Positions 1 through 64,000 of a stretch of DNA of 64,000 nt are shown in pieces. The stretch's first letter is position 1, and each line of letters opens with the position of its first letter. The DNA lies in NCBI GenBank assembly GCA_963971425.1, contig OZ020517.1, forward strand, positions 13,828,501-13,892,500, written 5' to 3'. The notes beneath the pieces were generated by a model, which had not been told where the DNA came from, did not search any database, and saw only the letters and a list, made by a program, of their open reading frames with translations. Made by a program: the position numbers and the translations under genes. The DNA comes from Bryoerythrophyllum caledonicum. Taxonomy: Eukaryota > Streptophyta > Bryopsida > Pottiales > Pottiaceae.

Positions 1-2450
1 ATTTCAGTTGAATTTGGAGAATTTGGGGAAGGAAATTCACGTCTTGAATTGACAACTGATGAACTTATTGCATCTACTCAAGAATCGTCTCGGACTATTT
101 CTAAAGAGAAAGGAAAAAAACTTGATAGCTTTGTGAGAAGTACTGAGGAGTCTATTGGAAAGGAACCATTAGATTCTCCATGTCAAAATGAAATTGACAG
201 AGAGTATGTTTTTAGAAGAGATTTCTCTTTCATGATTGATACTGATCATGTGAGAGCTCCAAGTGATGGATTTACAAATCAGCGCATCCTGAATGTCAAA
301 AATGCGGAAAAAATTTACAATGGATTGTGATAAAAACAGTTGGTGAAAAATCATTGGATAACTTTACGTCCGATGTATTACAAGGACCCTTATGGCATTA
401 TTGAAGGAGAAATACATTTCAAAGGAAAAAATTCAAAACAAACATTTTTAAAATGCTTAGAGGAAATGCCAGGGGATCCTTTTGAGGCGAAAAGACAATC
501 CCTTTTAAAAAGCATCATATTTGAGCCAGTGAATGGACAACATCTTGTACATGCTTATAGTATTATGGCAAAACATGATCTTGCATCTTAATCACTTTCT
601 GAAGATGAGTATGAAAATATATTTTCAAGACGACCTCCAATCCTTGTCTTGTATGATGATGATATTACATATTTATTTTCATCAACAAGATTGAATGACA
701 TTACAACAAACATGAAGTACCACAGTACCACAGGTGAAATGTTGGAGAAAACAAGATTATTATGGAATAGTCTTGGTCGTCCTAATATAGAGAGTGACAA
801 GAGAATGGATTTTTTGCGTTGTTTGCCAGGAATTTCAAGCGAACGGTTGGAGGTAGGTGAGACTTCGTACAAAGATATGAGAATCAAGTTTTCTGTTTAT
901 GTTTCTATGATCACAGTTCTAGATACATGTTGAAAGCATTGAAGGCCATATGTGATGCTTATGATAATGAACTTACTTTCAAGTCAAAGAAGCAACGAGT
1001 TACAAAGCTTCGACTTTTAATAGCCTAGAGTGGGTAAAAAACAAAAACCTCAAGTGGAGAGCGTCCAAGTATGTCTATTGGTTGGCTCCGACCTCTTCAA
1101 GGTTTATGAGCAAATGAACACATTTTGCTTTGTATAATAGTAACGATGGATTCTTTGGATATAGAACAAGAAATTTATTTTGTGGGCGGGGAAGATGGAA
1201 AACCATTATAGCATTGGTGTGAAGTGGCAAAGCTTTGAGCTCGCATTCAAAATGCCTTCAAATGGTTAGAAGCTGGTCACAAAAGTCCACTTGGTGAGAA
1301 TAAAAATTGGCTGCTAGTGGATGTGGAGAAGTTTGGAGACAATGATGCACTAGACTATTTTGCTAGAGACATTCTAAAGGTCCTGATTTTCAAAAGCATT
1401 GGAGCCATATCAATCCTCAATCCGGCTAAGATAAACAACGCAAACATGTTGATTTTATTCCTTGTGATGTGATTAACCATCATTTACTAGTTTCACGTGG
1501 TGGTTTGGGACTACATTTCAATGGAAAAGCCATTCCACGGAGTGAAGGTGGTAATTGGAAATTGAATTTTCATTGTGAAGACGCAGCTGAACTAGGATTT
1601 TGCACTCATGTCAAGATTAGTGATTCTGTTTTTAAAGCAATGTTGGTTTTTTAGAAAGGAGTCCATTGTGGATGTTTGATTATCGCTATGGACCTCAAGG
1701 TGATTATTGGTCAAAGAGAGAGTACTTACCGATGTTGGATAATATCAAGTCATGGATTAGATTAATCCAAAAATGGAATGTGATTTTCATGCTATCAGTT
1801 GGAGAGAAATTAGAACATATCAAGAATTTGATGTATTTGGATAATATTGCGGAATATTATGTTCAAGTTGGAACATATATCTTTGGTTCACAATCACAGA
1901 ATATTGATTTGATTGTTAAAGATAGATCAAAAGCTATTGCCAAATCTTCTCCTTTTGGATAATATATTGTTGTTCTGCGGCACCCTCCTAAATCTTTTTT
2001 GGAAGACAATTTTGCTAAAGACAAGCAAAATATTGCTTCTTATTACATTGAGCCATCAGATGGATGGAAGATGAGCTCCAAGTTTTGAAAGGCTCGTTGT
2101 TCAGTGGTTATTGATACTTTGATTAGTCACTTTTATTGGGCAGATTGGGTGATAATCATGGAAGGATTTTCACACATGATAGAGAATGTCAGTAGAAAAA
2201 TTGAACATTTCATTCTCATGGAGGAAAATGTACACATGCATCTTTGAATTGAAATGTGGAAAACGGTTTATGTTGATAAGGTTTGAGAGGCAATTCCAAT
2301 CAAAGATCCTCTTTGGTTGGATTAAGAAGTTGAATCACTTAATGAAGACAATTTCCCTAATTCTAAAGAGAGTGATGATAAAGTTTCTTCACCAACAAAC
2401 AAAATCAAAAGAAGTATTGATGAGGAAATTCACCATCAAGTGAAGAAGAA
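1..2450 (+). pseudogene. decayed protein-coding sequence, unrecognised, open at window start
   Basis: I do not recognise this protein. One frame reads from the window edge to about 933 with stops only near 328, 589 and 931. Similar coding-like sequence then continues through frame changes (about 933-1460, 1469-1654, 1666-1962, 2186-2443). The composition is coding-like, with phrases such as DPYGIIEGEIHFKG, PPILVLYDDD and SRGGLGLHFNGKAIP, and charged residues are evenly spread. No transposase, RT or helicase motif is visible. It has many stops and shifts, so it is broken. It could be a remnant of a host gene or of an unrecognised mobile element. The 5' end lies outside the window. Confidence 0.5.
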
Positions 2451-3249
2451 ATAAACCATAGAAGGTACATGTGAAAGAGACTCTACCATTTTATGTACAC
2501 CTGACTGTCATTTACCATCTATTGAAGTCCGCACTGAAGTTGAAAATCAAGAAGATGGGGGATCTAAATTTGTTGGTCTCAATAAAGATGAATTAACAAG
2601 AGGTTAACAATTCTGTGGCTAAAGCGGCCCATTTTGCAGAGAATGCATTTGTAACTGATAAGGATATTTATTCTTTGGAGCTAGGTTTTACAGAGTCTCT
2701 ACAACCTTAGATTTATGGATATGTAATAGATCGTAGACAACTTTTGTCGTGATTATAAGATGGTTTTGTTTTGAAATGTAACGCTTATTATCATATATAA
2801 ATTATACATGTGATTTGCTATTTGCTATTTATTAATTTTTTTGTATATGTTGCATCTATGTAAATTTGAAAAATGATGTACTACTTGTACAATACTAGAA
2901 TTAGATTTCTACACTTCAATTTTAACAAATAAAAAGACTTGAGTAATCAACTTCTACTTATATTGTATCACAAATTTCACATTTATATGATTTTTTTTGC
3001 AAGCTAGATTATAAAACCTAAAATAAATGATTCCTTACATCTTCTCAAATAAAGAAGAATAATGTTTCATATAATTACATCAAGCTGCATGTTTTTGGTA
3101 ATTTGTATTGATTTGTAATTATGTTGAATAATAGAATTATGTGACCAAATTCATTTAATGTGCCATAATATTAACAATTAAATATTTTAAAAAATCCCTT
3201 TAAAAAAATGCACACGGCTATGTGCACTTTTAACAAAACCGGTATTATG
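2451..3249. other. AT-rich non-coding stretch
   Basis: Very AT-rich DNA after the decayed coding block, with long T and A runs. I see no open frame, repeat or element terminus that I can support. It may be the 3' flank of the upstream pseudogene. Confidence 0.5.
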
Positions 3250-3947
3250 TCCATGGAAGTAGCCATGACGAGACCGTATTTTCTTGTGGTTTGCTATTGA
3301 AGGTTCCGGCATTCATAAGTATAAAGCATTGTGATTTATTGGAGGATGTTACTAGTTCCGGATTTTCCATACTGCTTTGTCGTGCCTTCTGACAATTAGG
3401 GAGTGTATGATGATTTTGGCATTTGAGAAGCATGTGCAGCCATGTGCCTTGGTCCGTGGATGCGCATATTGGGCATGTTATGGATGGAAATCTCTTAATA
3501 CCAAAGAAGGGTTGTTTGCGGACAATTCCCATGTATTGTCCAGTACAAAATTTGATAATACATGTTTTTTGTGAGTTTGTAATTGTGGAATTTTTCTAAA
3601 AGTTTGTGGAGAGTTCATTATCAATGTCGTTATTACCGGTCCATTTATCTAGGTTAGGAAAGTTTTTTGAGATTAGATTGAGGTTGTTCATTATATCTTG
3701 TTTTTGGAGGTATATATCCAAAAATGTGATGGGGCCTTTGTCCGAGGTGTCTTCTATAGAAGACCAACTTTCTCTTTGGAGGTAGTATGGGGTAAGCGTG
3801 GGTGTACTCATGCGGGTGTTTGGCATTTCTATGGATATATCTAGTCCATCTTTGGCTAGTTCATCCGCTTGTTTGTTTCCTTTTATATTGACATGTGCTC
3901 TAACTTATTGGAGGGTTGTAGTTTGTGTGCAATTTTGATACAAATTC
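3250..3947 (-). mobile_element. LINE fragment, 3' part (RNase H end to restriction-like endonuclease)
   Basis: On the minus strand this matches the 3' coding part of the long LINE at 32800-33480. It contains the last RNase H motif (AHVNIKGNKQADELAKDG, better kept than in the long copy), a linker, and the CPIC...WLH..LLKC zinc-binding motif of the C-terminal endonuclease. It ends inside the endonuclease at about 3250, so the KPD and EFT residues are lost. It abuts a plus-strand 5' fragment of the same family, an arrangement expected from twin priming during LINE insertion. Confidence 0.8.
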
Positions 3948-5625
3948 AAAAGAAGATGCAAGAATTATACAAAAATATCCACAATGAAACACACAAAGCA
4001 CAAAAAAAATATGTACAAAAACACACCAAAAAACATACAATCACACACACAAAACACACAAGGAAATATGAAAAAATATGCAGATAGACACACAAACTAA
4101 GACATAAAAACCCACCCAAGCAACAAACCAAATTCCACTTACTCTAGAAAAAATCACTATAAGTACAACAATCAAGTACAACCAAAACCTCATTCAATTA
4201 ACCAAGTATACAAAATTATCAAACAAAACACATACACACCAAGACAAAAATAGCACAAGACATGCAAAAGTAATAACAAACACACTATTTGCTTCAAAAA
4301 AAAATCATAACTCACTACTACTATTATTTAGAGGAGATATGGAAAAAAATCCCTTGACCCACGCCCAATATATGAAAAACACATCCCTCAACACATAAAA
4401 AAAGAGCTAAGATGTATTTTATTCCAAACACCATTAAATTCCATCCTGAATATCAACATATCCCTACCCTATTTGCACCACTATTAAACAATACCCACGC
4501 ACTACATAACACACAAGACACCACGTTTCCACACATTGCCCAATACGTCCAAAAAATACACATACACCCGTCATCACATATCCTCTATGCCATAATAATC
4601 ACTATCCACCCCTCTCTAGAAGAATGTAACCATATACTAGACCTACATAACCCCGATTCAACCTAATGGACCATCACTCTCCTTAATAACTTATCCACCC
4701 AAAACAACCCACCCAAAATACACATTCACACTACACACTTATATACAAAAAATTAGACAAAAACCATGAAATCATTCAACACAAAAACTCAATACACAAT
4801 AAACTATATAGCTTCATCCACAGTCAAAATCCACCTCCAACACTAGAACTAATTAAAAAAAACTTCCCATATCTCCTTACAAAATTATTAGAAAAGCACA
4901 TAGATGCTCCAAACCCATATTGGACTACACATCCACCCCCACCACCTCCACACATTCCCCCACAGAACCCAAACCCACATAACTTTGATGGTAAAGTAAG
5001 TAGTATCACATGGAATGCCCTATCACTCAATACTGCCCTTCCATACCTCCAAAACTTAGTCACCAATCCAACAACACCTCCGTCCATCATCACCATCCAA
5101 GAAATTAGACTTACAGCCATTAAATCCACCAAATACATCCAAAGAATTATCCCTAATACAAGCTCATTATTAACAACACACATGCACTCACGAGATGTAT
5201 ACAACAACACATACACTATCCTCCCACCACAGGGGGTCTCCACACATTAATACCCAAAGCATATGCATTCCCGCTTAGTAACATTACCAAGATCCCTACA
5301 CCCACGCAAATCTCTTCCTATTTACAGATTCTAAAAATCCACAATCAAGCTCTCCAACCATGGCTAATATACCACATCTTTATGCCATTCCACAAGGAAG
5401 ACATCAGATTTATTACAGATATCAAAACACAATTACCACATCCATTAATGACAACCAAAACCACATGTATTAATTATTTGGAGATTTTAATAGAGATGTC
5501 AAACTAATTAGTAGACTACATGGAAACCATATCACTCATCCACAACCCATAGATTACCAATGGCGCAACTTTACAGATAACCTAAAGCTTACATATATCC
5601 CTACAGACCCACAATACTCTAGATA
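3948..5625 (+). mobile_element. LINE fragment, 5' part (A/C-rich leader, decayed 2A, N-terminal region, APE)
   Basis: Same family as the LINE at 10860. It has an A/C-rich leader of about 350 bp, then a decayed 2A motif (GDMEKNPLT at 4333-4359; the long copy has GDIETNPGP). A N-terminal region follows (4412-4666; IPNTIKFHPEYQHIPTLFAP matches IPNTIKLQPKYKHIAKTFAP). Next come the start of the APE endonuclease (TWNALSLNTALPYLQNLV, then an IQE motif near 5098) and broken endonuclease sequence to about 5625. It has stops in every frame and is truncated before the RT. Confidence 0.8.
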
Positions 5626-8368
5626 AGGGAGAGGGTAGAAGTCCACTAAGGTTACTCACTTTTGGGCAAAAATCATACACTCTGTAGTACATTTGTTTTG
5701 GAGCCCTTTGTTAACTTGTTGTTGAATGTCAACTGTCCATTGATTAGGTGTGAAGAAATCATGGCCAATATAATGTTAGGTGAACAGAAAATATCTTGAA
5801 GAAGGTGTTGATTTTTTGGACTTTGAGTTGTCATAACACATGTTGTTCTATAGGTGGCCAAAACCTTTCCCGAGATGAGTATATTGCATATTGCAGAGGC
5901 TGAAAATATACCAAATATACTACGCAGTATGTATCTTGAATCAAGGCACCAAAAATTAGGTTTTGAAGAAAATAATGGAATTTTTTTTGATGAAAATACT
6001 TCATGTATCAAGATAGATTCTTGTATACTAAAGAAGGTTGGATAAGAATTTGGAGCAAAAATCAACATTGATTTCTTATTTAGGCTTCTTGAAAAAATAA
6101 CTTATTTTTTACCAATAAAAGTCAAGTTAAGTTTTGCATCTAGAATTTTCAATTATAATGTAGGAGCACATAATGGTATGAATGTCTTCAAATTTTTTTG
6201 AAGTATTTTACCTCCTGAAACTGTCAAAAAAAGTATATTTGTCTGAATTGAGATACTTGTGACAGGTATGTGATGTTGTCCAACACTCGTTCTTTTGAAA
6301 AAATGGCTGAGAGGAGCTCCGCAAATCCTGGTGACGAGAGGCTTGGTATTAGTCACATATGCCTCATGTTTGTAGTGAGAGTTGTTGGGCCTCACCACCA
6401 ACCCCGAACATGTTCGCTTTATGATTAATGATGTTTCTAGTGGCATTGCGTGTTGGAGAGGGGTTTTAGATCCAGATCTAGATTATGAATTGTACAAGGA
6501 AATGTTTTGGATATAGTATGAGGAGGACAAGAAAATCTGAGGCGAGCACCTTGTGTTGGACCATAATCTGCTAGATCCAACTCAAACTTGCACATTGACA
6601 TCTTCTAGATCTAGATCTACTGTTGGAAGCTGACTGGAAACATCAATACCAATGCCTCTCTAAGCCTGGCAAACCAATAGAAGATGCAAGACAACAACAA
6701 CAAGTAAGGGACACAAAAGATGCTTCACCATCAACATTAACCGAAACACAAACAAGCAACTATCTGAGCTAAGCTCTTACCTATCTTTTCCTTTATCACT
6801 CTCCTTGTAACCTATATTTTTGAATTACATGTACACGATATGATTGCACACACTGGTTCACAATTATACAAATCAGAGTTGGACAAACACAGATTAGGCC
6901 TCGGCCAAGCGTCATCTGCAGCTAGCATACTAAATAGATCAAGCCCACACACCAAGGTCGCCGCAACTACTCCTCGCCAAGGCAAGCAGAGACATTCAAG
7001 TGCAACTCCAACCACTACGACCGCGCACACACCCCGGAGTATGAGTCCCGGGAAACCTGCAGACTTTCCACCGACAACGACCACCGGGACAGCCCAACGC
7101 TGAAGCCCGCCCTGGAAACAACAAGCGACCATCCACCTGCAACATACAACAAACAAGGTAAGTATTTTGAACCCCAAACTAACCTTTTTGTGCGCCCTGT
7201 ATGCGTCCTCTATGCTTGCAAGAAATCCAAGGAATCAACATATACAAATCAAAAGCCAAGATCAACGCTCCATTTCCAAGAAAAACTCCAAGTAGATGCT
7301 AACCACAAACACCAACACCACAAGTGATTGCCTAACTGCACGAGCTCTTTCAACAAAAATCCACGCCAAGATACATCCACAAATTCTTCAATCCAGGTAC
7401 GTGTTTTCAAGCACTATTTATTTCATGTCTACATCCTGAAACCTAACAATAGGGACGCCCAACCAAAAAATCCACGTATGAGAACCAAAGCTGCAAGAAC
7501 ATATGAACCTCAACAGAGATCTACCAAGAAGAATAGACGCCACCAGCGACAAAGCAACAATCACGAGAGGCTTTTAGGACTCACATACAGGCTCGCCGAT
7601 TCACAGGTAAAAATTCCTCAACCCTACCCAACTCTTTCTCCCCGCGTGTCCAACATGTACGGCATCATAGAAAAAGGGACCACTGCAGGAAACAAAAAGA
7701 CGCCAAAATCATGATACTCTACGGCAACAAAAGGAAGCAAACACCAAAAGAAGAACGGGGGATGGCAACAACAAACCAGAATAAAACGACGCTAAAATCA
7801 AACGCGACACAAGCAATCACAGATAAGTATATCCAACCCTCAAAAAAAATTCACACCATATCGGTGTTTGCCTCTCCAGGATCAAAGTCCAGCAAAAAAT
7901 TAAGACCCATATGGTAGTAGTATCGAAATAGATTGGCGGACCAGCTGCCACCAAAGACCGCATCCTCAAGAGAGTCCCCATCAACAACTTCATGGAAACC
8001 CTAATCGCCGTCAAAAAAACAAAACACCCCAAGAAAAGAATCAACAATCGTCACGCTGTAATCTCAACAGACATATTCCAATCGGACGACCCTCACGGCG
8101 GCTTAGAGAAGCAAAACCTAGCCACCTACAACAACAACACAGAAATCATACATCACCAACTGTGACATCCACCAAATCCTACCAAACAACAAGGTACAAA
8201 AACAACTCTTATTTTCAGACCAAACCCTCTTTCATCGTCGCTCTTTGTCGCACCACCACTTCTCGCAAATGCACTTGTGCACCTCAAAGAAGCAGCCCCG
8301 CACACAGCTCTTGCAATGTTGATGGACGAGGCATTTGGGAGCAGCCGCCCGAGCAGGATGAACGCGTT
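5626..8368. other. long stretch with no supportable gene
   Basis: Short open frames occur on both strands, but none shows a recognisable domain, consistent codon pattern or conserved neighbour. From about 6800 the DNA is richer in GC and CA, and several gtaagt/gtacgt sites occur (near 7157 and 7395). Intronic or degraded genic DNA is therefore possible. I could not find LTRs or inverted termini. Confidence 0.4.
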
Positions 8369-8485
8369 GGAGCTCGCAAACAACTGCCCCCACCAACACT
8401 AACCGACTGTAGTGAAGAGCGTGCAGGAGCTCGCAAACAACTGCCCCCTCCAACACCAACCTCGGCCGACCGTAGTGAAGAATCC
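8369..8485. repeat. tandem duplication, about 57-bp unit, two copies
   Basis: GGAGCTCGCAAACAACTGCC starts at 8369 and again at 8426. Both units run on through a similar CCAACAC...CGAC.GTAGTGAAGA segment. The second unit is a few bases longer. Opposite strands carry overlapping short open frames across the duplication, but these are probably not genes. Confidence 0.8.
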
Positions 8486-9240
8486 ACACTTCCTCTTCTC
8501 CTCTTCTAGTTCGTCCCACTACAAACTTTAGATGTATCTGCATACTCTCCAAGTTCTAACACTGGCTCCGTTGTTTTGACAGAGAACAGAAGGCGGCACC
8601 AACCCTTAAGTCCCTACTGAAGCATATACTGGCCGCGAGAGAGGAGGACAGTAAACAGACCCTCTGCAAAACAAAAAGACACCAGAAGGCAGCCCCACCA
8701 AAGCACGATCGACAAGACCCAGACCAAGTCTCCCGCATACCAAAGAACTACACCCGAAGGAGCTCTCGCTCAGGAAAAAGACACACAAGGACAGAACAAG
8801 AGCAAGACAACGACACAAAGAGAGCCAGAGCCTCGATAGGCCATTGCCTCACGTCTACAGCAACCCCTCGGCGTTCCAGGTTCTTCTGTACCTCCCAACT
8901 CCTTATTACGTTTACTCTTTTCCCCCTTTTCAGTCTATTTTAAGGCTGTTCAATCTGTAAGCAGTTAAATTTTTGTATAAACACTGGTTACTTGAGTTGT
9001 GATCCTAGTTTAAAGGGCAGATCTTGTAGCGGTGGTGTTATTTGGTCTATTTGCGCAACTAGAAACATCAGAGTCTTTTTACCATTATGTGTGGATGTCT
9101 TGTCTTCAACAAACCCACAAAGTAAATTGTGGGGAGAAGTCAAGCTCCAATCTTGTGAAGCGATAGCAACGCCCTTACAATACTATTTTTTTACTTGGTT
9201 TTTTTGTTGGATCAATATGTTGTGCTCATAGGATATCTTC
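8486..9240. other. no supportable gene
   Basis: This links the tandem duplication to the ORF1-like pseudogene. A frame at 8992-9231 is in the same frame as the downstream pseudogene and could be its decayed upstream part, but it has no recognisable content. Confidence 0.35.
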
Positions 9241-10830
9241 TCGTCATCAAAGGTTGTAGAAGTGATTGACTTGGTGGAGGTCCATGTTGGTGAAGGCAGT
9301 CCCCCTTCCAAACGCAGTCATGTTGAAGTTGGAAACATCTCGATTCATAAAAAAGTGAAGGCAACTAGCTTGCCTAAACTAAAGTATTGGTTAGGTTTTA
9401 AGTCTATGAACACTATTGCATTAGAATCTGGCATGCCTAGGGTACCTCTTCGTCCAATAGAAGAGTTGATCAAACGTGGAATGGCTTTCAAGTAATACCT
9501 TCCTTTCCATATGTACCCCAAGAGGAGTGGCCCTCAGTAAGACCATTTCAACTTAACCCAACTCCCGAGTGAAGTTGAGGTTGATGAGACTAGTTTTGCT
9601 TCTAACTACCACATCTCAATTTACTTCTAGATTGGTGACCAAATATTGTCTAGGGATTGTATTCATGAGATGGTTGTGGAAATATTAAGTACATTGGACA
9701 TTTCCATTGGGGATGTATTGGGAGAACTGGTTGCTATTATGTGCTACCACAAAAGCACCAATTGGAGTGGTAGTATCAAAACCCACCTCAAGCACTCGGA
9801 TATTGATGGAAAAGGACTCTTGCAAGGACTGAGGCCTTTCATTCTAAGACTGAATGAGGGGATTTCCCACTTGGGAAAAGTATGTAAATCATACAATTCC
9901 TTAGCCCTTGCAAACCTCCTTTTTGTTAAAATTACGGGTGAGAATCTGGTGGAGAAGGAATGGTTACTCTTCACCATGAAATTGTGGCCAATAGCTTCGC
10001 TAGAGGGCATGATTTTGAACTAACTGATGTTGAAAAGAAGATAGAACATGATTTTGCTTGGGTTGAAACATCATCACCAGACGAGGCTCTGAAAGTGAAG
10101 GTTTACAAAGTGTCATTCTTGAATGAGATATTTGAGCCAAGTTTTGCAAGCAAAGGGAAATTGGGAAAGAGGAGATCGCAAAAAAGAATGCCTTGATCCT
10201 AATTGCAAAGAACCTTAGCAAAGCAAAGAGTATTGAGTGCTTGAAGGAGGGATTAAGGCAATACTTGGCAAGGAAAATGTTGTGGGGACTTATTTCAAGC
10301 TTAAGAAAGGAAAACATGTAGGTGTTTGCAATGTCCAATGCTTGAATGCGGCGGTGTATAAAAAACATGTCAAAACCAGTGTCAAAATCTTTCGAAAGTA
10401 TGTTGAATTCATTGCTCACCCAAAATGTCTAGATGGGAGGAATGCCCCTTCTCAAGAAATCCTTGTAGAACTAGGATTTAATGATGTCAATACAACAGTA
10501 GTAAATGCGATAGTTGCCATGGAGAATGGCCCAAACAAAGGTCTTAACCAGGAGAACCTTAATAAGTTAGTAGAAGTTGCAGTTAACAAAGGCTCAACTA
10601 GCACTATTGAGGAGATTTTCAAAGAGATGAACATCATGAAAGGGGAGATTGTCCAAAAAGCACGGCTATATGTAGACAAGGTACAAGCAGCAATGACGAA
10701 GACACATAGAGGAGAAATGAAGAGCCTAAGAGCCAACCTCATTCAAACAATTATGGATGCAAAAGAGGAGGCTAGCCAAAGAGAGCTCAAGGCCATTGAA
10801 AGTCATATGGACACGTCAAATTCATTTTGA
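9241..10830 (+). pseudogene. retroelement ORF1-like protein, possibly RRM-fold, with C-terminal helical region
   Basis: Three open blocks (9262-9495, 9646-10023, 10237-10830) lie in one frame. A shifted block at 9960-10196 bridges the last two, so at least two frameshifts and two stops are needed to read it through. The segment around EIAKKNALILIAKNLSKAKS then GKENVVGTYFKLKKGKHVGV has the beta-alpha-beta look of RNA-binding RRM-like modules found in plant retroelement ORF1 proteins. A charged helical tail follows (about 10560-10810, IEEIFKEMNIMKGEIVQKAR). It ends only 30 bp before the A-rich leader of the LINE. A link to that LINE is unproven; it could be part of an older element. Confidence 0.45.
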
Positions 10831-11256
10831 CCGACAACACGGCTGATACTGTACCATTTCTAATATATGTTAATAAAAAAAAACCAAAAAACCAAAAAAA
10901 AACCCATGTTCTTCAGGAAAAACAAACAAATTAATAAAAAAATAAAATATATAATATTTTTAAAAATATAAATAAAGAAATAATAGAAAAAAAATACAAA
11001 TAATAATAATAATAATAAAACCAAACATGAAAAAAAAATACAAAAACAAACACAAAAATAAATACAAAAAGACAACAACAAACAAAAATACAAATAAAAT
11101 AAACAAAAACATAAAGACTTTAACCAATAAAAACAAAAACAAAACAAAAACAAATAATTAAAAACAATCCTAAACTAAAAGAAACTAGTAGCAAAAATAA
11201 AATAAACAAAATCAAAATCAAAATGCTTAAAAATATAATAAACAAAATGAAACTAG

Positions 11257-11865
11257 CAACAAAATATCTTGAAACTAGCTTCCCTAGTACTACTAAGTGG
11301 AGATATAGAAACCAATCCGGGACCCATGCCTAATGTACTAAAAAGACATCCCACAACACATAAGAAAAACGCCAAAATATACTTAATACCAAATACCATT
11401 AAACTACAACCGAAATACAAACACATTGCTAAGACATTTGCACCCCTTCTAAAATCCACACATATACTACATCAACTACATAACACAACACACCCAAATA
11501 TTGCCCAATATATACAACAAAAAAACATGCATCCACCAACACATATTTTATATACTCTAGTAATTACCATCCACCCAAACATTGACGAATGTAACCGTCT
11601 TCTAAATCTACAAAACCCAATTATAATTTCATGGACTAACATGCTATTAAAAACCTTATCAAACTTACAAAATCTACCCGAAAGACATATTCATATTCCA
11701 CATCCCTATACAAAATTTCTTGAAGAAAACCTAAGTATCATAAAACATGGGAATTCAATACATAAAGAATTATACGACTTCTTACATAGTCAAACCATAC
11801 TGCCTTCAAACGACACAATCAAACAAAAAACTCCTTACCTTCCTAACAAACTAATTAACCAATGA
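11257..11865 (+). pseudogene. LINE ORF N-terminal region with 2A-like motif
   Basis: This frame opens after a TAG at 11254 and runs about 200 codons. It starts with a short hydrophobic run (LASLVLLS), then GDIETNPGP, then MPNVLKRHPT and a region rich in His, Asn, Pro and Thr with no known domain. The nearest ATG (11247) is in another frame, so one indel separates the start from the 2A motif. Homology to 4412-4666 shows that the region after the 2A is a real conserved part of the family. The frame ends at a TGA before the APE domain, which continues in another frame at 11957. Confidence 0.65.
11299..11325 (+). other. 2A-like ribosome-skipping motif (GDIETNPGP)
   Basis: The codons read G-D-I-E-T-N-P-G-P, preceded by LVLLS. 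This fits the 2A consensus D(V/I)E.NPG|P with the usual upstream hydrophobic residues. In 2A peptides the ribosome skips the final Gly-Pro bond, releasing the upstream peptide. 2A motifs at the N-terminus are known in trypanosome L1Tc/Ingi and several animal LINE clades. The related copy at 4333-4359 has lost the essential G and P. Confidence 0.8.
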
Positions 11866-11956
11866 CTAAAATATTTCGACCCCATACCAGAATATACCCA
11901 TCTACCCCCCCAACCCTCTTACTTTCTTCCACAGATAAAAAATATTAGTTCAAACA

Positions 11957-12678
11957 ATGAAAAACACAAACATAATTTCATGGAATGCTTCATCTCTAAA
12001 CACCGCTCTTCCTAGTTTACAAACCTTGGTCACACATACAAACACACCACCAGCAGTCATAGTTATACAAGAAACAAAAATAACAGCCACAAAATCTACA
12101 AAATACATACAATACATATTTCAAGACTACAAACTTATCTCTTAATAACACACATGCACTAACAAGATGCATCCAACAATGTAGACCATACACACCGGGC
12201 CGCGGTGGCCTCCTTACACTAATACACAAAAATACGCTTTCCTGGGCAACATTAAAAAAATTCATACCCCTATGCACATATCTCCCTACCTTCAAATAAT
12301 TAAAATTGCTAATCAACCACTACAATCATGGTTAATCTTTCAAATATATATGCCCTCCCACCCCGAAGATACTAGATTTACTATAGACATACAAAAAAAT
12401 ATTACATCTCAAATAAATAATAACACTAATCACACTTACTTGTTATGTGGAGACTTCAACAGAGATATAGTTTTAATTGGTTGACAAAACGGAAACCATA
12501 ACACCCCTCTTCAAACCATAGACTATCAATGGCGCCACTTCACAGAAAACCTAAACTTCACCTACATATATATTGATACACAATACTCCAGACAAGGCGG
12601 ATATAACTACAGTGATTGGAGCCTAATAGACGGCTTTTATATAAGCACAAACAATACTACACAATACACCTCTACAAC
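11957..12678 (+). pseudogene. LINE APE endonuclease domain, main part
   Basis: Apurinic/apyrimidinic-type endonuclease that nicks target DNA to prime reverse transcription. Visible motifs are NIISWNASSLNTALPSLQ (N-terminal Asn motif), VIVIQETKI (catalytic QE, about 12065-12085) and LLCGDFNRD (GDFN, about 12435-12460). The SDHLPI motif lies on the far side of element E at about 26190. A stop after KLIS (about 12143) and later frame changes break the reading. The insertion of element E at 12679 separates the last motif. Confidence 0.75.
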
Positions 12679-13014
12679 TGTGGGAATACGTTCCCACAAG
12701 GTGCCGGAAGTTAACCTAAAAATTTGGCAAAAACAAAAAAAATTAATTAAGGAGTTACAATAGTCTGTGCTAGAATAAACCCTGTAGTCAGTTCGTAAAA
12801 ATAAAGACGGATGAACCCGGTTGAAATCCCTAAGTGATCCTAATGCTGCTAAAAACAGACGGCCGGAGTAGTTATCGGAACTCCGGGAAAGGTTGTCATC
12901 CGGTGCTGTCACCTTCAGCCGTACTTTTTCCAGAAGCCGGTCTATCAGCCAGCTACAAAAGGCCGTGGCACAAGGGAAACCTCTTTCTTTTTCTGTCTTC
13001 TTCACGTGTTGCGC

Positions 13015-14771
13015 TGTCCTGATGGAAATTCTTCCATCATGTACATACAAGTATTAGTCTTTATATGTGTGGATTTTAATAAGTAAGGAGTTGGGGTAAA
13101 AGGGGTTGGTCGTGGTAAGAACCACGGTTTGAGGATTTGGGCAGGTGTTAGCATTTAGGTGCTGCACCGTTCTTGTCACTGCTCAGGGGGGTAGGTAGCG
13201 GGTTGACTGGTATTTTTCCTGCCTCACTAGCGAGCCAAGCCGTGGGCCGCCGAACCACTCGACGGGCTCGATTGGGTTCGAACCCGGACCGGCGGCAGCC
13301 ATTGACCACGACATTTCCAGCCAACCAAGTCCACGACTTGGCGATCAGGTTGTGCGAATCAACACCTTTATACGTCCGTACCATCAGCTATCTTACGATA
13401 AGTTTTATTTTTTATTTTTATTTAGTTATTTTTTTTATTTTACTTATCTTGTTGGTTGGAAGGTCTAAGTTTTTAGTCTTCCAATAAATAAAAGACTAGG
13501 GGATTTTATGTGGTTGAAAGTGGAAAGGATAAGAAAGTAATGAAGTACCTTGTGGGGTACTTTGGGTAGGGTGACATGGGCTGGAGTGCCCACGTCCACT
13601 TGAGGTGGAAAAGTGGGAAAAGAGATTCCTTAGAGTGTGTGTGTGTGTGTGCGGGAGAGAGAGCAAGGGTTTGGAGCAGAACTTTGACTGTATGTAGCTC
13701 GGCGAATTTTGTTCGCATGGAATTGAAAATTTGAGGGTTTGTTCTTTGTCTTCAGAGATTTCTATACTCGTTTCAAAAATTGAATTCGGAGTTATGTAGC
13801 AAAAGTTATGAAGGTTTGTTTTTCTGTGAAAACCCGAGGCCATCCATTGAGAGGCAGAGGTTTGACAAGCTATAACTTTTGCTGTAGTTCTTAGTTTTCT
13901 TTGAGATTTGGAGGGTGTATGCGTCTCTATCTTAGCTTTCTAGAAAGATATCACAATTGAAATTCAGAGTTGTGAGCAAGAAGTTATAGAGATCTGAATG
14001 AATAGGGGTAGGCAGAACTTTGATTGTCCATAACTTTCGGACAGTAGTTTAGATTGACTTGAAATTTGGAGGAGTGTTAGTTGTCTGAATTAGCTTTCCA
14101 GAGAGCTATTACACTTAGTATTTGAAGTTTTGAGTCATCTATGTCACTTGTTTGAAGGTTACAGCCTTGGTGAAACTTTTCCATTGTGTTTTTGAACACT
14201 TCTTTTGAGTTTCTTAGTGTTTTTGAACACTTGAAGACTTTGGAGTTGAAGGATGGAGGAATTGAAGACTTGAGGATTGACTTGAAGAGAAGAGAAGATG
14301 GAGACAAGTGTGTTGTGGCTTGTGGTCCGATTTCTTTTTTTGTGATTCCAAGCCAGCTTTGGAGGCTAGTTGTATTTCAATTCTGTTCTTGTAAACTCTG
14401 TTCCGGCGAAGTGGGGTTAATTGCCCACACGGTCGTGTTTATGTCGTTCCCACCGGTGAGGCACGTTTGCTGGTCACCGTGGGTTTGAATTTTAGGAGCC
14501 AATCTTTCGGACGATTTCAGCTTGTGGTCTGGCCGTCCCGTTTTATCCGTCCGAGGCCGTGGTTTCTTATCACCCACCTTTACCCTTAACCCTTTGGAGC
14601 CACCACATGATAGGCCAACGGGGAGGAGTTTGAAGACTGAAGACTGAAGACTGAAGACTAGAGACCGAAGACCTGAAGATTTGAAGATACGATTGGTTTC
14701 CCGAGCAAACAATCTCCAGTCGCAGCCAGATTCCCTGCGAATTCTCAAGGCGCTCCCCTCTCTACACGACA
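13015..14771 (+). repeat. 5' LTR of the Gypsy element
   Basis: 1757 bp, TGTCCTGATGG...CTACACGACA. It starts with a short hairpin (GATGGAA-ATTC-TTCCATC) and contains an antisense tRNA-like segment (13155-13350), a (GT)n/(GA)n tract near 13640-13670, and three degenerate units around AGCTTTC.AGA.AG.TAT (about 13930-14110). A run of GAAGACT repeats lies at about 14634-14690. The short open frames in it are duplicated exactly in the 3' LTR and are not genes. Confidence 0.95.
13155..13350 (-). other. tRNA-like module (A/B-box-like) in LTR, antisense
   Basis: On the minus strand an A-box-like ACTTGGTTGGCTGG is followed about 40 nt later by GGTTCGAACCC, an exact match to the core tRNA B-box (it is palindromic), then further shared sequence ending CCTGAGCAGTGACAAGA. 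The solo LTR at 27691-29798 has a similar module at the equivalent place and orientation. It is not a functional tRNA, since no acceptor stem is evident. Confidence 0.5.
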
Positions 14772-14790
14772 TTTGGTGCTTCCACTGAGA
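14772..14790 (+). other. candidate primer-binding site
   Basis: Directly after the 5' LTR lies TTTGGTGCTTCCACTGAGA. TGG followed by TGCTTCCACT would pair with a tRNA 3' end finishing in AGCACCA. I cannot name the tRNA from memory. Confidence 0.5.
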
Positions 14791-14820
14791 GAGCTTTGAG
14801 GCGACTTGCGTGGTTTTGCT

Positions 14821-15525
14821 ATGGGAGACGCTGATGGGATCGCTGGTGGTGGAGGAAGAGGCACCGGTGGAGTCCAAATGCCTATGGAGGACATTTTAGG
14901 GACGTTGGCCCTATTCATGGAACAACATAGAGCAAATCAAGGTGGGCAAGGTGCCACTAAGGCTCTTAAAGCTGTTGTTTCCAAGATTGGAAGGTTCGAT
15001 GGCAAGAACATCTCTAAGTTCTTGCGAACCTACGTGTGTGAGATGGAAGTGCATCAGGTTGATGACAATCAAATGATGCACATCTTTGGTATGGCGGTTG
15101 TACCTGACATTCGCGACCGGGTGCAAGAGATCCGCGAGATGGTCATCTCATGGCCAAACTTTGCTGAGCGGCTCCGAGATGAATACTTTGATGAAGACTC
15201 TGAGAGAATGACAAAGTGGTCATTTCTTGAATGGGTGGAGCAACGGCCTGGGAATTCGATGGGTCCCAACGAGCTGTTGAGAGACTTTGAGAAGAAGTTC
15301 AGTCAACTACCCATGGCAGAGAGGCGCCTTTTGGATTCTAGGAAGGCAGAGCTTTTTCTCCAAGCAACAGATGCTGCACTTGAAGACAAGCTGCTTCTAC
15401 TCCTTGGAGATCGTACGACAGAAGGGGGCTTTACCAATGAATGGAGGAGGGTTGAAGAAACGGTGATTCTCTTGGCCAAACAACGGCGTGTGAGGTCAAG
15501 AGGCGTTGAAGTGGAGCCTATTTAG
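14821..15525 (+). CDS. gag: Gypsy gag, first part (capsid-like)
   Basis: The first ATG of the frame is at 14821 (the frame is open slightly upstream only with non-ATG codons). It starts MGDADGIAGGGGRGTGG and is followed by a helical region (SKIGRFDGKNISKFLRTYV ... WPNFAERLRDEYFDED) typical of Gypsy capsid proteins, which assemble the virus-like particle. It ends at TAG (15523-15525). The next codons continue in the same frame for another 581 codons that include the nucleocapsid knuckle and protease, so the stop falls inside what should be one polyprotein. The stop is either a fresh nonsense mutation or is read through. Confidence 0.88.
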   Translation: MGDADGIAGGGGRGTGGVQMPMEDILGTLALFMEQHRANQGGQGATKALKAVVSKIGRFDGKNISKFLRTYVCEMEVHQVDDNQMMHIFGMAVVPDIRDRVQEIREMVISWPNFAERLRDEYFDEDSERMTKWSFLEWVEQRPGNSMGPNELLRDFEKKFSQLPMAERRLLDSRKAELFLQATDAALEDKLLLLLGDRTTEGGFTNEWRRVEETVILLAKQRRVRSRGVEVEPI

Positions 15526-17268
15526 ACACCGAAGTCTCTTAAGGTGTCTTTTGCCCCAACACCTTCGACAACTTCGGGACCTACTTTGAAAACCACTAAG
15601 ACCACCGAAGGAAATGCCCTCGAAGAACTTATTAAGGGTTTTCGAGAGCTAAGGGTGGAATTTACTGAGTTGAAGAAGGCTAGGGGAGCTTCTTCTTCCC
15701 AACCATCCGATGGTGCGAGAAAATATTCAAGGAGGTGTGTTTGGTGTGATGAGGAGACTGAGCACAATCTCAGAGGCTGTGAATCGTATGAAGAGGCACT
15801 CAAGAATGTTCATGTCTACTACAAAGATGGGAAGATTCACGATGCCTCAACAAACTCTCCATTGGGGACCAATTTTGGAAGAGGTGGAATGAGGAAGCTC
15901 ATGGAAGAGAAGATGGCAAGATCCAGCTACGTACAAGTGCACGAAGCTGATACTTACCACGTTCAAGTCGAGCACCATTCAGATAAAATTTTATCTGTTC
16001 AAACTCAAATATTAATGAAGAGAGGAGCTCAAGCCATCAGAAATGCAACTGGATGGAAAGATCCAGTTGATGCAAATAGCATCAGGGCATTTATGTATGA
16101 AGAAAAGGACAATGATGAGCTCCGCGAGGCCTCTGTTGAAGAAAAACGTGTAAGACTTGATGCTGACGATGGTGTTGAGCCAGAAGCAAAGATAAGATCT
16201 CCAGTGCAGAATGAGCCTGCAAAGGAGATGAGAAAGAGGGTTCCTACACGTTCAAAGCCGACGGACCCTAGTACTGTGCGCCCTAGTGATGCACCGTTAC
16301 CAAAGGAATGGTGGGAGAAGAATAAAGAGAAAGAGAAGGATGAGCCAAACAGACATTCCAGTGATAGCAAAAGAGGAGAAGAAAAAGGAGACTCTACCAA
16401 GGTGAAGGGAAAAATGCCTGCTTATAAGCTCCAGTCAGACATTGAGACCTCTATTGACTTGAAAGGGGTATTGGAGGAAAGGATCTTGGATGCCAAGATC
16501 GAATTTACATTGAGAGAAGCACTTGGCATAGCCAAGAAAGATTTCCATGAGTTAATCATTGACATTATCAAGAGGAAGAGGCAGATGACAGCTGAGGCTG
16601 TGATGGTCAGAGCTTTAGATACTCACATGACCGAAGATGAAGAGACAGAGATTGGTGAGGTATTTGCTATGATGGGTGAGCCAATAGGTCGAGAAGAAGA
16701 AGTTTCCAAGGAGGAAGCACGAATTTTTCAATTCTCTTATGATCTTCCCTATATGAAAGAAAATGAAGAGAAGATTGAGTTCGATCTACCATTTTGGGCT
16801 AGGGCCACTACTGAAACGAAGATAAAGCTCGGAGGGATCGATGACCACGTTTTAGCCCTTGTTGATCATGGTTCAGAGATTAACATAATATCTCGAAATG
16901 TCTATGAGAAGGGCAAATGGCCAATCGACACGGATCATGGTTGGGTCATGAGAGCAGCTAATAGTGGACGGACTCGGTTGCATGGTGCTTGCCCTGCAGT
17001 ACTCACGAAGATTGGAGATGTAGAGGTTGAACAAAATTTCTTTGTTCAAAATGTTAGCGCCTATCCGATAATTTTGGGCCAACCATTTATCACTGCTTCA
17101 CGAATGGAGACCAAGGTGTTGGATGACGGGTCTCATTATGCCCGTATCCGAAGTGTTGATGGAAAGAGGTCAGTGCAGTTCTTAACGGTGAGGCCTGAGA
17201 ATGAGAGGCATCGACTTCAACTCAGAGAAATCCCTCTACCAACTTCTTCGAACTTCTCGGATTTCTAG
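15526..17268 (+). CDS. pro: Gypsy gag second part: nucleocapsid knuckle and aspartic protease
   Basis: In frame with gag after a single TAG; it has no ATG of its own at the start. A zinc-knuckle-like CVWCDEETEHNLRGC (C-x2-C-x5-H-x4-C, about 15735-15780) is followed by a charged linker with many K/E. The protease follows near 16850-17090: ALVDHGSEINIIS holds the catalytic Asp, but reads DHG where most retroviral-type proteases have DTG or DSG, and AYPIILGQPF matches the second conserved region. It ends at TAG 17266-17268. The pol frame overlaps its end in the -1 frame (open from about 17202). Confidence 0.88.
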   Translation, partial: TPKSLKVSFAPTPSTTSGPTLKTTKTTEGNALEELIKGFRELRVEFTELKKARGASSSQPSDGARKYSRRCVWCDEETEHNLRGCESYEEALKNVHVYYKDGKIHDASTNSPLGTNFGRGGMRKLMEEKMARSSYVQVHEADTYHVQVEHHSDKILSVQTQILMKRGAQAIRNATGWKDPVDANSIRAFMYEEKDNDELREASVEEKRVRLDADDGVEPEAKIRSPVQNEPAKEMRKRVPTRSKPTDPSTVRPSDAPLPKEWWEKNKEKEKDEPNRHSSDSKRGEEKGDSTKVKGKMPAYKLQSDIETSIDLKGVLEERILDAKIEFTLREALGIAKKDFHELIIDIIKRKRQMTAEAVMVRALDTHMTEDEETEIGEVFAMMGEPIGREEEVSKEEARIFQFSYDLPYMKENEEKIEFDLPFWARATTETKIKLGGIDDHVLALVDHGSEINIISRNVYEKGKWPIDTDHGWVMRAANSGRTRLHGACPAVLTKIGDVEVEQNFFVQNVSAYPIILGQPFITASRMETKVLDDGSHYARIRSVDGKRSVQFLTVRPENERHRLQLREIPLPTSSNFSDF

Positions 17269-17282
17269 AGGGCACACGTGGG

Positions 17283-20200
17283 ATGTGGGGATCCACGGGT
17301 GCTAAGGGAACTAAGACTGGTAGATTCCCCAATGTACATACTAGTGTTAAGTGTGGATTTTTAAGTGTGACAAAGTGTGGCTTTGAAAGATTTACGGGTG
17401 TCAAAGACTTGGACCCTGTATGTAGAAAGCTTGTGAAAAAGATGGAGAAAAATCTTAAAAAGATGAAGGTTGTAGAAGGAGATGAAAGCATTTCTGGTAT
17501 TTACGAAGAAAATGGAATGCCAGATGATATCTTGCAGATTTTGCAAGATCTAGAGGCAGATAAGGATGAAGAGAAGACTCATTGCATTGTCAATGTCCAT
17601 ACAAGTTCAATGTATCATGAGATTTCAACAGCAATGACAAGGCTGTGTGACTTGAAAATTGATGAACAAAGGCTGGAGGCTGCAGTTTATACAAAATATA
17701 AAACTGTGGCCAAGAAAGTGAAGCCAGTGGCTACTCAGCTACCATCTGATACTGATGATCATATCAAACAAGCCGAGAAAGAGCCAAGTTTGAGAGAAAC
17801 AAGAAGGATTGGACACAAGTTCAGCAAAGAGACTTTGACAAACTTGAAGATTGGAGGAGATAATTTCTTGACTGAGCCGGAGAAGAAGAAATTTCAGGAC
17901 ATGCTTTCTATGCATGGAAAAGCCTTTGCTTCTTCGCCAGATGAGATTGGGTGCGTTCAACCAAGTATTGTGGCACCAATGGTTATTTTTACAGTGCCAC
18001 ATATACCATGGGATTTGAAGCCAATTCCAGTTCCTCGAGCTCTGCTTCCAAAGCTTGTGGAGTTGCTTAAGGAAAAGACACGCATGGGCATACTTGAGCC
18101 TTCGATGGCTCCATATTCCAACCGATGGTTTACAGTACCAAAGAAATCGGGAGCATTGAGGTTCATTCAAGATATGCAGCCAGCAAACGGAGTGACAATC
18201 AGAAACAAAGGCTCAGGCCCTATTGTTGATGAAGTAGCTGAAGCATTTGCGGTGCATGCAATTTATTCCATTGGAGATCTATACTCTGGTTATGATCAAT
18301 TTCAATTAGCTGCTGAGAGCAGAGATTTAACAACCATGAAAACTCCACTTGGATTAGTACGCATGTGTACATTGCCTCAAGGTGCTACCAACTCGGTGGC
18401 ACATATGCAGAGCGCCATGAATCAAATCCTAAGAGACTTTGTGCCTCAGAAAACCATACCTTTTGTGGATGACATTCCCATGAAGGGGTGTGAGGAAAAA
18501 GATAAAGACTTAACCATCCAAGATGATGGTTGCAGAGCCTTTGTAAGTAATCATATTGAAGATGTGGCCAAAATCTTGAGCAAATTGGAGGAGGTCAATT
18601 TGACTCTCTCGATTGAGAAGTCCAAGTTTGGGGTTGATGAGATTTTGGTGGTTGGACACTTGTGTAGTTCTTATGGAAGAGAACCTAACCCTGAGAAGGT
18701 GGATGCTATTGGAAGAATGAAGGCCTGTAGCAATGTCACTGAAGTAAGGAGGTTTTTAGGAGCCTGTGTCTTCTACCAAATTTGGATCCCTCATTTTGCT
18801 CATATATCAGAACCTCTTTACAAGCTATTGCGCAAGAGGAACAAATTTGTTTGGCAATGTGAGCAAGATCAAGCTATGATAGAGCTGAAGAGAATCCTGG
18901 AGTCACCATCGGTTCTTAAACAAGTGAGTTATACTTGTGGAAGACCGGTGATTGTAACTGTTGATACGAGTCCTATTGCAATTGGATGGGCTGTTGGACA
19001 AGATGATGAAGAAGGGAAGAGATTTGCTATCCGATTTGGAGCAAGGATCTTGACAGAGCGACAGAGGGCTTATCCACAAGTTAAAAGAGAACTCTGGGGC
19101 GCCCTCACAGCTCTAAAGGCGGACAGAAACTACTTGATTGGTGCGGAAGTAGTTTTAGAAACCGACTGCTTGCCTTTGCTGGAGATGATAGCAAATTGTT
19201 CTTCACCAGACATTGCAATGTTGCGTTGGATAGCCTACATCAAGTCTTTGAATCCTGTTCTAGTTCACATTGAAGGCAAAAAGAATTCAGTTGCCGATAT
19301 GTTGTCTAGAGCAAGGTATTTCAATGAAGATGAGATGATGGCTCACGAACATGGTGAAGAATTGTTACACGGAGCCTATGTGATGAACATAGATAATGAA
19401 AGTTCGTCCAATAGAGCATTACCTTTCAAGGATGAACTGTACGAAGGAAAACTGAGAGATATTGGGCTTTACTTGAAAACAATGGAGCGGCAAGGAAGTT
19501 GGACGGATAAGACATTCAAACACATTAGACATCAGTCTTATGGATATCTGTTGAAGGATGGATTTCTATGGAAGAGGGCAAAAAGAGCTGGTGAAGTGCC
19601 ATTAAGAGTGGTGGGAGACTCTTTAACCAAGACCCAAATTTTACAAGAGTTTCATGATACACTTTGGGCCGGTCACAGAGGCATTTGGGCCACCTACACG
19701 AAGGTCAAGGAGCGGTATTGGTGGAAGGGACTATACAAAGATGTTGAGGAGTTTGTAGCCTCTTGTGTGGTGTGTCAGTTACAATCGAAGGTCCGGCACA
19801 GAGATGAACTGCATCCCACTTATCCTATTGCAATCCATTTTCAATGGATGATCGATTTGGTTGCCATGCCAAATGCAATGTGGGGGATGAAGTACCTTGT
19901 TTTGGCCCGAGAAGAGCTCTCAAACTTTGTTGAAGGAAGAGCTTTGAGGACCAAGACAACAGAAAATGTATGCCGATTTATACTTGAAGACATTTTTAGT
20001 CGGTATGGGAGCATTGGCCGGATGAGAGCTGACAGAGGAGAATTGAACGCCACTGAAGCCAAAGAATTCTTCAAGCGATATGGTGTGCAGTTGAAGCTGA
20101 CAACAGCTTACAACCCTGAGGCTAATGGCAAGATTGAGAGGGGACATCCTCCAATCATTCATGCTTTAGTCAAGGCTTGCAGAGGAAAGCCTAGCTTGTG

Positions 20201-20837
20201 GCCAAAACTGCTACCATTTGCTCTATGGGCTGATAGAACGACACATAGTACGGTTACCGGTTATATGCCTGTAGAACTTATGTATGGGCAGAAACCTATC
20301 ATGCCGGTGGAGAAAGATATTCCCACATGGGTATTTCTTTCATGGGAAGATGGCATCAGTAGGGAAAGACTGCTGGAGCTTCGTATTCAACAGTTGGCAA
20401 GATTGCCTGAAGATCTTGAGATAGCTTTGGAGAAGATGAAAGCTGCTAGATTGGGCAACAAGGAACGCTTTGACAAAACACATCGATTGAGGGGAAAGAA
20501 GATCAGAGAGGGTGATTGGGTCCTTGTATTTGATAGTACATTGGAGCATCAACACAGCACGATACGGAAATTTGCAAAGAGATGGATTGGACCCTATGTA
20601 GTGATTAAAGTGCACCTCAATGGCACTTATTCACTTCGAGAGTTAGATGGAGTTTCTCTTCGTGTACCAGTGGCTGGAAAACGCATCAAAGTCTTTCGAA
20701 GGAGTGACAGGTTTCATCTTCAAGGCTTAGAGGACATTCTCGATCCACGACAATTTGAGGACAGTAACCAAGCTGAAGATGAAGATGAAGATTTAGAAGA
20801 TGCAGTTCAGGACAACCAAGATAGTGAGGATGACTAA
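17283..20837 (+). CDS. pol: Gypsy pol: reverse transcriptase, RNase H, integrase
   Basis: 1184 codons, uninterrupted. RT: NRWFTVPKKSGALRFIQD, then the catalytic FVDD at residues 394-397. RNase H: VTVDTS (about 560), KREL, ETDCLPL, VADMLSRA. Integrase: H2C2 finger (HDTLWAGH...CVVCQ, about 790-830), then catalytic D about 856 (MIDLVAM), D about 916 (RADRGE), E about 952 (NGKIERGH), so DD35E. The C-terminal module contains KRWIGPYVVIKV (GPY/F type). I see no chromodomain. The acidic tail ends at 20837. Relative to gag-protease it lies in the -1 frame and is open upstream of its ATG to about 17202, so expression by -1 frameshift is possible. I did not find a clear slippery site. Confidence 0.95.
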   Translation: MWGSTGAKGTKTGRFPNVHTSVKCGFLSVTKCGFERFTGVKDLDPVCRKLVKKMEKNLKKMKVVEGDESISGIYEENGMPDDILQILQDLEADKDEEKTHCIVNVHTSSMYHEISTAMTRLCDLKIDEQRLEAAVYTKYKTVAKKVKPVATQLPSDTDDHIKQAEKEPSLRETRRIGHKFSKETLTNLKIGGDNFLTEPEKKKFQDMLSMHGKAFASSPDEIGCVQPSIVAPMVIFTVPHIPWDLKPIPVPRALLPKLVELLKEKTRMGILEPSMAPYSNRWFTVPKKSGALRFIQDMQPANGVTIRNKGSGPIVDEVAEAFAVHAIYSIGDLYSGYDQFQLAAESRDLTTMKTPLGLVRMCTLPQGATNSVAHMQSAMNQILRDFVPQKTIPFVDDIPMKGCEEKDKDLTIQDDGCRAFVSNHIEDVAKILSKLEEVNLTLSIEKSKFGVDEILVVGHLCSSYGREPNPEKVDAIGRMKACSNVTEVRRFLGACVFYQIWIPHFAHISEPLYKLLRKRNKFVWQCEQDQAMIELKRILESPSVLKQVSYTCGRPVIVTVDTSPIAIGWAVGQDDEEGKRFAIRFGARILTERQRAYPQVKRELWGALTALKADRNYLIGAEVVLETDCLPLLEMIANCSSPDIAMLRWIAYIKSLNPVLVHIEGKKNSVADMLSRARYFNEDEMMAHEHGEELLHGAYVMNIDNESSSNRALPFKDELYEGKLRDIGLYLKTMERQGSWTDKTFKHIRHQSYGYLLKDGFLWKRAKRAGEVPLRVVGDSLTKTQILQEFHDTLWAGHRGIWATYTKVKERYWWKGLYKDVEEFVASCVVCQLQSKVRHRDELHPTYPIAIHFQWMIDLVAMPNAMWGMKYLVLAREELSNFVEGRALRTKTTENVCRFILEDIFSRYGSIGRMRADRGELNATEAKEFFKRYGVQLKLTTAYNPEANGKIERGHPPIIHALVKACRGKPSLWPKLLPFALWADRTTHSTVTGYMPVELMYGQKPIMPVEKDIPTWVFLSWEDGISRERLLELRIQQLARLPEDLEIALEKMKAARLGNKERFDKTHRLRGKKIREGDWVLVFDSTLEHQHSTIRKFAKRWIGPYVVIKVHLNGTYSLRELDGVSLRVPVAGKRIKVFRRSDRFHLQGLEDILDPRQFEDSNQAEDEDEDLEDAVQDNQDSEDD

Positions 20838-20865
20838 GCTTGGCACATACCAGAGGATGTGCAGG

Positions 20866-20880
20866 TTTAGAGAGGGTGAA
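20866..20880 (+). other. candidate polypurine tract
   Basis: A purine-rich run (AGAGAGGGTGAA) directly precedes the 3' LTR at 20881. It is the expected place for plus-strand priming; the single T weakens the match. Confidence 0.5.
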
Positions 20881-22637
20881 TGTCCTGATGGAAATTCTTC
20901 CATCATGTACATACAAGTATTAGTCTTTATATGTGTGGATTTTAATAAGTAAGGAGTTGGGGTAAAAGGGGTTGGTCGTGGTAAGAACCACGGTTTGAGG
21001 ATTTGGGCAGGTGTTAGCATTTAGGTGCTGCACCGTTCTTGTCACTGCTCAGGGGGGTAGGTAGCGGGTTGACTGGTATTTTTCCTGCCTCACTAGCGAG
21101 CCAAGCCGTGGGCCGCCGAACCACTCGACGGGCTCGATTGGGTTCGAACCCGGACCGGCGGCAGCCATTGACCACGACATTTCCAGCCAACCAAGTCCAC
21201 AACTTGGCGATCAGGTTGTGCGAATCAACACCTTTATACGTCCGTACCATCAGCTATCTTACGATAAGTTTTATTTTTTATTTTTATTTAGTTATTTTTT
21301 TTATTTTACTTATCTTGTTGGTTGGAAGGTCTAAGTTTTTAGTCTTCCAATAAATAAAAGACTAGGGGATTTTATGTGGTTGAAAGTGGAAAGGATAAGA
21401 AAGTAATGAAGTACCTTGTGGGGTACTTTGGGTAGGGTGACATGGGCTGGAGTGCCCACGTCCACTTGAGGTGGAAAAGTGGGAAAAGAGATTCCTTAGA
21501 GTGTGTGTGTGTGTGTGCGGGAGAGAGAGCAAGGGTTTGGAGCAGAACTTTGACTGTATGTAGCTCGGCGAATTTTGTTCGCATGGAATTGAAAATTTGA
21601 GGGTTTGTTCTTTGTCTTCAGAGATTTCTATACTCGTTTCAAAAATTGAATTCGGAGTTATGTAGCAAAAGTTATGAAGGTTTGTTTTTCTGTGAAAACC
21701 CGAGGCCATCCATTGAGAGGCAGAGGTTTGACAAGCTATAACTTTTGCTGTAGTTCTTAGTTTTCTTTGAGATTTGGAGGGTGTATGCGTCTCTATCTTA
21801 GCTTTCTAGAAAGATATCACAATTGAAATTCAGAGTTGTGAGCAAGAAGTTATAGAGATCTGAATGAATAGGGGTAGGCAGAACTTTGATTGTCCATAAC
21901 TTTCGGACAGTAGTTTAGATTGACTTGAAATTTGGAGGAGTGTTAGTTGTCTGAATTAGCTTTCCAGAGAGCTATTACACTTAGTATTTGAAGTTTTGAG
22001 TCATCTATGTCACTTGTTTGAAGGTTACAGCCTTGGTGAAACTTTTCCATTGTGTTTTTGAACACTTCTTTTGAGTTTCTTAGTGTTTTTGAACACTTGA
22101 AGACTTTGGAGTTGAAGGATGGAGGAATTGAAGACTTGAGGATTGACTTGAAGAGAAGAGAAGATGGAGACAAGTGTGTTGTGGCTTGTGGTCCGATTTC
22201 TTTTTTTGTGATTCCAAGCCAGCTTTGGAGGCTAGTTGTATTTCAATTCTGTTCTTGTAAACTCTGTTCCGGCGAAGTGGGGTTAATTGCCCACACGGTC
22301 GTGTTTATGTCGTTCCCACCGGTGAGGCACGTTTGCTGGTCACCGTGGGTTTGAATTTTAGGAGCCAATCTTTCGGACGATTTCAGCTTGTGGTCTGGCC
22401 GTCCCGTTTTATCCGTCCGAGGCCGTGGTTTCTTATCACCCACCTTTACCCTTAACCCTTTGGAGCCACCACATGATAGGCCAACGGGGAGGAGTTTGAA
22501 GACTGAAGACTGAAGACTGAAGACTAGAGACCGAAGACCTGAAGATTTGAAGATACGATTGGTTTCCCGAGCAAACAATCTCCAGTCGCAGCCAGATTCC
22601 TTGCGAATTCTCAAGGGGCTCCCCTCTCTACACGACA
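20881..22637 (+). repeat. 3' LTR of the Gypsy element
   Basis: 1757 bp, same length as the 5' LTR and offset by 7866. It differs at about three positions. Followed by GCGC, the target duplication. Confidence 0.95.
21021..21216 (-). other. tRNA-like module in 3' LTR, antisense
   Basis: This is the duplicate of the module in the 5' LTR, with one base changed (21201). Confidence 0.5.
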
Positions 22638-22815
22638 GCGCTTCCGCTTCCGCGATCTCTCTCTCTCTCTCTCTCTCCCATTTTCCTAACTGCTAGCCAT
22701 TAGGGTTTGTTAGCTTAGACGGTTAGAATAGACGTGTGTCGGTTAAGGAGGGTTTTTGTGAGGACGGTGCGTGCATGGACAACATCAAGAGAAGGTGAGG
22801 AACTAGGCAGACTAG

Positions 22816-24872
22816 ATGAAGACGGTCCCCATGGCTAAGAAGAAGAAAACAGGCAGAGATGAGCGAGGGAAGCGAGACGAAGAGCCGACCGTTTTGCTTC
22901 CACCCTTGAGGAAGGTGCTGCCGGAAATCCCTACATATCCGGACGAATACAACCTTCTGAAGGAGAGTTTGAAGACCATAGGCTATGACGGATTTTTTGA
23001 CATGGCCTGGGGCATCCGCGAGGAAGTGTACGTCCAAGAGCTGATAGGAACGCCGGACCCGAAGTACGAGGGGATGCTGCGGGCCTAATCGGAACTCTGG
23101 GGAGTTCTGGAGTGGATGCAGACTTACGACTTCCGGGCCAGGAGCACCAAGGTGGTAGAACGGCGAGACGAGTTCCTGGCGGAGGAATTCAAGGGGAAAC
23201 CCGACCTAAAGGAGGGGTACATCTAACAGGACTGAAGGCACCAGGATGCCCAGTTGGTGCTTGGATTTCTAAACCCTATCTTCCATCCAGAAAAGCCGAA
23301 GCGGCTGGTGTCGAAGTGCGCGTGCACTTTCCTCGGAGCACTCTAGGGAAGGATACTGGTGAATTGGGGCACCCTCATGAGCGAGATGATCAATCGGCTG
23401 GTGGCCAACCTCCAAAAGATGAAGAAATCGACCTCCTCTCTGGCACATTTCTACTGTCATTACCAACAACTCACTCAGGCAAAGCAGAGGCTGTATGACG
23501 AAGTCCTCAACTTCTTGAAGTAAGGAGGTGAGGAGACAGAAGAAGAGTCCGGAGAGGCAGTCGAACCAGGGCCGGAACCAGCAACAACGGACACTCCAGA
23601 AGAAGACCGGAGGGCCCGGAAGAGAGCTCGAGACAAGCAGCCGGCATCGGAGAGCTCGGACAACAGTAGTTCGTCGAGGTCATCCGGTGCAGACGAGTCC
23701 GAGCCATCTGAGGAAGCCAGCCGGAAAGAAGAGGAAGCTCGACCCGGAAGACCTCAAGGGCTAGTTGAAAAAGATCGATGACATTCTGCGCGGGCTAATC
23801 TGGAGAGTGGAAACTCTCAAGGAGCTCAACTTCATCGTGACAACTGGCGTGGAACGGGTCTTCCGGAGTCTGGGTTGCGACCGGTTGGAAGACGCGATCC
23901 TCCCGGTGGAAGATCCCAGAGCAAGGAGATGTCCCTAAAGGAAGTGTACCTACAAGTCTCCACCCTGTACAAATCTAACACGGAGTTGAAGAAGAAGGTA
24001 ACACACTTGCGACTTAAGACAACCCTAGCAGTGGTGGGCCAGAAACAGGCGGAGGCAAGAGCCAACGCATCGGCAACCACCTTGACAGGAGTCCGGGAGG
24101 CCTTGAACTTTCTGATGGACACGGTCAACCGAGCAAGCTCTTAACCGAACTGGTAGAGGAGGAGTAGAAGGTGACCAAAACCAACATCTTCTGGTTCTTC
24201 CTCGATCAAGCAGAGAAGATGGTCCAGACCAAGGAGTAGATGCAACTTCTAGTGAGCAAAATCACTCTGGAGGAGCCGGAAAATCAGGCGACTCAAGTAC
24301 CCGAAGACTTTATGACCCCGGATCGGACCGCGGCTCCTCCGGAACTGCCACAGTCTAAGCCGGCCCCAACTCCAAGTACCTTAGCGAATCCGAAAGACCT
24401 CAATACTCTGTCACCTCGAACACTTGCAGAAGGCATCGTATCTCCCAACTCCAGTACGGGTGAGATACTAAAGAATCTTCTGGATCTGCTGACGTCTTCG
24501 ACAATGCGCTTGCCGGATCCTCCATAAGAAGCAGACCCCCGGGCACCTCCTAAGTCCGTATCCAGGAGGCGGCCACAAGGACTAGGGAGTCCCTCCGGAA
24601 GTTACAGGGACTTGATCCAGGAGGTCAAACCAACGTCCGAGCCGGAACGACCGACACCTCCAGTTCCGAAAGTTGCGTCGGAAAAGCAACCTCCTCCTCC
24701 GGATTCCAGAGCTCCGATGGCAAGGATTTCTCTAGCGGTTGAACCGTCGACTTGGAAGGGCAACTCTTCTTCGGCAACATTGAAGAAGGCAATGGGTAAG
24801 CAACGGGTTGCTGTGGAGATCTCCCCTTCGCGCAGAAGTGGGAGAAATCGGGCACCAGATGCCCCGTCCTAG
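22816..24872 (+). pseudogene. element E protein, copy 1
   Basis: Starts MKTVPMAKKKKTGRDERGKR, shortly after a (CT)n tract. The basic start could be a nuclear localisation signal. A globular region follows (YNLLKESLKTIGYDGFFDMA ... REEVYVQELIGTPDPKYEG), then an acidic Ser-rich linker, a coiled-coil-like segment (about 23900-24130) and a Pro/Ser-rich tail. It ends at TAG 24870-24872. Stops (such as TAA near 23087 and 23520) and frame changes break it. I do not recognise the family. Three copies in this window share the same layout, so it was a real gene in the parent element, perhaps gag-like. Confidence 0.6.
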
Positions 24873-26163
24873 GTTAGTGATTAGATGTAGCATTTTTGGG
24901 CTTTAATTCTAGACCGGCAGCGATTAACGATGGGGCTCGAGTGCACCCGACTGCTGATAGGATCAACTGCCAGTTTTGTAGCTTAAGGTAGTAAAATCCG
25001 GAGTCCGGAAACTTTTCCGAGATTTTAGGATCTGAGTTCCAATCTAGAACTTTTCCGGATTTCTTGAATCTTTCAGATAAGATCTTGCGGGTTTCGAGCA
25101 GATGGGTAGAAGGCTAAGTTTAGGAAGAACTTAGTTAGTACTTAGTATTGGAGTTTAGGAAAAACTCCTCATCTTGTTTTCTTGCGTTGAATATACTCCA
25201 GACCTTCTTACTAGATTTGCTTCCTAGTGTCATTGGTGTGGAGTGTCGTCTTTGTAAGTAACGGATCTGTTCTTGTATGTATGGTTGTAAAAACAATTTT
25301 CCGGAGTAGATCAATAACTTGTTTGCTTGGAGAGAAACCGGCCAGGACCCGCATTGGGAAATCGCCTGGGAGAGCTGGAGGACTATTGCAGACCTAGTGT
25401 TTCTGGTAGTCTCTAGGGTCCGGAAGTAGCTAGGAGGGGAAGAGATGAACTGCAGAGGTGTTCCTGGTAATCTCGAGGACACGGAACAATCCATGTTAAC
25501 GTGGACTCCGGTTGAGGCCGGAGTTTACCCCCAAGATAGGAAAAAGCTTGATGTGTAGGTCTAGACGGAGAACTCTTAGTAAGAGGTAACACCTTCCCGA
25601 AGAACCGCAATCATACTTAACGGAATGTCGTGGTAATCCGGACTTGTCTCTGTGTGACCGCGTCCGGAAGGCCATCCGGATGTTGTAAGAGTCTAAGTCT
25701 AACAACAACAATCAATCACCGGTTAGCGGAGTAGAGAGAGTGGGTGTCCAGCCACTATAAGCTCCGGGGCAGTGGGTGTCTAGCCACTTAATGTCACAAG
25801 ACAGTGGGGAATCCGGCCACTTATACAAAATAGGATTAGTGGCCTTCCGGTCACTCGTTTAAACCTTCCGGAAGACTCTTTGAGGGGGACCAAAGAATAA
25901 TCAACCTACCCACTGGTTGACCGGAAACCAGTTCCCGCAATCATTATACAAATTTTGGACTCCGGAAGGACCTGGATCCGGAATACATGAGTGAATAGAA
26001 TAGCTAATCCATGAACAATTGAGTTGGTAAGTTTAGTTTTGTGGGATATTCGGAGAAGAACACTAGGTCTCTGTGGGAACGAAACCGGAGCGGTTACTTT
26101 GGAAGCATTTAGTGATGATTAGGTGCATTTTGGAGGAATACTGACTTTATGAACTACAACAAC

Positions 26164-27690
26164 AACAAACAAAGACATTAATCTCAACTCGGATCATTTG
26201 CCTATACAACTCCACATCCCAAGTAACATTCTAATTAGTTGTACTCCTATAACCACAAACAATGATACTATACGAATACTAAACCCCATCCCAAAAGATT
26301 ACTTAGAAAAATTCAACACAAAGTTCTTTGAAAAAAAACTCCATACAAATTAACTCCCTCATTAACATCCTAGAAAATAATAACCAACTTTCTCAAACAC
26401 AATGGCACGAAACATGCGACATCCTAGACACACTCATTAATAATATCTCCGATATATTAGAACAAGCTTGTAAAGTCCCACCAATACCAAAAATGACAAA
26501 CCGAACATCACAACAAGGCGGTTATCTACCCCGCAAACTCTCTAAAACATGGAAACAACACTTAGCTACATATCATATAATACAAAAGACTATTAGAATC
26601 GTAAAAAATAACTCACAATGGCATAACCACCCCATATGTAATGAATTACTAACTCTGCACAATACCCAAATCCCTGCTCCACCTCCCCTAGGCCTACTCC
26701 ACGATACATGGATAAAAGATATTGCACTAATTGCAAAAAATGCCAATGACAAGCCGAGAAAGTAACTACAAGATACTCCCAAGATAATATTAAAAAATCC
26801 ATCTCAAAATATAGACAATTATACAAAACTAGCCCTACCAAAATAGATAGGAAAGTTTAAAAAATCCGAATCCCCAACACTAGATTGTATCACTGACCAA
26901 TATAATAACATTCTAACTAGCCCGGAAGACATTGCAAATGAAATATCCAAGTTCCAACAAACAAAAAAATAATAGACCCACAATACCAACATGTAACTAC
27001 CAACCACAACACTTAATTGAAAACACATGTACAGTACGCCAATATCCATGGCATGATCTGGATGGCCTTACCTTAGGCAAACGAGGCAAACCTGAAACTC
27101 CACTACATACATACTTCAATAGAGCCATATCCGACACATGTCTCTGCAACCTCGGAAATGACAAAGCCCCAAGGCCAGACCGTATACCAAATTCAATACT
27201 CAAAAACAAGCCCAAAAGATTTCATAAATTACTATCTCAAATCTTCTTTCATTGTTATAAACAAAAACAATTACCAGCCTCATGGAAAACAAGTGTAACA
27301 ATATTACTGTACAGAAAAGGAGATCCTACAATATTATCAAATCATAGACCAATTGCATTAGCCAACACAATATATAAACTATACACCAGTACACTGACCT
27401 CAATATTATCCTCATATGGTGAAAAGTTTAGAATCCTACACGATAGTCAAGAATGATTTAGAGCAGAGAGAAGTACCTCTAGACAAATACAAACCATAAT
27501 AGCGGCACTAGAAGACTCACGATTCACAAATCAAGATATATATATATTTTTTATATGTAGACTTCGAAAACGCCTTTGACTCTATTGACCACGCTCGACT
27601 ACTAGCGATAATGACTGATATTGGGTAATCTAAAGATCCAACTACACTAGTTGGAAATATCTACTCCCAATCATCTACTGACTACAAAAG
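26164..27690 (+). pseudogene. LINE: end of APE domain and first half of reverse transcriptase
   Basis: The LINE resumes after element E. SDHLPIQLHI (about 26190) is the last APE motif. A linker follows (26328-26765), then RT: GNDKAPRPDRIPNSILKNKP (about 27158-27215), ASWKTSVTILLYRKGD, HRPIALANTIYKLY, DSQEGFRAERST-like (with a TGA at about 27455), and YVDFENAFDSIDHARLLAI (catalytic Asp, about 27555-27610). It is cut by a solo-LTR-like insertion at 27691 in the segment that reads LVGNIYSQSSTDYK. Several stops and frame changes are present. Confidence 0.8.
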
Positions 27691-29798
27691 TGAGCACTTT
27701 GAAAAGACTAAGTTGTTAAAGGGAAGTTGACCTACGAACTCACTTTCTCATAAACCCTAGAAACCCTAATGAAACCCTGATTTGTTCAAAAATCCTTATA
27801 AAACCTCAAATCACGTCGGATTTTATTGGCTAGGTCATAGTTTTTACATGGCAAAGTCTCTCCAACTCAATGTGACCTCAAAACCTCTACCAACTCCTCA
27901 AACCTTAATTGTCTCTAAGCTCTAACTCCAAGTTCCAAGTTGCAAGAGTGAGAGAGAGAGAGAGAGCTGTCAAGCTCTCTCTCCATGTGCACCAAACCCT
28001 AACGGAAGTTATCCGGCGGAAGAACACTGGGTTGGATGAAAGTCATCTAGATGCCTAGATTCATCCAACTGACGGATGAAACTCGTCAGGACGGAAATCA
28101 TCTGCCTGGCCAGGTTCATCCACTAGAGAGCTAAAAAACTCATCCGGAGTCGAAAAATGAAAATTACTACCTTGGTCCTCTAATCCTGGTTCTCTGCTGT
28201 CGTGGAGAGAGAATTTGCCTTGGGAAAACGCAGGGTTCTTGGCTGCTACCAATTTCTGTAAAGGAAGAAGGGAGGTGTAATAAAGGCGATCTTCATTGGT
28301 GATAAATTTGAAATAATACAAAGTAAGACTTAGATCTTCAATAAAAGTAAACTTCTTGACTCATCTTGACAAACCCTCGCAAGTGATTAAACAAGTAGTT
28401 TGAATGAACTTGGGGCAGCAGAATCTTCTCTCATTCTATCAAGCTCTACCACTTCATACTTAACTTTATATGAGCATGCAATAGCTTCCTAGAAAGCTAA
28501 TACAGTAAGGCTCATATGTACAAAATTTAAATATAAAAAGATCTACACAAATGCTTCTATGAGGAATCAAAGTCACTGCTCTAATTTGCTCAAGGCAGCT
28601 GACTCCTTTCCACTGAATCTAGCATAACTCTCTCAAACCAACTCCAATCCACTTACGTAATAGCTTTTTGAAAAGCTAACAACAAGATCAACAAGTGATA
28701 AAATTTTCAATCCTACTGACTCTATATGCAATGAATTATAGTTGCTCAAAGTCACTGCTTGAAACTTGTGGAAAACAACCCGCTCCTCCGAGAACACTCC
28801 TTCAAATGATCAAGTGCTACGACTCCATAACAACTCGGATTTGAGCTTATGATAGCTCATTGGAAAGCTAATACAATCAACACTATACACACAAAGATTC
28901 ATTATCTCACTCTTTGTACACAAGTTTCTACATGGAATCAAAGTTACTGCTCTCGAAAATTCATGGCAGCAGTACCCTCGTTTATTCAAATCCACACCAC
29001 AGCTTCTACATAACTCCGATTGGAGTGTATGATAGCTTGTTGAAAAGCTATTAACAAGTTCTACAACACGCTTAAAATTGACATCAAAACTCACAAAACT
29101 CTACCTGTCCCACTTGAAAACCCGAGCGTCTTTTTATACTAAATGGAGGAGGCTTTGGCCGAGGGAGGAGGGAAGAAAAGTCAAGGGCCTAAATCAGCCC
29201 ATGCTTCTCTAGCCTTCCTTTTGACTCACCCATGGACACCAAAGTCTATTTACCTCCAAATCTTATCCAAATCTTCCCACATAAGCCTAGCTTGACTTTT
29301 AATTTCCTAACCTATAACTCTACTACAAGTTGGCACTATATTTCTCCCCCTAAACTAACCCCCAAACTAAACATTTCTTATTTCTACTACAAACTATAAT
29401 ACCATAGCACTATGTTTAAGTTTTTTGATCATAGAAGAGTTAGAGAATAGCTTAAATATCATTAGAGCCAACGTATTGCCATCGACCGCGGCTTAGTTCG
29501 GCTGGCTATGCTTTTCGTTGCACCTCGCCGGTCCGGGTTTGATTCCTGGGCTTGTCAGAGCGGCTGGCGCTCGCGTGGTCAGGGGACTGCTGGAATCAGC
29601 AGCAAATCTAGCTGGTGGATGCTCCTAAGCCCTGAGCTAGTGACAAGATGCAGAAAAGATCCTCTAAGATAAGCTTCTGGCCTGGTAGGGTAATTGAGGA
29701 AAACTTGTTTATTCTCCACAATTACCTTAATCAACTAAATTCCCCATTTTTCTTCTCAATCTTATTTTTTATATCATGAACTGTATCGCATCACGACA
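27691..29798 (-). mobile_element. solo-LTR-like insertion related to the Gypsy LTR
   Basis: About 2.1 kb interrupting the LINE RT. Read on the minus strand it starts TGTCGTGATGCG (Gypsy LTR: TGTCCTGATGGA), has the tRNA-like module at a comparable place, then degenerate units with TAGCTTT..A.AAGCTAT as in the Gypsy LTR, a (CT)n tract near 27950-27975, and ends ...AAGTGCTCA. There is no coding region. I do not see a target duplication, so the boundaries rest on the TG...CA ends and on where LINE similarity stops and resumes. Confidence 0.6.
29483..29660 (+). other. tRNA-like module of the solo LTR
   Basis: An A-box-like GGCTTAGTTCGGCTGGCTA (29490) is followed about 40 nt later by GGTTTGATTCC (29536), close to the tRNA B-box GGTTCGATTCC. 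After it come CCCTGAGCTAGTGACAAGA and related sequence, shared with the Gypsy LTR module. Read alone it looks like a tRNA-derived SINE head. The shared place in two LTRs argues that it is part of the LTR family. Confidence 0.55.
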
Positions 29799-31860
29799 CC
29801 GCTTAACATAAGCCTATTCCATTCATAGAGGAACTATACAAAGAGACACCCTAAATCCATACGTCTTCATCATATTTTTAGAATCACTACGTAGATGGCT
29901 AGAGCGAGGCAATAATGGATACACTTTTGGTACATCACAAATCACCATAAATTCCGCCGCCTACGCCGATGACTTTGCTACCATAACTAATAAAATAAAA
30001 TCATTACAAACAAAAATTGATAAAATCGATAGATATTGTAAATGGACTGGTATGGACGTAGGCGTCCCAAAATGCGCTGCTACTGGGTGCCCAAGTAAAT
30101 CCAAAATGAATCCAACTGCATTTAAAGCTCTAATGCAAGCTTCCAATATTAACTACCGTCGCCAACCAATCCCCGTACTTCACCAAAATGAATCATATGT
30201 ATACCTAGGCACAAATCTTGTTCCCTCTCTAAACTGGAAAATCCAAATTTACACCACGATCACAAAACTCATCAAACAATATAAAGAATAAACAACATGC
30301 CCAACGACTATGAAACAAAAAATTAAAATGGTTGATACCATAATACGCCCAGGTGTAGCATACAGCTTCTACATTGTAATATACTCTATGCCAGCTATCA
30401 AAAAATTTGATCAAAAGATTATAGCCATACAAAACCCATTTGTCGTATGCCAAAAAGCATTTCAAACACAATAACCCAACTCCCACATAACCTATTTGGA
30501 CTCTAAGCTTTCTCCTTCAAAAATGCCTATCTTCGATGTATAGGGGAACAATTACAAAATGCCCTAAATGACAAAGATAGGCTCGGAAAAATATGTAGTG
30601 TACTAACTGAATATGTACTTGCTCAATATGGAGGTGCCAAAAATATACCTCGAATAAAAAAAACGGATTATATAAGATCACCAATAACTCGTACACTTTT
30701 CTTATTCAAAGACGTAGCCAAAGTTCACCTTAGAAGTACACTTCCAAATTTCCTCTCTGATCGAACACCATTAGAAGTCTCTTGGTGTCAAGAAGCACAA
30801 AACCATAACACACTCAATGCCCAACTCTCCCAAAAGCTTTTACAAAAACTACTCTCAAAAAATATTTTTGAATTAAAGCAAATCACTTTACCAAACTGCA
30901 CACACATCATGAATAATGAGGACTTCAAAGACTTCCACTTCACCCCATCTAAACTAATTAAGAGTGCCCTAAATGTTGCAAAACAACTTTTTTGCCACCC
31001 AACGTGCCTCACCACATGTGCTATCCCTTGCAACATACACTTATACTCTCACATACTCCAAGATCCATTCATCACCATCAATAACAATAGCCTCCCAAGA
31101 ACTACCCTACCACCAATTCAACCTTCTAACCCCTTACACCTACACCACCCCCGCCCCCCAACATAAATCCCCAAAAATTCCACCATATATCCCATTAATA
31201 GCATCATAAGCCATAAATATACAACACCTAGATACCAACAATATACAAAATACCTATACAAGATATTTATGCCAATGGCAACACAACAACAACAACACAT
31301 TCAACAAATGGCTTCCTCAAAGAAACCTCTTTCCAAGACACGACAATAATACTTCCACATATAACACCAAAAAATTTAAACAATACTATCAAAAAATTAA
31401 AAATAAATTTTCCTCGGAAATCATCCAAGCTCACCACCCTCAAGAACAATTATAAGACTCAAGATCCGTAACTCCACCCATAAATATTCCACTCCTAAAC
31501 ATTTATACAACGGAATGTAACCCCGAAATTGATATTCTCACACTCTCAAACACAATTAAAATAGAAAGAAACCAAGCCCACCTTTATGAAGAAAATGGCC
31601 GACACTTACACACTATTCCCACAACTAGACTCCAATGGCTATGGAACCAATACAATATGAAACTACAAACCACTACAAACATCGAACCAACAACCCAACC
31701 ATTTGAAACTGAACTAATTTGGCTATATCAAAGATATAAATACCGCATTCCAAAAAATAATCCCCTCAAAAATGCACAGCTCACAATATCCACACTCATT
31801 CTAGACTCATTAATCTCAACCTTTAACATCAAACAATCATACTTTTCTTCTCCCGTTACA
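29799..31860 (+). pseudogene. LINE: second half of reverse transcriptase and thumb/linker
   Basis: RT resumes with a segment like AYSIHRGTIQRDTLNPYVFI. The catalytic YADD lies in SAAYADDFATIT (about 29955-29985), followed by KIDRYCKWTGMDVGVPKCAA and SYVYLGTNLVPSLNWKIQI (about 30196-30255). Beyond is a long linker (30290-31860) with Asn/Thr/Pro-rich stretches, LQWLWNQYN and ELIWLYQRYKYRIPKNNPLK. That linker is also present at 50000-51600 in the other LINE copy. Broken by many stops. Confidence 0.8.
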
Positions 31861-32388
31861 TGTTCCACCAAACTAAAAAAATTCTATTCACCATTTTAAA
31901 GAGATAAAATATTTGGCTCCCAAGGAATGGCCTTTGACTATAAATGGGCCGGTAATGGTATAGCTCACCTTCACAATGATGAAGAAACTCAACAAGTACT
32001 ACACTGGGCCCGCCTTGCAGCCAAAAATGACCCACACTACACCTTTACACTCATTATCACATTGGACAAAAATTGGTACCAAAAATTTAACCAACATTCA
32101 AACCCATTTACAGACTCCCATATCATTGCATTATTTGTAGCAGACTCAATTCCATACGAAGAGCCGACTATTCCACCTGAGTTAAAAAAGCCCCGAGCTG
32201 AACCATCCACATTACAAATAATATGTGTCGACCACCAAAATCAAACCCTTGGCACCCTAGAACAGCTTGCCAAACTCACCTCCATAGCAAATACTCAAAT
32301 ACCTATATTCAAAAATGGCCCCACCATCAACTATACAAACCCCCGTAAACCGAAGCAAAAAATAGTCAAAACTAAACTACATCAATAA
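31861..32388 (+). pseudogene. LINE: conserved extra domain between RT and RNase H, perhaps methyltransferase-like
   Basis: About 170 residues, almost all open (31927-32388). It begins with SSPVTCSTKLKKFYSPF, then FGSQGMAFDYKWAGNGIAHL, WARLAAKNDP, FTLIITLDKNWYQKF, FTDSHIIALF and YEEPTIPPELKKPRAEPS. A second LINE copy (52010-52200 and 55819-56030) keeps the same pattern (YDHKWTGNGIVHHHN, WARLAAKN). The order F.S.F...FGS...W.G.G, helix, then strand plus W is reminiscent of PCIF1-type adenine methyltransferase folds, but the NPPF-type catalytic motif is not visible. Function unassigned. Confidence 0.5.
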
Positions 32389-32449
32389 TACATTAGATTA
32401 CCTAGTAATACCTCCACCCCTTCCAAACTACCAAACCCCAACCATACCA

Positions 32450-32912
32450 AAATTTAACCCGACATATAGCTACTATACCAATGGATCCTTCAAACCGCCA
32501 GAACAAATTAGCCCGAGAAATTGGCGCAAAGAAAAAGCGGGCTATGGCATATATAATCCTATCAAAGAAATCAAATTAGCCAAAAGACTCCATGGACTAC
32601 AAAATATCCTTAGAGCAGAACTTATGGCCATACACAAAACACTACAAATTATCACAACAAAATACAACAATGAACCTGCACACATATTCACCAAATGTAT
32701 CAATGCACTATATCTACTAAACACCCAAATAACACACCCTACCCTCCACAATAGCCACCCCGACCAAACTATATTAATGTCAATGGTCCTAATGTTACAA
32801 AATTGAACACAAATGACAATCCTTCACAAAGTTAGAGCCCATGCCAATATCGTTGGAAATGAACAAGCACATAAACTAGCAAAAGAGGACTGCGAAAAAA
32901 TCACATAAAAAT
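32450..32912 (+). pseudogene. LINE RNase H domain
   Basis: It degrades the RNA strand after reverse transcription. SYYTNGSFKPP stands where TDGS is expected (D to N), NILRAELMAIHK keeps the Glu, and FTKCINALYLL stands where another copy (39400-39697, minus) has FTDCINVLYLL. RAHANIVGNEQAHKLAK has lost the last Asp. The catalytic set is therefore broken here but can be read from the other copies. Confidence 0.75.
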
Positions 32913-33149
32913 GCCAAAGACTCATACAAACATGCACATGCTACCCCATACTACTTCCAAAAAGATGATTGGCCTTCTAAAGAAGACACCCCCGATAAAG
33001 GCCAAGTTAGATTCTTGAACAAATATCTCAAGAAACAAGACCTCTATAACAACCTTGACACAATCACAGAAAACTTCCCTAGTATAGGAAAAATGGACTG
33101 GCAACAACAAAATAGTCAATGAACTTTTTACAAATTTCTGGAAGAATCC

Positions 33150-33930
33150 TATCATCTCCGACTCACAAATAACATGCCTCATCAAATTCCGTACCGGTCA
33201 ATATATGGGAAACGTGCGAAAACAACTCTTTTATGGAATAGAAAGGTTCCCGTCTATAACATGTCCCATATGCACTTCCACAGACCCCGACACATGGCTC
33301 CATGTTCTACTTAAATGCCAAAACCATCACATACACTCCTTAATTGTCAAAAGACATAACTAAGCGGTATGGAAAATTCAAAAACTAATTACCTCCCATA
33401 ACAAATCACGATGCTTTATCCTCATGAATGCCGGTACCTTTAATAACAACCCACAAGAAAATACGGTCCCCCCTTGGCTACTCCCATGTACATGTGTTAC
33501 TCAATGTTGTCATTGCAATACTAGACTCAAACCAGACATACTTTGCGTTCGAGGCCTACCATACAATGACGCCGCACCCGACCACATTAACCAAGACTAT
33601 ATCATTCAATTCATTGAATTCACATATTGTATGATAGATTCTCCCCAGAAACAATTGAAAATTAAATGAAAAAATACCAACCCCTTATTGATGACATTAT
33701 TGCCCTGGGATGGAAAGTGGACCCCCTTATTGTAATCACAGCCGGCGCCCATGCCACCACCTTTATCCCATCTATAAAAATCCTTGAAGATACCTTTAAA
33801 ATTCCATTGAAATAATTTCTCACACTTTCAACAATATTAACACCATTGTCATTCAACATGCTATGTCCATCCTACTACACAAACGCAAAATTGAAAACAA
33901 CCAAGCCCTCCCCAACACACAAAATCCTCC
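33150..33930 (+). pseudogene. LINE C-terminal restriction-like endonuclease (CCHC + PD-(D/E)XK)
   Basis: CPICTSTDPDTWLHVLLKCQ (about 33262-33320) is a C-x2-C...H-x4-C zinc motif. KRHN follows, then LKPDILCVRG (about 33524-33550) and FIEFTYC (about 33610-33630), then KKYQPLIDDIIALGWKVDP. In R2-type LINEs the same order (CCHC, R-H/N, KPD, D/E) forms the restriction-like endonuclease. The copy at 38560-39130 keeps RHNKAVWKIRKLI. Here frameshifts lie near 33635 and 33668. With the APE domain upstream, the element would have had two endonucleases. Confidence 0.75.
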
Positions 33931-34234
33931 ATAGCATTACCCCTCACTTACTCACCTTTGAAACTTCAAAAACCTCCCACATTGAAAACACACTCCCCCC
34001 AATGTTACCCTCCAATTTTTCCCTCCCCTCTTCTTTTCTTTCCTTTCCCCCTTTTCCTTTTGATACTTTTTGGATATTGATGGCTACATGTGTACTTTGA
34101 TTACTTGTGTTTTCTGGTTACTTGATACATAGTGTCTACCCTCGAGAGGGAAAAGTAGTTCCATGTCTGGTGAGCATGGTCTTAGTGGTAGAACAAATAG
34201 ACACTTCATTCATTCCGGCCCCTTAGGGACCGAC
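33931..34234 (+). other. LINE 3' UTR
   Basis: Untranslated tail ending TCTACCCTCGAGAGGG...TTCATTCATTCCGGCCCC. It is matched at 39290-39396 by another copy, which fixes the LINE 3' end. There is no poly(A) tract. Element E copy 2 begins directly after it. Confidence 0.65.
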
Positions 34235-37200
34235 TGTGGGAATCCGTTCCCACAAGGTGCCGGAAGTTAACTTAAAAATACGGCAAAAACAAAAAAATTA
34301 GTTAAGTAGTTACAATAGTCTGTGCTAGAATTAAACCTATAGTCAGTTGTAAGAATAAAGACGGAGGGACCCGGCTGAAATCCTTAGTTGACCCTAAAAC
34401 TACTAAACGAACGGTAGGAGTAGTTGACGAAACTCCGGGAAAGGCTGTCACCATCAACTGTCATCATTAGCCGTACGAACGGCCAAGCTACAAAAGGCCA
34501 GGGCGCGAGGGGAAACTCTTTCTTTTCCTTTCTTCTTCGCGTGTTGCAGATCCTCTCTCTCTCTCTCTGTGTGTCTCTCTCGCATTCTCCTAACCGCTGG
34601 CTGTTAGGGTTTGTAGTTTCGACGTTAGAACGGACGTGTGTCCGTTAGGGAGGGTTTTTGTGAGGTTAGTGCGTGTAGGGACAACCTTGAGAGAACGTGA
34701 GGAAGTAGGCAGACCTAATGAAGACGGTCCCTATGGCAAAGAAGAAGAGGACTGATAGAGATGGGCGCGGGAAGCGAGACAAAGAGCCGGCCGCTGCGCT
34801 TCTGCCCTTGACACGAGTTCTCCCGGAAATCCCCACAAACCCGGACAACTACAACCTCATGAAGGAGAGCTTGTAGACAATGGGCTGCGACGGCTTTCTC
34901 GAAGTTGCTTGGGGCATCCGGGAGGAGGTATACGTCCGGGAGCTGATAGACAATCCGGACCAGAAATACGAAGGGTTGCTGTGTGCCCATCCGGAACTCT
35001 GGGGAGTTCCGAAATGGGCACAGGCGTACGACTTATGGGCCGGCCGCACCAAGGTGGTGGAACGGCGAGACGAATTCATGGCGGGGGAGTTCGAGGGGAA
35101 AGCCGACCCAAAGGAGGGGTACAACTTCCAGGATTTGAAGCACCAGGATGCCAAACTGGTGCTAGGGTTTCTAAATCCTATCTTCCATCTAGAGAAGCCA
35201 AAGCAGATAGTCGCGAAGTGGGCGTGCATTTTCCTCGGGGCACTCCGGGAAAAGATATTGGTTGACTAGGGAACCCTCATGAGCGAGATAATCAACCGGA
35301 TGGTGGCCAACCCTTCAGAAGGTAAAGAAATCAGCAACCTCTTTAGCCTCCTATGTGGTACATCTCTACTGCCACCACCAACAACTTTCGCAAGCTGAGC
35401 TGAAGATGTATGACGAAATCCTCAGCCTCCAAAAGTATGGAAGGGCAGAGAGAGATGAAGAATCCGGAGGGGCAGCCGAGCCACATCCGGAGCCAGCAAC
35501 GGCAAACATTCCGCCAGAAGACCGGAGGACCCATAAAAGGCCTCGAGGGAAGGAGCCAGTGCCGGAGAGTCCGGACCTCCGTAGTACATCCGGATCGTCC
35601 GGTGAAGATGAGTTTGGGCCGTTAGAGGAAGCCAGCCGGAAGACAAGGAAGCTCGACCCAAAGATACCCAGGCCCAGATGAATGAGATAGATGACCTCCT
35701 GCGCGAGGTTGGCTGGAGAGTGGCAGCCTTCAAGGAGACCAGCTACATTATAACAACCGACGTAGCACAGGTCTTCCGGAGTCTGGGAGTCGACTGGCTG
35801 GAAGACGCGATCCACCGGATGGAGGATCTCCAGAGCAAGGAGGGTGATATGAAGGCGTTGCACTTAGAGGTCTCCACCATATACAAATCCAACACGGAGT
35901 TGGAGAAGAAGGTAGTGCACCAATGCCACGAGACATCGCTGGCAGTGGTGGCCCGGGAACAGGCGGAGGCAAGAGCCAATGTATCGGGAGCCGCCCTGAC
36001 GGAGGTCCGGGAAGCTCGAAAATTTCCGGTGGATACGGTAAACCGGAGCAAGCTCTTCACCGAATTGGTGGAGAAGGAGAAGAAGGTGACCAAGACCAAC
36101 ATCTTCCGGTTCCTCCTCGATCAAGCGGAGAAAATGGGCCAGACCTGGAAGCGGATGCAACTTCTGGTTGACAACATTAGCCAGGTGATTCTGGAAGACC
36201 ATGCGGCTCAAGTACCGGAAGACTTCATGACCCGGATCGGACCACACCTCCTCTGGAACCTCCACAATCCAAGTCAACTCTAGCTCCGGATACCTTAGCA
36301 AATCCGAAGGACCACGATAATCCGTCGCCCACGACACCGGCAGAAGGCATCGTATCTCCCAACCCGAGCACGGGTGAGATACTGAAGAACCTTCCGGATC
36401 TGCTGACGCCCTAGACCATGCGCCTGCTAAACCCTCCAGCAGAAGTCGTCCTCCAGGCACCACCCAATTCCGTGTCTCGGAGACTCGCGCTCGGACCAGG
36501 GAGTCCCTTCGGAAGTTACAGGGACTTGGTCCAGGAGACTAAAACAGCGTCCGAGCCGGAACGACCAACACCTCCAATTTCGAAAGGTTCACCGGAGAAG
36601 CCACCTCCACCTCCGGATTCCAGAGCTCCGGCGGCAAGGGTTTCTTCAACGGCTGGACCATCGACCTGGAAGGGCAACTCTTCGCTGATAACAGCGGAGA
36701 AGGCCAAGGGTAAGTAGCGCGCTCTGGTGGAGATCTCCTCCTCGCGCAGAAGTAGGAGAAATCGGGCACCGAGTGCCCCGACTTAGATTAGTGTTTAGGT
36801 GTGGTAATTTCGGGCTTAGATTCCGGACCAACAGCAATTAATGATGGGGCTCCTGTGCACCCGACTGCTAGCGGAATCACTGCCGATTTTCGTAGTTAGT
36901 GTAGGAAATCCGGAGTTCGGAGAATCTTCCGAGGATTTTAAGATCTGAGATCCAATCTGGAACTTTTCCGGATTTCTCAGATCTTTTAGGTAAGATCTAG
37001 CGGATTTCTAGCAGAAGCGGTAGAAGGCTAAGTTTAGGAAAAATTTAGTCAATACTTAGTAGTGGAGTTTTGGGAAAAAACTCCTTATCTTGTTTTTCTC
37101 ACTTCAAAATACACGCCACTTCTTCTTACTAGACTTGCTTCCTTGTACTTTTGGTGTGGAATGTAGACTTTGTGAGTAACAGATCCATTCTTGTAGGTGT

Positions 37201-38069
37201 CGTTGTGTAAGTATTCTTTTGGAGTAAAGTGATAAACTTGTTTGCTAGAAGGAAAACCGGTCAGGATTCGTGTCCGGAGATCACCTCGGAGACCTGGAGG
37301 GCTATTGCAGAGGTGTTCCTGGTAGTCTCCAAGGTCCGGAAGTAGCCAGGAGGGGAAGAGATGACCTGCGAAGGTGTTCCTGGTAATCTCTAGGACACGG
37401 AAGAATCCATGTTAACTTGGATTTCGGTCAAATCCGGAGGTTTCCCCCAAGATTGGAAAAGCCTGATGCGTAGATCTAGACGATATGACCCTGACAAATG
37501 GTAACATCTACTCCGGAGAATCGCAACCATACTTACCGGAATGTCGTTGTAGTCTGGACTTGTCTATGTGTGACCGCGTCCGGAAGGCCATGTGAACGTT
37601 GTGAGAGTCTAAGTCTAGCAGCAACAATCAAATCACCGGATAGCAGAGTAGGGAGAGTGGTGTCCGGTCACTATAAGTTCTGGGCAGTGGGTGTCTAGCC
37701 ACTTAAAGTCACAAGGCAGTGGGGAATCCGGCCACTTATACAAAACAAGATCAGTGGCCTTCCGGTCACTCGCTTAAACCGTCCGGAAGACTCTCTGAGG
37801 GGAATCAGAGAATAATCAAACTACCCACTGGTTGTCCCGAACCTAGTTCCGAAAATCATTGTATAAATTCCGGACTCCGGAAGGATCCGGATCCATAATA
37901 CATACCTGAAGAGAATAGCTAACCCATGAACAATTGATGTGATAGTTTAGTTTTGGGGAGTATTAGGAGAACATTTAGTCTTTGTAAGAACGAAACCGGA
38001 GCGATTACTTTGGAAGCATTTAGTGACGATTAGGTGCATTCCGGAGGAATACAGTCTCTACAAACTGCA
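34235..38069 (+). mobile_element. element E, copy 2
   Basis: 3835 bp, from TGTGGGAATCCG to CTACAAACTGCA, with the same layout as copy 1: inverted-repeat start, pyrimidine-rich (CT)n tract near 34553-34590, protein gene, then a long 3' region with many CCGGA motifs and GCAGTGGG...GGCCACTT segments. No target duplication is visible (left flank CCGAC, right flank ATACC), so a flank may be rearranged. It starts exactly at the 3' end of the long LINE. Confidence 0.75.
34718..36786 (+). pseudogene. element E protein, copy 2
   Basis: MKTVPMAKKKRTDRDGRGKR start, then a globular N-terminal half (PELWGVPKWAQAYDLWAG ... KHQDAKLVLGFLNPIFHLEK), the segment YCHHQQLSQAELKMYDEIL, an acidic linker, a coiled-coil-like region (35678-36283, ALHLEVSTIYKSNTELEKKV) and a Pro-rich tail with RRSRRNRAP at the end. 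TAG at 34874, TAG near 35267 and frame changes near 35330, 35675 and 36230 break it. Without them it would be roughly 650-690 residues. No enzyme motif is seen. The family is unrecognised. Confidence 0.6.
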
Positions 38070-38270
38070 ATACCGGCGTTCTTCTTCTTCTTTGACAGGT
38101 ATGTTGTAATGAAAGATATACTTCTACTTGCCAAACCATGAGCCGGAACTCTAATTTTTTGGATTCTCATATTGCTATTAAAGTAAATAATTACATTCCA
38201 TTTGAAGAATTCCAAAATCAAACCTACATTGGCACTAGGTAGCAAACAAAGGCTTGTGACTTGTCCCTAC
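38070..38270. other. unassigned gap between element E and a LINE fragment
   Basis: Short AT-rich stretch with TTCTTCTTCTTCTTTGACAG at 38079. I see no gene. Confidence 0.4.
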
Positions 38271-39396
38271 ACCATTTGTGACAAGTTTTTTATACTAGCT
38301 TAGTCGACCAAGACCCGAGATACGATTACCAAGACTAGAGTCTAATCAACAGTTTTTATATACTCACTATCAACGATGAACAGTACACCTCCACAACAAA
38401 AAAAGACATTATTTTCAACTCGGATCATTTACTAATCAAATTGAAATTGCCTAGTATCACACTCATTAGCATAATACCAATAACAACTATTAATAAAAGT
38501 GTTAGAATTGTTAATCCCATCCCTAACAAAAACATACAAAATTTTAACACAATAGATCGCAAATGTCAAATACAACGCAATTGTCAAAAGGCACAACAAA
38601 GCGGTATGGAAAATCCGGAAACTAATAACATCCTCCAATAAATCACAATGCTTTATACTTTTGAATGCCAGAACCTTCAACAACAAACCATAAGAAAATA
38701 CAATCTCGTGAGGGCTACTTCCATGCACATGTGGAATCCAAAGATGTCACTGTAATGCTAAATTTAGACTAGATATACTATGCGTCAAAGGACCACCATA
38801 TAAAGAGCCCGCAACGGAGCACATATACTCAAACCTTAGTATCCAATTTATCAAATTCACATATTGTAATGACAAATTTTGCCTAGAAGCAAACGAATAC
38901 AAAATTAATAAATACCAACTACTTATCAATGACATTACAGCCCTTGGATGGAAAGTTGACCTCCATATTGTCATACCGCAAGAGCTAGAGCTACTACCTT
39001 TAACCCTTCTATGAAAAGTCTTGAAAAAACATTCAATATCCCCACTAATTCACTTATGAATACATTCACAAGAACTAACACCATTGTTATCCAACATGCA
39101 ATGTCCTTACTTCTACATAAACACAAACTAGAAAATAGCCAATCCTTCTCAGATTTAAATGATACAACTTAAAACCTCTCAAAACACAGAATAAAACTTT
39201 AAAGGTCACTTCTCGGAATGGAGCCAGGTGGCTATAGTTGGTCCTTGGTTCTGGCTACTGGTTATTGGCTATTGGTTCCTAATTACGTAGTGTCTACCCT
39301 CAAGAAGAGGGAGTAGTTCCATTCTACTAAACCTTTGTGTGGTGGATATGGATTTAGTGGTGGAACAAACAGACATTTTATTCACTCCGGCCCTCC
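38271..39396 (+). mobile_element. LINE fragment with internal deletion (APE end joined to C-terminal endonuclease)
   Basis: 38271-38550 matches the end of the APE domain (SDHLLIKLKLPS and VRIVNPIPNKN). At about 38560 it jumps to the C-terminal endonuclease region (RHNKAVWKIRKLI, LDILCVKGPP, FIKFTYCNDKF, GWKVDLHIVI) and continues to the shared 3' end near CCGGCCC. The RT, extra domain and RNase H are missing. Confidence 0.8.
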
Positions 39397-39404
39397 TCCT
39401 TCAA

Positions 39405-39960
39405 GGATCAGAGTTCTTCGTCTTCAGTGTACGATTTCGTAACATTTGAACCATGGGTGTTAGGATGGCTTGGTCGGGGTGGCTATTGTGGAGGGTAGGC
39501 TCTGTTATATGTGTGTTTAATAGGTATAATACGTTTATACAATCTGTAAAGATGTGTGCAAATTGATTAGCATATTTTCTAGTGATAATTTGAAGGATTT
39601 TATGGAAGGCTATCATTTCTGCTCTAAGAATATTTTGAAGCCATGGAGTCTTTTGGATATTTTTATTTCTTTGGTTGAATTGTATATACCATATCAAGTT
39701 TTTTCTCTATGCCAATGTCTTGGACTGACTTCTGTTGGTGCTTTGAAGGAACTAAATGTGTAATAACTATATGGAGGGGCAAACTTCAAGGGGATGTAGT
39801 CACAATATGTGGGGAGGGGTGCCAGGGTGGTGGTGTATTGGGATAGATTTGTGTTGTGTTTGCATATTTTGATGGGACCATTTTTTATTACGATTTGCTG
39901 GGGTTAATAGGGTGTAGGTGGAGCTATTTTGTGTATATTCTGCTTATGTTGAGGTTATTT
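39405..39960 (-). mobile_element. LINE fragment, RNase H region
   Basis: On the minus strand it reads NILRAEMIAFHKILQIITRK and FTDCINVLYLLNTHI, matching 32600-32790 of the long LINE. It lies tail to tail with the preceding fragment. It keeps the catalytic Asp lost in the long copy. Confidence 0.75.
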
Positions 39961-40211
39961 GTTATGAAGGTAAGTGAGGCAGTAATGTACACATGCCACC
40001 TACAACTGCAACTCAAATACTGTTATTTATAATTCAAACACAATGCACAAAACTTGAAAATGCAAGTGATGAAAAAATACTACGATGTATAAAAGCTCAA
40101 CATTTTGGTCTACTACCCAAAAATTAAAACACAAAGAAGTAAAGGCAGAAAATCTTCTACACAAGCATCTTACTCCTCAGACCCATAACAAAATCCTTCC
40201 GTGGTCTTAAA

Positions 40212-43200
40212 TTACAACTGAAATGCTTCTTCATATGGAAACGTCTCCAACTCAAAAAGTCTCTGAGAAAACATCCCAACTACCAACCCCAAGTGATCAT
40301 CAAGTGCGTTACGAAGACAGAACTTCAAGAATGTGAAAGAACCAAAGGTTCTCTCACTTCAATTGAGCCCAAAACCATCATCACCATCATAAAAAGCTTG
40401 AACATTGACTGCTCGGAGTCAAGATCAAAGCCATTCAGCAAAGGGGGAACCACAACCTTTTGCCCCGCAGCCCCAACGACTTTCATCTTCCTATTCTCAC
40501 AGAACTGGCGTTTGAGAATCTCCAAATGAACTGGGAAAGTGCTGAGAGAATCTTCTTGCATCCAATACTGGGAATAGAATATCTCCATCGCGTTCAACGT
40601 CTCCACCGAGGGAAAGCGCTCCTTCAATTCAATCCTCAAGGCCTTCGCAACCTCTGCACACAAAAAATGGTACAAACAACGAAGGTGAGCAATGAATTAC
40701 AATAATAAAATACAAAAATACAAAAGGTAGAAGACGCACCCATGCATTGCACCTTAACGTTGGCAGCCATGGATTGAAAGATCATACGATCAATGGGTTT
40801 GTTTTCGTGGAGAGCAGGTACCTCCACCCCATTCAACTTCCACATCAGCTGCTCCTGTTGAGTGTTTAGGTTGACATCCCACTTCAAAAAGATATTGAAG
40901 TGGGAAAGTTCCAACAATACCCTGAAATTGGTGAACTCATATGTGCAATACGAAGTGGCAGGGTCAACATAATGTTTAAAACATTGACCGTCACATGTGG
41001 AGAGGGCTGCAACAAAATCGCCAATGAAAACATCTTGGTTTTGCGCAAATGTGATCAACACATCCAAGGTCTCCACCATGGGGATTACCGCAAGCATCCC
41101 TAACAAAACGGTTGGGTCAACCATCTCTACAAAGCAAGCCTACAATGTCCACATGAAGAGGTAAGTTTAGGGAGACAATTAGAATAGAAGACTACGTACC
41201 CTAAACAATTCTACACAACACGTAGAAGAGAAATGTATTGACCATGTAAAAAAGTTAACATTTGCATTAACCTTTGCAACAACTTTAGCCCCCCTAGAAC
41301 TGTTCATTTTAGCAAGCACTAGCCGATATTGAGAAATCAACCACCGCATAGGGTCCAAGAGGCTAATCCAACGTGTGGTCACTGTACGGAGCAACTTCAG
41401 CCCACGACACTCCATTACCTTGAACTCGTACGTATGTTTAGGACTCTTGTTGAAATAGTTGTAAGCTGTTGCCAATAAGCGCTCAATTGCTTCCATGATT
41501 GCCATCTTACTCAAGACCTTGAATGCCAAGTTACATATGTGAGCAAAAAAATGAATGCTCTGAGAGAAAGGTGCATGCTTCTCCTTAAGCTGCTTGGAGA
41601 CCCCGTTGATGTGGCCTTGGAAAACCGCATGTCCGTCAGCACCAAAGCTTACAAGTCGCCGCTGAATGTCAATGGTATCAAGTCCTCTATGTTCTTTCAA
41701 GATCTGAATCAGCACCATGAGAATGTCATTAGCCTTTGAGCCATCAGTGATTTTGTGCACCTTCAGAAGCAAAGGCACACGACGCCAATTCTCCACCACG
41801 TAAGCATGGATGGAAATCCATGATGAATTATGGACTGTTGTAACCTCATCACAAGAGATTGCAATGAAGTTTGCACCCTCAACCTTTGCCTTCAAATGAT
41901 CTTTGAGCTATACAAGGCACACAACACATTGTTAGTAGATTAAGAATGTTCCTATAATTGAAAAGCACTTCCAGCAACTCTACACTCAAGCCCCAACACC
42001 GCTATGCACTAGACCAAGGTTGCGTTCCATTTAATCAAGGCAGCCATATATTTTAGCTACTCAAACTTCTTCCCTTTGAATGAAGACAATCCACTATCCA
42101 TCAGCCCATACATCAATGTAGCCCCTCTGAGAACAAGAAAAGGCTGTAGACATTCAAGACTCCCAACCTATAATGAGTAACAACGTATATACTTCAACAT
42201 ACAAGAAAAATGAAATAGTGAGATTATTCAAGAACTTACAATATCATATATGGCCTCAGCCATGATCCACCCAAAGGATAGGGACCAATGCATTCTTGGG
42301 ACATTTGGAAATTTCTAAAAGGTATACAACCTCTGTTGATCTTGAAATTCTAGCATCGGTCTACCACTCTGGAGCACTTGAAAAATTGTGGCAAATTGGG
42401 TTAACTTCTTTAGATGGTTGCTTGTGGTCATGAAATTGACTTACTGGACCGTTGCGGGTGGTCGCCTGGCAAAATCAGCAGCATTTCTCTAATGTGTGCA
42501 CTTCTTTTTGATGTAGATGTCGCTTGCTTTCACACCCTTCACTTCACCATCCTTCTTAGCCTGTAGAGGAGAATTGCACGAAAATCATGGTCAGAATTGA
42601 TTCACGAGAGAAAACAAAGTACAAGAATTCAATCATATAAGAATATTAAAAAAGGCATAAGACATAAGAACTAAAAGTACCTTGCATTGGCCCTCATGCT
42701 TGAGGAGGTTGTCGATCTTAGGATTAAAGAGTTTATTTTTTTCACCGATGGTGGTACAAATTATGCACTTGACATGGTCTTTCCCATTCACCACAACACC
42801 AACAGACCACGGAAATCGCGCAGCCCACTCAGGGGAGTAATGGCGCTTTAGATCATATTTGCGAGATGTCCGCTTCACCTGAGGTATGCGCTCAAAATCG
42901 GAGTCGCTAGATTCGTTGTCACCGCTGGTCGAAATCACGTGAGCAATGTAGCAGCAACCATCTAATATCAGTAAAAAAAAGAATCAAACATTGTAGCAGC
43001 AGCTGACATCACCAAACATACATGAGACTCAAACCACAAAGAACAATTCAAATACAAAAAATAATTTATAAAAAAAGACTCAAACATGGCAACTTAATCT
43101 GAAGTTGAGAAAGACTTAAACAAAGCACACACCTGAACGGAAGCTTGAACAGTGGACGTTGACCCTCCGGATGACGCACCAAGCCTCGAAGACCCTGGAA

Positions 43201-43842
43201 GCCGTGAAGACGATCGAACACTCTTGCGCTTAGGGGCAACTTTTGCAGCTGCCAAAGGTTGCTTATCTTTCTTGCAAACATCCACCTCTTGTTGATTCTC
43301 CTTTCCTCCATTGTCCAACAACTGCACTACTGGATTGCTATGCGGAGGTGTAACCGACACCAAGACTGTATCTGATTCTGAAATAGAAGTTGCCTCTACA
43401 TCCGACATTTTTGATGATGTATCCGCTCCAATGTCCTTCAACGTGCTTGGCCACAAGATAGGAGCTTTACCCAAGGCATTTATGGAGGATTGGAAGAAGA
43501 GCTCCATGGTCACACCGACCTTTGCAGCTGATCTTGCAGCTGCCTCTCGCTTCCGGAGGTCCCTGCGCTTGTCAACCGCCTCCTTCTCTAAGCGCTTTTA
43601 TATCATCCGTTCCTCACATATGATGATCAACTCTTGTTCTGGGCCAGAGAGGGAGAGGCAAACATGCCCATGCAACTTAGTGCTATCAGCGCCCACACCT
43701 TCTACCACAGTAGCAGTTGCAGCTACTGTTGGATTGAAACTAACTTCACCACCTAAAGCACACAAGGTGCGAGCAGCTCTCCAATCACCCGCCACCACTT
43801 CTGCATCTAACATGGGCATAGCTGCAGCCCCAGTTGTGATCA
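40212..43842 (-). pseudogene. hAT-like transposase gene, multi-exon
   Basis: Exons on the minus strand, approximate: 43133-43842, 42681-42962, 42240-42560, about 42057-42170, 41272-41907, 40740-41124, 40212-40653, most with GT-AG ends and matching phases. The order is a Ser/Lys-rich start, a zinc-finger exon (GKDHVKCIICTT...KIDNLLKHEGQCK, BED/TTF-like), FQVLQSGRPMLEF, and the catalytic region (AISCDEVTTV, SFGADGHAVFQG, TRWISLLDPM). C-terminal exons end with a dimerisation-like VLGSIE...FLKFCLRNALDDHL...MFSQ. Defects: a stop near 43600, three in-frame stops in exon 42240-42560, and a frameshift near 40340. I found no terminal inverted repeats. Confidence 0.78.
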
Positions 43843-44689
43843 CTACACAGACATGATTCAAACATAATTTTAATTTAGTTTTTGGAACTTAAAATTGAGC
43901 CAAAAAAAACGACTCAAATATGGCAGCAATAGTAGCTGGCATCACAACAAAGACATGATTCACACATAAACTTTGGGAAGGCTATAGGGTTAAACTTGTT
44001 CTAAAAAATACTCAAACATGGCAACAGCAGCTCAGCTTACATACAAGATTCAAACAATACATTGCAAACATTTTGAAACTTAACAGTTTTTTTAAAGACT
44101 CAATCATGACAACAGAAATCTCTTCCATCAAAAAACATACATGATTCAGACATAAATATTGCAAAGGCTTTAAATCTTAAAGTTATACAATTTAAAAAAA
44201 AAATCTAAAACATGCTTTGAAATTGAAAGTAACAAACACTTAAACTTAAACTTAAATTCAAAGTTAAAAAGGCTCAAACTAGAACTTATAGGCATAAACT
44301 AATAGTTGGAAAGGCTTAAACTGAAGTTGAGAGAGGCTTAACAATATATTTTAGTACTCAGTTATGAAGGCTTAAATTTAAACTTAAAGTTTGAAGGCTT
44401 TGAGACTAAAAGTCATATAAAGAAAAGTGATAAAAAAGGGATTGAACTTTAAAGTTATAAAAGCTTATTTATTTGAACTTAAACTTGAAGTTGGAAAGGC
44501 TTGAACTAAAACTTAAAGGCTTAAAGTGAAAGTTGGAAAGGCTTAACTTATACTTTAACTTTAAGTTGTTAAGACTAAACTTCAACTAGACACTTTGAAG
44601 GATTTGTAACTTGAAGTTATGTTTCAAAAAAAGGACTCAAAATATGGCAACTGCAGATGAGATCCCTACAAGGCATCCACACATGAAAA

Positions 44690-45080
44690 AGTGATTTTAT
44701 AACATATCTAGAATTTGAAACTTAGAAAAGTATTTTAAAAACCACAATATCAACACAAGGCAACTGATAGCACTACATGGCATTCACACACAACATATCT
44801 AGACTTTGAAACTTAGAAAAGTATTTTGAAAACCACAACATCAACACAAGGCAGCTGATAGCACTACATGGCATTCACACACAACATATCTAGACTTTGA
44901 AACTTAGAAAAGTATTTTGAAAACCACAACATCAACACAAGGCAGCTAATAGCACTACATGGCATTCACACACAACATATCTAGACTTTGAAACTTAGAA
45001 ATGTATTTTGAAAACCACAACATCAATACAAGGCAGCTGATGGCATTACATGGCATTTACACACAACATATCTAGACTTA
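44690..45080. repeat. minisatellite, 91-bp unit, more than four copies
   Basis: CAACATATCTAGA recurs at 44700, 44791, 44882, 44973 and 45064, a constant 91-bp period, with the rest of the unit (AAACCACAACATCAACACAAGGCAGCTGATAGCAC) nearly unchanged. Confidence 0.92.
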
Positions 45081-45249
45081 ATGTTGGCAGCCATGGATTT
45101 TTTTTTAAAACTACATCACCAACACAAGACAACTCACAACACTACAAGGCATCGACACATGATGTAATGTTGGGAGCCATGGATTATTTTTTAAAACTAC
45201 ATCACCAACACAAGACAACTTACAGCACTACAAGGCATCGACACATGAA
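45081..45249. repeat. tandem duplication, 86-bp unit, two copies
   Basis: AATGTTGG.AGCCATGGATT begins at about 45081 and 45167, each followed by AAAACTACATCACCAACACAAGACAACT-type sequence. It is a diverged relative of the neighbouring 91-bp unit (shared ACATCA.CAACACAAG). Confidence 0.85.
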
Positions 45250-45557
45250 AAAGAGACGCTCAAACATTTTAGAGTTTGGAGCTTAATATTTTTATTAAAA
45301 ACCACAACATCAATACAAGGTAGCTGATAGCACCACAAGGTATTCACAAATGAGAAAGAGATGATGAAACATGGAAAGCCTTCAAAACTTCCAAAGAATT
45401 CAAAAAACCACAACACCAACACAAGGCGTCTCAACATGACATAGAGAACCACAATCGTGTAAAGGCTTCAAAAAAATTTAAAAACTAATGCATCAAAGAA
45501 GGCAAATGATATCACACACAAGACTTTGAGAATTAAAAAATTAAATTAAAAAATCAC

Positions 45558-45925
45558 CTTCTATTGTTGCCGCATGCACAGCTCGGGTGTTGGCTGCGAC
45601 AACTAATTTTGGTGTTGTACCGCCAACGTTGGCTACTCCGATAGGTGGCACTTTGGCATCGTCAGTGCCGGTGAAGTGAGCTGGTTCATTCACAACTCTG
45701 CCGGAATTGCTTGCTTCAACGCCACAACGTCCACGCGGCTGTCTCAGTCGACTCGACTTCATTACACTCGGACTCTCAGCTAAGCCAGCATTGCGGGCTC
45801 CAGCGCAGCTACCACAACCGCCACCATTGCCTGCAATCGCCGCCAAGTCACCTGCTTTTTCATATGCAATCTTGAATTTGTCGATCGTCCATGTCGTTCC
45901 CGCGTTTATCTGCGTCCACATTCTA
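45558..45925 (-). pseudogene. bridging exon between PRP40-like and hAT-like parts
   Basis: It begins with NAGTTWTIDKFKIAYEKAG, which fits the PRP40 segment that follows the preceding exon (TWTFEDFKAAI in PRP40). It then becomes a Gly/Ala/Val-rich sequence of no known domain ending AATIEG. The donor GAAG|GTGATT leaves phase 1, and the next candidate exon (43842) starts in phase 1. This exon is the physical link between the splicing-factor fragment and the transposase gene. Confidence 0.5.
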
Positions 45926-46148
45926 CTCCCATCTGCATATGCTTCGGAATTCACAACAAGATCCAACCCACACGGCCACTGGTCACACCAACTTGCTCAA
46001 GTAACCACAACGAGAAGAAGACGGAGCACACACATCGAATGGCAACGTAGAACACGAATCTGAGCAAGTAACCTGCCACTCTGAACTCGCTGTGCAAACA
46101 AAAAATACAAATGCATACAACATAAAGCGTCGCAAGCCAAGTTCCCAC

Positions 46149-48338
46149 CTTTCCAGCTTTCATCACGTCCTTCACGCACGCCTTGTCGTTGTGATACTGC
46201 ACCATACAAATTCCTCACGTCAATGGAAAACAAGTTGTGACAAATGCCTATTCTTCAGCGCATCAAGGATACCCTCCTCTTGGCACCAAGACTTCCATGA
46301 AGTATACAAGCACTTTGTGAGATGGATCTCATTAGCAGAATTCAGAAAGGAATTGAGCATTTTGATACACATTGTCATTAAATTTTTCCACCGACCTTGG
46401 AATGGTCAAGCAACCACGATCTTCCATTCCATGATATAACTTCCACGTCAAATTTGACATTCATTTCAACACCACTGCCCAAATAACCATAGCACCAAAT
46501 ATACGTTTGTCGGGAATATTTCTCCGCATCGTTACCTTTTGTATTCTCTTCTCTTCCTCTTCTTCCTTCTCAAGGTCTCGGACGTACTCCTCCCAAGACA
46601 AATCCAAATTCCGTCAAACATGCACTTCTCAATCCTAGTCGACTTGCTGATCCACAGCAGGCATCATACTTCCCACAATACATGACCTACTAAAATTCAT
46701 AGCCACTACACCTGTTGTAATAAAGAGGTTGAAATTATTGCTTCCCTATATTGAGAATTAATCCTTGTTGTGCACCTGAATAACCTCCAACCGGTCCAAT
46801 TTGTCCAACCGAGAACAGCGCTCATCGTCCTCCAACCGATCCTGTAACTTCCTCTAGTGAGTGGTAACCTGTGTATATACCACCAAAGTTAGTCAGTCTC
46901 GAACTTTTGAAAATAAAAAACACAACCAAAAGCACTGGAGACTATCATGCAGTAGTCGAAAAGCAATCTAGGAGCCGGTCTAGTTGAAAGATATTTGTAG
47001 ACACAGAGACACACCTTTATGAAGTCACAGCTCTCTAGAAAAGCTCTGTACTCCACAATATACTTCTTCCTTTCTTCCCGGACCTTCTCACGCTCCTGAC
47101 ACGCATCAAAATCACACTCCTGTCAAATCTTCTTGAAGCATACCCTCCAGCATTTAATCAAAAGTAATAAACCATCACTTGTGACACCTGGATTCAGTAG
47201 AGCACCGCGCTTCTGCGTATTCAAACCAAACGGACGTACCTTTCACTCCAAGTCCAACATATGATCCTCGAACAGTTATTCTTGCTCACGGTCTTTCTCA
47301 ACAGCTAAAAACCTCGGATCGTCCCCGAACATCGATAGAGCCTTGCTGCTTCCAAGAATGATGACCACCAGACAATACAGTGCACATAAACAAATATGAA
47401 CATCAGCTCGGAACCCACTTCCACTAGTACAAAAGTGGGAAAAAAACCGCCCTCAATTTCATGTTGTCGTTCTTGTGACCACGCTGCCAGAATTCTGTTA
47501 CACTGTTCATGTTTTGGGCTGCCGCGGTTTTTTGCTCATAACTTCTTCAGTTTTTGAACGTTTTGAGCGTGTAATACACCATTGGAAAGGTCTTGAAAAT
47601 ACGCTTTCAACAATATATTAAACGCCCAAAGACTCGAAAAATTGTAGAAGTTGTGAGCAGAAAACCGCGGCAGCCCGAACCATAAACAGTGTAACAGAAT
47701 TCTGGCAGCGCGGCCACAAGAACTGCAACATGAAATTGAGGGCGGTTTTTTTTTCCCACTTTTGTACTAGTGTTCGAATCTGTATAGGTAAGCCTCATGC
47801 AACAAAAAAGCCTGAATCAAATAGGGGTGGAAATGCATGCGATCAGAAGTAAACCCCAACATTTGCAAATCAAAGCGTGCGTAAGACAAAGACAAACCTC
47901 CAGCGCATAGATGAATTCAAGCTCTTTGATTCCTAATAGAAGCCCACACAGAGTTAGTTCCAAAGATAACTCTCGTCACCAGAGAAAGCTCAGCACTTCA
48001 AGTCATTTCCCACAAAGCATATCAATAACATTTATTGTCAGAACAGAGTAGCTATACCTCCAACATCGCAAGGAACTTCTCCCTTGCAATCTTTTGTTTC
48101 ACCTGCTTCTCTTCGCTCTCATACTTCCTTCGCTGAACAAGATACTGTAGAAATCACCACCGGCCCACAACGTTAGTGACCACCATAACCACGCATCACA
48201 CAAGTACATTACTTTTTCTAAACAACAATAGTTCATATAACACTTACACATAAAACGTGCCTCATTGAATGCTCGCTTGCGCTCTCCCAGGGTTTTCAGG
48301 GCATCGTATCTCTTATCATTTTTTATCACTTGCATTGC
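46149..48338 (-). pseudogene. PRP40: PRP40 pre-mRNA-processing factor fragment with introns (FF-domain region)
   Basis: Minus-strand exons read as plant PRP40, a U1 snRNP-associated splicing factor with FF domains. They are VIKNDKRYDALKTLGERKRA (48261-48338), YLVQRRKYESEEK (48058-48144), ESKSLNSSMRW (47898-47932), FGDDPRFLAVEKDREQE (47240-47345), REERKKYIVEYRAFLESCDF (from 47015), RKLQDRLEDDERCSRLDKLD (46776-46868), WEEYVRDLEKEEEEEKRIQK (from 46536), and YHNDKACVKDVMKAGK (46149-46200). Most have AG/GT borders. The first exon is followed by GC rather than GT. Stops include TAG after VTTH, and TAA and TGA in 47240-47345. Since introns remain, it was copied from DNA, not from mRNA. Confidence 0.8.
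47422..47772. mobile_element. CACTA-type MITE, long terminal inverted repeats
   Basis: 351 bp, CACTAGTACAAAAGTGGG at one end and its complement at the other, flanked by TTC on both sides (47419-47421 and 47773-47775). The arms match for well over 100 bp (through CCGCCCTCAATTTCATGTTG and GCCAGAATTCTGTTACACTG) with few changes, so nearly the whole element folds on itself. CACTA ends with a 3-bp target duplication are the marks of CACTA/EnSpm elements. It lies in an intron of the PRP40 fragment. Confidence 0.92.
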
Positions 48339-49689
48339 CTGCAAATAACCAACCACCGTTTGTGAGCAATGTTTCCCCACACCTGGTAAAGCTGATAGGT
48401 CTATGGGGTTTTTTTGTGCTCAACATACCGACAAACTAATCAAATCTAAACCTCTCACAGATTATAACCAGAAAAACATACCACTAATACAAATCCTTAC
48501 AACGCGCTTCCGCGTACTCAAACCAAACGGCCTCATACTTCCTACAACACATGACCTACTAAAACTCACAGCCACTGCACCTGCTATGATAAAGTGGCTC
48601 GAGGGCGGCTCTCACCACCGACACCATCGCCTGCACTGGCAAGACTCCCAGCAATGCTGCCATCGTTTGCTCCAATATCACCAACACCGCCAACGCCAAC
48701 TTCGCCTGCTCAAAAATACCCATCTTCACGTCTTGCGCCTGCAGCGCTTGCACCAGGTGCTTTAACAGATCCAGCACCTACTGACACTGTGCTTGCAACG
48801 CCTTCTTTGGACTCTTCCATCGCGCCGCGCCTCCACATACCGCCTTCAAGTGACCACAAATCGCCGAAAAGCGCTCTCCCCATCACTCATGGAATTGGTG
48901 AGTTAGATAGATCTCCTTCAGATACAGCAACACCGCTCTCAACGCCGACATCACCACCAAATAGTGAATTTGATGCCATCCACCTACAGGAGCGTTACAA
49001 ATATAGACGTAGCAAAAGTGAAACGTTCTCTTGCAAGCACTCACACGTCAAACACAACAGATCTACAATGTGCATAACCTCTACCTCTAAATATGATATG
49101 AAAGCTTCAAGTTTCCGCCCTCGCCGCCTCACTCCACCTCCACCCTCCTAGAACATCAGAATCTTCTGCCAGAGATATGCCATAATCTTCACTAATTGCA
49201 ACATCCCACTAGAGATCTCTCCAACAATTGCTCTATGCACCTTAAACTCTTATATTGAAGTCTTATATATTCAATTGCTCTATGCACCTAGGATTTTCAA
49301 ACTCTTTCAGCCTTTCTCTACTTCAGACACCTTGATGGGTTATAAGAGTTTAAGGTGCATAGAGCAGGCGCAGCAAGCGATGAATGCGTGGAAGTGGCAC
49401 TTCCTGTGGCTAATTTCTAACAAAAGCCATTTCAGAGAGGGCTATACAAGGCATGCTACAATAGTAGGTTGGCTTGCATGTATTGTGCGTGCATGGCAAT
49501 GGAGAGTGTGCTTCTTGACTTTTTTGGCACGGTGCGGCCCCACCCCATCGCCAAGTTGCTATCCTCCAGCATGGCCGCATCAAATTTTGGCCGTTTTTCT
49601 TTTATTTTTTTACTTTTTAACAAAGGGTTTATAGCAGCCGAGTTTTTGTCATAGCATTTTAGCCCATTTTAGCCAAATTATTTTGGGTT
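48339..49689. other. patchwork region with partial copies of PRP40-locus sequence
   Basis: Segments here resemble others nearby: CATACTTCCTACAACACATG (48534) resembles CATACTTCCCACAATACATG (46666), and CGCGCTTCCGCGTACTCAAA (48502) resembles CGCGCTTCTGCGTATTCAAA (47206). An open stretch at 48594-49151 (+) is Pro/Ser/Ala-rich but starts without ATG and has no known domain. From 49370 to 49690 I see nothing I can assign. Confidence 0.45.
49229..49366. repeat. perfect 26-bp inverted repeat with 86-bp loop
   Basis: The arm TGCTCTATGCACC...TCTTATA (49229-49254) is exactly reversed at 49341-49366. A third, direct copy of the first 14 bases lies in the loop near 49275. Confidence 0.88.
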
Positions 49690-52202
49690 GGACTACACCT
49701 TTGAAACATAACAAGTCACCATAAACTTGGCCGCTTTTGGCGACGACCTTGCCGCTATAGCCGGTAAACCCAAATCACTACAAATCCAACTCAATAAAAT
49801 TGAGAAATTCTACAAGTGGTTCGGTATGGATGTTGGCACCCAAAAATGTGCCGCCACAGGATGTTCAAACAAATTCAAAATGAACCCCACCGCATTCAAA
49901 GTTCTTATGCAAAACACCAACATAAAACTATTGTAATCAACCCATCTCCATACTACATCAAAATGAAGCATGCGTGTATCTTGGCACAAACCTCATCCCC
50001 TCACTAAAGTGGAAGATACAAATTCACATCACTACCGCAAACTTACTAAACAATGCAAAGAACTAATAACATCTCGGCCACTATGAAATAAAAAATAAAA
50101 ATGGTAGACACAATACTTAGACTTGGAGTAGCATACAATTTCTATGCAATTCTAGACTCCATGCCTACTATCAAAACTAGACAAAAAAACCATAGCCTTA
50201 CAAAAATCCATTTGTACCTTCCCTAAACATATGTCAAATGCCATAACCCAACTCCCACAAAATTTATTTGGACTAGAAGCCTTTTCCTGAAAAAATGCTT
50301 GCCTCCGATGTATAGGAGAACAAGGGATGTTATTTGCACCACCATATTTGGAGAGGATATGACATATTTGGAGAAGATTGCATTTGATCACCAATCCCCC
50401 CTACATTTTGTTTACTGGAAAATGAAGCAAAAGTTTTTCTTAAAAGCACACTGAGTGTGGATGTTGGCATGGGGGGTAGCAAAATAGTCTCATGGATTTA
50501 TTCTTAGAACCCTCACCTTTGGAACAAATGTGGCTACAAGAAATCCAAAATGACACAACAATTAACCAACACCCTCCCCGAAACTCTTACAAAAACGTTT
50601 CTCAGTAAATATTACCGATTGGAAACAAATTACACTAACAAATGGAACACACATTATGAACCACGATGACTTCAAAACATTTCATACTACACCATCTAAA
50701 TTTGTAAAGGATGCTCTTAATATTGCTTAACAATTATTTTGCTACCCTCCATGCCCTTAACACATGCAACTCACCATGCCCAACATATGAGAACCCCTAC
50801 ACACTCAAAGACACATATACTACTACCAAAAACAACATCCAACCCAAAAACAACCCCCCGCCTATTTGCTCTCCAACCCACCGCATCCACTCCTCCCCCC
50901 CCCATACACAACCTGAAAAATCCATCCACATACCCCAGAAATCTCATTCTTGACCATAAACATAGAAAACATATTGACTCAAATATAATTATAAATAATG
51001 ATACCAAATTTTTATGCCGATGGCAATACAATAATACCTACAGTAAATGGTTACCTCAACAGAACCTCTTCCCATGGCATGACCAAAACACCTCAAACCA
51101 TAGCTCTATACAACAAACAAAAGAAAAAGAAGAAGAACTCCGGTCTCCAAAGGGAGCCAGAGTGAATAAATTGTATGTTTGTTCCACCCAAGTACAATTA
51201 ACACAATATTATCAAAACACACAAAACAAATTATGCTTAGAAATCTTTTAAGCACACCATCGTCAAGAGCAATTTTGTGACTCAAGATAAGTTACCCCAC
51301 CTATAACCATTCCCCTCCTCAATATACACACAACCAAATGCAACCTTAAAATGACACTCTCACATCAAGCAATACAATCAAAATTAATGAAGATCACGCA
51401 AATATATACAAAGACAACGAGAGGCATCTAATCACTAGACTCTAATGGTTATGGAACTAATACCATAACAAATTGCAAACCCCCACAAACATAGAACCAA
51501 TAATGCAACCATTCAAAACTGAAATAGTTTGGCTATAACAAAGATATAAATACCGCATCCCAAAAAATGACCCTGTTAAATTTGCACAATATACATTATC
51601 CACGCCAAGCCTTTTTTTTTGGCGACCTGAGGCCAAAAAGCGAAATTTTATTTCCAAAAATAGAATATTCCCAAAAACTGGGAAATCTTAAGATTTTATA
51701 TCGCCAAAACTTCATTGATGGCCGTTGGCATATCGCCATATTGCTACTAATGAACTCCAACTTGTCGCCAAAAAGGATGTACAAATCTATGTTTATAGAG
51801 ATGAATTCTCCAAAATGGATATTTATAGAGAAAATTTGGTTTTGTATTGTTTTGAGAGAAACTTTGTGTCGCCAAACTTGCTGTCATCAAAAAGTTTGTG
51901 TGGCCACTGTGGCCAAATCTGGCTAAAACTCTGAAACCAAAAAAAAAGGCCTGATCCACGCCCATTCTAGACTCATAATCTCAATCTTCAATATCCAACA
52001 CTTGTACTTTTCATCCCCCGTCATATGGCCCATCCAACTTACTAAATTATATTCACCTTTGAAAGATGCAAATTTTTTGGCTCACTAAGAAACGCCTATG
52101 ACCACAAATGGACTGGAAATGGTATTGTACACCACCACAATAAAGACGAAACACTACAAGCAATACATTGGGCAAGACTTGCAGCCAAAAATGAAAGACG
52201 GT
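49690..52202 (+). mobile_element. LINE copy, RT half to extra domain
   Basis: Same family as the long LINE, starting inside the RT (FGDDLAAIAGKPKSLQIQLN, where the catalytic motif reads FGDD, then MDVGTQKCAATGCSNKFKMN). It continues through the linker (50700-51590) to the extra domain (WTGNGIVHHHN, WARLAAKNE) and is cut by element E copy 3 at 52203. It holds a MULE-type MITE. The 5' part is missing. Many stops. Confidence 0.8.
51607..51953. mobile_element. MULE-type MITE
   Basis: 347 bp inserted in the LINE, flanked by the 9-bp repeat ATCCACGCC (51598-51606 and 51954-51962). The ends read AAGCC(T)9GG and, on the other strand, CAGGCC(T)9GG. Several TCGCCAA/TTGGCGA motifs lie inside. Removing it restores LINE similarity. 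A 9-bp duplication is typical of Mutator-like elements. No coding capacity. Confidence 0.82.
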
Positions 52203-55200
52203 TGTGAGACTCCGTTCCCACATGGTGCCGGAAGTTAACCTTAAAATCCGGCAAAAACAAAAAAATTAGTTAAGTAGTTACAATAGTTCGTACTAGAATA
52301 CAACCTATAGTCAGCTTGTAAGAATAAAGACGGATGGACCTGGCTGCAAACTCTAAATGAGCCTAAAGCTGCTAGACGCAGAGCCGGAGTAGTTAATAGA
52401 ATTCCGGGACAGTCTGTTTTCCAGAACCGTCATCCAGAGCTGTCACCATGAAACTGTCATCATGAACCGTACTGACGGTCAGACTACAAAAGGCTAGGGT
52501 TTGGGGAAAAACTCTTTCTTTTCACTTCTTCTTCGCGTATTGAGGTTCCGCCCCAACGCTTTCTCTCTCTCCCTCCCTCACTCTTACGGTTTTTCTAACC
52601 GCTTGCCCTTAGGGTTTGGAGCTTAGACGGTTAGAACGGACGTGCATCCGTTTGGGAGAGCCTTGGTGAGGTTGGTGCGTGCAGGGACAACGTTGAGAGA
52701 CTGTGAGGTGGTAGACATGACTCATGAAGACGGTCCCTATGGCAAAGAAGAAGAGAACGGGCAGAGATGGCCGTGGACGGAGAGGCGAAGAGCTGGCCGC
52801 TGCTCTCCCTCCTATGACTCGAGTCATTCCGGACATCCCAAAAGACCTAGACAAGTACAACCTTCTAAAGGAGAGCATGAAGACGATGGGGTGCAAAGGC
52901 CTGCTCGAGGTAGCCTGGAGTATCCGGGAGGAAGTTTACATCAAGGAGCTTGTAGGCACTGCAGACCCCAAGTACGCAGGGTTGCTGCGAGCCCATCCGG
53001 AGCTTTGGGGAGTTCCGGAATGGTCCGAGGCGTAAGACTTCCGAGCCGGCCGCACCAAGGTGGTGGAACGGCGGGACGAATTCGACGACTCCCCTAGCTT
53101 CCTACAAGGTGCATCTCTATTGCCATCACCAGCAGCTCACTTCGGCAGAGGTGAGGCTGTACGACGAAGTGCTCAACTTCCAGAAGTATGGAGGGGAAGA
53201 ATCGGAGGAAGAATCCCGAAGGAAAGAGCCTGTGCCGGAAGCGACAACCGCAGATACTCCAGAGGGCAGAAGAGCTCTGAAGAGACCTAGCGGGAAGGAG
53301 CCAGTGAGAGAGAGTCCAGACATCCACAGCTCCTCAGCATCGTCCGGAGAAGACGAGTCCGGACCCTCAGCGGAAACCAGTTGGAAGAAGAGGAAGGTTG
53401 ACCGGGAGGACCCCCAGGGTCAACTCAAGCAGATGGACGAGCTGACGCCCAAGATCGGCTGGAGAGTTGGCCTCGTTAAGGAGACCAACTACATCATGAC
53501 CAACAGCGTAGAGCAAATCTTCCGAAGTCTGGACGTCGACAGGCTCGGAGTTGCCATCACCAGGGTGGAGGAACTCCGGAGCAGGGAGGCGGACACGAAG
53601 GCGCTGCATCTCCAAATCTTCTCCATGTACAAGGCCAACACGGAGATGGAGAAGAAGGTAAAGCACTACCTTCAAAAAGCAGCACTGGTAATGACGGCCC
53701 GGAAACTGGCGGAGGCAAAGGCCAATGCCTCCGCAGCTGCTTTGACGGAGGTCCGAAAGGCCCTGGAGGTACCGATTGACGTGGTCAACCGGAGCCAACT
53801 CTTCACTGAACTGGTGGAGAAGGAAAAGAAGGTGACCAAGACCAACATCATCTGATTTCTCTTGGATCAAGCGGCGAAGATGGGTCGGACCTGGGAGCAG
53901 ATGAAGCTGCTAGTTAACAACATCACCCAGGTGCTTCCGGAAGCCTCAATAGCACCAGTACCAGAAGGCACCACGACCCCGACACGGCCTACGGCCCCTC
54001 CGGAACCATTGGCCAAGACAACTCTAGTACCGGGTACCTCAGCAAATCTGGAGTCTATCGACACTCCGTCACCTCAGACACCGGCGGAGGGTATCGTACC
54101 TTTCAACTCGAAGAGGAGTGAGATCCAGAAGAAGCTTCCGGATCTGCTGTCGCCACCCAACATACGCCTGCTAGATCCTCCGGCGGAAGGCGACCTTCCG
54201 GAACCACCAAAGTCCGTGTCTCGGAGATTGGCGCCCGGACCGAGGAGTCCTTCCGGGAGCTACAGGGACTTGGTCCGAGAGACTAGGTCAGCTTTCGAGA
54301 CGCAACTACCAGCACTTCCTGTTCCGGAAGGTTCACCTTTACAGCCACCTCCACCGTCGGAGTCCAGGACTCCGGTGGCTAGGGTTTCTCCAGCAACCGG
54401 ACCGTCGTCCTGAAAGACCAACCTTTCGCCGGCAACGTCGAAGAAGGCGAAGGGCAAGCAACGAGCTCCGGTGGAGATCTCTCTCTCTCGCAAGAGTGGA
54501 AGAAATCGGAGGCCGGGCGCACCAACCTAGGTTAGTTAGGTATAGTTTTTTTTGGGTTTAGATTCCGGATCAACAGCAATTAACGATGGAGCTCCAAGTG
54601 CACCCGGCTGCTGACGGAATCGATTGCCAGTTTTGTAGTTAGAATAGGAATTCCGGAGCCGGAACTGTTCCGAGATTACAGGATCTGAGATCCAATCTGG
54701 GACCTTTCCAGATTTTTCGGATCTATTAGATAAGATCTAGCGGATTTCCTGTAGGGATAGGTAGGAGGAAAGCTAAGTTTAGAAGGGACTTAGTTAATAC
54801 TTAGTAGTGAGGTTTTGGGGAAAAACCTTTCATGTTGTTCTTCTCACCGGGAAATATACGTTGCTCTTTGTACTTAGACTTGCTATTTTGTACCTCTGGT
54901 GTGACGTGTGGAACTTCGTGAGCGACGGATCCATTCTTGTGTGTGATTGCGTAGTATTCCTCTGGAGTGGAGTGATTCAATTGTTTTGCTAGAGGGAAAC
55001 TGGTCAAGATCTGTGTCAGGAGATTGCCTGGGAGAGCTGGAGGTCTGTTGCAGAGGTGTTCCTGGTAGTCTCCAGGGTCCGAAAGTAGCCGGGAAGAGAA
55101 GAGATGAACTACAGAGGTGTTCCTGGTAATCTCTAGGTCACAGAAGAATCCGTTATAAACTAGATTCCGGTCAAGGCCAGAGTTTTCTCCCAAGATTGGA

Positions 55201-55818
55201 AAAAATCTTGATACATAGATCTAGACAAAGTACCCCATTGCAAATAGTAGCCTTCCTCCGGAGAATCGCAACCTTACTTACCGAAATGTTGTTGTAGTCC
55301 GGACTTGTCTCTGTGTGACCGCATCCGGAAGGCCATATGAACGTTGTGAGAGTCTAAGTCTAGCAGCAGCAATCAAATCACCAGTTAGCAGAGTAGGGAG
55401 AGAGGTGTTCGGTCACTATAAGTTCCGGGCAGTGGGTGCCTAGTCACTTTAAGTCACAAGGCAGTGGAAAATCCAGCCACTTACACAAAACGTGATCAGT
55501 GGACTCCGGCCACTCGCTTAAAAACTCCAGGAGACTTTCTGAGGAGGAGCAGAGACAAATCAAACTACCCTCCGGACTTCCGGAAAGTACTTTCCGGAAG
55601 ACGTTGTATAAAATCCGGATTCCGGAAGGCTCCAGACCCCTACTACACAAGTAAAGAACATAGCTAACCTGTGAACAATTGTTGTGATAAGTTTAGTAAT
55701 TAGGAGTATTTGAAAAAGAACCTTAGGTCTTTGTGGGAACGAAATCGGAGCGGTTACTTTGGAAGCATTTAGTGACGATTGGATGCATTCCGGAGGAATA
55801 CCGTCTCTACAAACTGCA
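52203..55818 (+). mobile_element. element E, copy 3
   Basis: About 3.6 kb, TGTGAGACTCCG to CTACAAACTGCA, inserted in the extra domain of a LINE (left flank ends ...CCAAAAATGAAAGACGG, right flank resumes CAAGAGTC...ACTCTTATT). The target duplication is not clear. Shorter than the others because of a deletion in the protein gene. The first bases have mutated relative to copies 1 and 2. Confidence 0.75.
52724..54530 (+). pseudogene. element E protein, copy 3, with internal deletion
   Basis: MKTVPMAKKKRTGRDGRGRR start, YNLLKESMKTMGCKGLLEVA, PELWGVPEWSEA then TAA (53033). At about 53083 the sequence jumps from the GAATTC of RRDEF to the region before LYCHHQQL, removing about 260 bp present in copies 1 and 2. 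The second half (53109-53855) is the longest open stretch of the family: acidic linker then coiled-coil-like KALHLQIFSMYKANTEMEKK. A TGA at 53853 precedes 53862-54413, which has a Pro-rich tail. No enzyme motif. Confidence 0.6.
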
Positions 55819-56050
55819 ACAAGAGTCTATTTTGACTCTTATTAATACACCAGACAACAACTCGTATCAAAACTTTAACCCCACACTTAGGCCCATTCCC
55901 AGACTCTCACAATATAGCTCTATTTGAAGCAGACACAGTACCATATGAAGAACCCACCCTACCACCCAAATTATCAAATAAAACCTAGTCTTGAACCATC
56001 TACCTTATAAATACTATACATTGACCATCAAAATAATAAAATTGGTACCG
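55819..56050 (+). mobile_element. LINE copy, continuation after element E copy 3
   Basis: Continues the extra domain of the LINE at 49690: ESILTLINTPDNNSYQNFNP and YEEPTLPPK match 32040-32180 of the long LINE. LINE similarity stops near 56050. Confidence 0.7.
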
Positions 56051-56620
56051 TGTTCCAATGTTTACATGGGCGTGGGTAGGTGATGTATTTTTGTGGGTGG
56101 AGTGGGCTGTGGGCACACAAGATTGTTGGAGCTCTAGAATGGCTTGTATCACATGAGTTGGATGAGTTGGGAGTGGGCATGTCTGGGGTAGTGGATTGCT
56201 CATTTTGTAGAACGCTTATACTGTAGATTGTTCATGTTGAGGGTTTAGAATGTTGTGGATTTAGAATGTGAGGCAGCTTCATGTTGTCTTTTGTAGCTTG
56301 AATTCCCTTGGAAATTTCTTGTGTTGTAGCCTAAATTCTTACATGATTTTGTGGACAGTGGCCATATTACAGTCTACAAAATTTTGGAATTGCATATTGC
56401 ACTTTCACAGTAGTTTTGGTTAGCCAAAAACACCATTTAGGAAAAAAAGGGAATCGCCAATCCATTCTACTTAATTTTCTTATATGGTGCCAAATTGCTT
56501 CATTTTGTGGGCCTTGGCAGCCAACTGATTTCCTTCACCTATAGTCTCATGGAGCCAAAACTGCACTAATGCTAGTCCGGGCATAGCCATTGTAGCTATC
56601 CACTCAAAATGAAAAAAAAA
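56051..56620. other. no gene seen
   Basis: About 570 bp with no supportable reading frame or element ends, between two LINE fragments of opposite orientation. Confidence 0.4.
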
Positions 56621-57140
56621 GGGCTGGCGTAGCCGTTATATCCTTTGTGCGTCCATCTTAATATTGGTTCTAAGAAAATAATGAATAGGTATGGGCTTAA
56701 GATGTCACCTTGTAGAGTTCCACATTGTATGGAAATGAGACGGGTTGTTCCAAATGATTCTTCAACATATGAGGTGGATGAGTGGGAGTAGATGTTTCCA
56801 ACTAGTGCGGTTGCATTGGTGGGATATAAGAGGTTGGTCATAATTGCTTGTAATCTGCGTGGTCAATGGAGCCAAATGCATTTTTGAAGTCAATATATAA
56901 AATATAGATGTCTTGATTTGTAAATCATGCGTCTTCGAGTGCGGCTATTATGGTTTGGAGTTGTCTAGCGGTACTTCTTACCGCATGGAAGCCTTCTTGG
57001 TTGTTGTGTAAGATTTGGTAGTTTTCTCCGTACGAGGATAATATAGATGTGAGTGTGCTTGTAAAGAGTTTATAGATAGTATGGGTATGGCAATTGGCAT
57101 GTGGTTGGGAAGCATTGAGGGATCACTTTTTTATATAGTA
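56621..57140 (-). mobile_element. LINE copy (minus), RT part, first side of the Helitron
   Basis: The minus strand reads NATALVGNIYSHSSTSYVEE, LISIQCGTLQGDILSPYLFI and ILRWTHKGYNGYASP, the RT palm of the same LINE family. The Helitron 3' end joins it at 57141. Confidence 0.8.
56777..57140. repeat. 364-bp direct duplication, left copy
   Basis: LINE-derived sequence identical by eye to 60411-60774, starting GATGAGTGGGAGTAG and ending TTTTTTATATAGTA. The two copies flank the Helitron exactly. Confidence 0.92.
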
Positions 57141-57170
57141 CTAGCGGTTGGCGCTTGCTTTGCAACGCAT
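57141..57170 (-). other. Helitron 3' end hairpin and CTAG
   Basis: Minus strand: GCGTTGC-AAA-GCAAGCGC (stem with one bulged G), then CAACCGCTAG, then target T. This is the canonical Helitron terminator layout (short hairpin about 10 nt before CTRR). Confidence 0.85.
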
Positions 57171-57215
57171 TAGTCCAACCATTCTAATGTAGTTCAATAT
57201 TATAATTTTTTTTTC

Positions 57216-57425
57216 AAAATTTCATCCGCAGTCTAATTTTCATCCGCTGCGAAAAATTTCATCCGCTGCAAAATTTCATCCGCAGTCTGATTTTCATCCG
57301 CAGTCTGATTTTTCATCCGCCGCCTGTTTTTCATTCGTTGCGCTGTTTTTCATCCGCTGCGAAAATTTTCATCCGCTGCGAGGTTTTCCTTCCGCCGCAC
57401 AGAATTTCATCCACAGTGGATGAAA
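57216..57425. repeat. TTTCATCCGC short tandem array in Helitron 3' region
   Basis: About ten units of TTTCATCCGC(A/T)G spaced by roughly 15-25 bp, with slight variation (TTTCATTCGTTGC, TTCCTTCCGCCGC, TTTCATCCACAG). Confidence 0.85.
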
Positions 57426-57910
57426 CTGTTTTTTTGGCAGAATTTACTTAACAGCGAGTTAATAACTTCCAAAATATTCATTTTTTTGGAATTCCGACTT
57501 CGGATTTGGGCTTTTTAGGCGTGTTTTCATCTAGTAGGAAAGCATAAAAATTATTACAAAATTTTTGAAAATTTGACATTTTTGAGTGTATTTAAAAAAA
57601 CATTTTAGGGACTAAACTTTGGAGGTAGATTATGGCTAGAGAATATGTTCATCACATTCGATCTCATGCATGTTTTTTGTGTGTTAGATGTTTTTTGTGT
57701 GTTATATATAGCGATATTCATTTACAAGACATGTAAGATGTCTCATTTGAAATCTCATTTGAAACAATAACATGATGATGGACACCAAAAGAATACAGTT
57801 GGATGGAAGGGGACGTCGCCGAAGCGTGCATGAACCCTAAACATACAAAGTTTGAATCAAACTTTTAACTTTTCCATCCACCTGATTCAGGTGTAAATAT
57901 TTAGAAGAAT

Positions 57911-60475
57911 TTACATGACAATGTCATGAAAAACCTCATGATAAACGATGTTTTTCACCGTTCCCACGGCTTCATTGTTGTCATTGGCAACCTTAATGTT
58001 TGCAGGATGTCTACCACGAGACAAAGCCACATATAATTGACCATGGCTAAATACTTCATTACGAAGATAAATGCCGACACGATCATATGATTGGCCCTGC
58101 GATTTGTTGATTGTCATGGCAAAAGCGCCAGTGACAGGAAATTGTCTCCGGCAAAGTGTGAATGGCAAGCGGCTATCGTTGCAATGATGTGTGATTCTAG
58201 GAATCAATACCTCTTGGCTACGATAGCGACCTTCTACAATTTCACATAGCAATACACTTGGAGACACTTGCAAAAGACGCAAACGACTACCATTGCACAA
58301 ACCTTTTGCCGGATTCAAGTTCCTTAGCAACATCAAATATTGACCACATTTAAGACTTAATTGGTGAGGAGGCAAACCGCTCAATTGTAAAGAATTTAAA
58401 AACTCTACTGGATAATGATGGGCATGCTCATCATTTTCGTGGACAAAATCAGCACTAAAACATTGATGCACATCACCAGGTATGCGATCAGTGATTCTTC
58501 GGTTGATTTCTTGGGCATCATCATTTCGGACAGCCAAAATAATGCGCTCAGAAAAATCAACCGGATCATCAAATATAGCATCAATGAGACCATCTAAAGA
58601 ATTTCCAGGAACAACTAATCCCGGCGGTAGATCTACTTTTGGACCGGTTTTGCCCTCACCAATATCTAACAAAAACTTTTGAAAGTCCGGTTGACTTTGC
58701 AAACGCATGTTAGTGGTCAAATGAAAATGTTGCATTAATGGAAACAGATATGAATGTCGCAAGCAAGCTTGAACAGTCTGTTTGCGACCTCCACGTACAA
58801 CTACAGGCAGAGTTTGGCGAAAATCACCGCCATATAAAACTACAACACCGCCATTTGGACTATCTACACCACGTATATCTCGCAACGATCTGTCTATAGC
58901 TTCAAACATAAAACGATGTCCCGCACAAGCTTCATCAAGTACAATCAATTGTACTTCACGTAAGCTTTGACCTAATGTAGATTGGGCACTAATGCTACAA
59001 ATCGATGCATCATGCAATTGTAATGGAATAGCAAGAGATGAATGTGCCGTTCGCCCTTCATTCAAAAGACATGCGGCAATTCCACTTGTTGCCATTGCCA
59101 TACACTTGACACTACGACTGCGAAGATAACCTAATATGGTATTATACAAAAAAGTCTTACCTGTACCACCGGGACCATCTAAAAAGAAAAGCTTATTTGG
59201 AGAATCAGAATTCAAAACGGAAGTAGTTACCGTATTGAAAACAATGTTTTGTTCTTCGTTGAGCTTTCCTACATCCTCTTCTAGAAACGTAATATTTTGA
59301 TTATCAGAATCAATGTTGTCGTTAGCATCACTGCCAACATCAATACTATTTGGATAACCTAACTCATTCAATTCTTCGATATTAAAAAAATCTGTAAGAT
59401 GTTTATCTGATGATGACAAATATTCCTCAATGGACGAAATCGCTTTGCAATAGCGATTTTGATCATTCCGCCAATCATCAGACATAGCGTCAAGATGTGT
59501 CTTTAGTAAACTAAGAGGATCTAGCGGTTGTCCAAACACAAGAAGTGTTGCAAACAACCGCCGAATTTGTTTAGGCAATGCAATGGCACTTGCCTCTTGC
59601 AAACAATTTTCCCACTCGGTATCATCCTCTAAAAGTCCTCTTGCAATACAAGCGGCTTTGTATGTTGGATACACTGTATCATGAAAACAAAGTAGGTCCT
59701 CAAATGAAGTCGGTGCCTCAACATGAGTCAACAACAAACGCAAGTAAAATACTTCGATACCTACGGGAACCATATTTATCCGACCAAAAACTTTTATCTT
59801 ACGTTGTCTTCTTTCCCACATGTTATTCTTCACATCCCACTTGTAATAGAGTGGAAGATCCATGTAACGAAGAAGCATGTGATTGCCTTGATTGCTAGAA
59901 GCAATTAAGGCACGAATGCGGCAGTTGAGCTCAAAAAACTTGGTGAGTTTAGTCTCAGCATTTTGATCAACCACCGACTGCAAAGATGTTCCTTCCTGAA
60001 AAGTAACATATTGCTGACCAGGTAGGTGAACCGGTAAACGACAAATACTATGACTCTTATTGTTGGTTTCAAAACCAAAATGCCTCCAACATGCTTCTTG
60101 AGCGGCCACATAACGGCCTTCTAAGAAGTCCTTAATCTCATCTACAACTTCATCCGTTTCTACAACTCCACGATCTGGACCTTTAAAAATATACTTGTGG
60201 AGATATTTGACAGTTTTTACCGAACTACAAATTTCCACATTAATATGACAATTAAATCGACCTATCAAATATGGATTGTATGGCACAACCCATCGATTGT
60301 CTAAATGGACGATTTGTCCACGTACGCGTTTCTCGATGTACCGACCATGGTTTCGACGACGGTACAAAACATGACCGTCACCATCCACCTCAGTGGTATC
60401 CACCTCAGTAGATGAGTGGGAGTAGATGTTTCCAACTAGTGCGGTTGCATTGGTGGGATATAAGAGGTTGGTCAT
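57911..60475 (-). CDS. Helitron Pif1-like helicase, fused to a LINE-derived start
   Basis: 854 codons without a stop. The first 23 residues (MTNLLYPTNATALVGN...) come from the LINE RT. Helitron sequence starts at EVDTTEVDGDGHVLYRRRN. Residues about 25-420 match the region of Helitron proteins between Rep and helicase (RFNCHINVEICSSVKTVKYL). Helicase motifs: GPGGTGKT (about 432), IVLDEA (about 512), YGGDFRQTLPV, TTNMRLQ, TINKSQGQS (about 787), YVALSRGRHP. The Pif1-type 5'-3' helicase unwinds DNA during rolling-circle transposition. The HUH nuclease domain is absent, so it cannot mobilise the element alone. Confidence 0.93.
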   Translation of the reverse strand: MTNLLYPTNATALVGNIYSHSSTEVDTTEVDGDGHVLYRRRNHGRYIEKRVRGQIVHLDNRWVVPYNPYLIGRFNCHINVEICSSVKTVKYLHKYIFKGPDRGVVETDEVVDEIKDFLEGRYVAAQEACWRHFGFETNNKSHSICRLPVHLPGQQYVTFQEGTSLQSVVDQNAETKLTKFFELNCRIRALIASSNQGNHMLLRYMDLPLYYKWDVKNNMWERRQRKIKVFGRINMVPVGIEVFYLRLLLTHVEAPTSFEDLLCFHDTVYPTYKAACIARGLLEDDTEWENCLQEASAIALPKQIRRLFATLLVFGQPLDPLSLLKTHLDAMSDDWRNDQNRYCKAISSIEEYLSSSDKHLTDFFNIEELNELGYPNSIDVGSDANDNIDSDNQNITFLEEDVGKLNEEQNIVFNTVTTSVLNSDSPNKLFFLDGPGGTGKTFLYNTILGYLRSRSVKCMAMATSGIAACLLNEGRTAHSSLAIPLQLHDASICSISAQSTLGQSLREVQLIVLDEACAGHRFMFEAIDRSLRDIRGVDSPNGGVVVLYGGDFRQTLPVVVRGGRKQTVQACLRHSYLFPLMQHFHLTTNMRLQSQPDFQKFLLDIGEGKTGPKVDLPPGLVVPGNSLDGLIDAIFDDPVDFSERIILAVRNDDAQEINRRITDRIPGDVHQCFSADFVHENDEHAHHYPVEFLNSLQLSGLPPHQLSLKCGQYLMLLRNLNPAKGLCNGSRLRLLQVSPSVLLCEIVEGRYRSQEVLIPRITHHCNDSRLPFTLCRRQFPVTGAFAMTINKSQGQSYDRVGIYLRNEVFSHGQLYVALSRGRHPANIKVANDNNEAVGTVKNIVYHEVFHDIVM

Positions 60476-60774
60476 AATTGCTTGTAATCTGCGTGGTCAA
60501 TGGAGCCAAATGCATTTTTGAAGTCAATATATAAAATATAGATGTCTTGATTTGTAAATCATGCGTCTTCGAGTGCGGCTATTATGGTTTGGAGTTGTCT
60601 AGCGGTACTTCTTACCGCATGGAAGCCTTCTTGGTTGTTGTGTAAGATTTGGTAGTTTTCTCCGTACGAGGATAATATAGATGTGAGTGTGCTTGTAAAG
60701 AGTTTATAGATAGTATGGGTATGGCAATTGGCATGTGGTTGGGAAGCATTGAGGGATCACTTTTTTATATAGTA
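60411..60774. repeat. 364-bp direct duplication, right copy
   Basis: Matches 56777-57140 base for base by eye. LINE sequence continues uninterrupted beyond 60774, so this is the original copy on the RT 5' side. Confidence 0.92.
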
Positions 60775-60950
60775 TTATTGTATAACTAATTTTCCATGAG
60801 GCGGGCATTTGTTTTTGTTTGTAGCTGTGAGAGAAAAATAGGAAGAGAAGTTCGTGGAATTTTGAGGGCAGTAATTTTAATATGAAGTTTGGAATGTGGT
60901 TTGGTCATGGGGCTTTGTTGGTTCCTAATTTTTGAGGGATGTATCGTATA
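60411..60950 (-). mobile_element. LINE copy (minus), RT part, far side of the Helitron
   Basis: The minus strand beyond the duplication reads YKQKQMPAS and a segment related to DKAPRPDRIPNSIL of the long LINE, ending near 60950. Together with 56621-57140 it forms one RT fragment split by the Helitron. Confidence 0.75.
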
Positions 60951-61304
60951 AGGCACCGTTAAAATGGAAAACTTGACCGTGTGAGCGGTCGAAGAGCAGT
61001 CAGCATGAGCGGTGAGCGGTGAGCAGAGAACTATAGGCAAGTATTTAGTTTTATTTTTGGGATTATAAACTATTAGGGCCTAAAGCCGTGGAACTTTATC
61101 AAGTATAATAGTTGATTATTATTCTGTAATCCTATAATTGGGGACAATATTTACATTCTTTTGGAATTACAAATATTGGTAGTGGAATATACTATCCCAT
61201 TGCCATGGAATTAAACGTCATGGAAGATTGAAAGTGCAATGAAAAAATCCTTGCAATGATAAGTACAATGAGAGCGGGTGATAAAAGATGCCTAATATCG
61301 TGGA
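60951..61304. other. no gene seen
   Basis: AT-rich spacer with a short GAGCGGTGAGCGGTGAGC repeat near 61007. Nothing else recognised. Confidence 0.45.
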
Positions 61305-61308
61305 TTAA

Positions 61309-62116
61309 CCCCTAAAGGACCAAGGCAATTTTTCCTCAAAAACACTCCAAAACTGCCATTTTCAGCGCATTCAACACAAAATTATACAAAATCATTTTTT
61401 TGAAAATTTAACCGTAGGATCTTGTGCTAGACTTGTATGAGAGTGTGTGGTGAAATTTTTGGTAAGTTCGACCGCACAGATTGAAAGATATTAGCCTTTG
61501 AAAGGCGACATAATCTCTTTTTCAGGTCATACTATACACCTTCAACAAACTTCGACCACCTTCTATGGCAACTTTTTGCACTACGGGCCATGATTTTATT
61601 GTCTTAACTTGAAAAGGATCATGTTAGGCACATGTGCACCAAATTTTAGAAGTAGAAGAGGTGTAGAAGATGTCCTAAAAAATCCTGCTATGCACCTATG
61701 TGCCGAGAATCAACAATACACTTTATATTATGCATATATCATATCCTTCTCAAATATTTGAAATTCACAAATCCGTACGGTAGATGCAAAGATCTCAATT
61801 TCCTTTCCAAGAGGACATCTTCAGTCTTTTAAATGGACAAAAACTCGAATTTCTATTGAATTTAGAAGTTATTAAAGTTTGGTGACAGTATTTGTGATAT
61901 GTCACACTAAACTGCTGCACTATTTGTATATGTAAGTGAAAATATATTGTAACTTTTGAACCGTATGTCGGAATTCTACGAAATTTGTGTCTACGCAAAG
62001 CTAATCAAAAGTTGGCAATTCAATAAAAAATCTCAGAAAATAATGCCTAGAACTGAGAACGTGGTACCTTACCCAAACTCAAAATGTCCCTCGAGGGGAC
62101 ATCGGTCCTTTAGGGG
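61309..62116. mobile_element. piggyBac-like non-autonomous element (MITE)
   Basis: 808 bp bounded by perfect 13-bp inverted ends CCCCTAAAGGACC...GGTCCTTTAGGGG, each next to TTAA (61305-61308 and 62117-62120). TTAA target sites and ends starting CCC are the marks of piggyBac. Next to the right end is a palindrome, GTCCCTCGAGGGGAC. No transposase is encoded; the short frames inside are not coding-like. Confidence 0.8.
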
Positions 62117-62120
62117 TTAA

Positions 62121-63057
62121 TACATATGGGCGAAGTTGAAAAGGGAGTGCATAACTTACTTTGTTTTGACAAATTATACGGGACATTGACATGTTTAAAT
62201 ATTTTGTGCCCAGATGCCACGGTAGGATCGCCGCTACCAGCACCCTCTGGGAGGTGATTTTAAAAAAACAATTACTAACTCATATTATTTTGGGCATTTC
62301 TTTATTATCCCACGCTCTTATTTTCATTCACCAATACCCTTTACTGTTTGTTGATAAGAATGAAGTATATTTTATATGTGAGTCTATTTATATTACTTTC
62401 TATTTTTTCTTTATCTTAATATTTCCTACAACTTATTTTACTTTTTGTGGTCAAAAATGAAATATAGAATGAAAAATTTATTTTAAGCTACTCAATGGTG
62501 AACACCTTTTGATTGTTTTAGAGTTTCAAACTCCCCAACGGTAAAGGATTGTCACTTGTCACCTCTAGGTTGTTAAAATAATTGTGGTTCCTATTATGCT
62601 CTGTCTATTCTTGCTCTACATACATGACTTAGTTATCATAGACCAATAATGCCATATATTGAACTATGTCAAGCACATCAAGATAAATATAGACTGCCAA
62701 TACTGAAGGAAAATTTAGTTCATGTTTACAACCAATCACCAATAAAAACATATGTATGGGATATATATTTGACATATATAAAAATCTAGGCTAGAGAATG
62801 TCAATACCGTATATGAAGCCAATGAACGAAGTACAAAATATATAAATAAGAGAGAGGAATAATACTTGCAAAACCAAAGCCACATAAATTACAACAATTC
62901 ATACAAAAAATCTAAGTTGAATTTTCACTACCCTCTATTGCTACAGCCAAGGAAAATTGATCCCCTTGGTGGGACTTACCCGAGGTGGGCCCCGTCTTAA
63001 TTGCATGGAGTCATTTTTCTAGCCCTCTTATTTAGGGCGACGAGAGGCATTTATGGA
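62121..63057. other. AT-rich, no gene seen
   Basis: I see no element ends or coding pattern. An open stretch at 62191-62460 is rich in hydrophobic residues because of its T content and is probably chance. Confidence 0.45.
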
Positions 63058-64000
63058 TTATTTTTGACAAATTTGGAGTCTAAGGCCATTGTTTATCCTA
63101 GAGGACCCTCCCTTGCTATAAATAGGGCTCCATCCTAAAACAAATAGGGGCCAGGTTTGGCTCCACCAACGGGAGCACTCTTTAAAACGCCGTTGCGAAT
63201 AACCAACCCCAAGAGCGTAGCAAGCATTGCAAACAGGCCTGCCATCTAACTTCGTCTCAAATTTATCCTGACGAAATCCTTCCGTTCGTGTATAAAAAAA
63301 AACCAACATTTGTCTTATCCATGTACTTCGGACTGAATACTCTGGTGCCCAAGCATTATAATGCATGTCTAAAATATGCCTAGCTTGAATGTTCCTCAAA
63401 CAATTTTGCTTGCATCCTCCCTGTGCTATTGCCTTTTCCACGCTTGCCAAAGATACCTTACTTGCTGTAGTTCCTATCACATTTGACTCGCTTGAAACTA
63501 TCATTCTTCTATTCTGCAGAGAATAAGGTCAGCGCGCTATTCTAACGTGAGCAAATCCCTCTACATGGGGCAAATCTCGAATGTTAGAGGGGGTGCATCG
63601 AGAAAATGGTGAACTCTCATCAACGGGGTTTGAAGCTTGGCTACTCCACAGAGATCTTTCATTCAATTCTGGGGTGATAGATCGCCCTAGAACATCAAAT
63701 CCTAGGGCCATTGTCCGTGTAGGTGAAATATGAGATCTATCTTCACCATGGGCATTTGGAAAATTAGGTGTTGTGGCCAAGTCACAAAGCAATGACCGGT
63801 TCCAACGAATGATCAGGTCCATACATGAACCAAGATGTTCTCCCACAACTTCTCATGTCCAATGTAATGCATCGTCAACCCAAATTATACGCACTGCCGC
63901 CTCAGATGGAAACATTCTACATCCATGCAATACCATTCCACTTTCAAACGCATGCTCCTTTTTTGCCAAACCCACAACAATGCCTATTTTGGAGAGCAAT
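63058..64000 (-). pseudogene. unrecognised Cys-containing protein, open at window end
   Basis: Minus-strand frame running in from beyond 64000, with stops near 63855 and 63526 but no frame change, to 63058. The second part contains CKQNCLRNIQARHILDMHYN, RSTWIRQMLVFF, KFETKLDGRPVCNACYALGV and GYSQRRFKEC. Paired Cys followed by a basic helix and LDG..VC..CYA..LGYS..R resembles N-terminal modules of some plant and animal DDE transposase-like proteins. I cannot name the family. Two stops mark it as decayed. The start, and any catalytic domain, would need the neighbouring sequence. Confidence 0.45.

Follow-up and report, generated by a model that had tools for sequence, protein, structure and literature searches.

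Probable remains of a Dualen/RandI-type LINE lineage with a predicted 2A sequence and a PCIF1-derived domain in Bryoerythrophyllum caledonicum

Does the window, that is, the whole stretch of 64,000 nucleotides of Bryoerythrophyllum caledonicum contig OZ020517.1 analyzed here, hold the remains of a single LINE family combining two different endonucleases with a 2A motif, or pieces of separate elements brought together by nesting? Judging from sequence comparisons, the copies very probably all derive from a single non-LTR retrotransposon lineage of the Dualen/RandI type, which would have worked as proposed in the last section.

Layout of the copies in the window

The features of the copy examined most closely, copy A, and of six further LINE stretches, some of which perhaps belong to one copy, are collected in Table 1. 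The domains of copy A follow one another in the order 2A, N-terminal region, APE, RT, thumb, extra (PCIF1-like) domain, RNase H and CCHC/KPD endonuclease, an order collinear with that of its relatives, and they are disrupted by two insertions, stops and frameshifts, one of which sets the 2A and the APE apart in translation. All parts listed by an earlier sequence-only reading of this DNA (2A, N-terminal region, APE, RT, extra domain, RNase H and the CCHC/KPD/EFT endonuclease) are present in copy A, and none of the copies seen here is intact, in agreement with the decay described there. Further copies of the mobile element X, which forms the first insertion, begin at ~34233 and ~52203.

In the Pfam search of the broken copy A, the APE gave a match to PF03372 (Exo_endo_phos) with an E value of 2.5e-5 on 11954-12760, just above the cut-off, while the RNase H match to PF00075 (0.02) remained below it, the corresponding values being 3.9e-13 for the relative P0001 and 3.1e-15 for the relative P0002. 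Neither the first RT piece (26917-27700) alone nor the RLE and 2A pieces of copy A had a Pfam match. Weak matches on broken pieces (AbiJ_NTD4, Imm42, Pneumo_M2 and similar) were below the cut-off and were rejected as chance. Nothing was found by a tRNA scan or by an Rfam scan at gathering thresholds.

Table 1. Coordinates of LINE-derived features and insertions in the window
Feature	Position	Strand	Basis or remark
RLE region of another copy	3247..3937	-	Sequence similarity
Second copy of 5' part: decayed 2A (GDMEKNPLT) and APE	4318..5628	+	67% nucleotide identity; translation
Copy A of the LINE family	~11257-34232	+	Split by two insertions; 5' limit given is the start of the 2A ORF
2A-bearing ORF fragment, then N-terminal region of enzyme polyprotein	11257..11865	+	Translation; 2A cores in 9 APE-bearing relatives
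2A core DIETNPGP	11302-11325	+	Within LVLLSGDIETNPGP
APE endonuclease, main part (QE, GDFN)	11954..12676	+	PF03372; collinear with P0006, P0011, P0018
Insertion 1: mobile element X with nested Ty3-like LTR element	12677..26159 (approx.)	+	Junction sequences
Ty3-like LTR element nested in X	~13000-22700		Inside insertion 1
APE end (SDH 26189-26197) and APE-RT linker	26160..26762	+	Translation; by-eye match to P0006, P0007
RT fingers plus first part of palm; frameshifted in places	26917..27700	+	Serves as RT row in trees
Insertion 2, approximate boundaries	27701..29800	+	Collinearity with relatives broken here
RT palm with YADD (29962-29973)	29812..30288	+	PF00078 (RVT_1), E 4.1e-7
RT thumb/connector	30507..31163	+	By-eye collinearity with P0001, P0002, P0008
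PCIF1/CAPAM-like methyltransferase domain, catalytic motif altered	~31456..32260	+	Reads ...GIAHLHND...; one stop
RNase H	32366..32950 (Pfam piece 32366-32803)	+	Last part frameshifted; PF00075
R2-type restriction-like endonuclease: CCHC, RHN, KPD, EFT	33088..~33910	+	Other frame after 33669
3' untranslated region	33911..34232	+	34115-34221 similar to 39273-39393; X starts at ~34233
Another copy: end of RLE, 3' region	38579..39148	+	Sequence similarity
RNase H fragment of another copy	39427..39786	-	Sequence similarity
Third copy, spanning RT palm to PCIF1-like domain	49689..52194, continuing ~55832-56034 past another X copy	+	Similarity, translation
RT fragment of another copy	60918-60405 with 57143-56629	-	Interrupted by PIF1-helicase insert

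Relatives, RT phylogeny and the restriction-like endonuclease

The set of relatives comprised 148 distinct proteins: five were obtained with the extra-domain region as query, 24 with the 2A-APE-RT pieces, and 120, those listed out of 178 matched, with the RT of P0022, a protein found by two queries. Named green algae in the set are Pleodorina starrii (P0035) and Haematococcus lacustris (P0090, P0092 and P0103), and the catfish protein P0028 (Hemibagrus guttatus) served as an outgroup. Domains were called with our own HMMs iterated on this set (E 1e-3), some matches being partial (e.g. P0141), and were detected as follows among the 148 proteins: RT in 135, PCIF1-like domain in 103, APE in 100, RNase H in 90 and restriction-like endonuclease (RLE) in 89. 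Viral contigs gave zero matches to six peptide patterns of P0001.

Two RT trees were constructed from 66 and 41 of 133 RT rows (at least 215 residues, plus the window row and four structures), picked for spread and including neither Chlamydomonas Dualen nor any reference identified as I, R1, Ingi or CR1. In the 66-row tree the window copy grouped with seven relatives (SH-aLRT 99), and this group was nested in a 51-row clade containing Pleodorina and Haematococcus rows (support 100), with R2 (99) and L1 outside. The careful 41-row tree recovered a Dualen-like clade of 30 rows at 100/100 and R2 at 99/99. Both trees were flagged for a long L1 branch and a few rows of odd composition, the window row not being among these. 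Placement with L1 or R2 was rejected, both lying outside the window clade in both trees. Among the volvocine rows of the clade, P0090 and P0103 show matches to both APE and RLE, whereas P0035 and P0092 stop before the RLE. The affiliation of the RT with Dualen/RandI foreseen by the sequence-only reading is upheld as a grouping with volvocine Dualen-type elements (100/100), in a tree that included no Chlamydomonas Dualen sequence. The RT did not fall elsewhere, and the C-terminal motif was not lost.

As the RLE HMM also matches five of 11 outgroup LINE proteins (P0024, P0144, P0146, P0147 and P0148), a match is by itself no proof of an RLE, and the assignment was checked by profile comparison with the PDB and by fold. 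Alignment A2 was built from 16 of 18 segments and alignment A3 (RLE) from 11 of 13, and in the 11 aligned RLE segments C-C-H-C, R-H, P-D and E are invariant. With E values up to 1, profile A3 matched only R2 chains in the PDB (best 6.6e-8). The model of the P0002 segment (pLDDT 85.6) retrieved R2 chains as all of its top seven Foldseek hits, with values from 2.6e-7 to 3.2e-4, whatever ranked eighth having a value of 0.054. By profile and by modelled fold, the last domain of the family matches the restriction-like endonuclease of R2.

The PCIF1-like domain, the 2A sequence and the order of parts in single ORFs

PCIF1/CAPAM is a cap-adenosine N6-methyltransferase, which writes m6Am on capped mRNA. 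The extra domain, noticed but left unnamed in the sequence-only reading, is a PCIF1/CAPAM methyltransferase domain as judged by Pfam, sequence profile and modelled fold. It matches PF12237 (PCIF1_WW) with 1.3e-9 in copy A, and the same family appears in 43 of 120 listed rows of the precomputed Pfam list and in four of the eight ORFs with all six parts (P0036, P0044, P0051 and P0053), the other four calls resting on the iterated HMM. For P0022 the PCIF1-like score was 19.0 bits, below the cut-off of 31.1. The model of P0001 residues 394-667 aligns to residues 417-668 of human PCIF1, a segment that omits the cap-binding helical part; PCIF1 is described as binding the cap via its helical domain (PMC10544176, in the portion available).

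It is rather unlikely that this domain is a relic or structural spacer, merely separating RT from RNase H: the catalytic motif has drifted and the mean identity of the domain is lower than that of the RT (0.256 vs 0.461, 79 proteins), yet it occurs in 103 of the 148 proteins, three close relatives retain 53-62% identity to P0001 across it, and 11 columns are invariant in 16 diverse rows.

Catalytic motifs were counted in 104 aligned stretches, 96 of which had the needed letters, the other eight being dropped. The view that the domain is an active cap-adenosine N6-methyltransferase in the whole clade, marking the mRNA of the element, would be in line with the PCIF1 fold, with the SPL active-site loop in 65 of 104 stretches and with NPEY at the place of the catalytic NPPF in 26 of 96 rows, [NDS]P.[FYW] being kept in only 28. 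We consider it unlikely, as NPPF itself is not found in any of the 33 rows that have NP here and the motif is absent from the window family, in which HP[NH]x stands in its place in five of five relatives, both the catalytic N and F being replaced. In the accessible parts of the respective papers, N553/F556 mutants of PCIF1 serve as inactive forms (PMC10544176), and an F-to-H change in the NPPF of Drosophila PCIF1 is said to be a possible explanation for its absent m6Am (PMC9479742). The honey-bee case was also counted against activity, m6Am being absent there too, although the change to NPPY is thought an unlikely cause (PMC9479742, same portion). Given HP[NH]x instead of NPPF, PCIF1-like catalysis has probably been lost in the window family.

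The accepted 2A core is given as (D/G/C/N)(V/I)ExNPGP in the part of PMC12846837 available. The window core has this form and is in frame with the downstream protein, the window copy being frameshifted before the APE; the predicted ribosome-skipping sequence is LLQCGDIEPNPGP. A 2A-like core was found in 18 of 148 proteins, 10 of them retrieved with the window's own sequence and eight via P0022, and it is not special to the window family, as it occurs in eight proteins of other branches, two from Haematococcus. Sixteen of the 148 carry the strict core, compared with a mean of 0.003 strict matches per shuffled set, although these 16 relatives share descent and represent fewer than 16 independent events. 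Nine of the 10 proteins retrieved with the window's own sequence also have an APE match; in seven of them the 2A lies 217 residues upstream of the APE, and in the remaining two 213 and 207, although the stretch through the 2A end ranges from 90 to 903 residues in the same nine. Upstream of the 2A, two bins (6 and 8 proteins) have a mean pairwise identity of 0.26 and 0.36, as compared with 0.64 and 0.60 for two bins downstream (8 proteins). Near-constant spacing together with this break in identity fits a signal that would define the start of the mature enzyme chain. P0018 and P0023 have GDIQPNPGP, outside the accepted core. Chance or non-functional motifs are nevertheless a very unlikely explanation, given the strict cores, their near-constant position and the break in conservation at the motif.

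Single ORFs with the order 2A-APE-RT-PCIF-RNH-RLE were present in eight of the 148 proteins (P0036, P0040, P0044, P0047, P0051, P0053, with two 2As, P0090 and P0103), while 47 had the same order without 2A, 27 had RT-PCIF-RNH-RLE and 66 had other partial orders. APE and RLE matches fall within a single ORF, on either side of RT, extra domain and RNase H, in 55 of 148 proteins, eight of these with 2A. In the 148-protein set no complete single ORF was found for the window's own branch, only partial ones, such as P0006 (2A-APE-start of RT) and P0001 (PCIF-RNH-RLE); P0002 holds the RT end, PCIF, RNH and RLE in one ORF. The single open frame anticipated earlier is seen only in the eight six-part ORFs of other branches, the window's own branch being represented by partial ORFs. 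That a 2A-bearing APE-type LINE and an RLE-type LINE were nested and misread as one is hardly credible, although copy A is in pieces interrupted by two insertions and its branch is known from partial ORFs only: the same-order APE and RLE matches in single ORFs of 55 relatives rule it out for the clade, as the earlier assignment of both endonucleases to one element had implied, and P0001 and P0006 are each listed on a contig of 13377 bases, not necessarily the same one.

Proposed working and comparison with known systems

In related elements, one predicted ORF begins with a variable leader and continues with the 2A, the N-terminal region, APE, RT, the PCIF1-derived fold, RNase H and the R2-type RLE. 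Ribosomes would skip at the 2A, freeing from the leader an enzyme chain whose first residue is the 2A proline. The target may be nicked by the APE or the RLE, or by one for each strand; the RT would carry out target-primed reverse transcription on the element RNA, which the RNase H would take away. The PCIF1-derived domain may act on or bind the element's own RNA, most simply near the 5' end; in NPEY branches it may still methylate, and in the window's branch it is most likely a non-catalytic module. Tentatively, an ancient LINE clade may have captured the cap-adenosine methyltransferase of the cell and may use it to recognise its own mRNA at the 5' end. In some branches the domain would do so as an active enzyme with NPEY, in that of the window as a reader of the cap or of RNA without catalytic activity. 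If true, this would give the element its own check for full length or for cis preference, coupled to the 2A release of the enzyme chain.

That much of the clade has kept a PCIF1-derived domain in the place between RT and RNase H suggests that a retrotransposon makes use of the mRNA cap or its marks during its life cycle, and natural PCIF1 variants (NPEY, HP[NH]x) allow one to ask what the catalytic motif requires. Further gains are a collection of 2A sequences from green-algal retrotransposons and a map of the domains of Dualen elements, in which the PCIF1-like region is unnamed in the literature found.

Dualen/RandI non-LTR retrotransposons are reportedly those of Kojima and Fujiwara 2005. 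The available portions of three papers describe them as combining APE and RLE with RNase H (PMC4640811, PMC3636483) and as having families in every core-Reinhardtinia species examined (PMC8226300). The window family likewise has APE and RLE in one element, along with an RNase H that is weak in copy A and clear in relatives; it differs by its in-frame 2A and PCIF1-derived domain, Dualen being compared by description and not by type sequence. The earlier claim that no described LINE combines all these parts has to be narrowed, as RNase H with dual endonucleases was already known (PMC4640811, available portion); searches of open-access literature, several of them confined to the top of long listings and key subscription papers lying outside, brought up neither a 2A nor a PCIF1 domain for Dualen. 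What appears new, within the literature covered, is a Dualen-type LINE with a 2A and a PCIF1-derived domain.

The likeness to R2 lies in the fold and motifs of the RLE and in the RT, for which R2 is the best match among solved structures. R2, however, has an RLE and no APE, and its RTs fall outside the window clade. L1Tc and animal LINEs with 2A are said, in the title of Odon 2013, to be APE-type, in contrast to the APE and RLE of the window family. They have in common with it a 2A in frame with the LINE protein (PMC4981915, portion available). PCIF1/CAPAM resembles the extra domain in methyltransferase profile and fold, a FASPLN-like loop and an FGS/FGA motif, whereas here the domain lies inside a retrotransposon polyprotein and NPPF is replaced by NPEY, HP[NH]x and others. 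Finally, a precedent for methyltransferase capture by retrotransposons is provided by a Gypsy element of the charophyte alga Klebsormidium and by DIRS-like and, by implication, LINE elements of Symbiodinium (PMC5890265, in the text available), the methyltransferases of which are, unlike the domain described here, cytosine DNMTs.

Mobile elements and repeats within and around the LINE sequence

All three copies of element X, a mobile element inserted in the main LINE copy, lie within LINE sequence or directly adjoin it. The Ty3-like LTR element nested in element X, whose two repeat stretches are 100% identical, also contains a DUF4100 ORF.

Features of the window (positions in nt)
Feature	Position	Strand	Detail
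Element X, three copies	12677-26159, 34233-38070, 52203-55820
Ty3-like LTR element	~13000-22700		nested in element X
Its repeat stretches	13015-13314, 20881-21180
Its RT-RNase H-integrase ORF	17283-20837
Tandem array	44610-45353		period ~91 bases, ~seven units
LINE-derived direct repeat	56777-57140, 60411-60774		perfect, 364 bases
PIF1-like helicase ORF	57911-60475	-	854 aa; PF05970 4.2e-61

A PIF1-like helicase insert between LINE repeats

The two copies of the LINE-derived direct repeat bound, on either side, an insert of 3270 bases containing most of the PIF1-like helicase ORF. Their length is unusual for a target duplication; the repeat and insert may have originated through integration, by a single crossover, of a circle bearing LINE sequence, or possibly through an assembly error.

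Additional domains in Dualen-like relatives

Precomputed Pfam assignments of the related public proteins revealed, among the matches listed, extra domains in several Dualen-like relatives. At least ten carry a PHD finger (PF00628; P0050, P0053, P0055, P0057, P0068, P0094, P0117, P0132, P0133 and P0134), and in one of these, P0053, a single ORF includes two 2A cores (residues 632-639 and 698-705) spaced 66 residues apart. Two domains of cysteine-protease type were found, namely Josephin (PF02099), in at least eight relatives (P0030, P0035, P0045, P0049, P0055, P0090, P0092 and P0103), and OTU (PF02338), in P0036; they occur together with 2A in P0036 (OTU) and in P0090 and P0103 (Josephin). Finally, at least two relatives, P0139 and P0143, combine a cytosine DNA methyltransferase domain (PF00145) with the PCIF1-like domain.
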